From Prostheceraeus crozeri (lineage: Eukaryota > Platyhelminthes > Polycladida > Euryleptidae): a DNA stretch of 64,000 bases. The stretch is from positions 1 through 64,000 of the forward strand of contig CAJQUW010009206.1 in NCBI GenBank assembly GCA_907163375.1, read 5' to 3'. Shown piece after piece: positions 1-64,000 of the stretch. The notes under the pieces are model-generated. The model ran no database searches. It saw nothing but the letters and a program-made list of their open reading frames with translations, and had not been told where the DNA came from. Every line of letters starts with the position of its first letter. Positions within the stretch are counted from its first letter, which is position 1. The translations under genes and the position numbers were made by a program.

Positions 1-1223
1 TGTTTTAAATATTAAATTTTAGCGCAGAATGTAATTGAGCAACACACAACAATTATGAAAAGCGAGTTTAAACTATCTGTCTGTGAAAATGACAGAAAAT
101 TACCAAAATTATATTGGATTCCAAAATTTCACAAAACTCCATGCAAATTTAGATTCATAGCAGGAGCACGACAATGCACGTCAAAAAAGCTTTCCATCAA
201 AGTACTTCTCTTTCTCTGTGGTGCAACTGACTTTTCCGGAGAGCATGATCCCATTACAGATGGCCCCTCATGTTTTCGCGTCGCAGGTAGTCAGATATTG
301 TAGAATTTGCTCGAAGTTACAAGACGCTTTACACAAAACTAACAAGACACTAAATATCATAAAATCTAGAGGTTATTCTCAGCATGACTTGATGAGTTAC
401 ACAGAAAAGGCTCTCACAAAGCCATAATGAATCGCTTCACAAATATGGTCTTTTCTCGGCTCGACAATTCACTTCACTCTGTGAATTTCAATGAGGCACG
501 CGACCAACAAACGACTCACATTTTTATGACAGGAAAAATCCAATATTCTCTCCTTCGATTTATTGACCGGTTTTTTTAATATAAAATGATGTTTTACAAA
601 CAGCCGGCGCTTCGTGCCGCAGACACTTCTGAAGGGCTTAGAAGTGTCATAATGAACAACCTCCTGTACATGACCATCAACTGGACTCACATTTTCCTTA
701 ATGCCTTGTTGCATAGGTGAATAAACGATAACAATGACTTTTAGCCATCATATGGGGGCGGTGAAGAGTGAAAACAGAGCGCTTAGCGTGGCTTACGGGA
801 GATGAGAGAACTCCCATTGCTAAGTCTTGATGTATGAGGCGAAGTTTTTGTAAAGGCGGATTACATATATATCACTCAGCGATTACATCTTTATGGGATT
901 CGAGGATGAACAGGATCTGCTTACTTGTGGGAATCGAAAAGGCAAAGATTGATGTACAGGATTTGTTTACATGTGCGGATCGCAAAAAGCATACTGTATT
1001 TATTGATGAGATGAATTTAATGACAGGATCAGTTTACATGTGGGAAACGCAACAATTGAATGATGTCTAATTTATCTTTGTGACATATCTTTCAAGACAT
1101 ATCATTACCTATTCAGTATTTTGTCAGCCACCATGTGTGGGACCCCGCTCGTCTGGGTTTGAGTGTTCAGGTTAGGGGTCAAAACACAACTAGACGAGTA
1201 CCTGCTGATAGTAATGGATAAAA
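1..1223. other. Left flank, no intact gene
   Basis: This flank holds an RT relic (55-300) and three imperfect tandem units at about 904-1060 that share a motif of the kind 'ACAGGATTTGTTTACATGTG'. At 1147-1200 the arms CTCGTCT and AGACGAG could form a hairpin just before the element. No continuation of the gene broken at 19422 is visible here. Confidence 0.5.
55..300 (+). pseudogene. Reverse transcriptase fragment, Penelope/LINE type
   Basis: A short open stretch with a LPKLYWIPKFHKTP-like segment followed by a KFRFIAGA-like segment. This is the pattern of the conserved finger region of Penelope-type reverse transcriptases (a Tyr-x-x-Pro-Lys-x-His-Lys block and then an Arg-Phe-Ile-Ala-Gly block). 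The frame closes at 303 and no catalytic YVDD is present. The next 400 bases contain only short out-of-frame pieces. It is a dead relic, and family assignment beyond Penelope-like is uncertain. Confidence 0.55.
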
Positions 1224-1527
1224 GACCGTTCCAGGACACCTAAAATTCAAAAAAAATAGTATCTTTAAAAACGACATAAATTCATGAATTTAGACCCTTT
1301 TTCAGGTTTTTAAGACCTAAATACATGAATTTAAACCGTTCCAGGACACCATAAAATCAAAAAAATTAGTATCTTTAAAAACGACATAAATTCATGAATT
1401 TAGACCCTTTTTTCAGGTTTTTAAGACCTAAACTCATGAATTTTGTCCATTCAAAAAGTACCATTTTTTCAAAAAATGGTATTTTTAAAAACGACATAAA
1501 TTCATGAATTTGAACCCTTTTTTCAGG
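1224..1527 (+). repeat. Subterminal tandem repeats, left end of Polinton
   Basis: Three imperfect units of about 104-112 bp (about 1225-1336, 1337-1447, 1448-1551). Units 1 and 2 begin with a CCGTTCCAGGACACC-like segment, and all three contain 'ACGACATAAATTCATGAATT' followed by 'TTTTTCAGGTT'. The CCGTTC(C/T)AGGACACC motif recurs at about 1701 and 1815 and, inverted, at about 19238. Tandem repeats are common in Polinton termini. These copies have no counterpart beyond 19421. Confidence 0.75.
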
Positions 1528-1547
1528 TTATGAAGACCTAAATTCAT

Positions 1548-1583
1548 AAATCGGCTAAAGCCAGAGGAGCTTCGCTCCGATTT
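1548..1583. repeat. Double-hairpin mini-element, terminal copy
   Basis: Outer stem AAATCGG/CCGATTT encloses two small hairpins, GGCT-AA-AGCC and GGAGC-TTC-GCTCC. The same sequence occurs inverted at 19366-19401 and, inside the polymerase gene, at 8656-8689. Confidence 0.85.
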
Positions 1584-1644
1584 GGGCGTTTTTAAAAATA
1601 CCCAATTTTTCAAATTTTTCAAAATCTCAAAATTTGAGAATTAC

Positions 1645-1678
1645 AATCGGGCGAAGCCCTAGAACCTTCGGTTCGATT
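1645..1678. repeat. Double-hairpin mini-element, GGGCGAAGCCC type
   Basis: Outer stem AATCG/CGATT encloses GGGC-GAA-GCCC and GAACC-TTC-GGTTC with TA between them. Copies lie at 1760-1793 and, inverted, at 19271-19304. The core GCGAAGC is known as an exceptionally stable DNA mini-hairpin. Confidence 0.85.
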
Positions 1679-1759
1679 TTCACCCGCCCCCAAAATCATG
1701 ACCGTTCCAGGACACCGAAAAAATCATAAAAGTTAAGAATCTCAAAATTTGAGAATTAC

Positions 1760-1793
1760 AATCGGGCGAAGCCCTAGAACCTTCGGTTCGATT
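1760..1793. repeat. Double-hairpin mini-element, second subterminal copy
   Basis: Identical in arrangement to 1645-1678. It lies in a partly duplicated subterminal block (about 1740-1830) that also carries CTCAAAATTTGAG and CCGTTCTAGGACACC. Confidence 0.85.
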
Positions 1794-1916
1794 TTCACCC
1801 CCGCCAAAATCATGACCGTTCTAGGACACCGAAAATTAGTATTTTTAAAAACGTCTTTTAAATCCATTTTTCAGGTTTTTAAAATATATCATGTGACTAA
1901 AAATATTTCTTTAAAA

Positions 1917-2645
1917 ATGGAAGAAACAAAAGTGGAAGGAACTTCAGAAATGGAAGGAACCTCAAGAATATATCCTTCGTTATCATATGAACGTAGTTCT
2001 ACTTTAATGGACATTGAAAAGATTAACATTGAAAAAATGAATAAAGAAAAACACAAAGATAGAGTTAGGTATATGAAAGATAAGGAATCACAATTATTAT
2101 TAAGATTAGAGCATTATAAAAAATTAAGAAAGAGATGGACTAAAGTTAAGAATGTAACACAAGGAATTGGCATATTCTTTACAATAAGTTTGGGTGCTTT
2201 AACAATTGTTATATCTTCAGGTGTTTTAGTAATTCCAGTAGTTGCTACAGCTTTAACAGGTACGGGTGTTTTTGCAACTTCACTTGTTACAATGTTAGAT
2301 AAATCTTTAATAACTAAGAAACGAAAATCATTAAAAACTAAGCATTTACATATTAAAGAAGTCTATGATAAACTACATTACTACTTTCAAAGAGTATGTG
2401 ATGATAATGTTATTACGTTAGATGAGATTGAAAAATTTGATCAAATAGCTAATGAAGTAAATCAAATATCATTTCAATTACAGTCAGAAAAAGTTGATGA
2501 TAAGAATAAACAGGATGGCAAAATTTCGAGTGATGGTAAAATTTCTAATGAAGAAAATGACAAAATTTTTTTAGAAGAGCTAAAAACTTTAAGCGAAAAT
2601 TTAAGCAAAACTTTATTAAACAAAACTTTATTAAACAAAACTTAA
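1917..2645 (+). CDS. Predicted membrane protein of Polinton
   Basis: About 242 residues. I start at 1917 because the codon sits in the TTTAAAAATG context shared by most genes of the element; the open frame itself runs further upstream through terminal-repeat sequence. The N-terminal third is charged and helical. A basic stretch (KKLRKRWTK) precedes two adjacent hydrophobic segments rich in Ile, Val, Gly and Thr, then a basic KKRK patch, a helical region and a low-complexity tail ending in repeated LLNKT. Membrane proteins of this layout (charged N-terminus, helical hairpin, basic helical C-terminus) occur in invertebrate Polintons; their role is unproven and may be virion-membrane related. 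The repeated tail continues in broken form to about 2690. Family likeness is from pattern, not a search. Confidence 0.7.
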   Translation: MEETKVEGTSEMEGTSRIYPSLSYERSSTLMDIEKINIEKMNKEKHKDRVRYMKDKESQLLLRLEHYKKLRKRWTKVKNVTQGIGIFFTISLGALTIVISSGVLVIPVVATALTGTGVFATSLVTMLDKSLITKKRKSLKTKHLHIKEVYDKLHYYFQRVCDDNVITLDEIEKFDQIANEVNQISFQLQSEKVDDKNKQDGKISSDGKISNEENDKIFLEELKTLSENLSKTLLNKTLLNKT

Positions 2646-2781
2646 AACGAGAAAACTTTAACCGAGAAAACTTTAAACGAAAAGATGTCAAACAACAAAG
2701 CAATAAAAAAATAATTTGTTCAGTAAAATGTTTTTGCTGTATTCCAATGTTACCACAAAATTCAAATATTATATTTTAAAA

Positions 2782-3639
2782 ATGAATAAAATTAGAGCTG
2801 ATAATTATAAAAGAATAAAACAATTAGAAGAGTTATTAAAACAAAGAAATATTATGAAAGAAAATCATCTTCAACATAGAATGATAAAAACTGGTATTCA
2901 ATCTGATATGTTTGAAAAAATGCAGCAAACCGAACAAGTAAAAACTGATTTTGAGAAAACTATGAAACCATTTAAAACTCTTGAAAAAGAAAGTACAAAT
3001 AATGATAAACAAATTGATATAACAGATCCAGAGCACAAAACTGTATTAGATGACTATGGATTACTAGAATCAAACATTAATAAGAAATTACCAAAATCTA
3101 TCCAATTTGAACATTCTATTTCATTTATAGATGGAAAAACAATACCTAGATTTTATCTCGGACAAAAAGAAATATTTCCACAACCTTTTCGAGGTATAAT
3201 TTTTTCACCAGATAAATCTCCTTTTAATTTAGATAGAAATTTTGTTAATCTTTTAAGAGGAGCAGATTTAAATAATTATGCTGTAGAAGATCTCATAAAA
3301 TATAAAGCTATGTTAGATAGAGTTGGTGCAGTAAAATCTCTTAGACGTTATAAACAATTAGAAAATTTATTATCAACGGGAGTTAAAGTAGGGAAAGGTT
3401 TATCTGAAAAACAGAAAACTGAAACAACTGTATTTTTACCAGATGATCCACAAGAATTACTAAATAGATTAAATATTTTAATATCTGCAATAAAAGAAGG
3501 ACATAATTCTAGTTTCAATGAAATTCATGCTATATTGAAAAGACTGTTAGAAAAGAAGATTCTAAATGAAGAGGATTATAAAAGTATAACGGACATCTCT
3601 GATGTCCTCCAGGGCTTCGCCCGAACCGGACATCTCTGA
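2782..3639 (+). CDS. Unrecognised Polinton protein
   Basis: About 285 residues from the ATG at 2782, which has the TTTAAAAATG context. I do not recognise it. The first 90 residues are charged and probably coiled-coil. A central part (around ISFIDGKTIPRFYLG) is more globular and Pro-rich, and the C-terminal 110 residues are helical. It lies just upstream of the penton-like gene, so a virion role is possible by position only. The last residues and the stop codon come from a pair of hairpin mini-elements (3590-3660), so the original C-terminus may have differed. Confidence 0.65.
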   Translation: MNKIRADNYKRIKQLEELLKQRNIMKENHLQHRMIKTGIQSDMFEKMQQTEQVKTDFEKTMKPFKTLEKESTNNDKQIDITDPEHKTVLDDYGLLESNINKKLPKSIQFEHSISFIDGKTIPRFYLGQKEIFPQPFRGIIFSPDKSPFNLDRNFVNLLRGADLNNYAVEDLIKYKAMLDRVGAVKSLRRYKQLENLLSTGVKVGKGLSEKQKTETTVFLPDDPQELLNRLNILISAIKEGHNSSFNEIHAILKRLLEKKILNEEDYKSITDISDVLQGFARTGHL

Positions 3640-3660
3640 TGTCCTCCAGGGCTTCGCCCG
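3590..3660. repeat. Tandem pair of double-hairpin mini-elements
   Basis: Two identical 34-bp units (3590-3623, 3627-3660), each with GGACATC-TCT-GATGTCC and GGGC-TTC-GCCC inside a CGG/CCG outer pair. The stop codon of the upstream gene lies inside the second unit. A related mixed unit is at 9851-9884. Confidence 0.85.
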
Positions 3661-3728
3661 TAGCTGAAATATGTTGTTGTTTTACTTTTTTCATAAAAAA
3701 ATATTTATTTAATTTTTTAAGTTTAAAA

Positions 3729-4517
3729 ATGTGTTCAGCAGATTTAGACAAAATTAATAATCATTTAGAAAATTTGATAGAGATTTTGGGTTCATCAAAA
3801 TTTAGTACGACGTTAAAAATTATAACAACTACTTCATCACACACTTGTAATTTAGAACCCATTCTACATTTGGAACAAAATAAAAATTATCAAATTGCAT
3901 TGACTAGTTTCTCTACATTTAACACTATTCAAAACGTTATCAAAGATGTGAATGATCAATTTAGATATTCTACTGATAAAGGTGAAACATGGAAAATATT
4001 AACTTTTCTTCCTGGTTCTTACGAAGTTGAATCAATATCAAATGAAATTAAGAGGCATTTAGGTATACCATTTAAAGATAAGAAACAATTACATTTTGCA
4101 GTTGAACCGGCAGTTAATAAATTTTCTCTTACTTTAGACGAAAATCGTCAAGTTGATTTTAATCATGATAGATCATTGTCAAAGCTATTAGGATTTAATA
4201 AACAAACCTATAGACAAGGTTATCATTTAGGTGAGAAGATTCCAAAAATAACTGAAATAAATTCAATTGTTGTACATTGTGACATTATTGAAGGAGGATA
4301 TATAAATGGTAAATTATCAAATTTAATATTCAGTTTTCCAGCTTTTACTGTACCCATTGGTTATAGATTAAATGTAATTCCACAAACATTAATATATTTT
4401 CCTATTACAAGAAAAACTATTAACAACATTAACATGAGAATCACTGATGAAAAAGGACAAGAAATAAATTTTGGAGGTGAAGAGATTATGATAGATCTTT
4501 TGGTTCGGGAGGTATAA
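3729..4517 (+). CDS. mCP: Minor capsid protein, penton-like (single jelly roll)
   Basis: About 262 residues, started at 3729 (TTTAAAAATG context); an upstream in-frame ATG at 3639 lies inside a hairpin element and is unlikely to be used. The order of features matches the penton-like minor capsid protein of Polintons and adintoviruses: a charged N-terminal helix, a segment with GSYEVESISNEI, a SLSKLLGF motif, an INSIVVHCDIIEGGYINGK segment and a C-terminal strand pair ending in GEEIMIDL. In related viruses this protein forms the capsid vertices. It sits directly before the packaging ATPase. The last residues and stop codon fall in a short repeated GC-rich sequence (4503-4540). Confidence 0.85.
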   Translation: MCSADLDKINNHLENLIEILGSSKFSTTLKIITTTSSHTCNLEPILHLEQNKNYQIALTSFSTFNTIQNVIKDVNDQFRYSTDKGETWKILTFLPGSYEVESISNEIKRHLGIPFKDKKQLHFAVEPAVNKFSLTLDENRQVDFNHDRSLSKLLGFNKQTYRQGYHLGEKIPKITEINSIVVHCDIIEGGYINGKLSNLIFSFPAFTVPIGYRLNVIPQTLIYFPITRKTINNINMRITDEKGQEINFGGEEIMIDLLVREV

Positions 4518-4540
4518 ACCCCCGTTCGGGAGGTATAAAC
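4503..4540. repeat. Direct repeat overlapping the penton gene stop
   Basis: GTTCGGGAGGTATAAAC occurs at 4503-4519 and 4524-4540. The TAA inside the first copy is the stop codon of the penton-like gene. GGAG and CTCC in the second copy can pair. Nearby CGCGAAGCTA resembles the GCGAAGC hairpin core. Confidence 0.7.
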
Positions 4541-4627
4541 TCCTACGCGAAGCTAGAGAAGTTTAATTTTCTTCTTCTTTAGAAACAAAAAATAAAAAAA
4601 AATTAAAATAAATTTTTTTATTAAAAA

Positions 4628-5395
4628 ATGAGTGAAGTACTACCATTAAATAAAAAAAAACTTAAATTTAATCATCATCCAAATTTATCTAATAAAGTTT
4701 TGTCAGTTATTTGTGGAAGATCAGGATGTGGAAAAACATATCTATTATTTAAAATTTTAACGACTCCAAATTTTTTGGATTATAACAATCTTATAATTTA
4801 TACAACAACAGCAGAACAACCCGTCTATCAATTTTTAAAATATGGATTTGAAAATAATCTTAAAAAAACTGCAATTGCTTCATTATTCAAAGAATATGAA
4901 AAATCTGAAGATGAAGAAGAAATAAGTTCGTGGTGTGAAGAAGCAACAAAAAATAATCAGTTAGTAGAATCTAATAAAAATAAGCATATAAAAATACAAT
5001 TAATAGATGATAGTGGTAATATGCAAGATTCTAGTAAACTAGATAAAACAATGAAACATTGTGTAATTTTTGATGATTGTGTTAATGATAGAAATCAGTC
5101 AGTTCAGAGAAATTATTTCACAAGAGGTAGACATAATAACTGTAGTGTATTTTATTTAACACAAAGTATGTATTCATTAGACGGAAGTGTTATTAGAAAG
5201 AATGCAAATATATTTATACTATTTGAAATAAATGCAAGAAACTTAAGTGATTTGTTAAGAGATTTATGCGTAAGAAATAAAGATGAATTTAAACAATCGT
5301 GTAATAATGCTTGGTCAAAAGATTATGGCTTCATTACAATTAATATTGATAAAAAAATTCATGAAAGAGTTATCGAAAATATTTTCGCGGAGTGA
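4628..5395 (+). CDS. ATP: FtsK/A32-like genome-packaging ATPase
   Basis: 255 residues. P-loop GRSGCGKT at residues 30-37, Walker B-type CVIFDD at 145-150, and an RGRHNN...FYLTQS block at 166-180 that fits the sensor region of this family. These proteins pump the DNA genome into the procapsid in Polintons, virophages and adintoviruses. The length is normal and the frame is intact. The start context is ATTAAAAAATG. It is the last of four + strand genes on the left side and faces the polymerase gene, leaving an 82-base AT-only gap (5396-5477) with no visible hairpin. Confidence 0.93.
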   Translation: MSEVLPLNKKKLKFNHHPNLSNKVLSVICGRSGCGKTYLLFKILTTPNFLDYNNLIIYTTTAEQPVYQFLKYGFENNLKKTAIASLFKEYEKSEDEEEISSWCEEATKNNQLVESNKNKHIKIQLIDDSGNMQDSSKLDKTMKHCVIFDDCVNDRNQSVQRNYFTRGRHNNCSVFYLTQSMYSLDGSVIRKNANIFILFEINARNLSDLLRDLCVRNKDEFKQSCNNAWSKDYGFITINIDKKIHERVIENIFAE

Positions 5396-7280
5396 TAAAA
5401 ATATACAAATATAGGTTTACAATATTTTTTTTTATTTTATATATATATCAAATTTGTCTATCTTAGAAATTAGAAAATTAAAAAGGTTCAGTAGTTATTC
5501 CATCAGGTAAAATTTTTCTTTTATCATCAAATGGATCTAATGCTAATTTATGTTCTTCTTTTAAATACATGTTATGTTTTTTTGAATTAAGTCTATAATT
5601 ACATGCTGTTTTTATTTCATTATTAAATAATGCATTTTTATAATCTTGAAATCTTATTTGATTAGCCACTGATGCCTTTGAAATTCCTTTTAATGTTTTA
5701 TGTGTTTTAATATTATTAGTTGTATCATAACAATAACATTTAGATTTTAAAAATATAGCTTCTGTTATGAAATCTTCATTTCCTTCTAATTCATCTTTTA
5801 CTTTACATAAATCAGAAGGATGAATGATATCTTTTATTTTATTAATTTCTTCATCAAGTGTAGAATTATACGGTATTGTTAATTCTAAGAAAATAGAATC
5901 GGTATCTGTAAAGTGTAATTTATAGTTTTTGCCATAAGCAGGTGCTAAATAATCATATATAAAACTATACATAAATAGTTTAGCTAATTCTAATATAGTG
6001 AAACCAATGAAATTAAACTTATCATGTTTTACAATGCTTCTTCTTAGATGAACAGCACAAAGTTCATCACTGAATCTAGTAGTTCTTTTATATGTAGGTT
6101 TCCTTGTTAAATTTTGAAATCTATCTCTATCATAAACTATTTCAATATTTTGTCTATTACGCACATTTTCTAAAGTCTTACCATAAAATGCATTATTCAT
6201 TAATTTGAAGAAAACGTTTCCAAAATCATCTTTATTTCTTTTAGCTATTTTACGTTTTTCAATATTGAACTCTATATAATTTTTTAACCATTTAGATTTT
6301 CTATACTCTAGTTTTCGATGTATTTTGGTGAGAATCATGCCATGATCTAAATACCAATCTAGCATTCTTCCTTCAACAACATACTTTCCTTTATTACCTT
6401 GTGTTAACATAAGTTTTTTTGTTGGTCTGTATTTTTTCGGTATTATAGATTTTTGATAATCTGAAAAATCTTCTATATTAGGAATTTTGTTTTCTGGACA
6501 GAAAGGATAATATTTTGTTGCGTCTTTTATATAATCAGGATATACTAAATCAACTTCATATACATAACCAAAATTATTTTAACCATCATATGTTCTTTGA
6601 TAATCTAGATTATTACACCATGTCATTTCACCTGTTGGTAATTCTTGTATCATGCAAGAAGAATATAAGCTATTAAAATCATAATATAACAAATAGTTTT
6701 CTCTCATGAATTCATCAATTGCTTTTTCACGTTCTACTCCTTCTTGTTTCGTTCGAAAAATTTCTAATATTTTTTCTTTTTCTTCTGGAGATAAAGGTTT
6801 CATTATTCCATATGTATGTGGATTTACTTTCTTATTATAACATTTAACATATCTATTACCTAAAACTGATGAAACTCCACCTCTAATTCTAGATTCAAAA
6901 AATAATAATTTATCATATGTATTTTCTTTATAATGTTTAAGTTTAACGGACTTTGTCCTAGAGCCATCGGCTTGAACACCAGTATGTTTTAATCCTGCTA
7001 ACCATGTTAAACCTGGTGTAGAATAACAATAACATGGATCTATTCCGTAATATTCTAAACACATGTCACGAAAGTTTTCGAAAAGATCAGCTAGTATTAA
7101 TACATCTATCTGAAGATATTTCATTGTATAATCATACATTGTTTTACAATTTAACTCTCTCCAATTCTTTTCAGCTTCTGCATAGTCTTCGTCAGATAAT
7201 TTTGATTGTTTTAATGTTGATTTAAATTTATTTATTGGAGGAAGTTGTTCTTCTTCCATAATTTTATTCACAGAATTAAA

Positions 7281-7348
7281 ATCAGTCTTCGACTGTGAAC
7301 CACAGGTTTTATCTCCAGTTATATCAGTCTCCGACTGTGAGCCACAGG
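7281..7348. repeat. Paired CAGTC-TTC-GACTG hairpin units in the polymerase gene
   Basis: Two copies of about 26 bp (7281-7306 and 7323-7348). Each has CAGTC-TYC-GACTG overlapping CTGTG-ARC-CACAG. They are in frame and encode a repeated CGSQS(E/K)TD segment in a loop between Exo II and Exo III. They form a second sequence class with the same trinucleotide-loop design. Confidence 0.75.
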
Positions 7349-7724
7349 CTATATACTCATACGGAAATATTCCTTTTAAAGGTTTTAAATTATATTTATT
7401 TAATATTTTACATTGTTCAGATTTCAAAGTTTTTCCCATAACATCTAATGAATAAGGAGTAAAAAATCTAAATGCATCTAAAATTCTAATACAACCTAAT
7501 TGCATTGAAAAATATTCTTCTTCTTGTTTACATAGTACATTTATTTTTTGTTGTTGTAATTTTTCAGATGAAAAAAAATCTTTCATTACTAGATGGAAAT
7601 CATATTTAGAACCATTATAGAAATATAAAGGAACAAAGTTATATTTAAATTTATTAGCATTAAGATTACAAGAATTATGTGCTGTACCTCTATATAATCC
7701 ATTTAGATGATCATGATCTTTTAC

Positions 7725-7757
7725 CTTGACGGCAGAGCCGTCGCTTCGCCTATCAAG
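7725..7757. repeat. Double-hairpin mini-element in the zinc-region of the polymerase gene
   Basis: Outer stem CTTGA/TCAAG encloses GACGGC-AGA-GCCGTC and a GCTTCGC segment. It encodes an in-frame LDRRSDGSAVK stretch immediately before the conserved DHDHLNG block. Confidence 0.75.
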
Positions 7758-8096
7758 ATATCTACCTTTGCCATTTTTATAATTTTTTGTAAATTCTCTT
7801 CCGCAGTAATAACATTTTGTTTCATTAATAAAATTTAATTTTTCTTTTTCTGTTAATGGCATCATCGGTATATTTGTTTCAAGCAATTGTGAAAAACGTC
7901 CTTGTAATTCTTCTACTTTCTTTGTAAACATTTCTGAACTATCTTCACCATAGTATTGAAAATATTCTGATTTAAATAATTCAGGATAATTTGAATGAAT
8001 GTACATTCCCCAACATAATGGTTTTTGTTCAAATAAATATTTTTCTTTACTTTGTTCAGATGCACTTTTTCCAGGTGCACTTTTTTCAGAATTAAA

Positions 8097-8122
8097 AACC
8101 GAAGGTTCTAGGGCTTAGCCCG
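8097..8122. repeat. Hairpin element carrying one polymerase stop codon
   Basis: AACC-GAA-GGTT followed by GGGC-TTA-GCCC. Related copies read GGGC-TTC-GCCC. The loop change makes an in-frame TAA (8115-8117) on the minus strand, so one of the polymerase stops lies in a hairpin loop. Confidence 0.75.
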
Positions 8123-8149
8123 TACCATTTTCAGAATTATAATTTTCAG

Positions 8150-8183
8150 AATCGGGTGAAGCCCTGGAACTTTCCGTTTGATT
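8150..8183. repeat. Degenerate double-hairpin element in the polymerase gene
   Basis: AATCG/TGATT outer pair, GGGT-GAA-GCCC and an eroded GAAC-TTTC-GTTTG arm. It encodes the SSRASP stretch just after the Exo I motif. The mismatches suggest an older insertion. Confidence 0.7.
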
Positions 8184-8655
8184 TTGTGTCATATTAACAT
8201 TATATGCTTCAAAATCACAATAAATAGTAAAGGGTACTTTATTTTTAAAATACCATCTATTATATTCTAAATAATCATCTTTAGGAAAAGTATTTTGAAC
8301 TGCTTCGTTTTGTTGACAATTCTCCAAATGTCTATTCATTTCTTCTAAAGTTCTAAAACTTGTCATACATTGAAGACAAGGAAAATTTGTATTATCTGAA
8401 GTTTTTGTAAATATAGAAACATCTTTACACAATATAAAATGACCCTGATAATATAATATATTCGCTTGTGCTGGTTGTTTTGACTGTTCTAATTTTACAA
8501 ATTTATCTTGATATATTTCATGTGTTTCATTAATTTCTTTTGCAAGATTAAATGTATTTTGATGATAATTTTGATTTAATATTTGTAGCTGATAAATATA
8601 TTCTTTATCATATTGTTCTTTATATTGTTGTAGACATTTTTTTAAACATTCATTT

Positions 8656-8689
8656 AATCGGAGCGAAGCTCCTCTGGCTTTAGCCGATT
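8656..8689. repeat. Double-hairpin element in the polymerase gene, terminal-repeat type
   Basis: AATCGG-AGC-GAA-GCTCC...GGCT-TT-AGCC-GATT. This is the sequence found in both terminal repeats (1548-1583, 19366-19401). It is in frame inside a Gln/Lys/Glu-rich coiled region and adds an AKARGASLRLN-type peptide. Confidence 0.8.
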
Positions 8690-9719
8690 CTTTATTTTCT
8701 TCATTATTTAATTCTTTATTATTTTCTTCATTTAATTTTTGAATTGTTTCTATCTTATTTTGATATTTATGGTGATATTCTTGTAGTAGCATTTTTGTTT
8801 GTTGTTGATAATCTGTTTTACATTTTTGTAAACTTTTATTTAAATTTTCTAATTTTTGTTGATATTCTGAAGATAAAGATGAATATTTGTAATTATAATC
8901 ATCAGTACGTCCTTTATAATTATTATGATTAATCATTATTGGTGATAGTGTTTTAACAAGTTCAAATTTTTCAGTACATATTATTTTTCCTTGGTAAAAA
9001 ATATTATGATGCATGTAATTTCCTCTATCATTATATACTATTTCTGATTGACATAAATTTTTATTATTCAAATAAAATTTTTTTGAATCTGAGTAAAGTG
9101 GAGTAATTTTACCAATAGAAACATAATTCACATTTAATTCAAAAACATTTACTTCTATTAAATTTTTATTCTTTTTATGAAACTTTATTAACCTATTATA
9201 ATCATATGGAAATTCATCTAAGCCATCAGAGAGATCAAATTCATTTATGTATTCTTCTTGATTGTAATGACTTAGTCTTTCTTTATGATATTCTGCAGGA
9301 TGTAAATGTGCTATAATACTCCACAGAAAACAATAATCATCTTCATTTTTTATGTTGATTATTTGTGGTGAACTGAAAGGCAAAGGAACATAACTACCAC
9401 CAGTATTATTTTTATATTTATCAATTACTATTTTCTTAGATAGTATTTTAACAAATCTCCAACCAGATTCACGTAACTGGGCTTCAATTATTTTCTAATT
9501 TAAGTATCATCGATTCAAATATGGGTTGTATATCATTTACATTATGAATTTCTTGTGAATTTGTAAAATGTCCTTGTATTATTTCTTCAGGAATTCCATC
9601 AGGTCCATTTTTTGTATAAAGTACTTCTACATTCATATAACATTTGAAAGATTTCTTAAATATATTATAAAAGTTTGTTAATACATTATAAAAAGTTTTA
9701 TCGGTTTCATTATATTCAA

Positions 9720-9747
9720 CGGGCGAAGCCCTGGAACCTTCGGTGCG
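9720..9747. repeat. Double-hairpin element in the N-terminal part of the polymerase gene
   Basis: GGGC-GAA-GCCC and GAACC-TTC-GGTGC. In frame, encoding TEGSRASP on the minus strand within an acidic linker. Confidence 0.8.
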
Positions 9748-9850
9748 AAAAGACTGATTAAATAAATATTTTATATTTGCTAAGGCTTCATCAAATTCAT
9801 CTATTTCGTTAAATTCATCAGTATCGCTAAATAAATATCTTCCATCTGGT

Positions 9851-9884
9851 ACGGGCGAAGCCCTGGAAGACATCTCCGATGTCA
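9851..9884. repeat. Mixed double-hairpin element in the N-terminal part of the polymerase gene
   Basis: GGGC-GAA-GCCC (9853-9863) joined to GACATC-TCC-GATGTC (9869-9883), combining arms seen separately at 1645-1678 and 3590-3660. In frame, encoding the MSSRASPV stretch. Confidence 0.8.
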
Positions 9885-10140
9885 CATGTATGGTCTCATC
9901 TTCACTATTAAAAACTTTTTTATATTCCGAATGTGAATAATCATCAAACATTTTTTTAACTTTTATATCAGTAGGCAATGTTTCTAGATAGTTTTTATAA
10001 CTATTTAATTTTAATATATTTCCTTCATCAACTCGTTCTACATTTTGTAAATGCAATTTACTATTTAAATGAGATTGATAACTTCTTTTTGTTTGCAACT
10101 TTTTTTTACATAAGACACAATAAAACTTGGTATTTTCCAT

Positions 10141-10326
10141 TTTTTTTATTTTTTTAGAGAAAATTTAAGAAAAAAATTTGTGTTTTAATTTTAGATATAA
10201 ACATTCTAATATCAAGGACTTGAGTGTTATTTTATATTATTATATATTTCACGTTCTTTAGTTATTTTTTTCTTTATCACATTAAGTTTTATCATATTAA
10301 GTTTTATCATATTAAGTTTTATCTTA
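10141..10326. promoter_or_regulatory. Gap upstream of the polymerase gene
   Basis: AT-only sequence containing repeats of AAGTTTTATCATATT (about 10284-10337) that run into the 3' end of the neighbouring minus-strand gene. The polymerase start has a poly-A context like the other genes (A-rich run directly before ATG on the minus strand). Confidence 0.5.
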
Positions 10327-11640
10327 TTAAGTTTCATCATATAATGTTTTATCAAAAGATAATTTAAATTTTTTTTCACTAACTATTGATTCATCATCAT
10401 CATCATAAATTGTTTCTTCATCATCATCATAAATTGTTTCTTCATCATCATCATAAATTGTTTCTTCATCATCATAAATTACACTTTTTGGTATAGGATG
10501 CCCTTCCATGATAGGATACCATTCTCTTATTGGAATATCTAATTCTAATTTACATCTTTTATCTGTTAATAATATAATAGAGAAAAATATTGGTCTTTGA
10601 TCTCTTTTGGAAAATTTAATAACACCACCATAATCTGAATCACTTTTAGTTTTTGTTAAAGATGATAAAATTTTAAATTGATTAGATGTAAATCCTAATT
10701 TAAATTTTGTAGACCCGACACATAGTTGTCTAACAGTATCTTCAACTATACCATCATTATTATTTTCAATTGTAAGAAAATGAAATTTAGATAAATTTTT
10801 ATAATTACTAATATTTTTATAATCTTTTTTACCATTTACACCTTTTTCAGATGTTACAGAATCATCATTATTATCATAAGATTCTTTAAGATCGGGCAAA
10901 GCCCTAGAATCTTCGGTTCGTTTATTATGATTATGGACATTGTTAATAGTATAAGGTGTAGTCCACATATAAATTTTCTCTTGTTGAGCTAAACCATTTA
11001 TATAAGATTTTAATAAATTAATATTTAAGTTGGAATATAATCCTATGTACGTATCATCATCATATCTTTGCGGCATTTCTAATGTTTCTTGTTTATAAAT
11101 TGTGTCTCTATAATAAACTTGACATAATAATTCTTCATTATGTTTTTTACTCTCTATGTGTATGTTATATTGATTTTGATCGTCAACAAATAATCTAATT
11201 TTTTCTTTCGAAAAAGATTTTAATTTTTTAACTAATTCTTTAATATTGATATAATTAATAATTTTAGTTTCTATCCAATCAGTATTACTAATTGGTAACA
11301 CTGCTCTAATAAATCCATAAACATTATTATGACCTATTATAACCATATTTTCTTTATTTAATTCAACATAAGCTACATCATTATATTTACTTACAATCTC
11401 CATAAATTTAATAAATGGATCCCCCGGAAATAAACAATAATTAGTTTCTATAGAAGGTAAACCTTTAGTCTGTTCTCTAAATATTTCGGCTTGTAATTGA
11501 AATAAAATATTAACATCTATACATGGATTATTATTATTATTATTATCAAAACATTTATTTTCAAATCCCGTTGATCTCGTCGAATAAGAAGAACAGGATG
11601 ATGCGGGCGAATATAATTTTTTTAAATTTGGATTTTCCAT
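10327..11640 (-). CDS. Unrecognised protein, possibly sliding-clamp-like
   Basis: 437 residues, intact. The N-terminus is Ser/Asn-rich (NNNNNN). About residues 70-230 alternate short strands and helices: an FIKFMEIVSKYNDV helix followed by a VYGFIRAVLP strand region, then an INIKELVKKLKSFSKEKIRLFV block. A second half ends in RPIFFSIILLTDKRCKLELDIP. This rhythm recalls PCNA-type processivity clamps, whose domains end in a similar strand followed by a Pro, and a place next to the polymerase gene would suit such a role. That is inference; no diagnostic motif is present. A hairpin element (10890-10921) interrupts the middle in frame. The C-terminus carries about three tandem YDDDEETI repeats. 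The start has an AATAAAAAAATG context on the minus strand. Confidence 0.6.
   Translation of the reverse strand: MENPNLKKLYSPASSCSSYSTRSTGFENKCFDNNNNNNPCIDVNILFQLQAEIFREQTKGLPSIETNYCLFPGDPFIKFMEIVSKYNDVAYVELNKENMVIIGHNNVYGFIRAVLPISNTDWIETKIINYINIKELVKKLKSFSKEKIRLFVDDQNQYNIHIESKKHNEELLCQVYYRDTIYKQETLEMPQRYDDDTYIGLYSNLNINLLKSYINGLAQQEKIYMWTTPYTINNVHNHNKRTEDSRALPDLKESYDNNDDSVTSEKGVNGKKDYKNISNYKNLSKFHFLTIENNNDGIVEDTVRQLCVGSTKFKLGFTSNQFKILSSLTKTKSDSDYGGVIKFSKRDQRPIFFSIILLTDKRCKLELDIPIREWYPIMEGHPIPKSVIYDDEETIYDDDEETIYDDDEETIYDDDDESIVSEKKFKLSFDKTLYDET
10890..10921. repeat. Double-hairpin element inside the clamp-like gene
   Basis: GGGC-AAA-GCCC and GAATC-TTC-GGTTC, a slightly diverged copy of the 1645-1678 type. 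In frame, encoding TEDSRALPD at the likely boundary between the two halves of the protein. Confidence 0.8.
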
Positions 11641-11742
11641 TTTTTTATTTTTATTAGAAAAAATTTTATTTTTTATTTTTATTAGAAAAAATTTTATTTT
11701 TTATTTTTATTAGAAAAAATTTTATTTTTTTATTGTTAAAAA
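11641..11742. promoter_or_regulatory. Divergent promoter region with three tandem AT repeats
   Basis: Three copies of a unit of about 33 bp containing ATTAGAAAAAATTTTATT lie between the divergent clamp-like (-) and fibre-like (+) genes. No GC-rich hairpin is present. The gap must serve both starts, so the repeats are candidates for transcription-factor or early/late promoter sites. Confidence 0.6.
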
Positions 11743-12630
11743 ATGATGTTACCAAATGTTGGTGGAGGTGCATATATCCCGAATAATCGTGAATTAGAAA
11801 TAGAGATAGAAAATTATATCATGAAAACTGGAGACGTTTTATCTGGTCCATTGCATCTTTCTATTCTTCCGCAACAAAATACAGAGTTAACAAATAAACA
11901 ATATGTTGATACACAAATCAATGATTTAAAGGAAAAATATATAAACGATGTTTTGGTTCCACTGATGAATGAATTAAAGTTGCTAAAACTTAATGACAAA
12001 TCATTAAACGAAAAATTATTAAAACTTGATAAAAAGGATAGAGAGCTAGAAGCAGATATAGCAAAACTTTTTAAAAAGATTTCTGAACAATCAAAAATTT
12101 TAATATTACTTTCTATAAAGTTAAAATCTGCAGTCATTAAAAATAAACATCAGATTAAAATGTTAGAAGAACAATTAGAAGATGAAATAGAAAAACTACC
12201 TGAAAGAATTAAAAAAAATTTAAAGCAGTTACAAACTACATTCCAAAAAAGTGTTGATGAATTAAGTTCTAAAATTACTCAACAAATGAAAAAGATGAAT
12301 AGAATAATAAATGAAGTAAACTCACTTAATGAAAAAGTTGATAAAATGAAAAATCTTAAAATCAATTTAGAAAATGAATTAAAGAAAAATTTACAAGAAA
12401 ACTCTAAAGAAAATAAAGAACAGTTAGATTCTCTTAAAAGACAATTAGATGTTCTTAAAATTAAGTTAAATGCTCTTAAAACGGCGTTGAAGATTAATCA
12501 GGAGAAAATGCAAGTTAATAGAAAAGAAATTAAAGTACATCACACGCTGCTTGACGCAATAGATAAAGTGCAACAGGCAATTAATAAAGTTATCTCGAAG
12601 TTGTTGTCCATTCACAAACGTAAATCTTAA
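11743..12630 (+). CDS. Fibre-like coiled-coil protein with phage-tail-type motif
   Basis: 295 residues, intact, starting in a GTTAAAAAATG context (a double ATG). Residues about 27-60 contain MKTGDVLSGPLHLSILP then NKQYVDTQI. This is the short motif that recurs in phage tail-fibre and receptor-binding proteins, where it precedes a trimeric helix. The rest is an almost uninterrupted coiled coil of Lys, Glu, Leu, Asn and Gln heptads with no Cys. The likely role is a trimeric vertex fibre for host attachment; this rests on motif and architecture. It starts the + strand structural block on the right side, just before the pVI-like and capsid genes. No globular head is visible, so the C-terminal tip may be missing or replaced. 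Confidence 0.7.
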   Translation: MMLPNVGGGAYIPNNRELEIEIENYIMKTGDVLSGPLHLSILPQQNTELTNKQYVDTQINDLKEKYINDVLVPLMNELKLLKLNDKSLNEKLLKLDKKDRELEADIAKLFKKISEQSKILILLSIKLKSAVIKNKHQIKMLEEQLEDEIEKLPERIKKNLKQLQTTFQKSVDELSSKITQQMKKMNRIINEVNSLNEKVDKMKNLKINLENELKKNLQENSKENKEQLDSLKRQLDVLKIKLNALKTALKINQEKMQVNRKEIKVHHTLLDAIDKVQQAINKVISKLLSIHKRKS

Positions 12631-12672
12631 CACGTAGATATTTTTCCCAAAAGTCAAATTTAATCCTAAAAA

Positions 12673-13266
12673 ATGCCTATAATTTATAAACACAATCTTA
12701 AACATTTTGCATCAAATAATAAAATTGCTCATGAACCATCTCAGAAACCTGTGTACCATTATGATAGTGTAGAAACTGTCAGAACACAAAAGTTCCTAGG
12801 CACCGCAGGTGCCGTTGAAAAAGAAGGGGCTGGCATCTTTTCTGGTATTGGAAGTATCGTTAACTTAATTAAAAATAATAAAGATTTGATTACATCTGCT
12901 GCAAAAGGAGCAGCTGCTATAGGTAGTACAGCTAGTGCAATATCAAATGCTGTTAAATCACAAAACGAATTAAAACAACTAGAAGCTATTCGCAAACTTA
13001 GGAATGATTCTGAAGAACTAAAAAATTTAAAAAAACTTTCAGATGAAACAAAAAACAAAATTGCTAACATAGCTGTGGAGGGTGAAACCTTGAGGAGCGG
13101 AGCTCCGTCTAATAGTAAACATAATGAAAATAAAAATAATGAAAAAACAGGCGTAGCCATAGAACCTACGGTTCGTTCAATTGAAGAAATAAGAGGAAAT
13201 GGCGTGAGTAGCAACCTTCGGTTTAACCAGCAAAGCTGTAGCGGAGCTGGTCTAGCAAAATTCTAA
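12673..13266 (+). CDS. Small virion protein, pVI-like (tentative)
   Basis: 197 residues, start context CCTAAAAAATG. A Gly/Ala-rich amphipathic stretch (GAGIFSGIGSIVNLI, then AAKGAAAIGSTASAI) follows a short N-terminal region, then a charged helix. This layout resembles the membrane-active minor capsid proteins (adenovirus pVI-like) described for adintoviruses, but the match is by composition only. The C-terminal third is built largely from hairpin mini-elements: 13094-13106, 13150-13174 and 13213-13251. Another hairpin (GGCACC-GCA-GGTGCC, 12799-12813) encodes the LGTAGAV stretch. It lies 43 bases after the fibre-like gene and before the capsid gene. Confidence 0.65.
   Translation: MPIIYKHNLKHFASNNKIAHEPSQKPVYHYDSVETVRTQKFLGTAGAVEKEGAGIFSGIGSIVNLIKNNKDLITSAAKGAAAIGSTASAISNAVKSQNELKQLEAIRKLRNDSEELKNLKKLSDETKNKIANIAVEGETLRSGAPSNSKHNENKNNEKTGVAIEPTVRSIEEIRGNGVSSNLRFNQQSCSGAGLAKF
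13094..13251. repeat. Cluster of GC-rich hairpins in the 3' part of the pVI-like gene
   Basis: GGAGC-GGA-GCTCC (13094-13106); GGC-GTA-GCC plus GAACC-TAC-GGTTC (13150-13174); AACC-TTC-GGTT (13213-13223); CAGC-AAA-GCTG nested in ACCAGC/GCTGGT (13226-13251). All have short trinucleotide-type loops and keep the frame open. Confidence 0.75.
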
Positions 13267-13377
13267 AATATATTTTTTAGTAAAATTTTTTTTAGTAAAA
13301 TTTTTTTAATAAAATATTTTAGTAAAATTTTTTCTATCTGTGAGAAAAACAAAAAGTCAAATTATTTTTTATAAAAA
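13267..13377. promoter_or_regulatory. Capsid gene upstream region
   Basis: Repeats of TAGTAAAATTTTTTT (about 13277-13330), then TTTTATAAAAATG leading into the capsid start at 13378. The context matches the other element genes. Confidence 0.55.
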
Positions 13378-14710
13378 TGTCTTCGCTTATCGAAAATAAA
13401 TTTAGATTAGACGATCCTCCGTTCGTCAGTTATAATCAAAAAAGAATGACTATATAAGAATTGCTATGAATCCCGGATCTTCCAGTAGAGTAAATACTGG
13501 AGGAGATTTAATTTTTGAAGTTGATAATCAGCAGAGCTATTTATATTTACCTGATTCATTTTTACACTGTGAATATTCTTTATATAGTGATGCTAATTTT
13601 ACAACACCATTACCAGATACCGATAATATTACACTAGAGAATAATTTTTTCCGAAGTTTATTTACACAAATGCGTTTAGATGTTGCAACTCAAAATATAG
13701 AAACAATAAGTGATTCTCCAGGTGTAATTGATACAATGCTTAGATTTGTAACAATTGGTGAAAATAATAAAAAGCATGAAATCGAAGGTTGGTTTCCTGA
13801 TACTAATGATGGTATAATTGTTGATGATTTAACTCACGCTGGAACAGATGCAGCAGGAATTGCGAAAGATGTAGAAAATATTGCAAAACATTTAAATAAA
13901 ACAAATAATGAAGCATATAAAGAAAGACGTGAATTTAACAAGAAAAGTAAGCAAACAGTAAATTGGTCATTGTCTCCATTATTCGGATATTTAGATTATG
14001 ATAAAATATCATATCAGTTAAAATTTAAATTAATAATTCATCGTACAGCAAATAATGAATTAATCTTTTTTGGTAAAACTGGAAAAAAAGCATATTTAAA
14101 AATTGATAGACTTGAATGGTGGATTAAGCATATTACTCCTAGTTTAGAGGTTGAAACAGCTATTGCAAAAAGATTAAATACTAACAAACCAATTCCAGTT
14201 AATTTTCTAAAGCGTACTGCTAGTTCAGTAACTTTTTCAGAGCAAAGATTTAACTGGCATTTTACTAGAACTGCGAATACTCCAAGATATTTATTACTAA
14301 CATTTCAAAGAAATAATTCTCCAAGTTTTGATAAGAACAATAATATTTTTCATATTAATACAATTCGAAGTTTACAAGTTTCATTAAATCAAACTCGATA
14401 TCCAATTGATCCATTAAGATTCGATGATACCAATAATCAATTTATGGAAGGATATGATTCTTATAGAAATCTTTGTATAGAATTTGGAGTTGAACCACAA
14501 TTAACTCCTGGAGATTGGAGACATTTATATCCAATTTTCTGTTTCGATTTAAGTGCACAATCTGAAGATATTATTAAAAATGGTTGTGATGTAACAATTA
14601 ATATTGAAAAGAAAGATTCCACAACTTCATTGATGGCTTATGGTTTATTGCTAGAAGATGCAAAATATTCTATTGAAATTCTTAATGGAAAGATGGTTAG
14701 GATAGGTTAA
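13378..14710 (+). pseudogene. MCP: Major capsid protein (double jelly roll), frameshifted near the start
   Basis: The capsid frame is open from 13436 to 14710 (first ATG 13466, 414 residues). Its end, with a WRHLYPIFCFDLSAQSE block and a final strand region, matches the Polinton/adintovirus hexon-like capsid protein. The ATG at 13466 lacks the A-rich context of the other genes. The ATG at 13378 has it but opens a 27-codon frame that ends at 13459. The two frames overlap at an A run (about 13438-13443), so a single lost A or a slip there explains the break. The protein would form the capsid facets. Apart from this the gene looks complete. Programmed or transcriptional slippage is possible but less likely than decay. 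Confidence 0.87.
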
Positions 14711-14847
14711 TTAAAATTTTTTTCATAACTAGAATAGATTAAAATTTTTGTTAACTTAAAAATTCTTAACTAAAAATTTTTCATAACTAGAATAGATTTA
14801 AATTTTTTGATAACTTTAAATTCTTAACTTAAAATTTTTTATTAAAA
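14711..14847. promoter_or_regulatory. Repeated AT spacer after the capsid gene
   Basis: Two imperfect copies of a unit of about 60 bp starting with CATAACTAGAATAGATT and ending near AATTCTTAACT precede ATTAAAAATG of the next gene. Probable promoter sequence; no GC hairpin. Confidence 0.5.
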
Positions 14848-15333
14848 ATGTCGCAAGCGAAAAGTAATATTAATAATAAAACTGTTGAATTAAAATTACG
14901 TAATATTGTTGACAAAAATACCCCTAAAACTATTACGATTAATAAAAAAAAGTATTATATAAGTAAACCAATGATAGAGAATATTCAATTACAAGAAGAA
15001 AAGAATGGCGGGATTCTCCCATTAATTCCACTAATAATAGGTGGCATAGCAGCTGCAGGAAGTGTTGCAGGTGGGACAGCTGGTATTGTCCAAGCAGTAA
15101 ATAAAAATAAATCAGAGAAGGCAGCATTAGAAGAACAAAAACGTCATAATAGGGAGTTAGAGAAAGTTGCTAGGGGAGAAGGAATAGTAGATAATTTTAT
15201 CAGTAAATTAAAATTAGTTGATGAAGGAAAACGAGTTCTTAAAAATATTCTCCACAATGTTGATGATTTAATTGAAATTAAAGAAACTAAAGATGGTTCT
15301 GGAATATATCTAAGTCCTAGTATGATAAGGTAA
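14848..15333 (+). CDS. Small core/minor virion protein, pX-like
   Basis: 161 residues, intact, start context ATTAAAAATG. A basic N-terminus (INKKKYYISKP) is followed by a hydrophobic Gly/Ala-rich segment (GGILPLIPLIIGGIAAAGS) and a charged helix (EEQKRHNRELEKVARGEG). The end is a SGIYLSPSM motif. Small proteins with a Gly/Ala-rich hydrophobic stretch, an adjoining charged helix and a terminal G-x-Y-L-x-P motif are a recurring Polinton/adintovirus type near the capsid gene, compared with adenovirus core or pVI proteins. The role is probably structural and unproven. A GAACC-TTT-GGTTC hairpin lies just after the stop (15342-15354). Confidence 0.7.
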   Translation: MSQAKSNINNKTVELKLRNIVDKNTPKTITINKKKYYISKPMIENIQLQEEKNGGILPLIPLIIGGIAAAGSVAGGTAGIVQAVNKNKSEKAALEEQKRHNRELEKVARGEGIVDNFISKLKLVDEGKRVLKNILHNVDDLIEIKETKDGSGIYLSPSMIR

Positions 15334-15341
15334 TAACCTCA

Positions 15342-15354
15342 GAACCTTTGGTTC
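15342..15354. repeat. Single hairpin after the pX-like gene
   Basis: GAACC-TTT-GGTTC, one arm of the double-hairpin family, 8 bases after the stop codon and 32 bases before the next start codon. Confidence 0.6.
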
Positions 15355-15386
15355 TTTTCGGTAAAACTTTTATTTTATCTTTTAAA

Positions 15387-16790
15387 ATGAATACTAAAAA
15401 TTCCGAAAATTTAATTAAATTAAAAATTTCTAATTTAGATTTATTAAATTATCTATTAAACAAAAATAAAAACTCAAACTGTCAGCATATTGGAGGTGAC
15501 AAGAACAAAGTTCCACACCACTTCGGTGGTGATATACAAAAAACATTAGAAAACCTTCCTGGATTTATTTGGAGTAAATATTCGAAAGAAAAACATCTTC
15601 CTGGTCATTCATATACTGGGCCAGGAACTCGATTAGATATAAGACTAGATGAGAATAATAATCCGAAACCAGGTGAAGAACCAATAAATAGAGTAGATGC
15701 CGCCGCTTACAGGCATGATTTAGCTTATCGAAATCATGATCTAAGTTCTCGTCATGCAGCTGATAAGAAGATGATTCAAGAATTAGATAGTATTCAGAAT
15801 CCTACATTTAGAGAAAAAATTGAAAGAATGTTTGTTAAGAAAGCTTTACAAGCTAAAATATTATTCGGTCAGGGTTTAAATGAAACGACAGCAAAGCTGT
15901 CTGAGAGCAACGCTCGAACTAATAACTCTGAGAGCAACGCTCGAACTAATAACTCTGAGAGCAACGCTCGAACTAATAACTCTGAGAGCAACGCTCGAAC
16001 CTACGCATCTGAAATTCATAAAGAATACAGAAGGCCTAAATATTTATTGAAAGTAAAAGTATTTAATAAAGATGATATTTGGAGTGCTGATCTTATTCAT
16101 ATGCCGAATGAAAGGGACTACAAATACACATTGACCGTTATAGATTTATATACACGATACGCTTGGGTAAAACCTTTAAAAAATAAAACTGGTCTATCAG
16201 TTAAATATGCGTTTGAAGAAATCTTTAAAGAAAGTAATAGAAAGCCAAAAAAATTGTTTGTTGATAAAGGATCGGAATTTTATAACAGAAACGTTCAGCC
16301 ACTATTTGAAATTGTTTATTCAACTGAAAACGCTGGGAAGGCCGTAGTGATAGAAAGATTTAATCGGACGTTAAAAAATAAAATTTTCAAGAAATTTACT
16401 CAGCAAGGAAATCAGAAATGGTTAAAAATATTACCAGGAATTGTAGAGCAGTACAATAATAAAGTTCATTCAGGTATTGAAGAAACCCCAAAGAATGCTT
16501 CTGATGACCCTGATTTGATACGAAAGAAAATATTCGAGAATAATAATTTGAATGAGAGTAATCCGAATTTGCAGAAACTTAAGCCGAAATTTAAAATTGG
16601 AGATAGAGTTAGAATATTTAAATATAAGAACAAATTTGAAAAAGGCTTTGTTGGCTATTGGACTAAAGAAATATTTGAAGTTTGCAAAATAAATCAAAGT
16701 TATCCGATTACTTATGAAATTAAAGATTTAGATAATGAGGATATCAGAGGCCGTTTTTATCAAAATGAATTACAGAAAACAGAGCTTTAA
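15387..16790 (+). CDS. INT: Phospholipase-A2-like domain fused to retroviral-type integrase
   Basis: 467 residues, one open frame from 15387 (TTTTAAAATG context). Residues 1-165 carry a parvovirus-coat-type PLA2-like domain: YTGPGTRLD (76-84, calcium-loop-like) and AYRHDLAYR (107-115) with the His-Asp dyad. Residues about 171-205 are four SESNART repeats. Residues 230-345 are an rve integrase core with catalytic Asp236, Asp293 and Glu324, followed by a basic SH3-like C-terminal domain (KFKIGDRVRI onward, about 402-460). The PLA2-like part could breach endosomal membranes; the integrase would insert the element. The Asp293-Glu324 spacing is 30 residues, slightly short of the usual about 35. 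A single chain with both functions is unusual, and an N-terminal integrase zinc domain is not visible. Confidence 0.88.
   Translation: MNTKNSENLIKLKISNLDLLNYLLNKNKNSNCQHIGGDKNKVPHHFGGDIQKTLENLPGFIWSKYSKEKHLPGHSYTGPGTRLDIRLDENNNPKPGEEPINRVDAAAYRHDLAYRNHDLSSRHAADKKMIQELDSIQNPTFREKIERMFVKKALQAKILFGQGLNETTAKLSESNARTNNSESNARTNNSESNARTNNSESNARTYASEIHKEYRRPKYLLKVKVFNKDDIWSADLIHMPNERDYKYTLTVIDLYTRYAWVKPLKNKTGLSVKYAFEEIFKESNRKPKKLFVDKGSEFYNRNVQPLFEIVYSTENAGKAVVIERFNRTLKNKIFKKFTQQGNQKWLKILPGIVEQYNNKVHSGIEETPKNASDDPDLIRKKIFENNNLNESNPNLQKLKPKFKIGDRVRIFKYKNKFEKGFVGYWTKEIFEVCKINQSYPITYEIKDLDNEDIRGRFYQNELQKTEL
15900..16001 (+). repeat. 27-bp hairpin tandem repeats joining the PLA2-like and integrase domains
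   Basis: Units starting at 15900, 15927, 15954 and 15981 (the last partial). Each has GAGC-AAC-GCTC and is a multiple of three, giving a 9-residue repeat. A CAGC-AAA-GCTG hairpin comes directly before. The array sits exactly at the domain junction. Confidence 0.85.
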
Positions 16791-16824
16791 CCTTTAGGTG
16801 GCGCTTTAGCTAGCTTCGCTTGAG
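16791..16824. terminator. Convergent gap between integrase and protease genes
   Basis: Only 34 bases separate the two convergent stops. It contains eroded hairpin-family sequence (AACCTTTAGGTG, AGCTAGCTTCGCT). It could serve as a shared 3' signal, but no polyadenylation motif is clear. Confidence 0.35.
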
Positions 16825-17313
16825 TTATAGATTGTTTAACTCTAACATAATATCTAGAAATGGTACTCCTTTTTGTAATTTGTACAAAACGTATAAACAT
16901 AATTGTCCACAATAAGTAGTGCCTGGTGTTTGAATTTGAAACGTATTGTATGTTCCCGTTCCAAGTAATTCTTTTACTTCATTTGTAGGGGGCAAACCGT
17001 ATGAATCGAACCAATAGTTCTCAGCCTCCGGGCGATCAAAATAATAGTTTTGCTGATGATTTTTAACGCCTGCTGACCAATGTACGCCGTTTTGGTCTGA
17101 AGTGTGAAGATTCGTTATGAAATTTACAGTTATTGATGGAACTTTATTCCGGGAACTGAAGGTTCCTGTTGGCCTATTTTTTAGGAATTGTAATTCATCC
17201 CTCATCAATATGTGAAAATTCTTTATTCCTAATCGATTAGCAATCTTATTTAAATCGAAATTCGTTGTTGTCTGTGTTCCATATAATTTCAAAAACTCAT
17301 TTATGTTGCTCAT
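16825..17313 (-). CDS. PRO: Adenain-like cysteine protease
   Basis: 162 residues, intact. Catalytic pattern of the adenovirus-type maturation protease: His78 (HWSAG), Asp103 (WFDSYG), Gln near 126-128 and Cys135 in TYCGQLCLYVL. It would trim capsid precursors during assembly. Length is in the range for Polinton proteases. The start has a TTATAAAATG context on the minus strand. It is convergent with the integrase gene. A 5' fragment of this gene is duplicated upstream (17624-17760). Confidence 0.9.
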   Translation of the reverse strand: MSNINEFLKLYGTQTTTNFDLNKIANRLGIKNFHILMRDELQFLKNRPTGTFSSRNKVPSITVNFITNLHTSDQNGVHWSAGVKNHQQNYYFDRPEAENYWFDSYGLPPTNEVKELLGTGTYNTFQIQTPGTTYCGQLCLYVLYKLQKGVPFLDIMLELNNL

Positions 17314-17353
17314 TTTATAATAAAAAAATTTCTTAAGGGACCCCTAGAAGACA

Positions 17354-17518
17354 GGGGGGGTATTGATTTAAAACTGTTCTCTAATGATGTCTTTCCTTAC
17401 TACTTAGTCAGAAGGGGGTATTGATTTAAAACATTTTTATAATGATGACTTTCCTTACTACTTGGGGGGGGGTATTGATTTAAAACTGGTCTCTAATGAT
17501 GTCTTTCTTTACTACTTA
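17354..17518. repeat. Three G-run repeats upstream of the protease gene
   Basis: Three imperfect units (about 17354-17405, 17413-17463, 17464-17518). Each starts with a run of 5-10 G and TATTGATTTAAAAC and ends with TTTC(C/T)TTACTACTT. They are the only long G runs in the element and might form G-quadruplexes together. Confidence 0.75.
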
Positions 17519-17623
17519 TTCGATTTTGAAATTATTTAATTTAATCTAAATTTAAACGTTACATTGTTGCATTGTGTTAGTGTTTAACTACATAGAGTTG
17601 GTGTTTCGCTCATCTTTTAACAA

Positions 17624-17760
17624 TAGTAATTCATTACTCATCAATATGTGAAAATTCTTTACTCCCAATTGCTAAGCAATCTCATTTAAATCGAAATTTA
17701 ATGTGGTTTTGTTTGCTGTATATTTTTAGAATGTCTCTAATGTTTCTCATTTTTATAAAA
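17624..17760 (-). pseudogene. Duplicated 5' fragment of the protease gene
   Basis: Aligns with 17190-17320, sharing CTCATCAATATGTGAAAATTC and ATTTAAATCGAAATT and ending in a similar ...CTCATTTTTATAAAA start region. It is diverged and covers only the N-terminal third of the gene, with no catalytic residues. Together with the G-run repeats it suggests a local duplication. Confidence 0.8.
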
Positions 17761-17868
17761 GATACAATGTTTCTATTATATTCCCGTAAATGAGAAATTA
17801 AAAACAACACATGGATATTTCAATATGTATATTTACAAAAATGCAACCACACAAGTCTACAAATATTG

Positions 17869-18159
17869 ATGTCCACACCGTGGACAAGGAATTTTCGTTC
17901 TCCAGTAAAAGAAAATAAAATCAGCTACTACTATTCAACTTCCTTAAAACAATCGGTTATTAACTATAATATTACAAATTGCATTAACAAAATGTCCACA
18001 CCGTGGACAAGGAATTTTCGTTCTCCAGTAAAAGAAAATAAAATCAGCTACTACTATTCAACTTCCTTAAAACAATCGGTTATTAACTATAATATTACAA
18101 ATTGCATTAACAAAATGTCCACACCGTGGACAAGGAATTTTCGTTCTCCAGTAAAATAA
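17869..18159 (+). repeat. 123-bp tandem repeat keeping an open frame
   Basis: Units begin at 17869, 17992 and 18115 (the last partial). Each begins ATGTCCACACCGTGGAC, which includes the hairpin GTCCAC-ACC-GTGGAC. As 123 is a multiple of three, the ORF repeats a 41-residue peptide twice and stops in the third unit. Protein expression is doubtful because the ATG lacks the element's A-rich context. It is better described as a minisatellite. Confidence 0.75.
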
Positions 18160-18192
18160 AATAAAATCAGCTACTACTACTTTTAAGTTCTT

Positions 18193-18867
18193 TTAAGCTT
18201 CTTTCCAAAAGCTTTCATATTTCCGAAGACAATCTTCTAACAATGATAAATTCGATTTCAAAAAACGTAAGGGTACATTTAGTCTACAAATCTTTGGAGA
18301 AATAGATGCCATCTTACCTAATTTAATTGCAAATGCAATTTCAGTCCTTGAATAAGAAATGTTATTAGTTTGCAATAAATGTTGAAAGTATGCATTATCC
18401 TTTTCACACAGTTCCAGTAAATAATTCGCGTGTTTTCCCAGGTAGATTTTCATCATTATGTTAATAACGTTATTTTTCTTCTCCATCACATAAAGAGTAT
18501 TTAAATTTGCAATGGCTTCAGCAGTATCTCCTGAAGGCTCAACAAAGTCTTCTAAGGAATCCACAAATTCATATCGGGTAGATAAAGACGTCGATAATTG
18601 ATGATGAAGGTCGTCAATCTTTCCGTCCCTTTCTCTTTCTTTCTTTTCTTTCACGAGTAAGCGTTTTGCTTTTCTTCTCCGTTTTCTTTCCTTATCAAAA
18701 AATGTAGGGTCAAAAATAATCGGAAATTTCTCCATTTGTTCAATGATGAAAGTGTTATATTCTTCCTTCTTATCATTGGAAATATATCGTTTTGAAATTT
18801 CTGTAAATAACTCCGGAAACGTAGCAATAATGTTTGACTGCTCTTCGATAACTTCTTGTGTTGACAT
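18193..18867 (-). CDS. Accessory protein, unrecognised
   Basis: 224 residues, intact, inside the element but with base use less AT-rich than the core genes. Its ATG has no A-rich lead (it is preceded by GTGATCAGTC). A strongly basic patch (KERKRRRKAKRLLVKEKKERER, residues about 58-79) could be nuclear-localising or nucleic-acid-binding. The C-terminal half is helical with a compact region around NNISYSRTEIAFAIKL. I know no function. The different start context suggests later acquisition or host-type transcription. Its upstream 300 bases (18870-19200) hold no other gene. Confidence 0.6.
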   Translation of the reverse strand: MSTQEVIEEQSNIIATFPELFTEISKRYISNDKKEEYNTFIIEQMEKFPIIFDPTFFDKERKRRRKAKRLLVKEKKERERDGKIDDLHHQLSTSLSTRYEFVDSLEDFVEPSGDTAEAIANLNTLYVMEKKNNVINIMMKIYLGKHANYLLELCEKDNAYFQHLLQTNNISYSRTEIAFAIKLGKMASISPKICRLNVPLRFLKSNLSLLEDCLRKYESFWKEA

Positions 18868-19270
18868 GACTGATCACAGCGCAGCACACGATACAATGAC
18901 AGACGAGAGAGATAAATGAAAACAGTACAGCTGGCAGATATCTTAACGTCATACGGGTGTGCTGACGCACGCCTAACGTACAATTAAAATGTCATTGTTT
19001 CACAGAGTAGTAGCAGCTGTTTGTTCTTTCATACATTGTTTCCTTTCAAATGTTTGAGTTGGAGGACACAGCTCCTTACACTGAAATGCATTTTATTCTT
19101 AAATGCGGGAAGCAGATGTTCTCTACAATTGAGTGTTTATCTGAGTGCAAATTGTAAGAACGCCAGGAGCGGTCATGATTTGAGCAAGAAAATGATCATA
19201 ATCACAAATTTGAGATTCTTACCTTTTATGATTTTCGGTGTCCTAGAACGGTCATGATTTGAGCAATGAA

Positions 19271-19304
19271 AATCGAACCGAAGGTTCTAGGGCTTCGCCC
19301 GATT
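19271..19304. repeat. Double-hairpin element, right terminus
   Basis: Inverted copy of 1645-1678: GAACC-GAA-GGTTC and GGGC-TTC-GCCC inside AATCG/CGATT. Confidence 0.85.
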
Positions 19305-19365
19305 GTAATTCTCAAATTTTGAGATTTTGAAAAATTTGAAAAATTGGGTATTTTTAAAAACGCCC

Positions 19366-19401
19366 AAATCGGAGCGAAGCTCCTCTGGCTTTAGCCGATT
19401 T
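19366..19401. repeat. Double-hairpin element, right terminus, GGAGC type
   Basis: Inverted copy of 1548-1583, 20 bases from the end of the terminal repeat. Confidence 0.85.
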
Positions 19402-19421
19402 ATGAATTTAGGTCTTCATAA

Positions 19422-20116
19422 GTCTTCATCCCAGTAACAGATGAAGTTTTCCGTAGAGTTGTTCTGACCCACTGCTGCGAAATACTTAATGTATCAAGAT
19501 AGAAACGTTGGCAGACGATGACCAGAAGACCATCCTTGTATAGGAAATGATCACAGGTCTTCCGGCGTCTCGATGTAGTCGCTTTGACTGTTTTTCTTTC
19601 CGTATCTTTCTCGACTGTCGTGCGAGCAATAAAATTTCTTTGGATATCCGTACTGCCTGACTTCCAAAAGTCATTAAAAATAACCTTTCTATCATCCGCA
19701 GAAAATTTAGTGTGACACTGTCTTGGACATTTACTTCTACATCCACTTTTCATCGTTCTTTCTTCTTTATCTTTATAATCAAAATATTTCTTCCCGGTAC
19801 ACTTCTTGACTTTATCGACAGCCTTTCGATATTTCCTTTTCCGAGGTCGCCCGCGAATTGATGTAGACTTGACTTGAGATGTATCAGAGTTTTCTTGTAG
19901 ACTCCTGTTCACTTCATGCATTGATAAGTCCGGCTCCGTGTCGTCTCTTGCATCTATGATCTCATCATCACCAGTGACTTCCGACGCATCACTTGTATTT
20001 TTAGAATTTGGAATGTAACAAGGATCACAATCACTGTCTTCGGTCGAAGAATATGCACATAAAATAGTAGCAATGTCAGAAGCATTAATTCTCCTTCTTC
20101 GTTTCGCTGGCATCAT
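19422..20116 (-). pseudogene. Host-type Cys-rich nuclear protein gene, cut by the Polinton end
   Basis: The probable start is the MMPAKRRRR at 20116 (the open frame runs further, to 20182). About 230 residues of gene sequence remain: an N-terminal KRRRR, an acidic Asp/Glu/Ser region, a GRPRKRKYRK AT-hook-like segment, then a CTGKKYFDYK...CRSKCPRQCHTKF...FNDFW...FIARTTVEK...FYLDTLSISQQWVRTTL order. I recognise that order from an expanded, uncharacterised family in invertebrates, often multi-copy and possibly transposon-derived. The frame reaches the Polinton edge at 19422 and then runs into terminal-repeat sequence, so the C-terminal half is lost. Its continuation is not visible left of 1224. 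Confidence 0.65.
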
Positions 20117-20182
20117 TAGTCGGGTGATCGAAGTAAGTGAATGACAGAAGGTTAGGTTTATAGCGATGTGTTCAAATTTCAA

Positions 20183-21529
20183 AATTCCTAGCTATCTATG
20201 ACTAAGCACGGAGTCTCGAGACGTGTGAGAATGACCAAATTTAGATACCATAAAAATAGAACAACAATTCATTGCACTTCAAAGGAAAGAAAACAGATAC
20301 GTTTGCTATATCAAAGTGTGAAAATTCATTTTTTCTTTTTGACGAAGTAACGTATCTGACACTTACGCCAGTTAGGGAATAATAAGTTGATCATCGAAAT
20401 GATAAGATTTCAGTTACGCTATTTCGTTAAAATGGGAATATTTGAATTTAAAAAAGACTTCAAAATATTTTTTTCACTCAACCCCTTTGGGTCGACGTAT
20501 TAAATTGTTAAACAAAATTTAGAAAAATTATGAAATTTCAGATACGTTATTTAGTCAAAAAAGCGACGATATCTTAAACATAACTATTTTTGCGTTCATG
20601 AATTATAATGTGTCTTTATTTCGGATTGAAAACATACTTAATGTCAAAATTACATAATGCATAATTGTTGATGGTTAAATACTTATTGATTATTTATGAA
20701 ATGCCTTGTACCTACATATATTAAAATCGAATTCAGTATTAAAAGTATGACTCTTGAATGTCATTATCTCACTACTTACAAAACAGTAGTAACATTAGTA
20801 TGATCTTTATTGAACAAAGGCCTAAAACCAACATACTTTGGACATGATTGATGCTTTCTGTTAACATTGTGCTGTTATGGCTTCAGTATGTAAAGCATAC
20901 CACATGTAATAAAAAGTCTGATTGCCTTAACAGAGGCTTTAATTCTCATAACTAAACTACAGCAGCAGAACCAAAGCAGAAGCGTCAAGAGCATAACATA
21001 CAATGACAATAGAGTGGTTAGTGTTGCAATGCACGAACGAACACAATTCATCATGCGGCAGCACAGCGCCACAATGGCTGGAAGAAGACAATCATTCATT
21101 ATTACGTCACCACATTTGAAATAGCATACGAAAAGCATACAAATATATACCAAAAGAATACAGAAATATATCAAAAAATATTTTGGCATACATCTTCGTA
21201 TGTGATTGTTATTGAGCGATCTACGGTGTAAAAGTTTTGAACGAAATAAAAAGTTGTCTATGAAACATTTGAGTGAAATTATTCATAGGCCTACGTGTAG
21301 ATTATTCGATAATATGCAGTCTTTATATCGAGCTGAAGTTTTGAACGTCAAGCGTTCAATAAGAGCATGATGATTTTACATTGGGCTCAAGTAGAGGGGT
21401 CATTGTATTACACTGTCTAACCTTCGAAAACTGTTCTTTTGAAAATAGTAGCCGCTCGAGTCATGCACTCTAGTGCACCCTGATGATGATTGATAATTTC
21501 ATACCACTTATTTACTTGCTGACTATGAG
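20183..21529. other. Gene-free stretch with an inverted transposon copy
   Basis: No gene is supported. About 20560-20860 and 21120-21231 are inverted copies of about 25590-25890 and 25453-25560, a non-autonomous transposon with the terminus CACYGTARATCGCTC. About 20960-21110 is an unrelated insert within it. The rest shows nothing recognisable. Confidence 0.55.
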
Positions 21530-22487
21530 GATTCAGAAGCATCTTTATTAGAGCAGACCCAATTTCTGTCTGAACGCTATCGAAATTTACCGGATTGTGT
21601 GATATTGAATGATCGCGAGTTTCTCTTCTGGAGGTGGCCTACTGCTAAGTATTTTAGGGGCCCATTCCGATTTAACTTTCCGGTTTTTATTTTTGATAAG
21701 AGTGGCAGCTCTGCTATTGTCTGGTGACACACGAAGCACGATAACTGAAGGGATCCTTTTGCTTTCATTGTTCCTCCATTCTTTTCTGACTCATCATGGA
21801 TCGAAAAGTGTCAGTAATAAAGTTGAACGTGTAAACGCAGCCTAAAGGCATGTTATGAATTGAGTAAGACATTTCTTGAGTGAAACTTTCTGTTATCGAG
21901 TGGTTATGCAGTCGTCTGTTTCCTCATCGATGGCCTCCAAGATCTCCGGATTTGAATCCAGACTGTTGGGCCAGTGTACACTGCCAACGACCGAGGACTC
22001 TTGTCTCATTATCAAAAATTATTCACACTGAGGTATGACCGATGGCAGTGATGGAATCAGCGGTTCTAAATTGCATTGATTGGCTGAATTTGGTGCTTTT
22101 ATACATGTAGATTTATTCATTGACTTTTTTTGCCTTGACAAATCAAATTCTTAATTCGAATTGTGAACATACCATTTTGTTGAACATGCAGATACTTCTT
22201 TGTTGAATGTTGGGGAAATAGTCTGCCACGTTGGAATTTCAGTTCAATTCAGCATTTCAATCTCAAAGTTGATTTGCCAGCGGAAAACACTGCTTCCTGA
22301 CCATCCAGCCTATGCTGTGCATATTTGTTGCATTTAACTTACGTGCTTAATATAAATGCACTAACTTTTGATTCGTCCAAAGTTCTTTATCTTTCACGCA
22401 TTGATTGCAACCAGATTACATGGCATTTTATTTCTGTAATAGAGGAGAACAGGTCCAATCGGTCTCAGTGCTTGTAGTTGAATAAAG

Positions 22488-23273
22488 ATGCCTCTGAGAA
22501 CACTGTTGGTACTCATCGCCAATCTTGCAATACCAACATGTCAACAAATTTCTCAAAGTTATTTCTCCAATGTAGATCCTGTATATTTCAAGCTTGGAAA
22601 GTCAGTTAAATGCTCGGCTGCTGTCATTAGCTCTACGACAGCCGATTCGAAATTGGACTGCGCCACCTCTTGTCAATCTCTGCAGGATACATGTCTGTCA
22701 ATGACATTTGACCCCCAGACCTCACGCTGTATGCTGTATTCACGAGCATGCATCGCTGCATCACCCGTGCATCGTCAAAGTTTAATGGTTCGAAGAATGA
22801 ATCTGACAGGCATTTTGAAATGGAGATTTCAGCGGAAGCTTTTTCTCATGATTACAACACAAACTGGAACATACGAACAGAATAGAGAAACTTGTGGAAA
22901 GCATGGCATGTACTTGATCTCTCCAGAAAGCAAGAATGAAAATGATTTTATAATAAATACAATCGTTGCCACCTTACCAGAAAAATATATACGGATGTCA
23001 GCACCTACGCACGGTCGCACCCGGTATCAACAATCGATGTTCTATCTGGGAATGAAAGATTCACCGAATAATCATTGCAGTCTGCAGGATGGGATAACAA
23101 AATGTCCTTTTGTTGGCTATAGATATGATGAGCCAGTCAATCCAACACTTGAATGTCTCGTTTACATGCGCAAATCACGCTACAGAGGTAGCAGCTCTTA
23201 TGATGATTATGGATGGGATGACCTCGGGTGTGGTACGCCCAGACACCCACTCTGTGAAACAAGAAATGTCTAA
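22488..23273 (+). CDS. Secreted PAN/Apple-C-type-lectin protein
   Basis: 261 residues in one open frame. Residues 1-18 form a signal peptide (MPLRTLLVLIANLAIPTC). Residues about 40-90 carry a PAN/Apple-like Cys pattern (CAAxxC-like spacing: CATSC...TCLSMTFDPQTSRCMLYSRAC). From about residue 125 a C-type-lectin-like domain runs to the end, with GTYEQNRETCGKHG, the FYLGMKDS strand, CLVYMRKS, YDDYGWDDLGCGTPRHPLCET. The WDDLGC...PLC pattern fits the C-terminal half of such domains. No EPN/QPD sugar motif is visible, so carbohydrate binding is uncertain. It is probably a host immune or adhesive protein; a related broken copy lies in the right arm. There may be further exons. Confidence 0.75.
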   Translation: MPLRTLLVLIANLAIPTCQQISQSYFSNVDPVYFKLGKSVKCSAAVISSTTADSKLDCATSCQSLQDTCLSMTFDPQTSRCMLYSRACIAASPVHRQSLMVRRMNLTGILKWRFQRKLFLMITTQTGTYEQNRETCGKHGMYLISPESKNENDFIINTIVATLPEKYIRMSAPTHGRTRYQQSMFYLGMKDSPNNHCSLQDGITKCPFVGYRYDEPVNPTLECLVYMRKSRYRGSSSYDDYGWDDLGCGTPRHPLCETRNV

Positions 23274-23299
23274 CTCTGAAATGCATAAATAATTGTCAT

Positions 23300-25440
23300 T
23301 TTTCACTCATGATTCATCAAAATTGGCATCGGAGGAATTATTCTACGTATCTGACTATGAACAACTATATTGACCGTTTGATAGGCGTCACTTCTTCACA
23401 CAGTCACTGCTCGTCAACAATGCACACTCGTGTCTCAGCTGGAAATAGACAAGCGGATTGACATGCATGCAAGACAATGAATAAAGAACTACATTGCATT
23501 TGTAGTGCCCTCTAGCATCATCATAGTGCAAAGCTTATTTCATTGTCAAACTCTATTATTTGCTTGGTGTTTAATACAGTTATGAATAAACAAAAAGTAT
23601 TCAGCATGGACTCAAGTTATCAAGAGTCAGTGGTCAATAAACAGAATATATGTAAGCATCTCTTAAAATGAGTTTTCAATTGATTTTTAATGATTTCGTG
23701 TTTTTGACAAAATGGACGTTTTAGGTAGATAGAATGTTGGACGTACTTGAGTTAAAAAGACTATGATTTACAATGCATATATAGAGCCGAGTCATACGAT
23801 ATTCTCAGACGGACTGTAAATGATAGAGTGTGAACCTTTCAACGTTGACATTCATTTGATCTAAAACGATCATCTTCGAATTAAAGAAAACATTTCAAAA
23901 TTCAGAAATACCAATTTTGACAAATTTTGAAATTTTTGACAGTTTATCGAATTTCGGCAATTCACGATGCCAAATTGGTTGAATGTATTGAACTGATCAG
24001 CAAAAAGAGATTGAATTGTGCATGTAATATAGCTTAAATATACGCATGAAATGGGGAGGATTATCCTCAAATTATCCTCAATTATCACTCCAATGTTTTG
24101 TAAAGCAGATATGATGTGTTGAAGATGTATGTCGGGAAGAGATGAATGAAAAACCAATCTGACAAAATTAAGAGTTAACTCTCGCCCCACTGCCCCTCTG
24201 GTGAATTTTTGAATATCATTAAACCAAGCAAGCTATGGCCACCAGAATTATAATATGTTACTTTCTACGTATTATGCAAGTTTTGATAGAAGGATTATTT
24301 TTTTGGTACAATACTTTTCGCGTGAGGGCTATTTTATTTTAGCTGATTTTGGCATATATTCACGTCTAATTACGGTATCAATTCTTGATTAAAGAAATTG
24401 AGATTACATAAAAGATTCTTCCTATTAATATAAAGATATGCACAAATGCAAAACCTTTCAATTTGAAGTTATCTGCTTATTATGTACAATACGCATGCTG
24501 AAAGATTTGAAATTCAAATTTCAAATATTTTTTAATTATTTTTGTACATTCTGGTTCCGCATCTGATCAGCAATTATTGAACATTTTCGGATGTTGCTTG
24601 TAGCCTCAATGTCTCGATAAAAGTTCATCAAATGGGGTTGTTTCTTCACATGTTGAAACTAGATGCCAAAATGTGCGATTTTTATTGCTATTTGAGCTGA
24701 ACTAAAAGCTTCAAATATTTTGACCTTTGACCTCATCTAACACAATGATACAATCTCATAACGATTGATAATCAGCTACAATTCAGCTACAATTTTTCCT
24801 TTGAAAAATCATCTTCCTTGACCGAATCCTGTGATATCTTTGCACAAGTTGCGTGAGTAACTTTATGTTTCACAGGATTCTCGGAATCTATGACAAACAG
24901 AATTTTAGAGCTGCCAAAAATCTACCTCTATTTGTTATGGCATTGTGGACATCATTAGCATTTTTGAGATTTCCGTGTAGAATTGACCGTCTCAGAGAAT
25001 GAAAACTTTCTATGTGCTAATGTATTCCAATGAAGGAGTGCAATAATGGATATTTTCGAAACTAGTGCATGATTGCTTCTTTTTAGCATTTCATGAGTAA
25101 GATATCTTTAATGCTCGAGCCCGTGTGGTGGGGCCATTTAAATCTAACGAGTTCGAATGCTATGATGAAGCAATCTCGTGCACGAGTTGCGTAGAGAATT
25201 TTATTTGCCGACGTGCTATGATAATCAAGGACAGATTGTGATTGACATGTCTGTGATTATCAAGAGTTTTTGAAAAGAGATTTAGCTTCATCAATCGTGA
25301 AAATATCTATTCACAGATCCAGTCTATATTATAGAGGGACACCAGCACTCATAAATGGCATAGATTACGCTCCTTCCAGTGCATTGGAGTAATTATAATT
25401 TCCCGCGCGGACAATAATCTGCTAACAGGGCAAATATAGC
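23300..25440. other. Gene-free part of the left arm
   Basis: No coding region is supported. The sequence is AT-rich and matched, inverted, by about 45600-48890 apart from insertions in the other arm. Short open frames (for example 23870-24190 on -) have no recognisable domain. Confidence 0.5.
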
Positions 25441-25452
25441 GATTGGATGTCG

Positions 25453-26395
25453 ACACTGTAAATCGCTCAATACCAATCACATACGAAGGATGCATGCCAC
25501 TATATTTTCTGTATATATGTGCATGCTTTTCGTATGTTATTTCAAGTGTGGTATGCTTTACTTACGAAGGCCATACCAGCACAATGTCATGTCCAAAGTA
25601 TGTTGATTTAAGGCCTTTTGTCAATAAAGATCATACTAATGTTACTACTGTTTTGTAAGTAGTGAGATAATGACATTCAAGAGTCATACTTTCAATACTG
25701 AATTCTATTTTAATACATGTAGGTACAAGGCATTTCATAAATAATCAATAAGTATTCAACCATCAACAATTATGCATTATGTAATTTTGAAATTAAGCAT
25801 GCTATCAATCCGAAATAAAGACACATTATAATTCATGAGCGCAAAAATAGCTGTGTTTAAGATATATAGGTCAACATGATTGCACGGAAAATAACGTTTG
25901 AATGAATTGATGACAATCAACTTGGTTCATAGAGTAGAGTTAACCTAGCGTCCTGTTAAAGTTATTGGACAAGTGGCAACGACGACAAACTCGTGGAGCA
26001 TAAAATTCATAATAATTCTATTCCAATGAAATATCACACTATCAAAAAGAAATATTCACGACTGGTATTACTGAAAACGTTATTTGACAATAGCATGTTA
26101 TATATATATATATATTTGCTATGTGACTTAAAGCTCGACATACCAGAGGCATACGAACGAATGAATCTGCATCGGGTTTCGAACCAACAACTCGTATTTC
26201 AGAGTAAAACAGCCAATCACAGATAGAATAGTTCGTATCGCTACATACCAATCACATACTAAAGTAAGTGAGATGTGGTATGAACATAACAGATCTCTGT
26301 AAACATACGAAAATCTGGTATCAAATGTTATTTTCAAATTTTATGTGAATTTGGTATATGCTTGTATATAATTTTCGTATCCAGCGATTTACAGT
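25453..26395. mobile_element. Non-autonomous DNA transposon with CACTGTAAATCGCT ends
   Basis: Terminal inverted repeats CACTGTAAATCGCT at 25453-25466 and AGCGATTTACAGTG at 26382-26395; no transposase. A diverged inverted copy ends at about 21231. The right arm lacks this block, so it arrived after the duplication or was lost there. Superfamily not assigned: I see no clean target duplication. Confidence 0.65.
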
Positions 26396-26855
26396 GTACA
26401 ATACAGTCCATTTCCTAATGCACGGAGATAGATAAAGACTGTTTACTGTGCATGTACTCCTTGAAGTTTATGCACTCTTTGGAAAGCTTAAACTTTATTA
26501 TGGAAGCAATGATCATAGAGATTATTGCACTGTGAAATATAAAGAAATTTGAATAGACTTTCACACACCTATGCGGGATTGTTAGTTTGATTTTTTCATT
26601 TTTCTCATTATTTCAGGCTCATTATTTGACGCAAGTATATATCAGCATTTCATACTGATGTCCATGATACCATGGACTTTTCAGTAACTATGAAAGCTTA
26701 ACTTATACATATCCAGACGTCATTGATGACGCTCACCATGCACATATAGGAATAAATGCCAATTAATGCATATTTCGAATGGAAGTTTCATATGCAGAGT
26801 CAAAGGAACACTACAAAGATTGTATTGACAGTGAGAAGCCGTAAGCTTTTGATAG

Positions 26856-26920
26856 GTTTATTAGCAGCAAACATGTTTCAGTAGGCAAGCTACCATCATC
26901 AGTGACAACGGTCAATAAAC
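26856..26920 (-). ncRNA. Hammerhead ribozyme motif in Penelope terminal repeat (copy 1)
   Basis: On the minus strand: CTGATGA core (26896-26902), stem II GTAG/CTAC, GAAAC (26875-26879), a very short stem III (AC-AT-GT), a GTT cleavage triplet, and a distal stem I GTTTATT/AATAAAC (26914-26920 with 26856-26862). Hammerheads of this minimal form are known in Penelope terminal repeats. Confidence 0.7.
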
Positions 26921-26932
26921 AAGGATGCAATA

Positions 26933-28692
26933 CAGGGTGAGTCATAATGTGCGCAAAACTTTGGTGATGTCCTGTGATTACTGAACGGGGTACTCGACAT
27001 TAATTTTAATGCCATTTTGTTCGTTAAGACTTGGGGTTTTGTATGATATCACATCCTACAGACTTCTATGAATTTTAAGTATAAAAATTTGAAAATTGAA
27101 TCATGTCATATTTTCTCAGTTGGTGAAATCTTACCATAGTTTTGGGCATGATTCTGCATCTGTTTAGTGATTCGCAATGACATCAAAATGATTCCACAAT
27201 CCATTTTATTTCGTTCAACCAACAATCTGGACACAAACAAGCAATCTATGTTTTTTGAAGATTTTGAATTTGTCCTACAATTAGGAAATGTTTGATTTAA
27301 CTAAGATATGCGAAATTTCAGCGCCAAAAGCTAAATTGTCTTTTTTTCGTTAACGATGGACTTAGAAACAAGATTGACTCTTGTGAAATTGTTCTATTCC
27401 AATAACGAATCTCCAACTGCTACTCTACGTGCATATAAGAGAATGATGTCCTTGCACAATGATCCATTTCCACCTTCAACTATCAGTCGACTGATGCAGA
27501 AGTTTGAGGCAACAAAGACTCTCCATGACATCCAGTCTCCTGGTAGACCGTCCATTGTCAATGAACGTTCCTCTGCTATCGAGAAGTCGATCACCAATCT
27601 TAAAGCTGCAAATCCACTTGGTCATACTAGCTCTCGACAAGTCGCGCGTGAAACCGCTATCCCTCAACGCAGTGTCGTTCGAGTCCTACATCAAATCGGG
27701 ATGCATCCATTCCGAATATCCCGAACACAGGCGATAAGTGAAGAAGACAAGCTGAATCGTCTTGACTTCGCGAAGTGGATATTGGAGAATGAGGAAATCC
27801 TGCCAAACATTCTTTGGTCTGATGAAGCTTACTTTAGTTTAGATGGGCTCGTAAACCGACACAACTGTGTGATATGGGCATACGAAAATCCAAGATGCAA
27901 TTTGCCGAAGAATCTCCACTCACCAAAGCTTTGCGTTTGGATGGCAATTTCTTCAAACTTCAAATTGCAGCCCCACTTCTTCGAATCGACTGTGGATCAA
28001 GAAAACTACACTAGCATGCTCCGTGATCACCTCATACCTGAACCGCAAAAGAGTCGGAAGATGAAGTCTGTCGTATTCCAACATGATGGAGCTCCTCCTC
28101 ATTTCTCGAAGAAGGCACGAGACTTTCTATCAACGAAATTCCCCGAAAACCGAGTGATTGGTCGTGGTTACGGTCATCCTTGGCCACCGCGGTCTCCCGA
28201 TTTGTCCCCATTAGACTACTATTTGTGGGGAACTTTGAAGGCTCGCGTGTATCACCAATTTGTTCCGAGAAACATTAATGAGTTAAAGGAGAAAATCTTT
28301 GAAGAAGTTCAAAATCTTGAAACAGATGAGCTCCAACGGGCCATTAACCATTTGCTCGTCAGAGCACAATGTGTTGTCGAGGCTGATGGAGGATTGTTTG
28401 AACACTTGCTGTAAATTGTCTATCATCAGTAATAAGCTTAATTATAAGAAGTCCTTTGGAAAATTTGTTTTTAATTTGAATTTTGAACGATTTAAATTGT
28501 GAAATTTAGGTAAATTCTAGTGAATTCAAAATTAGCTAGAATACTGTCAAATAATTGAAAGAGAAAAATAATATTGCACACAGCAAAACCCCATGACATG
28601 CTAAACAATATGGAAGAGAAACTCAAGTCGAATAATTATTTTGGTCAGAGCTACAAGTCCTTGAAGTTTTGCGCACATTATGACTCACCCTG
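26933..28692 (+). mobile_element. Mariner/Tc1-superfamily transposon, apparently complete
   Basis: Perfect 29-bp terminal inverted repeats starting CAGGGTGAGTCATAATG (26933-26961 and 28664-28692), flanked by the target duplication TA (26931-26932, 28693-28694). The partial tandem Penelope copy at about 31637-31650 shows the empty site with one TA. It carries one intact transposase gene. Confidence 0.95.
27356..28414 (+). CDS. Mariner/Tc1-type transposase (DD37D)
   Basis: 352 residues, intact. The N-terminal 120 residues contain a helix-turn-helix region (FYSNNESPTATLRAYKRM, then TISRLMQKF, SPGRPS) of the kind found in invertebrate DUF4817-type transposases. The DDE_3 catalytic core has Asp156 (WSDEAYF), Asp244 (QHDGAPPHF) and Asp282 (RSPDLSPLDYYLWG), so 37 residues separate the last two. 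Other family marks are CVWMAIS and a C-terminal CVVEADGGLFEHLL. It would cut and paste its own element at TA sites. All catalytic residues are present and the terminal repeats are perfect, so this copy may be young and active. Confidence 0.95.
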   Translation: MDLETRLTLVKLFYSNNESPTATLRAYKRMMSLHNDPFPPSTISRLMQKFEATKTLHDIQSPGRPSIVNERSSAIEKSITNLKAANPLGHTSSRQVARETAIPQRSVVRVLHQIGMHPFRISRTQAISEEDKLNRLDFAKWILENEEILPNILWSDEAYFSLDGLVNRHNCVIWAYENPRCNLPKNLHSPKLCVWMAISSNFKLQPHFFESTVDQENYTSMLRDHLIPEPQKSRKMKSVVFQHDGAPPHFSKKARDFLSTKFPENRVIGRGYGHPWPPRSPDLSPLDYYLWGTLKARVYHQFVPRNINELKEKIFEEVQNLETDELQRAINHLLVRAQCVVEADGGLFEHLL

Positions 28693-28721
28693 TATATACA
28701 GTGCGAATGAGACAAGAAAAA

Positions 28722-29060
28722 TCAATATAGGAAAAGCGGCTGTGATTGGCTGCGGTTATTCATTAGGTACTGTGAATGAAGGAATGACTTTATGTACAAT
28801 GATTCAGCAATTTTCGTGTATGGAGTGCGAATGAGAATTTTAAAATTATCTTTATTTGGGATGTGAACATGAAGAGATATTTCGGATGCTGGCCGACCTT
28901 TCACGTGTTCGCTTATCCTAGTGAAAATATGGCGACGGGTTTCACCGACGTAGCATTGACTGCAATGCTCACAAGTATACTTATACACTACGGAAGATAA
29001 TTCATTGAAAGGAATTTTATCTTTATTGCTTATCATGTTTTGTGTTTTGTATGTGTTCAA
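28722..29060 (-). pseudogene. Penelope GIY-YIG endonuclease end
   Basis: About 112 residues with CEHCSQCYVGETRRHIFTRI then SEHVKGRP: the Cys-rich lead and GIY-YIG-type core (here as CYVGET, with downstream Arg and His) of Penelope endonucleases. It nicks target DNA for retroelement insertion. Separated from the reverse transcriptase by about 365 bases with frame breaks (29061-29425). An identical stretch is at 31673-32011. Confidence 0.8.
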
Positions 29061-29425
29061 GGCAATTCTTAAAATACTATTTTCTAAAGCACTATTTATG
29101 TGGCGAATATTACGTTTTATTCGAGAAAGAAGAGTTGAAACATAGGGGAGCTTCCAAAATATTTCAGTTTTTTCGCTAGATTCTATTTTAGTCTTAGGAT
29201 TATCACAACGCTCAAAGACTATTTATTCTATCCGGATGATATCCGTTTTGAATAAAAATATTCCTAACTTTGTTTTTGTTATAATCGCGGTCGGCAGGGA
29301 GACTGCTTAGTTTTTGAGATCTATTGTGCAAGGCTTTAATCGCGTTGTTCTTATAAGAGTCAGGACTGTAGGAGTTGCTATGAGTATACAATAAAGTATT
29401 GGTTTCTTTTGTTATCCAATTGGTT

Positions 29426-30860
29426 TCAAATTTGCCATTTTTTTATGAAAATATTCATATCTAGAAAATTGATAGAGTCATTTATGGGTTCTTCTATCGT
29501 AAATTGAAGAGATGAATTAACAGCATTGAGCTGGTCTAAAAAAGTGCTGGCTTCGGTTCGAGACCGAAAGGCTGCTAAAATATCGTCGACGTACCTAATG
29601 TAAAAGTCCGGCATTTGCATTTTACTTTCTATAATATTTAAAGAGAATTCAGCCATAAGAGGTGCAAGGGAGGATCCAATACTCATTCCTTTTTTTTGAA
29701 GGTAGTTTCTACTGTTGAACAGGAACGGCACATTAGTGCAAGCGAGTTGCAAGAGAGTACGCAAAGTATTATCATTAATAGGAAATCTATCAAAATTGAC
29801 TAAGCTAATTATATGGTCGATAGTGTCATTGACTGGAATATTAGTGAAAAGTTGAACAGCATCGAAACTAACTAAGTAAGGATTTTCATACGGAAAATCG
29901 AAAGAGTTAATTTTTCTTTGAGCTGTAAAGCTATCCTTAGTTGAAAAAGACTTTGGCAAAAAAGGTTTTAGGTGAGCAAGATGCCAGTCGCAAATGTTTT
30001 TGCAGAAGGAGTCAGTCATTGACAGGATCGGTCTCATTGGAGGATCATTGACGTTCTTGTGCAGTTTAGGAAGACCGTAGAGTCTGCTTGGCTGGCAACC
30101 GGTACTTCGCAGCAGCTTGTATTGAGAATCGGTGAGTTGCCTATTGTTCTTGAGTTGGAGTAGCTTGTTGTTGACTTGAGTTTCCTTTGAAATGAAAACA
30201 TTCTTCTTATTGGTTGGAATTTGGGAAAATTCAGGTGACTCGAGCAGTTTCTCCATCTTCTTAATGTACTGGTCTTTGTCCATGAGGACCACGCAATTGC
30301 CTTTGTCCGGTTTTGTGATGTAGAGATCCTTTTCTTTGCAGATGGCCTTGAGAGTCTTCATCATTTGTATGATTTTCCTTGGGATACTTTGCTTCTTCTT
30401 CAATATGAGTCTGATTGTCGACTTGATAAGAAACTTCACGTCTTCTTCTTTTTCTTGTAGTTGTTCGAAGGACTTGATACGCTTGAAAATTGCTTCACCT
30501 TCTATCTTGAGCTTCATCTCGTTCGGTTTGCAGGGCCAACATATTCCAAGACCATATGTCAGCGCCTCCTTCTCCTGATCGGTCAGGACTCTTTTGGACA
30601 GGTTGACGATCCTCAGTTTTGTGGAAGGTTCGGGATCAGCTTCAGCTTGAGAGTGGAATTGTAGATTCTCTAACTTCTTTGAGTGTTGTAGTTTGATTCG
30701 ATCGATTGTTTTGACATTGGAAGATTGACTTAGGACTTGGATGATCGGAAGGACATCTGGTTGGCAGTTACTTTCGAAGGTTCTGAGTGCTTCGTTGGTT
30801 GATTCGACTTTTGCCATATTCTCATTGTGGACTTTGTGGAGGGTTTTGAATGCTTCCGGG
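29426..30860 (-). pseudogene. Penelope reverse transcriptase, interrupted at both ends
   Basis: About 480 residues of one frame. Motifs in order: YITKPDKGNCVVLMD, SRLYGLPKLHK then RPILSM, SFDAVQLFTNIP, KKGMSIGSSLAPLMAEF, and the catalytic FYIRYVDDILAAF. It copies element RNA. The open frame extends to 30940 only because a foldback element (30859-31324) supplies residues; true coding starts inside the gene after MITE insertion. The 3' end stops at 29426 after a T run that is one base shorter here than in the tandem copy (near 29440 against 32390), a frameshift. The missing front part lies at 31326-31587. Confidence 0.85.
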
Positions 30861-31324
30861 ACAACTGGGCCCAAAAAAAAAGTACAAAATGACTCTCCTT
30901 TTTTGACATAAATGTGTTGCACAGACTCTGCTGTACACATAAATGCCCATTTTCGATACTACAATGTCCTTGTCTATAAAATAAACTCATTTTTATGCCA
31001 AAAATCGCATATTTTTATGTACTTTTACAAAGGGCCAAGTGCTTCAAAGGAATAAACTTTTTTCTACATATAAACATGCCATAATAAAGGAAATACATTG
31101 TAGTTATCAAGTTAGTACCTTTTTTAGAAGATTTCGACCTACTTACTTTCTAAAAAATTTTTTTATGAAATTTTTTTTTATTATTTTTTTTAAATGAGTT
31201 TATTTTATAGACAAGGACATTGTAGTATCGAAAATGGGCATTTATGTGTACAGCAGAGTCTGTGCAACACATTTATGTCAAAAAAGGAGAGTCATTTTGT
31301 ACTTTTTTTTGGGCCCAGTTGTCC
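30859..31324. mobile_element. Foldback (MITE) element inside the Penelope gene
   Basis: About 466 bp with long inverted arms of about 135 bp: GGACAACTGGGCCC...CTCCTTTTTTGAC at the left and its complement at the right (about 31190-31324). It splits the Penelope reading frame. The middle (about 31000-31190) is AT-rich with no gene. Target duplication not clear. Confidence 0.85.
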
Positions 31325-31325
31325 C

Positions 31326-31587
31326 CACCCCTTTTGGCTTGCCCTTTCTTTAGAAGACGTTGATGTTGTTTGATCGATCTCGGCAGCCGGCATTTCAAGA
31401 AATTTGGAATAACTTTCAAATCTAGGCAATCCTTTGTAAATTTCTGGTGCAGAATTGCCTTTTCAGATTTGAGATAAAGCTTCTTGTGTTGACGGGCAGT
31501 TGTCTGATGTTCGATCGGCAGTAGCAGCAAGACAGTATTGACAGTGAGAAGCCGTAAGCTTTTGATAGGTTTATTAGCAGCAAACAT
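31326..31587 (-). pseudogene. Front part of the Penelope ORF
   Basis: Contains KLYLKSEKAILHQKFTKDCL, a Lys-rich stretch, then VIPNFLKCRLPRSIKQHQR, the N-terminal pattern of Penelope-type ORFs. It is cut off from the reverse transcriptase by the foldback element. Confidence 0.65.
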
Positions 31588-31633
31588 GTTTCAGTAGGCA
31601 AGCTACCATCATCAGTGACAACGGTCAATAAAC
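31569..31633 (-). ncRNA. Hammerhead ribozyme motif in Penelope terminal repeat (copy 2)
   Basis: Same elements and spacing as 26856-26920, in direct orientation 4713 bp away, as expected for paired terminal repeats. Confidence 0.7.
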
Positions 31634-31672
31634 AAGGATGCAATATATACAGTGCGAATGAGACAAGAAAAA

Positions 31673-32545
31673 TCAATATAGGAAAAGCGGCTGTGATTGG
31701 CTGCGGTTATTCATTAGGTACTGTGAATGAAGGAATGACTTTATGTACAATGATTCAGCAATTTTCGTGTATGGAGTGCGAATGAGAATTTTAAAATTAT
31801 CTTTATTTGGGATGTGAACATGAAGAGATATTTCGGATGCTGGCCGACCTTTCACGTGTTCGCTTATCCTAGTGAAAATATGGCGACGGGTTTCACCGAC
31901 GTAGCATTGACTGCAATGCTCACAAGTATACTTATACACTACGGAAGATAATTCATTGAAAGGAATTTTATCTTTATTGCTTATCATGTTTTGTGTTTTG
32001 TATGTGTTCAAGGCAATTCTTAAAATACTATTTTCTAAAGCACTATTTATGTGGCGAATATTACGTTTTATTCGAGAAAGAAGAGTTGAAACATAGGGGA
32101 GCTTCCAAAATATTTCAGTTTTTTCGCTAGATTCTATTTTAGTCTTAGGATTATCACAACGCTCAAAGACTATTTATTCTATCCGGATGATATCCGTTTT
32201 GAATAAAAATATTCCTAACTTTGTTTTTGTTATAATCGCGGTCGGCAGGGAGACTGCTTAGTTTTTGAGATCTATTGTACAAGGCTTTAATCGCGTTGTT
32301 CTTATAAGAGTCAGGACTGTAGGAGTTGCTATGAGTATACAATAAAGTATTGGTTTCTTTTGTTATCCAATTGGTTTCAAATTTGCCATTTTTTTAATGA
32401 AAATATTCATATCTAGAAAATTGATAGAGTCATTTATGGGTTCTTCTATCGTAAATTGAAGAGATGAATTAACAGCATTGAGCTGGTCTAAAAAAGTGAG
32501 GGCTTCGGTTCGAGACCGAAAGACTTGTTTATTGACCGTTGTCAC
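31673..32545 (-). pseudogene. Truncated tandem Penelope copy
   Basis: Repeats the 3' part of the element: reverse-transcriptase tail (32545-32363) and the GIY-YIG end (32011-31673). It is 5'-truncated, which is usual for Penelope tandem arrays, and lacks the mariner insertion. Confidence 0.85.
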
Positions 32546-32591
32546 TGATGATGGTAGCTTGCCTACTGAAACATGTTTGCTGCTAATAAAC
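32527..32591 (+). ncRNA. Hammerhead ribozyme motif in inverted Penelope tail (copy 3)
   Basis: Plus-strand copy with CTGATGA 32545-32551, GAAAC 32568-32572 and outer stem GTTTATT (32527-32533)/AATAAAC (32585-32591). Confidence 0.7.
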
Positions 32592-32935
32592 CTATCAAAA
32601 TACTACAAAGATTCATGAGCATTTTATTTGTTATTGAAAATGACATTCTATTAACTTCGTTACAAAAAACTTCTAAACATTTTTTCATTAAGAATCTCCG
32701 TTAAAGAAGAGATGAAACTTCCTTCGAAAACAAGGTCACAGATGCGATATTTTGTTGCTCCACATTCAGCAATTTTTTGGAGAAGCTTGAACATAAAATA
32801 ACAGAAGTCCTGAAATCCTCGCTTACATGGAGAGATGTCCACATGCATAAGAAATTTAAGCATACATTATATTTAAAACTTGTCAAGTATCAGTGCTACA
32901 GGGGCTCGTCAGTGCGACTCGGAATTACCGCAGAA

Positions 32936-33830
32936 CATCTAACTGTAGGTAGATGGTGTTTCAATGGGCTCTCCCATTGCACCAATTTTGATTATTTTAT
33001 TTATGGCAACTCTGGAACAAACATGGATGAACGAATCCCATTTATATACTATTATACTCTTTTATACTATTACCGATGCGTAGATGACTGCATATGTGTA
33101 TTTGATTCAATAAATAAAATTAATGAATTTCATAGCTTTTTAATTAACCAACACCCTAATCTAAAATTCACAACCGAGATTGGCAATTGTTCCTTAACAT
33201 TAAATTGATGACTTCCATAACATGCAAAGCAAAAAAAATCATATTGACGAGATACACAGATTGACAACAGATCTAATGCAGAAGATTGGATATCTACAAA
33301 GAATAAAAGACACTCTCCCGACGAAGGAATCGAACCGAAGTCTGCTTCGGAGACGAGCTCGCACCTTCTTCACTAGGCCACGCAGACAGTGCAAAAGTAA
33401 AGTGAGTGAAGGCAGAAGTCATCTCCAAGTGATATCCCAATCATTGCAATTACGAAAACTTAGACCATAAATGATGTTTGATGATGTGCATGTTGTTTTA
33501 GCAGCTTTGATGTTTTAAGAAAGTCCAGTGATAGGCGATAACACTTCAGTTGTAGTTGAGAGTATGGCGCAGGTTTTGCGGCGTGAGTTATTGCAGGATG
33601 AAACGATGCCAATGTTGTTAAATGACGCATCCAATGAGTCTTCACTCATTTTACTAGAATGTGCATTATACAATTTTTTACATGTAGGAGAAACCCAAAG
33701 AAGTTTGAGAGAAAGAATGACAGAACATCGATTTGACGTCCGCCATGGAGATGAAGAAAGGGTGGTTTCTCATCATTGTATCGAACATCAACACCTGGAA
33801 GAAGATTAAAGGGTGACAATAGTGAAAGAA
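32936..33830 (+). pseudogene. Older Penelope-type relic
   Basis: Scattered + strand pieces: a reverse-transcriptase fragment (about 33060-33205) with YYRCVDDCICVFDS, where the usual YVDD reads CVDD, and a GIY-YIG fragment (about 33650-33807) with LHVGETQRSLRERMTEHR. Frames are broken between them. Different sequence from the 26.8-32.6 kb element. Confidence 0.65.
33313..33388 (-). repeat. tRNA-derived SINE-like unit
   Basis: On the minus strand a box-A-like TGGCCTAGTGA (33370-33380) and a perfect box B GGTTCGATTCC (33326-33336) in tRNA-like spacing. The acceptor and T stems do not pair properly, so it is a SINE head rather than a tRNA gene. Confidence 0.55.
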
Positions 33831-36800
33831 ATAAAAGGAAATCATCAACAACGAAAGGTGGAGGAACTGAAATTCATTAGCCAACTAATGACTGACTGGC
33901 CGGCCTCATAGCCTTAATATGCAGCATGTGCTATCAGAAGTCAGCAATCTATGAACCTGAATCTCATACTTCCCTATGACTTTTGTGATTTCTATTTTTA
34001 TGATATAGAATATCTTGGAATATATCATAGGTAGTCTATGCATGCATATATTGGATTTTTTTAAAACTGTTTGTCGTTTAAAATTGTAGGGACTAAATGT
34101 CCTCTTTTTATATTTCTCCTGATGAAGATTGGTCAATCTCTGTCATCTTGTTGCCAATTAAAACCGGTAGAGACTAAATAATTATTTGATTTTTGCGACG
34201 TTTTGAAAACCTGAACTCCTTCTAGAACCCTGGCGCATGCCAAACAAGTCCTGAATGTTTTACTGTTAACTTTCACACCGTTAAGACGATTCTGTAAATA
34301 GGATGTCGTTAGGTTAACAGCGAATTTATGGAGCTTTTCCAAAAGCGATTTCTGATGTATACGGTCGATAGCGCATCGTTGATCAGATCCGTCGCCTCTG
34401 GAGTGCTAGTGTCATCACATGCGCAGACGATCTAGCGATTTGAGTAAAATGTAGTAGAGATGGCTTCCAAGACAAATAAATTCTTTATAATCAATCTTAT
34501 TGCGTGGAAGATGAGTGGAATCGAATATCTAAAGAACTAGTGACATGCACGCGGGAACGATTTTTCGGTAAGGGGGTATAAAGTTTCAAGTGTTGCAAAA
34601 CGAATTTTTAGGCGGTTAACGGAGCCATACCACTCACTCTGGCCTGGGACAAATTGCATTCGTCGAGGATGAAACTCTGATATTTCCTTTACTATATTTT
34701 TTGCATTCAAGCTGAATCTTGTTATTAAGTTTTGACTTCAGTTTTTTTTATAATTATGGCTTCCTGCTATCTTGAGTATAGGTTCGATGAAGCATAGGCT
34801 CACTCTCCAAAGTAAAACATAAGTTCCATAACAACATGCATGTCACCCACATTTTATTATGGCAGTGTAGATATAAACATTTTTTCATTTTATTGTGGCC
34901 ATTCGAATTGGCTTGTGCTTTGACACGATTACTTCTAGTTGTTTCAGTTGCTAGGAAGCAGGGATATATTTTTCCAACAACACTTCCACCTTGGGAATTT
35001 TTTAAGCCACCTGTTTGCTTAATAAATATCATTTTTGAGTGTTTGACACATAGGCCCATGTATCAATTTGACGTTTTCTACATCAAAATGCCTTAGTTTC
35101 ATCAATAATCATTTTAGTCATTTTCATCGGAATCTTTTACTCTTTTTTTTCGGTAATATGCAAATACGTGACAGACAACTGCATCACAGAATGCAACTAG
35201 AATGATTTTACAATATACATACGCTGTATTACTATGATGTTGGATATAACAGTCGAAGGTTGGAATAAGAAGACAAGTCATTCTAGCTGCATTTTGTGAT
35301 GTAGTTGTCTATCACGTATTTGACCTATATTACCTAGAAAAAGATTGAAAGATTAAAAACAGAGTTTACCCCGCTTTAATAATTCTTCAACATTTTATGT
35401 CTTCATTTCCAACAAATGTGAAATGAAATTACAGTCATCGTCCAAAGTTTGTGCACACCTGCCATCTCAGAATATTTAAAACCAGAAATTCAGCTTTCGT
35501 CAAATCATTGTGAGTTAATTACAAAATTGGCCTACATGTCAAGACAATGTGAATAATGCAAGCAATTTGCAAAGCACTTGCTGCTCAAAAACAATTGGTG
35601 GATTTAGATTTAGGGCAGTTCATAATAATCCGAAGCGCAATGCCCTCATACAACTGAGAGTTGAAAGAAAACCAGCAAAGATCGAAGGGGTTTTACGGTT
35701 GAAGTTGTTGGAATAAAATGTCTCTATCACTTGAAGTTCGAGGCATGAAATCTGCCTCTTAAGATTTGATGAGCAACATGAAAACATTCAGAAAACATGA
35801 TGGCAAGCTGTTGTGTGTTATATTGTATCAGGTTAGGAGATATCAATTTTAGAGAATTTCTGTATTCTGCAAATGTTGCCTCGAAATATTAAGTTCTGCT
35901 ATTGTTTTCCTTTTTCAAATACTGTTTATGCATACAGGCTACTACTTGCTGTCAGTAGTATGGTAACCATCGCAACGAAATATTATTCATAGTGCTGTAA
36001 ATATTGCTTCGTTGCTGTTATATGAGAGGAGAGATCTGATTTGAATAGAAACTGAAAACATTTTAAAGTTTCGCGTTGTTTGCAATTTGGCGTGATCAGA
36101 CACAAGGAATGAGCTATGTAAGCTTCGGTCTCAAACAAAATTCATTTTTTGTCTGTTTTATCTCTAGGATCCCGCCAGAAGATTGCAGTTTATCAAAGTC
36201 ACGGATATCCTTCCTTCACTCACAGATCTATCAATAATGATCGTGTGGCACCAACAATAATGAAGTCAATAATTCAATAATTTAGTCAATTAATTAAATC
36301 GGTGTTTTAAAAGCACTTTTAATAATTTCGAAATGTTCATAATTCTCCTTGTGTGGACAAATAATAAATTATTTCTTTTTTATTAGCTAGAAGCAGTATT
36401 TGCAGGGGCACGATTTATTGCCATACCGGTTTCAAATACTGCGGCATCCATCATCAGTTGCGATAATGCAACAAGAGGACAGGATTATACAATTTGGACA
36501 TGAAATCGATGATGAGCACATTTTAAAAGATGACCTTGAAAGTCGCAAGGCAAGAGTAGAAATATATAATCAACAGGATGGTCTGTCGGTGGACAAAGAA
36601 ACATAGTTGGTCACGCATTATCATTGTCGGAAAACTATTCGTGAGCAAACATAGAGATAGAATTGGCCACCAACTAAAATTAATGTGAAAGTTTGGATGA
36701 AATTTAATTGGCTTCGGCGACATTTTGTGAGGTTTTGGCAACATTTACTTTAGTTGGTGACCAAATCTTTCTCTATGTTTGCTGACAGATGCTTCGCTGT

Positions 36801-37370
36801 CAATTGTAATACGTAGCCCATGCTATTTCTAAGCTCGCTAAAGATGAAGGTCGCGTCGGGTTTCATGAATTTTTGAACCCTGAATGGTAAGCCAACCCGA
36901 CTAATTCGATAGAATATAGATGATGGTAAAACTACAAAAACATGAGAAAGAATTCGAAGAGATATTCCATGATAGTGTTATTCACTGATGCATAGTGTTC
37001 AGGCAATCCCTTATAAACAACCTACACCTTCTCCATGATCACCTACCTTTTGTTTCTAATTGTATAGCCAAAGACTTATACTGCCACCAACACACAGACT
37101 GAATTCATTCTTATTCTAAAGTGCCATGTTGCTCGATGCTTCTCTGGCTTCGTCCAAACAATCACGACATACTTGTTACTTTTTGACTTTATCTTCTTAA
37201 ACTACTTGATATTCATGTTATATTACTATTATACTGCATGTGTATGTCAAAAGTCAAAAGTCAAAAGTTGTTTATTTCCAAAAAACATTGGAAAACAATA
37301 TTACGATGCTAAGGTCGGGTTGAATACATTCAAATACAGCTTGCGGTCAGTGCTGCAGAAAAAAAAATAA
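33831..37370. other. Gene-free stretch with foldback elements
   Basis: No gene is supported. About 35140-35343 is a palindromic element (CGGTAATATGCAAATACGTGA at one end, its diverged complement at the other). About 35428 shows a single Tc1-like end (ACAGTCATCGTCCAAAGTTT). About 36640-36786 is a foldback with arms around CAAACATAGAGATAGAATTGG. A hammerhead-like relic lies near 36432-36464. (GTCAAAA)n is at about 37246-37270. The rest is unremarkable. Confidence 0.5.
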
Positions 37371-38074
37371 GCAGATCAGGAAGGAAAGGAATCAATCATT
37401 GAGCATTTATCTATATTTCAGTTTGTTTCTATAACTGCCTGTTACAAAATCTAATTCATGATTCTTTGTCCTAAATTTTAGTAACATATTTATGTCATTG
37501 CAATCGATATTAAAATTCAGATATGATTTTAAGGTTTCCTCAAACTGGCATAGTTCTAGATACGTCAGACCAGAATGGCTCTCTTTTGATGTAGATATCC
37601 ATTTTCCCTGTTGTATTGACATATTCGGTCTTTTGCAATTCTCAAGTATGCTTTTTTATCAGCCGTTAGCTGTTCATCCCATAGCTTTGGCAGGTTTAGT
37701 TTTGTAAGTAATCTGTTTATTCTCCAACACCATGTGTATCTACTCTCACTTCCATTTGATATCATATGGAGATATATAGCTTTATATACCTGTTTAATTA
37801 AGCTATTTCCCTCATTTGTAATTAATCTTATCCAAAGACAGATCGCAGCTTTATAGAAATGAATATCCATAGGACGTATTCCAAATTCACCGATTAAGCA
37901 ATAACTTGTTATACTCGGCTTTAAGTGATACTATCGTTTATAAAACTGGTATTGAATCTGATCAAAACTCTTCAGGTTATCGAAAAAACAAAATTCGGTA
38001 CAGTATTTCATTCTAGACAGTGCAAGCATTTCAAAGGTATTTTTCAAAATTTCACCAAAAACTTGTTCAAATTC

Positions 38075-38536
38075 TTAAAGTTGTTTAGCCGTGAGATAAA
38101 CTGCTTGTTTACCTTTAGCCATCAATTGTTCTAAATGATATCTATTATTTTTCGATATCCACATTCCTAGATACTTATATTTATCAACCACTTCAATGGA
38201 TATCTGCTTACCATTGAGACTAACTTCAAATTGGTCTGTATTTGTAGTGAAATTTTCAGTCATGATTTTGGTTTTTTCATAATTTATGTAAAGGCCATTT
38301 TCTGTACACAATTTGCAAAGTATTTTAAACTGACTATTCAAACCTCGCATACTTTCACTCATTAAAAGTATATCATCCGCATATATGAGTGATGACAGTT
38401 CCAAATCAAAAAGTCGAACAGGATCAATTTCATCTTTACTAGCATTTAAGGTATCAATGAAATCATTTATATAAATGCTACGAGTAAATAGGGTTGGTGA
38501 TAGTACGTCTCCTTGTGGAATTATCAAGATTATCAA
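38075..38536 (-). pseudogene. LINE reverse-transcriptase core fragment
   Basis: GDVLSPTLF, IYADDILLMSES (catalytic YADD) and GLYINYEKTKIM, with a later YKYLGMWI: the palm and thumb start of a non-LTR reverse transcriptase. Earlier RT motifs are absent. Confidence 0.8.
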
Positions 38537-38549
38537 TGCACTTTTGTCC

Positions 38550-40020
38550 TTAGAACAATTTTGGCATACAACTGTAGGATAAGCATGTATTGCTTGATAA
38601 CTTTAGATCATTGATTACTATATGAGTATGGAAATCTGAAGCCTTCTCTGTGCTTCTCTTATGTTTAATATTCTTAACATCTATATTTTCATTAATCAGC
38701 TGCCAATAACTTTTGTGATCATTATTTTCCCGTGCATTTTTTAGACCTATTAGTCCATTTTTCTTTTCCTTTCTTCTGTCTGCCTTTACCTTTTTATTCA
38801 GATTCCTTTTACTCTCCATTAGTCGATTTAAGTTTTCAGTTGTAGGGAATTTTTTCCATCGAGAAACTATTTTCCTATAATGCTTTCTTAATGTTCGTGT
38901 TTCGCTAGGGAGAACAATTTTCCGAATTGGTTTTCTATTGGTTTTTATGCAAAGTGAGTTAATTTGGCATAATTTATTAAATACATTGTCAACGGATAAA
39001 TCCTTTTCCAGAATTTGATTATTTAAGTCTTTACACTTTCTTGTAAACATGACGTGATCAAAAACCGTGTCTTTGTCCCATTTATACGGCTCTATCCATT
39101 TAGCACGATTATAATTTTGATCAGACGACTGTTTTAGTTCTTTAAATTCTGACTTTAATTCAATTTGGAATTTTATTTGCATTGGAGCGTGGTCCGTATA
39201 AATAACTAGTTGCATTATTTCAAAAGAAGTAAGATAATTTATCATTGATTCTGAAATTGGAAGGCAGTCAATCACGGATTTGCGCATCTCATTATTTTGA
39301 TTTCTATAGTATGTGCATCTACCTTTAGAATGATTTTTTAATCTGTCATTGGTAATTATTAGAGAGGTTTCATTACAGAAATTAATTATATATTTACCCA
39401 TTGCATTTACTATTTGATCTTCCGATTCTCTATCTTGAAGTGCAGAATTAGTATGATTTGTTTCATTTCCAATGCGATCATTAAAATCTCCGATCATTAT
39501 AATGCTCTTCATTTTAAATTGAATCATGTACTGTTTAATTCTCGATCTTTGTATTTTGAATCGCGATTATCCACATAATAAATAATCAAGAATATGTCTT
39601 CTAAATGATCCCAATGCATGCTGTTTAATTTGAGTATTTGGAGATTTCCTCGTTCTTTAATCAAGCTTTCAACATTTAGCAGAGAAATATTATCACCCTC
39701 TTTTACATAAACAGAAACGCCTTTTATATTTCTTCCGCGACTAATATTCTTTTTTATTGTCGTGCGAAAAGCGTGGCAATTTTCTAACACTGATTGATCT
39801 TGAGTATCACTAAAATGTGTTTCTGTTAAACATATTATATTAGCCCTTTGGATATCATGTATGAAAAAATCATTTTAATTTTATCGCTATTCAATCCGTT
39901 AATGTTTACATAGAATAATAATTGTATTTCCATATATTTCTTCAGTTTCTTTCCAGCAGTCATTATTTCATCCTCTCCTTCCTTTAGTTCATCAAAGATA
40001 CCGATTTTCATCATAGTCAT
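38550..40020 (-). pseudogene. LINE ORF2 endonuclease region, broken
   Basis: Three pieces: an N-terminal LLFYVNINGLNSDKI start pattern (APE endonuclease beginning), a middle piece, and a piece with IIMIGDFNDRIG and a later YTDHAPM segment. These are the expected Asp-Asn and Asp-His catalytic blocks. Frames shift between the pieces. Confidence 0.7.
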
Positions 40021-40943
40021 AGAGTGTTGAGTGATTTATGCAACTATTGTTGTCTGTTCTGCAATGATTGTTTCTTTGCTCATGTTGATTTGGTGATTGT
40101 GGTCTGATTCTCTCGTCAGGGAATTGATCGTATTCTCTTCGGTGATTTCTGTTGTAGTATTGCTGTTGTCGTCTGTCGTATGTTCGTTGCTCACGGTATG
40201 AATACCTTGTGTATCTGCTTTCACATACCCATTCATATCTTCTGCCATATTCAGCATTTCTCCTTTGTCTTTGATGCTGCATTGGTCTTCGGTATTGTTG
40301 TAGGTGCATTCTTCGGTGTGGTCTTGCATAGTGGTTGGTGTTGAACCAGCAATTCCAGGAAAGGTGCCCATGTCTTCCACACATATAACATGATCGCAAG
40401 GATTTTGACCTTTGAGTATGTCTTTGTGGATACTCTTGTTGATCCGAATGTTGAACTTCTTGCTGTTGTGTTTGCTGCTTTGCTTCAGTTTGTCGTTGCT
40501 CTATTTGTAGAAGTTTGGGTGAAGCATTTGCCGGTAGGAATTTTGGGTGACGTGCATTTGGTGGGCTTTGTTTTCCCTTTCTGTTTTTCCTTTTGTTTTC
40601 CCCGATTCTGCTTGTTTTTGTGTCATTCAATGTGCTTCGTTATGTTTTGTATGTCTGTGGGATAGTTATTATGCATACAAGTTTCACATGTAAATTTGCG
40701 TTTAGTTTTTATGTACTTGACAAACTCATACGATGGTAAATTCGTACAATGTGCATGAAAAAATGTATCGCACTTTTCACAAGCTAGTTGAATATCCAGT
40801 TCAGATACGAAATCTTCGCAAACTTCACATCTTCGATCGCTTGGCTTGTTCGGAGATATTGGGCCGTATTCCAGAACCTCCCTTAATTTTTCTCGCAAGG
40901 CCACCTTGACCAAGGGAGGCATTTCCAAGGTGCCCTTATTCAA
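39992..40943 (-). pseudogene. LINE ORF1 with PHD finger and CCHC knuckle
   Basis: Two overlapping frames joined by a probable frameshift near 40625. The first carries a Cys4-His-Cys3 PHD-like finger; the second is Gln/Arg-rich with CYMCGRHGHLSWNC. It would bind element RNA. Upstream, at about 40875-41000, are two diverged GTATTCCAGAAC-type repeats, possibly the LINE 5' region. Confidence 0.65.
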
Positions 40944-40945
40944 GG

Positions 40946-41837
40946 CAGCCTTGACTTATAGGTATTCCAGAACGTACCTTTGAAGCTCCCTTCATGAAGG
41001 AGTTCCTTACTGCTAAGTCTCCCTTCAGTTGCTGCAAAACTTCATGGCACTCAAGGATCAGATTTGTGCAGATTTGTGTGATGGATCAGATTTCTATGCA
41101 CGACACTAACAGGATAAAGTATTAGAGTCAGATATCTTTGCCTATTGTCTAGGTATTTGACAAGTAAATAAGTACAATCTTCATAAGAAAGTCTTTGGAC
41201 GGCTGGCGTGTTATTGCTGTTTCACTAAGACACTGAACTTCGCTCACCAAAATCAACGGAATAGGGATTGTTTGATTTATGAAAAAATGGCTACAAAAAA
41301 TTAAATGATTAGAAAACGACAACAAGAAGGACACCAACAAACTAGAAATACAATAAGGATTACTTCGATACCAAAAACTACGAAAAACGATTGCTTAAAA
41401 CTAATATAACAAAGAAATTTCAACAACTGACACGAACTATTGATAATACGACCGCACGCTAACACGCTAACAGAGGGCATATGTATGTGCATCTCCGCAA
41501 TTCCCATTGGAGGTGCCAGAATTGTGATTTGTTTCCAAGTATACACTAATTCATTCATTCATTCATCTTTAATGTCATCTGTCAGACAATACTTTATAGA
41601 TTATAACTTGCACTCATGCCTTGTGACTGTCTTGGTCTCTTTTTAAATGTGTTCATCATCGATTTCATGTCCAAAATTGTATAATCCTGTCTGTTTGTTG
41701 TATTACAACCACTGATGATGGAAACCACGGTATTTGAAACCGGATGGCAATAACTGATTTCACAACACCTAACTACAATCAGTAAATTACATGCAAATGG
41801 AAATACTTAGCAAGTAAAATGTCAGAACATCTCTTAC
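40946..41837. other. Gene-free stretch
   Basis: No gene supported. A hammerhead-like relic on + lies at about 41711-41742. Short open frames show no domains. Confidence 0.45.
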
Positions 41838-41989
41838 TTGGACAGTCCTCGAGCTTGCATGATTTCATTTCCATGGAACCACCAAGACATTTAGAATAAT
41901 AGGAAGATTTTATGCATTTTTGTCTTCTGATCCGATTACCGTAATCGAAGTGCTGCATTTTGACCAATTCGACCATTCAGACCATTCTC
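41838..41989 (-). pseudogene. Thrombospondin type-1 repeat exon, one base short
   Basis: Minus-strand exon with acceptor TTTCTCTTCAG before 41989 and donor GTAAGA after 41838. It encodes EWSEWSNWSKCS, then after a one-base shift GNRIRRQKC...KCLGGSMEMKSCKLEDCP, the Trp/Arg/Cys pattern of a TSP1 repeat. The length is 152 bases where 153 would keep the frame. Either the exon is dead or the window has a one-base error. Neighbouring exons are not visible. Confidence 0.65.
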
Positions 41990-42118
41990 CTGAAGAGAAA
42001 GACGAGGAAGCATGGAAATGTTCCAGATATAGAGTGATTGAATTCTGAAAAATGTTGGTACGAGTATGTGTCAAGACAAAAACTCGTAATAGAACAATTT
42101 TGGAAATGCACCTTAGAC

Positions 42119-44479
42119 CAGGGCAGTGGAGCCGATGCGTTATCTCATCGGCTCCGGCTCCACGACAATGATGTGAAAGGCTCCGGCTCGGCTCCGGCTC
42201 CGACTTCAAATTCAGGTTCTATCTATGCTGGTTTTCCTGGATCCGTTGAACGGGTTTTTTGGATAACGGTGTGGCCTATAGTGGCTTGCTACAATCATCA
42301 AATTAGTTTTCATTAACAAGCAACGACTTAAGTTAATAATAAAAATGATAATAGCCCAATATAATGACAAATAACATACTTGTCATATATTTTTGCATGA
42401 ATTAACTATCTCTGAAAGATAAAATAAAGTTATAGCCAGGATTGGTTAAATTAGATAAAGATCTCTCGCACTGGCTAAATATAAATTGGCCTAGCCTGCA
42501 ACCAGTCTACTACGAGGCTACATTAAATAAGACCACATGAGTGATGATGATATACCTAATTAGCCGTCACAGGGGCCGAATAGTAGTATAAGCTTTTTAA
42601 CAAAGCTTGAATATGAAACTGGATAGCGTATGCCTCTAGACAGCTTATAGGGCATGTATCTACTCGAACATGGAAAGGGTATCGGCTATATAGCCAAATA
42701 TACCGTATCAATAAAGATATCAATTGCTTTATTGAATATTAAAGTGTATATAGGCTAGCTTAGGTTGTTATTGTTATTTGTTATTGCCTTTATTCAATAG
42801 TCTGTTGGTCCATGAATAATATGATCGGTGGGTAGCCCACGACTCATCATCTGTAGAAATTGTAGTTTAGATAGCCTCATTGCAGTGTAGGCTAGAAATG
42901 TACAATTGAAAATTTTTACTTAAAAAAATTAAAAATATCTAATTTAGGACAAGTTTTGTAATTCTATGTAGCATACTTAATAAGTTAAGGCCTAACTTAC
43001 ATTATATTAATTTCGTATTTTTCATTATGGCGTAAAGTTGCACTAAATAATTCATCAGTGATTCATGTATATTATTATATTCAATTTATGTATAACACAT
43101 TACCACTATTCCTCTGATGATGGTTAGGCTGATGAAACTGAACTCGGAGTATCACACAGTATGTTGCAGGGTGCTATGCATAATAAAAATTTGACTGCGA
43201 GCACCGAGCAGAAATCCCATCTACTTTACTAGCTTTCGAATGCGCGTGCGGTTTAATGTCACAGACAATAGAAAAGGGAGGTCAAAAGGCGCCTTTATTG
43301 AGAGCGTCTCAGTCTTTTTTTATTGTTTACATATAAGTCAGCATGATATCAGCATAAAGTGTTGACAGACGGAAAAAATAATAATGAAAATTCTTGAAAT
43401 CCACAGGTCTATGACATTTGGGGAAATATTATTACACGATACGGCTCTTGTGCAGTCCTCCCCCCCCCCATTTTTTTCTCTGGTCACAAGATGCAGCACC
43501 ATTGGATGTCCATTTCAGCATCACCGATTTGAGTGAAGTATTCCGTGCTGTTGTAAAAATCTACGTGGGTAATTGCGATGTCATGGTCGCAAACTTCGTC
43601 AGCAAGTCAACATTGTAATTTGCCTTCAGGTTTTTCGCATTGAAATATACCCTTTGAATTTTGAAGTCAAAGGAAATTCATTGTGAATGAGATACCTTTA
43701 AAATAATAGGGCGCTACTAGAAGTGGCTGGGTCGCTTATTACTATAGCCATGTGAGGACTTGTAGTCAGGTCATTCGTGTGAGTGTGAAGAGTTATCCCT
43801 CCAATCAAAGTTGATCAAATTGAATAATCGATTGTTTTGAAAAATGTAGGTGGGGGGATTGCACAAGAGCCTACAATACAATCTAAGGAAATTGGCATTG
43901 TCACAGATGCCAGTAGCTTCTGCCAGTAGCCATACCGATAGATGATAGCCTACATAGTAACCGTATTAGATTTAAGACATTGCGCAAGAAATGTAGCTAT
44001 ATTATCTTTGCTGACTGAACTGAAAATGTGTACATAAATGACTGGCGACTTGTCTCTAGGAATCTACAATCATCTAGTTAGCATGCATATAACAAGTCTT
44101 CAAATTAATGGATTTTGGAGAATACGTTGTCAATATGGAAATTAGTCTTACGAAACATATGCAATAAAAAAATATTACACATGTGTGTAAATATATAATA
44201 AATATAATACAAAAGAAGGCGGCAACTGCAAAGAAAGATGTCGTGGAGGACAGATCATTGGTATACTTAAAAGACATATCTTTAGATTTCAAATGATTTA
44301 ATTTTTTTATGATGCCAATTAATAACTTTCAAAATTCTAGATTTATGTCAAAGCTCAAACTATCGGAGCCGGAGTCGGAGCCCTTGTGATAAATCGGCTC
44401 CGGCTCCGGCTCCGACCAAAACCATCGGTTCCTTAAGGCTCCGGCTCCGGCTCGGCTCGGCTCCGGCTCCACAGCCCTG
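42119..44479. mobile_element. hAT-like element with CCGGCT-type arrays and 8-bp target duplication
   Basis: Ends CAGGGCAGTGGAGCC and GGCTCCACAGCCCTG, flanked by the perfect 8-bp duplication CCTTAGAC (42111-42118, 44480-44487). Subterminal hexamer arrays (GGCTCC/CGGCTC) at about 42130-42215 and 44363-44475 face each other. The interior of about 2.1 kb has no transposase and no recognisable gene; it holds AT-rich sequence and a C run near 43460. Eight-base duplications and CAGGG ends point to hAT. Confidence 0.85.
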
Positions 44480-44487
44480 CCTTAGAC

Positions 44488-44859
44488 TGTATATAACTGC
44501 ATCTATCAAAGAGTGGATGCATGGCCATCTGTTCGCATTTTTCTTGAAAATGAAATGTGCTTGCAGTATGCCAGTTAGACTGGACAAAGAATAGAAAGAT
44601 GTCCTCAGACTTGAACAATTTAGGTACAAACTTTCCTTTTCACCTGTAGACACTGCATTTCGCGCTACAAGGGCTGGTTGCTCTGAAATCGTTCAAGTCT
44701 GAAGACATCTTTCTATTCTCTGCACAGGCGAACTGACACTCTGCAATTCTATTATCATCAGCCGAAGGGTAAGCCAGGATAATATCAGGACGCAGAGCAG
44801 TCTTCTGTGCAAGTCCTTCAGCTTGTTCATCCATATACATATACAGTAGATGATGCCCG
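44488..44859. other. Short spacer with local inverted repeat
   Basis: About 44580-44625 and 44690-44735 are inverted copies (GTTCAAGTCTGAAGACATCT and complement). A minus-strand open frame (44894-44640) has no recognisable domain. Confidence 0.45.
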
Positions 44860-46789
44860 TAATTCCGAGACGTAGTGGCGAGCCCCTGTAGCACTGATAA
44901 CTGACAAATTTTAAATATAATGTATTCTTAAATTTCTTATGCATGTGGACATCTCTCCATGTAAGCGAGGATTTCAGGACTTTTGTTATTTTATGTTCAA
45001 GCTTCTCCAAACAATTGAAGAATGTGGAGCAGCAAAATATCATATTTGTGACCTTGTTTTCGAAGGAAGTTTCATCTCTTCCTTAACGGAGATTCTTAGT
45101 GAAAAAAATGTTTAGAAGTTTTTTGTAACGAAATTAATAGAATGTCATTTTCAATAACAAATAAAACGTTCATGAATCTTTGTAGTGTTCCTTTGACTCT
45201 GCATATGAAACTTCCATTCGAAATATGCATTAATTGGCATTTATTCCTATATGTTCATGGTGAGCGTCATCAATGACGTCTGGATATCTATAATTTAAGC
45301 TTTCATAGTTACTGAAAAGTCCATGGTATCTTGGACATCTGTATGAGATGCTGATATACACTTGCGTCAAATGATGAGCCTTAAATAATGAGAAAAATGA
45401 AAAAATCAAGCTAACAATCCCGCATAGGTGTGTGAAAGTCTATTCAAATTTCTTTTATATTTCACAGTGTAATAATCTGCATTGATTATTGCTTCCGTAA
45501 TAAATTTAAGTTTATGCACTCTTCCACTCTATTTTGGTTTATGCACTTTATGCACTCTTTGGAAAATATGAACTTCATAAAGTCTATGGTTTCGAAAGAG
45601 TGCAATAAATCGTCTTTATTGCATCATTTCATTGAAATACATTAGCACATAGAAAGTTTTTCATCCTCTAAAACGGTGAATTCTACATAGTAATCTCAAA
45701 AATACCGTTGATATCTACAATTCCATATCAAATAGAGGTAGAAATTTGGCAGCTGTAAAATTCTGATGGTCATAGATTCCGAGAATCATGTGAAGCACAA
45801 AGTTACTCGTGCAACTCGTGCAAAGATCTTGGTTACATTATTCTCGATCAACAAACTGTGCCAATCCCGCATAGGTGTGTGAAAGTCTATTCAAATTTCT
45901 TTTCTGAAACTTTAATTTAAAATGCTCTTCAATCGGGCATCAAAGTGTCCTTTGTGAAAATGATGTCAGATCTTATCAACTGTCAATTTAAGTAAGAAAA
46001 TGGTTATAATGAGCTCATTTTTAATTGTCCTTAGCTGCCAACAAAATTCCCAATTGTTATTTGAAATTCATTGAATTTTTTCATGTTGTCATACTTCAAA
46101 TGTTCAATTTGCATTGAACCCTCGCCCCACTGAAGTACTTTTCCTAACGCGCCGCATTCCCCCTCCCCCAACTGATCTCCCAAACTAGGCATTAAAGAAG
46201 GATTCAGAAAAACCGCATCTGTTTTATTTCTAAGGTCCTCCCTCGACTGAGGTGAAGTTCAAGGGTATAAAAACGCCAATTTTTAACAAATTTCCTTTAT
46301 TCACTGTTTGAAATGGAAAATGACAACAAAAACTAATGAACCATGAACTAATCGAATGATCTGGTCAAGTTGGTAAATAAAATGATTAGTTGTTATGAGA
46401 TTAAATCATTGTGTTAGATGAGGTCAAAGGTCAAATAATTCAAACCTTTAGTTCAGCTCAAATATCACTAAAATCGCACATTTTAGTATTTAGTTTCTGC
46501 AGGTGAAGAAACAGCCAAATCGGTGAACTTTTATCGAGACACTGAGGCTAAATGCAACATGACTCCGAAAATTTTCAATAATTGCTGATCAGATGCAGAA
46601 TTAGAATGTACAAAATAATAAAAAATTATATTTGAAGTTTAAATTTCAAATTTCAAACATTCATTCATACATAATAAGCAGATCATTTCAAATTCAAAGA
46701 TTTTGCATTTGCGAATATCTCCATTATTAATGGGAAGAATCCTTTATGTAATCTCAACTTATTCCATCAAGAATTGATAAAGAAATAAA

Positions 46790-47580
46790 TAAACGTTTAT
46801 TTATCAATACTGAAAATCATGCATTTCTAAATGAAGTCAAACACAAAGTTAAATACATCAAATAAGTAACTTTCTTGATAGCTGTCTGTTGTAAAGTACG
46901 GAACACCGAGGAATGAAGAAGGATGACCGACGCGATGTCACACAGACATGCAGTTGAACGTGACCACTTCTTGAAATTACAGATGGAAAAATAGAATGAA
47001 TGCAATTTTCAGGATTTCGAAGTTGGTTGAAGATGGCTCCCTCTTATGTCGTCTGCTTTCAAGCGAGGGAAACAAAGTGCAAGTGCAAGTTACAGAACAG
47101 ATTATTCTGTGGCAACCTTTGTTGATTTTCTCGAGCTTGGAGGAATTTCCTTTGTTCATTCCCAGAAGTAAAGGTGAGTTACGAGTATATTCGAGAACTG
47201 AAGGTATATGTGCCTTATAAACTTATTATCTCTTCTTTTTTAGTTACAACCGGCATACGTCGTAATTTCTTCAAAAGATAGATTTTTGACTGGAGGACTT
47301 GCATATCTGAGTAACGTGCTGATCCCATTTCAGATTACTTTGGAAGATAACTCCGAGGAATTTCATGGATTCTACGTGCGGAATGTCAAAGTAATTTACT
47401 GAATCCGAATCGTTGCTTGCCTTTTATCGAAATATCATAATTTTTGTCTTTTTATGTGATTAGACAAGAAACATTTTTCTTCGCTCTACTTTCAAATGTT
47501 TTTAATTTCATTTTCGATCGCATTTTATAAAAAAATGATTCATTGAGATAGATTCGTTGATGCCACAATATACATGTACA
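46790..47580 (-). pseudogene. LINE 3' fragment in the right arm
   Basis: Absent from the left arm. The minus strand reads KLEKINKGCHRIICSVTC, like the end of non-LTR reverse transcriptases (compare KLERFQKRAHRLICRIDC at 55106). No catalytic motifs. Confidence 0.5.
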
Positions 47581-48233
47581 TTAGAAGTACCGAAATCAGC
47601 CAAAATATTCCAAACATTCAAATTGTAAAATAGCTCTCCCGCCAAAGTCATATTGCCAAATTAATAATCCTTCTATCAAAACTTGCATAATACGTAGAAA
47701 ATGAGCTATTATAATTCTGGTGGCCATAGCTTGATTGGCTTAAAGATATTCAAAAATTCACCAGAGGGGCAGTGGGGCGAGAGTCAACACTTAATTTTGT
47801 CAGATTGGTCTTTCATTCATCTCTTCCCGATATACATCTTCCTCAACACATCATATCTGCTTTACAAAACATTGGAGTGATTGCTCTTTGAGGATAATCC
47901 TCCACATTTCATGCGTACATGCACAATTCAATCTCTTTTTGTTGATAAGTTCACTACATTCAAACAATTTGGCATCGTGAATTGCCGAAATTCGATATAA
48001 ACTGTCAAAAATGTCAAAATTTGTCAAAATTGCCATTTCTGAATTTTGAAATGTTTTCTTTAATTCGAAGATGATCGTTTCAGATCAAATGAATGTCAAC
48101 GTTTAAAGGTTCACACTCTATCATTTACAGTCCGTCTGAGAATATCATATGACTCGGAGCATAATGTGAAATTCACCCTCGCCATTCAAGAAATTTGTTC
48201 AAAAGCAAAATTGACATTCTGCACGGTTTTACC

Positions 48234-48269
48234 AGACACTGAGGCTGCGACTGTGTCGCGAAACGTCTG
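48234..48269 (+). ncRNA. Degenerate hammerhead-like motif
   Basis: AGACA, then a core CTGAGGC (two changes from CTGATGA), stem II GCGAC-TGT-GTCGC, GAAAC, GTC, TGTCT. Stem I (AGACA/TGTCT) and stem II are perfect but the core changes should abolish cleavage. It lies in a right-arm-only insertion of about 230 bp, likely a Penelope-type remnant. Confidence 0.5.
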
Positions 48270-48955
48270 TCTCTTGTACATACTTTTGACATTAAACTTT
48301 TACGGATAAACCACAGGAAGTGCTCTTTATTTCTTTATTTCTCTTTATGTTTAAAAGCAGCATTATTGAGCAGATTCATGAAAAATTACAAGTTCCTGTA
48401 TGCACTGTAAATCATAAAGTCCTATTTAACTATAGTATGTCCAACATTTTATCTACCTAAAACGTCCATTTTGTCAAAAAGACGAAATCATTAAAAATCA
48501 ATTGAAAACTCATTTTAAGAGATGCTTACATATATTCTGTTTATTGACCACTGACTCTTGATAACTTGAGTCCATGCTGAATACTTTTTGTTTATTCATA
48601 ACTGTATTAAACACCAAGCAAATAATAGAGTTTGACACTGAAATAAGCTTTGCCGCTATAATGATGCTAGAGGGCACTACAAATGCAATGTAGTTCTTTA
48701 TTCATTGTCTTGCATGCATGTCAATCCGCTTGTCTATTTCCAGCTGAGACACGAGTGTGCATTGTTGACGAGCAGTGACTGTGTGAAGAAGTGACGCCTA
48801 TCAAACGGTCAATATAGTTGTTCATAGTCAGATACGTAGAATAATTCCTCCGATGCCAATTTTGATGAATCATGAGTGAAAAATGACAATTATTTATGCA
48901 TTTCAGAGTTAGACATTTCTTGTTTCACAGAGTGGGTGTCTGGGCGTACCACACC

Positions 48956-51427
48956 ATTGATATAGAAAGGGGAAGATTGCGCGGTCTGCTATCTCCACGT
49001 GTATCTGAAATGAAGCCAGGTGACTCACGAACGGCATGTGTTGTAGTGGCAGAAAGATAGAACTGATAGCACATCACACGTGTTATCCTTATATAAAGGC
49101 AAAGTGCATTCTTGCCTCTCAGTCGATTTTGATTATGGTAAAGAGTTGCTGCGTACCTTTGTGCTCGAATAGAGCAACTAAAGGAACTCATCTATCCTTC
49201 CATGCTTTCCCTCTGTCAAATCCAGAGAGAACACTGCAATGGACTATCACGATCCGACGAAAACATTTTCAACCTAAGAAAGGTTTGAGTTTCGTTTGCT
49301 CCGTCCATTTCTCAGACCCGGATTATAAAACTGGTGATACGATTTACAGAAGAGATGGGAAAGATGTCGTCGAACCTTCGAACCATCGAGTGCTTAGAAA
49401 GGATGCTGTTCCCTCTTTGTTTCCCGGTTATCCTGTTTATATGGATGGTTCCTCTCGCCCTAATCGACGCAAATCGCCCATGAAACGGGACATCTGTGAA
49501 ATTGTGACCCCACTTTCTTTTGACGAAAGCTTCACATCCACATCAAAAGATCAATCACTCCAAGTCAACATGTAAGTGTTCAATTATTTACTCAATTCAT
49601 CAGAATAGTGAAATATACACGTCCTTATAAATTATGTTGAATAGTACACGTTATGAATTTACATGTCCTTTACGTATCTTCATAAATTGTTGAAGAGTAG
49701 GGTATTTTCTTGCCTTCATAAATTATTAGAGTTTGTAGGACAAGAATTCTACATATTATTATTAATTACATGAGACCCTTCGAAATTTGTTACATGAAGA
49801 GTAATTATGATAATAATCGAGGATGTTGACACAGTTATGCGAACTTTGATAAATAGTTTACAACACAAAATATCTCGCAGTGACGCGTATAATCAACTAC
49901 TCAATACTTAACAAAATATTTTATGTTTTAGCTGTTCATGTCCCGAATTGAGACGCAAGATAAAAACAAAAGACCAAAGAATTCGACGTCAAAAGAAAAG
50001 TATAACATCTTTTAAAAGCCTCATAGCTGAATTGAAGAAAAAAGCTGTTCATGTCCCGAATTGAGACGCAAGATAAAAACAAAAGACCAAAGAATTCGAC
50101 GTCAAAAGAAAAGTACAACATCTTTTAAAAGCCTCATAGCTGGATTGAAGAAAAAATACCTGATTGACTCTCGTCAACAAGAATCATTTAGTGGATTAAG
50201 CCTGAAATTGTTTGAGGATGAATTCAAAAATTCCCAAAGACATCCCTGTGGTTATCGTTACTGTAATGACGTAGCCAAGTTTGTTATTTCCTTACATTAT
50301 TACAGTCCCAAAGCATACAAACTGGTCAGATCCGTTCTTCACTTATCACACCCATCAACAATTCGAGCATGGGCTTCAAATGTTGACTGTAGCCCTGGGA
50401 TACTGGAAAATGTTTTTCACTATTTGTCGAAAGCTATCGAACGTGACTCAAGAATGCGGGAATGTTCTCTCATAGCGGATGAAATGAGCATACGGAAATT
50501 GTGAGTTGGATTCTTCACGGTAAGTAGCATATGAAACTTTTGTAAATCTATAATCGAAAATAAGTATTGTATCTATCGAGTGCATCGCAGCATATGTGAA
50601 TTAGATTGAATAGATTAAATATACATTAGAATAAGATTTTATTCTACATAAGCATTTTTTATTAAATTATTGATCATGTATACGCACTATCCATACTCTT
50701 ATTGATCGTGTCAATCAATTTCATAATATAGGCATATAAAAAGTAAATGCTATTAATACCTCTATTCAAGGACATAATGATTAAACTAGATATTATGCAT
50801 TAATTATAGTAATTCCTCATTACAGAGGGATGTTTATTGGCGGCGAGGATTATGGTGGTGGGCCGATTCCCGAAACTACTGCGACTAGTGCACTGGTTTT
50901 GCAACTTGTTGGTCTCCGTGGGAGATGGAAAATCCCAGTGGCATATTTTTTCACTGATTATGTCAAAAGTGAAATGCTTGCATCCGTTATACGCGATACA
51001 ATCCACAGAGCTTACGAATTTGGTATTCATGTCAAAGCTGTGGTATCTGATGGTCTTGCTGCCAATTTCAAAGCTGGACAATGTCTTGGCGCCAACATGG
51101 CAACACACCGATCACTCATTTTTTGTGAACAAATTTTTTGTGATGTTTTAACAATATTTCAGCCTATCCGCTGTATGTACGAGTGTATGTTTCAGATAAC
51201 ATTTGCTATGGGTCTATATAAGATAGCGAAGTGAAAGGAATTTTCTTATGTACTTCAATGATAAGTACAGAAATACATATAGACAATGCTTAGATGCGCA
51301 TTTGAGACTGTCTGATTTAGGGAAGCTAACGCCCGTTCACTTTCTGCCACTATTACACGATCGCCAGTGTCAACCGCTGGCTTCACTTTCTCGCGAGACT
51401 GCATTATCTTCCCCTTTCTACATCAAT
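48956..51427 (+). mobile_element. P element in the right-arm lectin copy
   Basis: 2472 bp. Ends ATTGATATAGAAAGGGGAAG and its complement (CTTCCCCTTTCTACATCAAT), flanked by GTACCACACC (48946-48955, 51428-51437), a 10-base duplication if the ends are symmetric (8 is usual for P elements). The left arm has the uninterrupted site. It carries a spliced but truncated THAP transposase. Confidence 0.88.
49135..51108 (+). pseudogene. THAP/P-element transposase, truncated
   Basis: Exon 1 (49135-49571) encodes a THAP domain: CCVPLCSNR, FHAFPL, LQWTITI, CSVHF and the C-terminal AVPSLFP. Its donor is GTAAGT at 49572. Exon 2 starts at 49932 or, after a 113-bp tandem duplication, at 50045. Both acceptors keep phase with exon 1; the exon ends at 50500 before GTGAGT. 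It contains HPCGYRY and IADEMSIRKL, the first catalytic region of P transposases. Exon 3 starts at 50826 (acceptor TTACAG) with GMFIGGEDYGG and continues to about 51108. The C-terminal half is missing. The duplicated block can break the frame if the first acceptor is used. THAP9-like proteins cut and paste P elements; this copy is probably non-autonomous. Confidence 0.8.
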
Positions 51428-51429
51428 GT

Positions 51430-51745
51430 ACCACACCCGAGGTCATCCCATCCATAATCATCATAAGAGCTGCTAACCGTGTAGCGTGATTTGCGCATGT
51501 AAACGAGACATTCATGTGCTGCACCGACTGGCTCATCATATCTGTAGCCGACAAAAGGACATTTTGTTATCTCATCCTGCAGTTTGCAATGATTATTCGG
51601 TGAATCTTTCATTCCCAGATAGAACATTGCTACTTGATACCGAGTGCGACCGTGTGGAGGTGCAATTGTCTGGATATATTTTTCTGGCAAGGTGGCAACG
51701 ATTGTATTTAGTACAAAATCCTTTTCATTCTTGCTTTCTGGAGAG
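51430..51745 (-). pseudogene. Right-arm lectin gene copy, broken by the P element
   Basis: On - it reads SPESKNEKDFVLNTIVATLP, FYLGMKDSPNN, CLVYMRKSRY and YDDYGWDDLGCG, closely matching the left-arm C-type lectin domain. The P element splits it after DLGCG; the last residues resume at 48945-48905. The N-terminal PAN part and signal peptide are not recognisable on this arm. Confidence 0.8.
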
Positions 51746-51859
51746 AAAGATGCAGCATTCGGATGCGGCATTAAGTGATAGCAGAAATTAATCCGCCCTC
51801 CACGTGTCTGCGTCAAAGCAGTGCCTTCCTGGCTAATTTACGCTCTCAACAGATTGTGC

Positions 51860-51990
51860 GGTGGCCTCGTGTTTAGAGGGTATGCTTGCACGTCCTCTAG
51901 CTCCAACTTCGCTGGTTCGAACCTTCCCACGACTGATGAGGACCAACTGGCTGAAACATGTCTCGTGGTGCCTACATCTATTGATGTTCA
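51860..51990 (+). repeat. SINE-like unit with tRNA-type promoter and hammerhead-like tail
   Basis: Box-A-like TGGCCTCGTGT (51862 on) and box B GGTTCGAACC (51914-51923) form a tRNA-like head. It runs directly into a hammerhead-like motif (51927-51968). No poly-A tail is clear. Absent from the left arm. Confidence 0.6.
51927..51968 (+). ncRNA. Hammerhead-ribozyme-like motif in a SINE
   Basis: Stem I CCACGA/TCGTGG (51927-51932 with 51963-51968, perfect), full core CTGATGA (51933-51939), a weak stem II, GAAAC (51953-51957), short stem III AC-AT-GT and the cleavage triplet GTC ending at 51962. The conserved core is intact; the weak stem II is the main doubt. Confidence 0.65.
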
Positions 51991-53103
51991 TTAAATTCAT
52001 CATTTGGAAGGTTACCTGTGAAATGTTCGAATGATAGGCCTACCCTATTGGCGGGATCAAGGCTTGACCATCACACTTTAGCTGTCACAGAAATTATAAT
52101 CATTGATTGAATATTTCATCAAAAGTGTCGGCATTTGAACATAGAAATATATAAAGATTACATTGATATCGTTCAAATAAAAATTGTAGAAAGTACGGCA
52201 TAGTCGGGGCGGCCTTGATCATGGCCAATGTTATTTTACACTTTTGTGCTGAATGGTTAGTAAAGAAGTAGAAATGCTTTTTAAAAGTCTTGGATTTGTT
52301 CGAAAGAGCCAATAGATGCATGGATGGTCGTGTGCAAATATCGACTTTTGATACGGGAATTAAAAAGAAATCAGCAGGGTGTCCATTATGTTTAGCAAGA
52401 AGCGATATTATTCCTTTATTTTTGTCTCGATTTTGATGGCAAAACAAGTCATGTGTCAAAGTATTTCACACTTTGCGGGCTTTTATAAATTCAAAAAGAT
52501 TGATGAATCGTGAAGACCATCAAGCTGAAGCACCAAATTCAGCCAATCAATGCAATTTAGAGCCGCTGATTGCATCACTGCCATCGGTCATACCTCAGTG
52601 TGAATAATGTTTAATAATGAGACAAGAGTCCTCGGTCGTTGGCTGTGTACACTATTTATAAGTGGCCCAACACTCTGGATTCAAATCCGGAGATCTTGGA
52701 GGCCATCGATGAGGAAACAGACGACTGCATGACTACTCGATAACAGAAAGTTTCACTCAAGAAACGTCTTGCTCAATTCATAACATGGCCCTAGGCTGCG
52801 TTTACACGTGCAACTTTATTGCTGACACTTTTCGATCCATGATGAGTCAGAAAAGAATGGAAGAACAATGGAAGCAAAGAGATGCCTTCAATTATCGTGC
52901 TTCGTGTGTCACCAGACAATAGCAGAGCTGCCACTCTTATCAAAAATAAAAACCGGAAAGTTAAATCGGAATGGGCCCCTAAAATACTTAGCAGTAGGCC
53001 ACCTCCAGAAGAGAAACTTGCGATCATTCAATATCACACAATCCGGAAAATTTTGATAGCGTTCAGACAGAAATTGGGTCTGTTCTTGTAAAGATGTTTC
53101 TGA

Positions 53104-54416
53104 ATTCTCCAATCCTTTCTAATCGGCCGATTACTTGCCGATTTGTGGACTTTTGAAGACTTTTGTTGATTTTCATTCAGATTTGGTGAGTGATCGAAAG
53201 ACAAGATTTCAAATATATAAAGTATACCAGATTATTACATGGTTGTAGAATCGTATTTCAGAATCCCTTCTATATCTGATAAAATTTGTTTCCGCGGAAA
53301 ATCTTGGTAGAGAGGGATTCTATCGCGGATATCTGTCGTCCTAATAATCTGGCATACTTTATAACGGATAGAGGATAGCTATACGATTCTCTGACATAGC
53401 TCGTGAAATTATTTGATATATCCCTCGGGATTCATCAAATAATTCCCCTCTCTATATCCCAGAGAATCGCATAGCCATCCTCTATCCATTACTGTAATTG
53501 GATAAATTTAACTCTACAAGCATATACATTGAACTACTAATCTAAATTCAAATGACTTCTTTTTATCATTCCAATGATTGAAAACAACTGAATTCTCCCA
53601 TTCTCTGATTTGAAATAGCCATTTGAATATATGCGCAAATTATGATTGAAAAATCAATTATTATATATAGCATTATCAAGATTCACTCCAATGTCTTCTT
53701 GCTCAGAACAAAGGCATATGAGCATTTAAAAGTAAATGTAAATAGCTACCAACTGAATGCAATTTTTGATGTATATGTGCAAGTGAACATGCATAATTTC
53801 ATATTTGTAGATGTCACGTATTCATAATTCGAAACATGCAACGCGTGCCAGCTTTTCAAACTGTAATTATGACTCGCACCCGCCAAGGAAATTTCCATGT
53901 TATCAATAAATTATCTCGGCAATAAAATGTCTGGAAAATTATATAGTAAATTATAGTATAGTAAGTAACTACGAGTCACTTTAGACACTTTCGACATAAT
54001 AATAAGGGTGGTTTCTGTCATTTCACGCCATCATTGGTTAGAAAATGGATCGGTTGATCCGCGTCTCTATTATTTTAAGGTTTTTAATTATCGTTGTGAT
54101 TTTGATTGAAATGAAAAGCTCATGTAATCACATAAAATAAACTTCTTACTGTATATTTCGGTCACCAATATTACTTCTACGAGTAACAAGTAGCCTGCTA
54201 GAATCTAATCAAAAGCCTTTGATGAAAATTAACTCTATGTGGGGATAGACTTCTATTGCATCACCCGCCGGCTGCCGTGAAGGTCTCTACAGCAGCGACA
54301 ACGTGCATGGAGTAAACAAACATCGACTGCTTTGCTCGCTTTGCATCAGAGTGAAATCTCTCTTCTCCTTTGTTACTCGTAGCAAAGCTGCTTGGTCATC
54401 ATCCTAAGTTTGAAAC
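53104..54416. other. Gene-free stretch with two adjacent foldback elements
   Basis: About 53218-53365 (arms AAGTATACCAGATTATTA and complement) and about 53366-53495 (arms GGATAGAGGATAGCTATACGA and diverged complement) are foldbacks side by side. Nothing else is recognisable to 54416. Confidence 0.55.
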
Positions 54417-54533
54417 ATGCCTCAGTCCTGTGCAGTTTTTGGGTGCAACACAAATAAGAAAATTTGCCCAGATCTGAGTTTCTTTTCAATACCCGAAAAA
54501 TACTCTGACATCCAAAGACAGTGGATCTGAGTG
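54417..54533 (+). pseudogene. THAP-domain start fragment
   Basis: 38 codons beginning MPQSCAVFGCNTNKK, then LSFFSIPEKY and IQRQWI, the first half of a THAP zinc domain (C-x4-C and RQW). It ends in a TGA where the domain should continue. Possibly a relic of another P-type transposon. Confidence 0.65.
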
Positions 54534-54569
54534 ATCTCTGGAGAAAATTTCACAATAAACTCGAACACT

Positions 54570-55560
54570 AAAAATAAAATTCCTTAGTGTGCACTGATTC
54601 CTGTGTACCGCAAGGGTCTGTTTTAGGCCCCTTTCTATTTGCGGCATTTACGTCAACTACTGACTTCAAGTCGAGCACCGTACAGTGTGTTAAATACGTT
54701 GATGATGTTACAATAATTGAGAAAATTGACTCATTATCACAGTATCCTCTACAAACTGATTCAATTAAAGAAAAGTTTTTTAATGCTGGACTTATGCTAA
54801 ATTTGAATAAAAGTCAGGAACTGTTTGTTCAGAGATCCACTTTACGAGTTGACCTGATGTTTCCACCTATTTTTGCTCGAGTGTCTCAATTATGTGTTCT
54901 CGGTTTTGTGTTTTCCGACTCTCTGTCTTAGCAAGATCAAATAAGTACCATTTTGAAGACTTTATATAGTCCGCAAAGACTTTATATAGTGCGTTGTTTG
55001 AAATCTGTGCTCAGCAAAAGGGACCTGATTACTGTATATCATGCGATTATAACTTCTCTTTTCCTGTATGCAAGTCCTACGTATGGTAATTTACCGAAAC
55101 TCTAGATGGCAAAGCTTGAGAGGTTTCAGAAGAGAGCCCATCGACTAATTTGCAGAATTGATTGTTTTTGTGACGCATTTCCTCCATTAACTTCAGTTTT
55201 CAAAGAGCGTGGACTTCAATTTTTAAAGTTTTGTGAGAAATTTTCAACTCATCCGCTGCATGACATGGTTCCAATCCGACTTCCAAATACTGGACACCTT
55301 CGGGTTCCTTTCTCATCAACCGCTAGACGCTCGAACGCTTTTTTCCCATGGATTTGTGGTGTTGCAAATGTCACGACCAACGATTTCTTGTGATTAATAT
55401 TCATCTTTACTTATTGTGGTCTCATAAATACTCTTTAGCAAATTTTGTATTTCTTGTGTATTTTTGGTCTGAGTTTTAATATGTCGAATTGGTTATACGT
55501 TTATTTTGTGCATGTGTATATCTGACTTGTAAATTGAAATGTATGATTTTCATATGCAAA
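54570..55560 (+). pseudogene. LINE 3' fragment
   Basis: Two pieces of a non-LTR element: RT core VPQGSVLGPFLFAAF with KYVDDVTIIE (54587-54931), and a C-terminal block KLERFQKRAHRLICR...HDMVPIRLPNTGHLR (55106-55393). A frame break and a short repeat (GACTTTATATAGT) lie between. It ends near a (TC)n tract at 55572. Confidence 0.75.
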
Positions 55561-55648
55561 ATATAAACGTTTCTCTCTCTCTCTCTATTATAAAATATGG
55601 CCAGAAGCCAAAGAAGGACAGGCTATCAGCACGTTAAAAAGCAAGCTA

Positions 55649-56075
55649 TCAATGCACAAAATTACAGTAGGCTATATGTCGGTAAAGCTCTGGTGTTCGC
55701 TGATCTGCACCGGGTGCTTTTGCCAAAAAAGATGCGTGCATAGCGATGGACATATTGTCTAGCACTCCCTGATCCAAGGAAGTAGCTTGAAAATCAGAGT
55801 TGTAAGTGATACATCCATTATAGCGTTTTTCATCAGCACTATTTTGTTCAAGGCAGCAAACACACTCTCTTGATGAAGGCATAACTTCACAGTTTGTACA
55901 TAAACACCATGACGATGATGTCAATAACCGCCGGTCGTCTGGACAAATCACTTTGGGGATGCATGTCCTCTTCAGTCTCTTCAGTTGGATGAGCGACACC
56001 TGCTTCAGAATACTCGCCTTTTGTTTTCCTTGACACTTTACTGGGCTCAAACGCATACCCAATTATTTCTTTATC
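55649..56075 (-). pseudogene. P2X7-C-terminal-like domain gene fragment
   Basis: An exon opens after TTTTATTACAG at about 56075 with KEIIGYAFEPS. A frameshift near 55940 leads to SSSWCLCTNCEVMPSSRECVCC and later CITYNSDF and ELYRHIAYCNFVH, the Cys-rich order of the P2X7-C-terminal-like domain widespread in animal and transposon proteins. It stops early at 55649. Host gene relic or mobile-element cargo is undecided. Confidence 0.6.
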
Positions 56076-56109
56076 TGTAATAAAATGACAACAATTATTC
56101 ATAAATTTA

Positions 56110-57976
56110 TTAATGAGAATGAGATCAGGCTTTCAAGTGAGTATTTTTTTCAGTTTCACTTATTTGTGCCCTTATTTTGTAAAAGTGTTATTCATATTCA
56201 TATTCATGCGTAATTCGACATTAATTTTCATTTTTGAAATTATCTTGGAATTAGAATCACTTGTCTTGCTGATAAGACGACATAATGAAGGTTAGAATAT
56301 AATGTGAGCTGAGACTGATCCAAAAAATTTGTGCCATGATATTATTCGACAGATGCGAGTCATAATGTAAGCTTAAAATTTACATGTATTTAGATGATTT
56401 TGTGATTAGGTTACTCTAAAAATCGTTTTGGACGCTCTAACGAAAACCTCAATTTGAATGTGAAATATTAATAAAACCAGGTAACAGCAAAAGTCTATTT
56501 TTGAGTTTTGAGTCCATTATTTTTTGTCATTTATTTTCTTTTTTGAGTTTGATACTTTAAAAAAAATGAAGAAAGTAGGATACAAGTGACAAATATATTC
56601 AATGCAATTATTTTTTTGCATTTTTCAAGACACTATTCGATGGGACACAATGCATTGGACTCATATCTGGTATAAAATTAATTTGATGTCTGGTATCAAA
56701 TTAATGCTATCTGGTATCAAAAAAAGGCGACAAAAATTTATCATCGTCATCGCGTTCATTAGTTCATTGCGCTTAATTCATTTAGTTCATCGCTAATTCG
56801 TAATTCTGACAAAATCGTAAATTATGCTGTATTAATGTAAAATATGAAACTATGGGCATTATCATAATACTGTATCAGAAATCTAATATGTGAAATACTC
56901 AAGTGAAATATCGTAAAATTATATCATCTGGTATCAATAAAATCAATAAATGCGATAAACATTTATCATCTTCATCGCGTTCATTAGTTCATTGCGCCTT
57001 ATGCATTCAGTTCATCGCTAATTCGTAGTTCTGACAAATTCGTAAATGATGATATTGATGTACTAATGTAAAATATGAAAATTTGGGCATTGTCCTGACT
57101 CTTTATTATAAATCTACCGCACCAAAATGAAGCAGGATCCCTTACTTTCTTTAGAAGCTGCCATGATCGATTACTTGGCGATTCCGCTTGCTGTTTCAGC
57201 GTCAGCAAGGGGCGAGTCCGCGGCTGATATCAATAGGCTCTACTGTTTGCTCCTTTGACTTCCCCGAATGACGTCACGAGAATACTTTCATCGGCTCCGT
57301 GTGTGTTAATGCATCTCGATACGAACGAATGAATATGCACACAGCTCCTTAAACATCATGAGCTATCTAAACAGGGTAACATGAAAAATTTGGAGGACTG
57401 GGTCTTTAACTAAATCCGTAATTTTAGTACATGGAAAACGTCGATTTTAGATGAATTTAAAAGGAATAATCGGCCCGATTAATCGGCTTCCTTCCACTGA
57501 TTAATCGGTAATCGGCTGATTATCAAAATCAGTAATCGGACCACCCCTAGAACAAATCAGGCCCTGAGTAGGTAATCAAAAATCAACTTTATTTTTGCTA
57601 ATTGAATTAGGCTGTATGTAGATCAGCTTATTTTCATGAACAGAAAGTACTAACTCACATAATGCACTACCTCTCGTCAGCTACCATTCCTTTTTCTTAA
57701 ATAGACCTACTGAAACTGTTCTTAAAGGGTGCTCATTATTCAACGCAACAACTTGGAAGAAGACATTCTTATGATATTCATGTGGTAAACTGGGTTGAAT
57801 CGGATAGTTCTTGCGGAATTTATTTAATTGCTTACGCATAATTGACATGGCGTAAATTAATGCACCGTATGAATTTATGATGATTGCTTTTAGTTTCATT
57901 GCATGCTAAAAAATTTGACCGACTTACTGATCCAGTTGATTGTGTCATAATTTTTGTACAACCTATTAACCATTAA
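56110..57976. other. Gene-free stretch with tandem duplication
   Basis: About 56695-56860 is repeated at about 56935-57095 (TCATCGCGTTCATTAGTTCA and surroundings). About 57450-57550 has ATCGG-rich sequence ending GGACCACCCCTAG, like one end of a hAT-type element. About 57250-57330 resembles about 63680-63750. No gene is supported. Confidence 0.5.
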
Positions 57977-58254
57977 GGGCCGTATGCACCAACAATAGCT
58001 TAGCCACAGATTTAACCTGTGGTTTGTTAACCAGATGGCTATATTTAAAAAGCAGGCGATATGCACCAAGTTTAATCCTCGATGGATAGTAAACCATCGA
58101 TGGTTAATTTATCCATCATGAAGTGTGACGTTTTAGCGTAATAGTTCTATTTATAGTAATTACGCTATCATTCTACGTCAGCTCAGAGGATAAAAAGTGA
58201 AGTCTCCCTCAGAAAGACAATAGGAGAGCATGACTCGACAACGGGCGAGGAACT

Positions 58255-58970
58255 TCACTCCGGCTGAGGCAGTACATTGATCGAAAAATAGTCTTTTCTG
58301 CTGCGATAAAGCTCCGATACAGATGTTGCCTATTTTCACATGAGTGTCATCCACAACTCCAACAACTCCAGGAAATCTGCGTTTTTGGAAAAAATCGGCG
58401 GCAATTTCTTGGCGCTCTTGTACAGATGGGAGTTGAATAAGGCACTACTGAAAGTGCACCCTCTATGAAAGAGACGGAAACGCGCCTACTGCAGTTTAGT
58501 GCACCCTAAAACAACGGCGCATTCTCCCGCAAACGATGACTACGCACATTACACCGAAGCGCGCACTCGGTGTAATGTGCGAAGACGAAGACGAAGACGA
58601 AGACACAAAGACACTCATTTATAACTATAGGGAAGAACGAACGGCATTCATTCTGTTGATTAAATCATGTTGTTCTCACATGCATTTTAGGGTGCACTAA
58701 ACTGCAGTAGTGCCGTTGAATAAACCGACGAGCAGCAAGAGCAATAACATTAGACACACGAACTATTCTGCAAGCTGTATTGAAATAGTTGAACCAGATA
58801 ACAAAAAGTCGCTTTAGTAAAACGAAATCGTTGTCTAAATTCCTCTTCGCCAGACGAATCCAATATTCTATCGGGACGAGTTTTGCAATTGTTCTCTTTG
58901 AGCGCGTTCCAATTTGTGAAAGCTGGTTAAGATAATCATAATGCTCAAATGGATCTATTTTCATTTGCAT
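58255..58970 (-). pseudogene. Harbinger transposase remnant
   Basis: Minus strand: an N-terminal helical part (58970-58724), interrupted by a nested element, then RQEIAADFFQKRRFPGVVGVV...DTHVKI (about 58440-58340), the first catalytic block of DDE_4-type Harbinger nucleases, where a DGTHI-like motif reads DDTHV. Later catalytic blocks are missing. Confidence 0.65.
58441..58714. mobile_element. Nested MITE with 9-bp target duplication
   Basis: 274 bp with ends GGCACTACTG/CAGTAGTGCC and an inner AGGGTGCAC repeat. Perfect duplication GTTGAATAA at 58432-58440 and 58715-58723. It contains a palindrome (CACATTACACCGA...TCGGTGTAATGTG) and (GAAGAC)n. Nine-base duplication suggests the Mutator class. 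Confidence 0.85.
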
Positions 58971-60019
58971 GCATATAATGGTGAGTCTATAGCTTTATCG
59001 GTGAATGATCGAAACACTGCTGTCTGACTGAAGTTCTAAGGATTTTTCGTTCCTTTCATGTCAACGTCAGACAATTATCATATTCTACTTCAGTGATTGG
59101 TCGATACAAACAATGTTCGTCTTATCCACAGCTTTAACCCACCCCCTCAGCGTGGTTATATTTCGCTGGTTAAGTTTGCAGTTAACTGCGCGGTTATCCT
59201 GATGGATAAGTTGGTGCATACGAAACATTAACCTGAAGGATGAAGTCAGAGTTAACCATAGTTATTTATTGGTGCATACCACCGTTGGTTAGATTAAAAG
59301 TTAACCGTGCGATTAGCGTATTAACCGCGCGGTTAACTGTTGGTGCATACGGCCCTAAATGAATTGGATCTAAGTCAACAATGAGCCGCGTCGTAAATGA
59401 GGTTTGGTGGACTATGTACCAGGGATGCGGAGTTGGGGTCGGAGTCCTATCATTTTTTCTGGAGTCGGAGTCGGACTCCGGCATATTACTAGACCCGAAA
59501 TATAATACAAACAAATTATTTATTCTTGTGCATATAGCTGTCACTGTCTTGATGTCAACTTTCTCCGTCAAACAACAGTACAGAGACAGCAGTGCATGCA
59601 TAGCTTGCAATAGTTGAGGGCATGAACCGTGATAGTGAAAAAGGATTGTGAAAACGCCTTTGATAGATATCACTTTGTATATAAAGAATAACACCAAGGT
59701 ATTCATGATGACCCGATATATTTCGCCGGTTCTGGACGTGGGACACACCGGAATGAATGCTGACAGAAGCGTAGTGAACATCGTTATAGGTTAACACGTG
59801 ACAAGAAGTAAAAATGAATTCTAAGGTAGAAAATAATGTCAATGCGGATAATACTGATAGACAGAGTGCAGAGTAATACATATAAAAGCACAAAAAGGGA
59901 GAAAGAAGCTAAAGAAAACACCAGAGAAGTCACCAAGGCAGCAGTAAGCTAATGACAGTTTCTTTTTGAATGCACAAGTCAGGTTGTTTTACACTGATAA
60001 AAAGTGCTTCCAAGACACA

Positions 60020-61237
60020 CTAATGCAGTCTTCCGCGACATCTCCTCAACACAGTAAAGCATGACTTGGCTGGCTTTGATGGGGTACATTGCTGTAAATG
60101 ACGAGTGATGGCGCTTGCAGCTTTGGAACGTCGGTCCCCGTTCAGCAACCACCGTGGCACATGCTCAGAAATCCTTTGAGATAGTCTCCTCTCTGTCCGA
60201 CCGACATACTTGCTACCGCAAGTACAGTTGAACTGGTACAGTACGTTAGATTCGGCGTCCAATGGGATTCTATCTTTGGGATTCTGGCACAAGAGTGGTT
60301 TAGTCACTGGAACCACCCGCAGCTCCACGGTAGAGTAAACCGCGCTTACGTCCTGTCTTAGTTGCCGTTTGATGTAGTTGTTCAACACATCTCCTTTGAA
60401 TGGGACCCGAAGTGTGATGATCTTCTTCTTCGGTCCAAACTGTGGATCATGGGAGCGTAAAATACTATGCCTGTCGATAAGGCTCTGAGGGTAACCGTTG
60501 AGAAGAAGCGTACGGCATATAAATTCTTTCTCGCGAGGTAAAGCTGTTGGAGAACAGATACGGTTCGCACGGCAAAACAGAGTCTTGATAACACCAATCT
60601 TATACGACAGGGGAGCGAAACTTTTGAAGTGCACGTAGAGACCAGACCATGAAGGCTTGCGGTAAACCGATAGATCCAGAGAACCACTCTTGCTGCGACT
60701 AACTAGAACATCGAGGAATGGCAGTTTTCCGTTAAGCTCCATCTCACAAGTAAGAGTTAAATTTGAATGGATGCTATTGAGACACTTGATGAGAATGTCC
60801 ACACTGTCCTCATCTCTACAAATTACAAACACATCATCCACGTAGCGAGCATACAGTCTGCAGTGTTTGCGGATGCTGTTAGATACTTTCGATTCCAGGT
60901 ATCCGAGGAAGATATTGGCGAGTACCGGGCCCAAGGGACTGCCCATCGCGATACCATCAATTTGAAGGTAGTATTTCTCGTTAAAGAGAAATTGCACATT
61001 TGATACGGCCAATCTCAACAGGCGCTTGAGACCTGAGAATGGGACAGGAAGTTGAAGTCCATGGGTCAAAATGATTTCTTCTATAATATCAATAGTATCC
61101 AACAGTGGGACATTCGTGAACAACGATACAACATCGTAGGAAGCCATCACGTTACCATCCTGGATATTAAATTCTCGTAAATCATCGGCAAATGTAAAAG
61201 AGTCTTTTACCGTATGACCACTTACTGCCTTCTCCAG
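60020..61237 (-). pseudogene. Penelope-like RT/GIY-YIG gene, left arm of palindrome
   Basis: About 405 residues shared with the + copy: SYDVVSLFTNVPL, GIAMGSPLGPVLANIF, the catalytic ARYVDDVFVICR, a LPFLDVLVSR block, then CTCGSKYVGRTERRLSQRISEHV (GIY-YIG-type endonuclease) at the end. The front third, with the YGLPKIHK region, is missing, and the open frame's first residues come from spacer DNA. Translation agrees with the + copy throughout the shared part. Confidence 0.85.
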
Positions 61238-61268
61238 AGGCCTCAAGATCTTGTTGTGAGAAGATGTT

Positions 61269-62690
61269 GTGAGGGCTCTGAAGCAATTCGTCAGCGAAAA
61301 CGTCATTTCCGAGTCGGCTTTCAATTTGGTAAAGCCTCAAGGATCGAAGATTCCTCGCTTGTATGGTTTACCGAAAATCCATAAGCAAGCAGTTCCCCTA
61401 CGCCCGATCTTAAGTATGTGTGGATCACCTCAACACAAATTGGCTAAATGGTTGGTTTCGATCTTGAGACCTGTGGAGAAGGCAGTAAGTGGTCATACGG
61501 TAAAAGACTCTTTTACATTTGCCGATGATTTACGAGAATTTAATATCCAGGATGGTAACGTGATGGCTTCCTACGATGTTGTATCGTTGTTCACGAATGT
61601 CCCACTGTTGGATACTATTGATATTATAGAAGAAATCATTTTGACCCATGGACTTCAACTTCCTGTCCCATTCTCAGGTCTCAAGCGCCTGTTGAGATTG
61701 GCCGTATCAAATGTGCAATTTCTCTTTAACGAGAAATACTACCTTCAAATTGATGGTATCGCGATGGGCAGTCCCTTGGGCCCGGTACTCGCCAATATCT
61801 TCCTCGGATACCTGGAATCGAAAGTATCTAACAGCATCCGCAAACACTGCAGACTGTATGCTCGCTACGTGGATGATGTGTTTGTAATTTGTAGAGATGA
61901 GGACAGTGTGGACATTCTCATCAAGTGTCTCAATAGCATCCATTCAAATTTAACTCTTACTTGTGAGATGGAGCTTAACGGAAAACTGCCATTCCTCGAT
62001 GTTCTAGTTAGTCGCAGCAAGAGTGGTTCTCTGGATCTATCGGTTTACCGCAAGCCTTCATGGTCTGGTCTCTACGTGCACTTCAAAAGTTTCGCTCCCC
62101 TGTCGTATAAGATTGGTGTTATCAAGACTCTGTTTTGCCGTGCGAACCGTATCTGTTCTCCAACAGCTTTACCTCGCGAGAAAGAATTTATATGCCGTAC
62201 GCTTCTTCTCAACGGTTACCCTCAGAGCCTTATCGACAGGCATAGTATTTTACGCTCCCATGATCCACAGTTTGGACCGAAGAAGAAGATCATCACACTT
62301 CGGGTCCCATTCAAAGGAGATGTGTTGAACAACTACATCAAACGGCAACTAAGACAGGACGTAAGCGCGGTTTACTCTACCGTGGAGCTGCGGGTGGTTC
62401 CAGTGACTAAACCACTCTTGTGCCAGAATCCCAAAGATAGAATCCCATTGGACGCCGAATCTAACGTACTGTACCAGTTCAACTGTACTTGCGGTAGCAA
62501 GTATGTCGGTCGGACAGAGAGGAGACTATCTCAAAGGATTTCTGAGCATGTGCCACGGTGGTTGCTGAACGGGGACCGACGTTCCAAAGCTGCAAGCGCC
62601 ATCACTCGTCATTTACAGCAATGTACCCCATCAAAGCCAGCCAAGTCATGCTTTACTGTGTTGAGGAGATGTCGCGGAAGACTGCATTAG
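61269..62690 (+). CDS. Penelope-like RT/GIY-YIG protein, partial, right arm of palindrome
   Basis: 473 residues: RLYGLPKIHK, PLRPILSMCG, SYDVVSLFTNVPL, IDGIAMGSPLGPVL, ARYVDDVFVICRDE (catalytic YVDD), LDVLVSRSKSGS, and CTCGSKYVGRTERRLSQRIS with HVPRWLL (GIY-YIG-type endonuclease). It reverse transcribes and inserts its element. The usual N-terminal 150-200 residues are missing, so it is 5'-truncated. No hammerhead repeat was seen next to it. Confidence 0.85.
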   Translation: MRALKQFVSENVISESAFNLVKPQGSKIPRLYGLPKIHKQAVPLRPILSMCGSPQHKLAKWLVSILRPVEKAVSGHTVKDSFTFADDLREFNIQDGNVMASYDVVSLFTNVPLLDTIDIIEEIILTHGLQLPVPFSGLKRLLRLAVSNVQFLFNEKYYLQIDGIAMGSPLGPVLANIFLGYLESKVSNSIRKHCRLYARYVDDVFVICRDEDSVDILIKCLNSIHSNLTLTCEMELNGKLPFLDVLVSRSKSGSLDLSVYRKPSWSGLYVHFKSFAPLSYKIGVIKTLFCRANRICSPTALPREKEFICRTLLLNGYPQSLIDRHSILRSHDPQFGPKKKIITLRVPFKGDVLNNYIKRQLRQDVSAVYSTVELRVVPVTKPLLCQNPKDRIPLDAESNVLYQFNCTCGSKYVGRTERRLSQRISEHVPRWLLNGDRRSKAASAITRHLQQCTPSKPAKSCFTVLRRCRGRLH

Positions 62691-63348
62691 TGTGTCTTGG
62701 AAGCACTTTTTATCAGTGTAAAACAACCTGACTTGTGCATTCAAAAAGAAACTGTCATTAGCTTACTGCTGCCTTGGTGACTTCTCTGGTGTTATTCTTT
62801 ATATAAAAAGGATTGTCTTTTCACTCGGTGATTTAATTGAGAAGACAAGCCCTCCTAGCCTCGATCACACCTACACACCAAAGGTCACATCAGAGACGAA
62901 GATGAAATACTAGTTTGTTTGAGAACATTACTTCTTATCCTCACGTGATGGCTCCTCCAAACTGCACATTAAAATGGAAAGTGTACTCATATTTTTGGTG
63001 AAAGATTGGGGATTTCCCTGCCTAGTAGAGACTGGAGAAAAACCGTGTATAGCACACATCAACAAGATGAGAGTTGTAGCATCCAGCTTAAAGTGACATT
63101 TGATAGATTTGACTTATTGATAGATTAGATTTGACTTTCATCGAAAATGATTGATAATTGATGCAACAATGATTACTAAAAATAGGTTCAGGTGAGCCGA
63201 TAGTGATCTATGATGTAAGTTGTTAGTCTATTTAAAAATCTAGGCTTTATATACTTGTCACCCGAAGTCGGAGTCCTATGAACACCGGAGTCGGAGTCGA
63301 AGTCGGAGTCCTATCATAATGATAGGATTCCGCATCCCTGCTATGTAC

Positions 63349-64000
63349 ATCGATGAATGTAATCCAGTTGAACATCAATGATTTGTCTCCAGAATATTGT
63401 GCTCCTGTTGACTGAAATATAGAATCGTGTTCATGGGACATCAACTGTATTAGATGTCGTGACTATTCACTAGATGTTGCGCAAATTTGACGATTTAAGT
63501 TGACTAAACCTACTATCATTACCAACAACTTACCAGACGCCACTTCACGCTCAGGTTGGAATGATTCTTTCATTGCAAAATTTATAAAATCATGCGTCTT
63601 TCTGTCTGTTGTTCACTGTCTCATTGAGTCACTGTCTGTCGCTGTATGCTTCACTCTTTAATAACAGCAGTCAGACAACGATTCGGAGTGACGTCACGAA
63701 AGTGTAAACGTCGAGTTATTTGTGTGGGAGCATCTCGTTCAATTCTCATGATGACGGTGAATTTCCAAGAGCTGGTGTATTCTGTGCACAGAGACTTTAC
63801 AGGTAGCTAAAATAAGAGCATGCTGTGTTGTTTTCGACGTGTGTGAAGTTAGCCGTACCAATATCCGTACCACATCGAAAATCGCGTGTGCCACTCTCAA
63901 AAACAGCATTTACACATAATTTTAGAGTGTGCCAGCTTGTGCCACCAGAAATTTTTCAAAATGATGCAGCAGTTTGCGAGAAATCGTCCATCAAAACTTC
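63349..64000. other. Right flank, no gene seen
   Basis: No supported coding region. About 63680-63750 (GGAGTGACGTCACGAAAGTGT) resembles about 57265-57300, suggesting a shared repeat or promoter-like CRE motif (TGACGTCA). Confidence 0.4.

Follow-up and report, generated by a model that had tools for sequence, protein, structure and literature searches.

Short double-hairpin units in a Polinton of Prostheceraeus crozeri: a probable family of mobile mini-palindromes

The DNA analyzed here (the window) is a 64,000-nucleotide stretch of contig CAJQUW010009206.1 from the polyclad flatworm Prostheceraeus crozeri. Positions 1208 to 19421 are occupied by a Polinton/Maverick, adintovirus-like element, and positions 19422-64000 make up the other 44.6 kb. 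The element contains terminal inverted repeats (TIRs), pieces of PolB, an rve integrase, an A32-like ATPase, and a double-jelly-roll capsid protein. The left TIR, delineated by 1528-1682, is 155 nt in length and 100% complementary to the right TIR at 19267-19421. PolB is interrupted in this copy, and its relatives contain an Endonuclease_7 domain. Many copies of this Polinton reside in one large genome of 2.05 Gb.

The Polinton serves as the carrier of small units that occur as discrete copies at many sites, with identical or near-identical cores at several unrelated sites. The core, which is typically 28 nt and usually begins with C and ends with G, is formed by two neighboring GC-rich hairpins with mostly three-base loops (written below as arm-loop-arm). 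The GC content of the element itself is 23-34%. Each 155-bp TIR holds one class-1 and one class-2 unit. The class-1 unit of the left TIR (1550-1583) consists of AT, a 28-nt C...G core, and AT, and its core is shared with the right TIR (19367-19400) and with 8656-8689 in PolB. Indeed, the PolB unit (minus strand, AT repeat) is identical to the TIR unit over 34 bp. The class-2 unit of the left TIR (1645-1678, plus strand) reads GGGC-GAA-GCCC, TA, GAACC-TTC-GGTTC within C...G, with AT on each side; its counterpart in the right TIR lies at 19271-19304. A second class-2 unit (1760-1793, plus strand) is located inside a 115-bp duplication adjoining the left TIR.

The 3' end of ORF 2782-3639 contains a mixed unit, GGACATC-TCT-GATGTCC and GGGC-TTC-GCCC, in a tandem pair (3590-3660); in four other copies this site shows either one class-2 unit (three copies) or one mixed unit (one copy). 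The unit at 6945-6974 is flanked by an AA(C) repeat and is missing in other copies. Two units of the CAGTC-TTC-GACTG type follow at 7282-7311 (a 30-nt insertion with an ATC repeat) and 7324-7353. They were inserted independently, 42 bp apart: copy L045 has only the latter and copy L033 only the former. A 24-nt unit with a GCGAAGC mini-hairpin (7727-7750; repeat of only 1 bp) is positioned in the endonuclease-VII-like part of PolB. Class-2 units are found at 8095-8124 (minus strand, TA repeat), where one of the PolB interruptions falls, at 8150-8183 (plus strand, AT repeat), where some copies carry a 39-nt mixed unit instead, and at 9718-9749 (plus strand, AA repeat), which encodes the peptide RTEGSRASP and is empty or mixed in other copies. 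Another, with a repeat of only 1 bp, lies in ORF 10327-11640 (10890-10921, plus strand). The mixed unit at 9849-9890 (plus strand) combines a GGGC arm with a GACATC arm and encodes TSEMSSRASP; most other copies are class 2 or empty there.

Further along are a 36-nt unit, GAAC..GTTC, CTA, GGCACC-GCA-GGTGCC, with a GT repeat (12779-12816), a 27-nt insertion containing GGAGC-GGA-GCTCC with a repeat of only 1 bp (13085-13111), and a class-2-like unit, GGC-GTA-GCC..GAACC-TAC-GGTTC (13147-13176, plus strand). The compound unit at 13208-13255 lies at the C-terminus of ORF 12673-13266, and homologues have shorter forms. The integrase ORF accommodates a 33-nt unit, GAAC-AAA-GTTC, CA, CACCAC-TTCG-GTGGTG, with a repeat of only 1 bp (15500-15532), and the integrase linker contains GACAGC-AAA-GCTGTC, TGA, GAGC-AAC-GCTC followed by a 27-bp tandem array (15887-16000). 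A probable older unit with degenerate loops (17004-17036; a 30-nt insertion with an ATC/GTC repeat and one or two empty copies) and a 33-nt double-hairpin insertion with a TGG repeat (17137-17172; only one empty copy) complete the set.

A preceding sequence-only reading had proposed at least 20 such units, confined to the Polinton. All ten of its examples are present at the positions it gave, and 24 places were counted in 1548-19401, one of them (15340) a lone hairpin and a few others weak in one arm. The units beyond its examples are those at 6947, 7285, 7326, 8097, 8150, 12784, 13085, 13209, 15500, and 15887 and, in addition to the 24 places, those at 17005 and 17137. With a tight hairpin defined as a perfect stem of at least 4 bp, a three-base loop, and at least three G/C in the inner four positions, 28 tight GC-rich hairpins are found in 1208-19421 versus a mean of 0.9 and a maximum of 3 in 30 dinucleotide shuffles. 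Among the 28 are the TIR duplicates, while a 27-bp tandem (15905-15996) contributes four copies and a 123-bp satellite (17870-18132) contributes a 17-bp palindrome in three copies. Positions 19422-64000 hold nine versus a shuffle mean of 11.3, and thus show no excess. Folding energies of -6 kcal/mol or below are reached by 105 of 6060 36-nt windows in the element versus 6 in one local shuffle, and by 174 of 14848 in the rest of the window versus 109 when shuffled. When the whole window was searched with a covariance model built from six class-2 units, 17 matches reached E≤1, and every one lies within 1549-19400, in keeping with the proposed confinement. The arm covariation that had been suggested as a check was not borne out: in the main class it does not exceed the level reached by shuffling, and strict covariation is weak. 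At the 8150 site the stems vary more than the flanks, a comparison biased by the choice of loci through an exact pattern; stem, loop, and flank rates are for that reason not used as evidence, and by these rates the stems show no clear conservation.

Comparison of Polinton copies revealed 19 sites within genes at which a unit is present or absent. These were defined by applying hand-written site rules to the 690 pairwise events of an automatic grouping, which over-splits sites into 84 rows. Excluded were the 3591 tandem duplication, the 15887 tandem array, 13209, all non-unit indels, and partial or compound rows, such as 21 bp at 13149, 24 bp inside 12784 and 10890, 42-60 bp near 8097, 45 bp at 8150, and a 48-bp row near 9790. 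The commonest insert form is 30 bp at 12 of the 19 sites. A direct repeat of at least 2 bp flanks the insert at 14 sites versus a null mean of 3.96 (maximum 11 in 20000), and these repeats are single in the empty alleles, as expected for insertion at a short staggered cut. At the other five sites the repeat measures 0-1 bp, and in two of these the insert is 30 bp long. In the automatic grouping, where 31 rows were chosen as unit-type by fold energy, GC, length range, and lack of a long repeat, 19 of the 31 show repeats of at least 2 bp versus a null mean of 5.65 (maximum 15 of 5000).

The short repeats emerged only with the empty alleles as comparison; a blind search around 19 internal units in the window alone gave no excess (mean 2.9 versus null 3.2). 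By plain count, equal dinucleotides occur on both flanks of class-2 cores in 5 of 11 contexts and of class-1 cores in 5 of 6. Insertion of the integrase type was considered and rejected: the Polinton integrase makes a 6-bp target duplication, which repeats of ∼2 bp do not fit, and the blind search showed no repeat excess. The alleles also revise the anatomy. An outer stem of 5-7 bp had been described as a part of the unit, whereas comparison of filled with empty alleles resolves a C...G core plus a short target repeat, often AT. Since the core is flanked by this repeat, AATC...GATT is read as A-AT-C...G-AT-T, and most of the outer stem belongs to the target repeat.

As had been noted from the sequence, units often lie in frame within genes. 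Insert lengths are multiples of three in all 31 unit-type rows, in several ORFs; non-unit indels behave similarly (43/53), so the lengths show selection on the genes rather than a property of the units alone. The corresponding 19 of 19 sites do not count as independent, because the hand-written rules name insert lengths. With its usual footprint of 28+2=30 bp, a unit leaves the reading frame intact. Unit-type indels were absent from the MCP (12 sequences), the C-terminal piece of PolB (13), and ORF 11743-12630 (11), with the window copy counted.

Such in-frame segments could conceivably be ancestral parts of the proteins, with the empty alleles arising by precise in-frame deletion between short repeats. 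Slippage deletion can also occur with direct repeats of 2-3 bp, and empty copies are few at 17137 (one) and 17005 (one or two). Against this stand the occurrence of the same sequence in unrelated genes, the different unit types at one site, and the empty form in more distant homologues; this origin is considered extremely improbable. Most database protein homologues are without the units, and in P0124 (85% identical) the shared 8150 site is occupied by a different unit. Segments ancestral to all relatives, which would have undermined the original proposal, are thus not what the 19 filled/empty sites and the unit-free distant homologues reveal.

The mixing of arms proposed earlier is directly visible at 8150, 9720, and 9851, where the second arm is GAACC..GGTTC in some copies and GACATC..GATGTC in others. 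Such differences in place would also arise if the units had spread only through recombination or gene conversion among Polinton copies, with original insertions rare and the presence/absence mosaic secondary. The opportunity would be ample, for copy number is high (3669 first-look candidates for a single 631-bp query, 40 of which were scored), and presence/absence among copies may partly reflect recombination. As a sole explanation it is very unlikely, in that 19 separate sites, 14 of them with target repeats, require many separate insertions.

Throughout the 2.05-Gb genome the class-2 pattern, with 16 fixed letters, has 5177 exact matches, and the reversed control has none. Forty-eight of these loci, all from the first contigs listed, were inspected, and all 48 lie in Polinton DNA; nothing among them suggested that host DNA holds the units at equal frequency. 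The genome contains thousands of occurrences of an 18-base stretch of one core. These identical dispersed cores largely refute the idea that every unit originated de novo where it now stands, through short inverted template switches in replicating DNA and with no copying between places. Some second arms do resemble local sequence (GGTGA around 15500), and the arms are diverse, but the arms are GC-rich in so AT-rich an element, and the commonest insert is 30 bp long and accompanied by short repeats, which makes such an origin barely credible. In IMG/VR, a pattern scan for relatives returned 19 hits, none with a second arm; scans with the capsid protein and with alignments of the integrase and of ORF 12673 gave no relative, and the class-1 pattern gave no hits. 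Rfam showed no matches on 1-20000, a prokaryote genome collection contained no exact match to a 26-letter class-2 pattern, and the literature listings that were searched showed no report of such mini-elements in Polintons.

The units within both TIRs raise the question of whether the hairpins serve the virus in cis, as sites of replication, packaging, or recombination, and are retained for that role rather than being parasites. L039, a divergent relative from the same genome whose first ORF is 33% identical, likewise has both classes in a TIR-like stretch, and the hairpins are predicted from folding energy to be very stable. Most of the internal units examined, however, are missing in some copies and occupy varying sites with target repeats, and homologues are without most units. 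This explanation is therefore judged unlikely for the family, and a function in the TIRs could be compatible with parasitism by the internal units.

On the basis of these observations, the units probably form a family of mobile, non-autonomous mini-palindromes living as parasites of a single Polinton lineage, and the core of the sequence-only interpretation holds. Their spread would take place during replication of the virus genome. The units could fold on single strands laid bare by protein-primed strand displacement. The staggered joints might be made or sealed by host repair or by a branch-cutting nuclease, for which the endonuclease-VII-like domain of the PolB fusion is a possibility. Arm swaps may result from template switching at the shared GGGC..GCCC arms, and purifying selection would purge insertions that shift the frame or strike conserved genes. 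The fused domain is a candidate mobilising enzyme, and the Polinton family thereby points to an enzyme that can be tested. We tentatively put forward, as a possibility, a eukaryotic virus with parasites of its own: double-hairpin transposons of ∼28 nt with a footprint of 28+2 bp fitting coding DNA, mobilised in protein-primed replication by the endonuclease-VII-like nuclease that the viral polymerase carries as a fusion, and with modular arms that evolve as they are swapped. Such transposons would rank among the smallest mobile elements known.

Double-hairpin mini-elements are now shown in a Polinton, where they supply new peptides to viral proteins. How organelle and Rickettsia hairpin mini-elements move is still unsettled (for mitochondria, PMC4478555 and PMC2800124). 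Here, the rules of insertion can be read directly from very many near-identical copies in one genome, whose sites are filled or empty, whose arms differ, and which show target repeats. The likeness to Rickettsia palindromic elements and mitochondrial double-hairpin elements drawn earlier holds in kind, but the closest analogue by anatomy is the yeast mitochondrial GC cluster. These clusters (e.g., GC42) are described as short, mobile, GC-rich palindromes that reside in AT-rich DNA between direct repeats of 2-3 bp (AG or ACT), are polymorphic for presence/absence, and undergo merger and shuffling (PMC4478555). The Polinton units work like them, being short GC-rich palindromes scattered in AT-rich DNA, with short repeats that are single in empty alleles and with merged or shuffled arms at the three sites noted above. 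Carrier, size, and target differ. The yeast cluster, as described, is 42 nt and mitochondrial, whereas the Polinton unit typically has a 28-nt core and a usual footprint of 30 bp, is mostly seen inside genes, has mostly AT-rich repeats, and belongs to a Polinton in a nuclear assembly; none of the 48 inspected loci pointed to mitochondrial residence. The mitochondrial double-hairpin elements of Allomyces and others likewise have two adjacent hairpins and are dispersed and selfish-looking, but flanking duplications are reported as absent in the Allomyces account (PMC2800124), unlike the repeats of at least 2 bp seen here. Rickettsia palindromic elements, like the Polinton units, are palindromes inserted in frame into unrelated genes, and are given as 100-150 bp (PMC3767692) versus a commonest insert of 30 bp in the Polinton.

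The carrier of the hairpin units is a Polinton that extends from approximately 1208 to 19421 in the window. It is AT-rich, with a GC content of mostly 23-34% per kb, and its surroundings range from 29 to 47%. The TIRs are perfect inverted repeats of 155 bp (1528-1682 and 19267-19421). On the basis of Pfam matches, the element encodes an A32-like ATPase (4628-5395), PolB in two pieces (5478-6410 and 6579-8006), a double-jelly-roll capsid protein (13466-14710), and a phospholipase A2-integrase protein (15387-16790). The PolB reading is interrupted in this copy, and its pieces were analyzed separately. The last of these proteins joins a phospholipase A2-like domain (PF08398) and an rve integrase in a single ORF, a pairing also annotated in most of the 120 listed homologues of the 1484 found. 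The Polinton is present in high copy number: a 631-bp gene query gave 3669 first-look candidates in the genome assembly, and the 40 that were scored, the window itself among them, were 95-100% identical. A divergent relative (L039, first ORF 33% identical) carries a related TIR-like stretch with both unit classes.

The sequence-only reading had described a swarm of GC-rich hairpin units in the Polinton, and such a swarm is indeed observed. Tight GC-rich hairpins with trinucleotide loops number 28 in the Polinton versus 0.9 in shuffles, a count that includes a four-copy tandem, a three-copy satellite palindrome, and TIR duplicates. The folding-energy analysis agrees. It saw none in the other ~45 kb; the remaining 44.6 kb contains 9 such hairpins versus 11.3 expected, with no excess. 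A covariance model was built from six class-2 units, namely those consisting of a GGGC-GAA-GCCC hairpin, TA, and a GAACC-TTC-GGTTC hairpin within C...G. It gave 17 matches at E ≤ 1 in the 64 kb, all at or below 19400. Within these six units 87% of the pair cells are paired, versus at most 50% with the partners slid, and the covariation that had been proposed as a check does not rise above shuffling; their likeness is thus attributed to shared ancestry. Three 123-bp satellite copies at 17869-18237, the third alike only in part, each contain the palindrome TGTCCAC-ACC-GTGGACA, which is probably unrelated to the double-hairpin units. A GC-rich hairpin pair of different design lies to the left of the Polinton at 603-647. 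Elsewhere in the window, two ORFs display an RVT_1 (reverse transcriptase) domain (29426-30940 and 60020-61324), and a third combines PAN and C-type lectin domains (22488-23273).

Gene segments of the window and of the Polinton loci L020 to L047, excluding L023 and L026, which overlap others, were aligned pairwise with one another. The 690 clean indel events of at least 15 nt, in which the same alleles are counted repeatedly, have a commonest length of 30 (184 events). Automatic sorting by fold energy, GC content, length range, and a lack of long repeats assigned 31 of 84 rows to the unit type. All 31 have lengths divisible by three, as do 43 of the 53 non-unit rows. Grouping by hand yielded 19 sites in genes where units are present in some copies and absent in others; three of these (near 6595, 9790, and 15170) are empty in the window and filled elsewhere. 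The insert is most commonly 30 bp at 12 of the 19. The site at 17137 is supported by one empty copy and that at 17005 by one or two, and these units may be older. No unit-type indel was observed in the capsid protein (12 sequences), the C-terminal piece of PolB (13), or ORF 11743-12630 (11), the window being counted each time, in keeping with selection against harm.

At 14 of the 19 sites, a direct repeat of at least 2 bp flanks the insert and is single in the empty allele, whereas the same inserts placed randomly in 20000 trials gave a mean of 3.96 sites and a maximum of 11. The repeat is 0-1 bp at 7725, 9790, 10890, 13085, and 15500. Units typically read AT-[C, 26 nt, G]-AT or similar, with a footprint of 28 + 2 = 30 bp, and both TIR units display this form. 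It accounts for the outer stem of the earlier reading, which consists mostly of target repeat. By plain count, with no chance level set, the flanking dinucleotides are equal in 5 of 11 class-2 contexts and in 5 of 6 contexts of class 1 (the other TIR type, as at 1550-1583). A blind target-repeat search of the window alone gave nothing above chance because the unit edges were then undefined.

Protein alignments show insertions as well. Unit 7725 in PolB is a clean 8-codon insertion relative to the homologue P0124 (85% identical), and unit 6947 a 10-codon insertion relative to P0121 (78% identical). The peptide that the window has in its integrase linker is missing from all 65 aligned homologues (from the 120 listed of 1484 found), including one that is 71-79% identical. 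Among the 14 homologues found for ORF 12673-13266, the 12784 unit is present in three, as is the 13085 unit, for which P0201 provides a clean empty form and some others end upstream; the C-terminal compound unit shows graded forms. These comparisons indicate that the hairpin units are insertions, and, given the 19 filled and empty sites, they are not ancestral segments common to all relatives.

The suggestion that arms are mixed and matched was borne out at 8150, 9720, and 9851, where the second arm is GAACC..GGTTC (28-nt core) in some copies and GACATC..GATGTC (∼37 nt) in others at the same place. When 12 unit-peptide patterns were compared with 196 fetched homologues, P0124 was the sole match; at the 8150 place it carries TSEMSSRASP, the peptide of the mixed unit (GGGC arm with GACATC arm), and the window has the class-2 peptide. 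Units 7285 and 7326 are of the same type and represent independent insertions 42 bp apart. Class-2 units occur in either orientation relative to genes.

The class-2 pattern, with 16 fixed letters, has 5177 exact matches in the 2.05-Gb assembly of 14165 contigs to which the window belongs, and a reversed control pattern has none. All 48 loci inspected (8 + 20 + 20, with two overlapping pairs, from the first contigs of the match list) lie in Polinton DNA as judged by similarity to Polinton proteins, to the TIR, or to both; the four that lack protein similarity show TIR matches spanning at least 421 nt. In the sampled loci the units are confined to Polinton DNA, which gives no hint of an equal frequency in host DNA.

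Taken together, the data support and sharpen the earlier interpretation, pointing to a family of mobile palindromic mini-elements that lives on the Polinton and has short target repeats. The resemblance first drawn to Rickettsia palindromic elements extends to in-frame insertion but not to size, these being 100-150 bp (PMC3767692, PMC10969869). Mitochondrial double-hairpin elements share the form, but those of Allomyces are reported without duplications (PMC2800124), and by anatomy the nearest known system is the yeast mitochondrial GC clusters (PMC4478555). The GCGAAGC mini-hairpin is known through aptamer work. No description of units of this kind in a Polinton, adintovirus, or virophage was found in the literature searched, which included accessible parts of PMC5799277, PMC11071296, and PMC13196603 and left most subscription papers outside; absence from print is unproven.

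The units are discrete copies with a frame-keeping length, inserted with short repeats at most sites, differing in their arms between copies at the same site, and confined to the Polinton in the sample. They might be copied during viral replication. T4 endonuclease VII cleaves branched DNA and leaves a short stagger, and an endonuclease-VII-like domain in this PolB would be a candidate enzyme, although we consider its role in mobilization a tentative and somewhat improbable hypothesis. The corresponding Pfam family, PF02945, scores 25.8 bits in the homologue P0126 (cut-off 23.6), 22.8 in P0122, 21.6 in P0124, and a weak 15.9 in the window piece (6579-8006), where a unit is inserted inside the domain.
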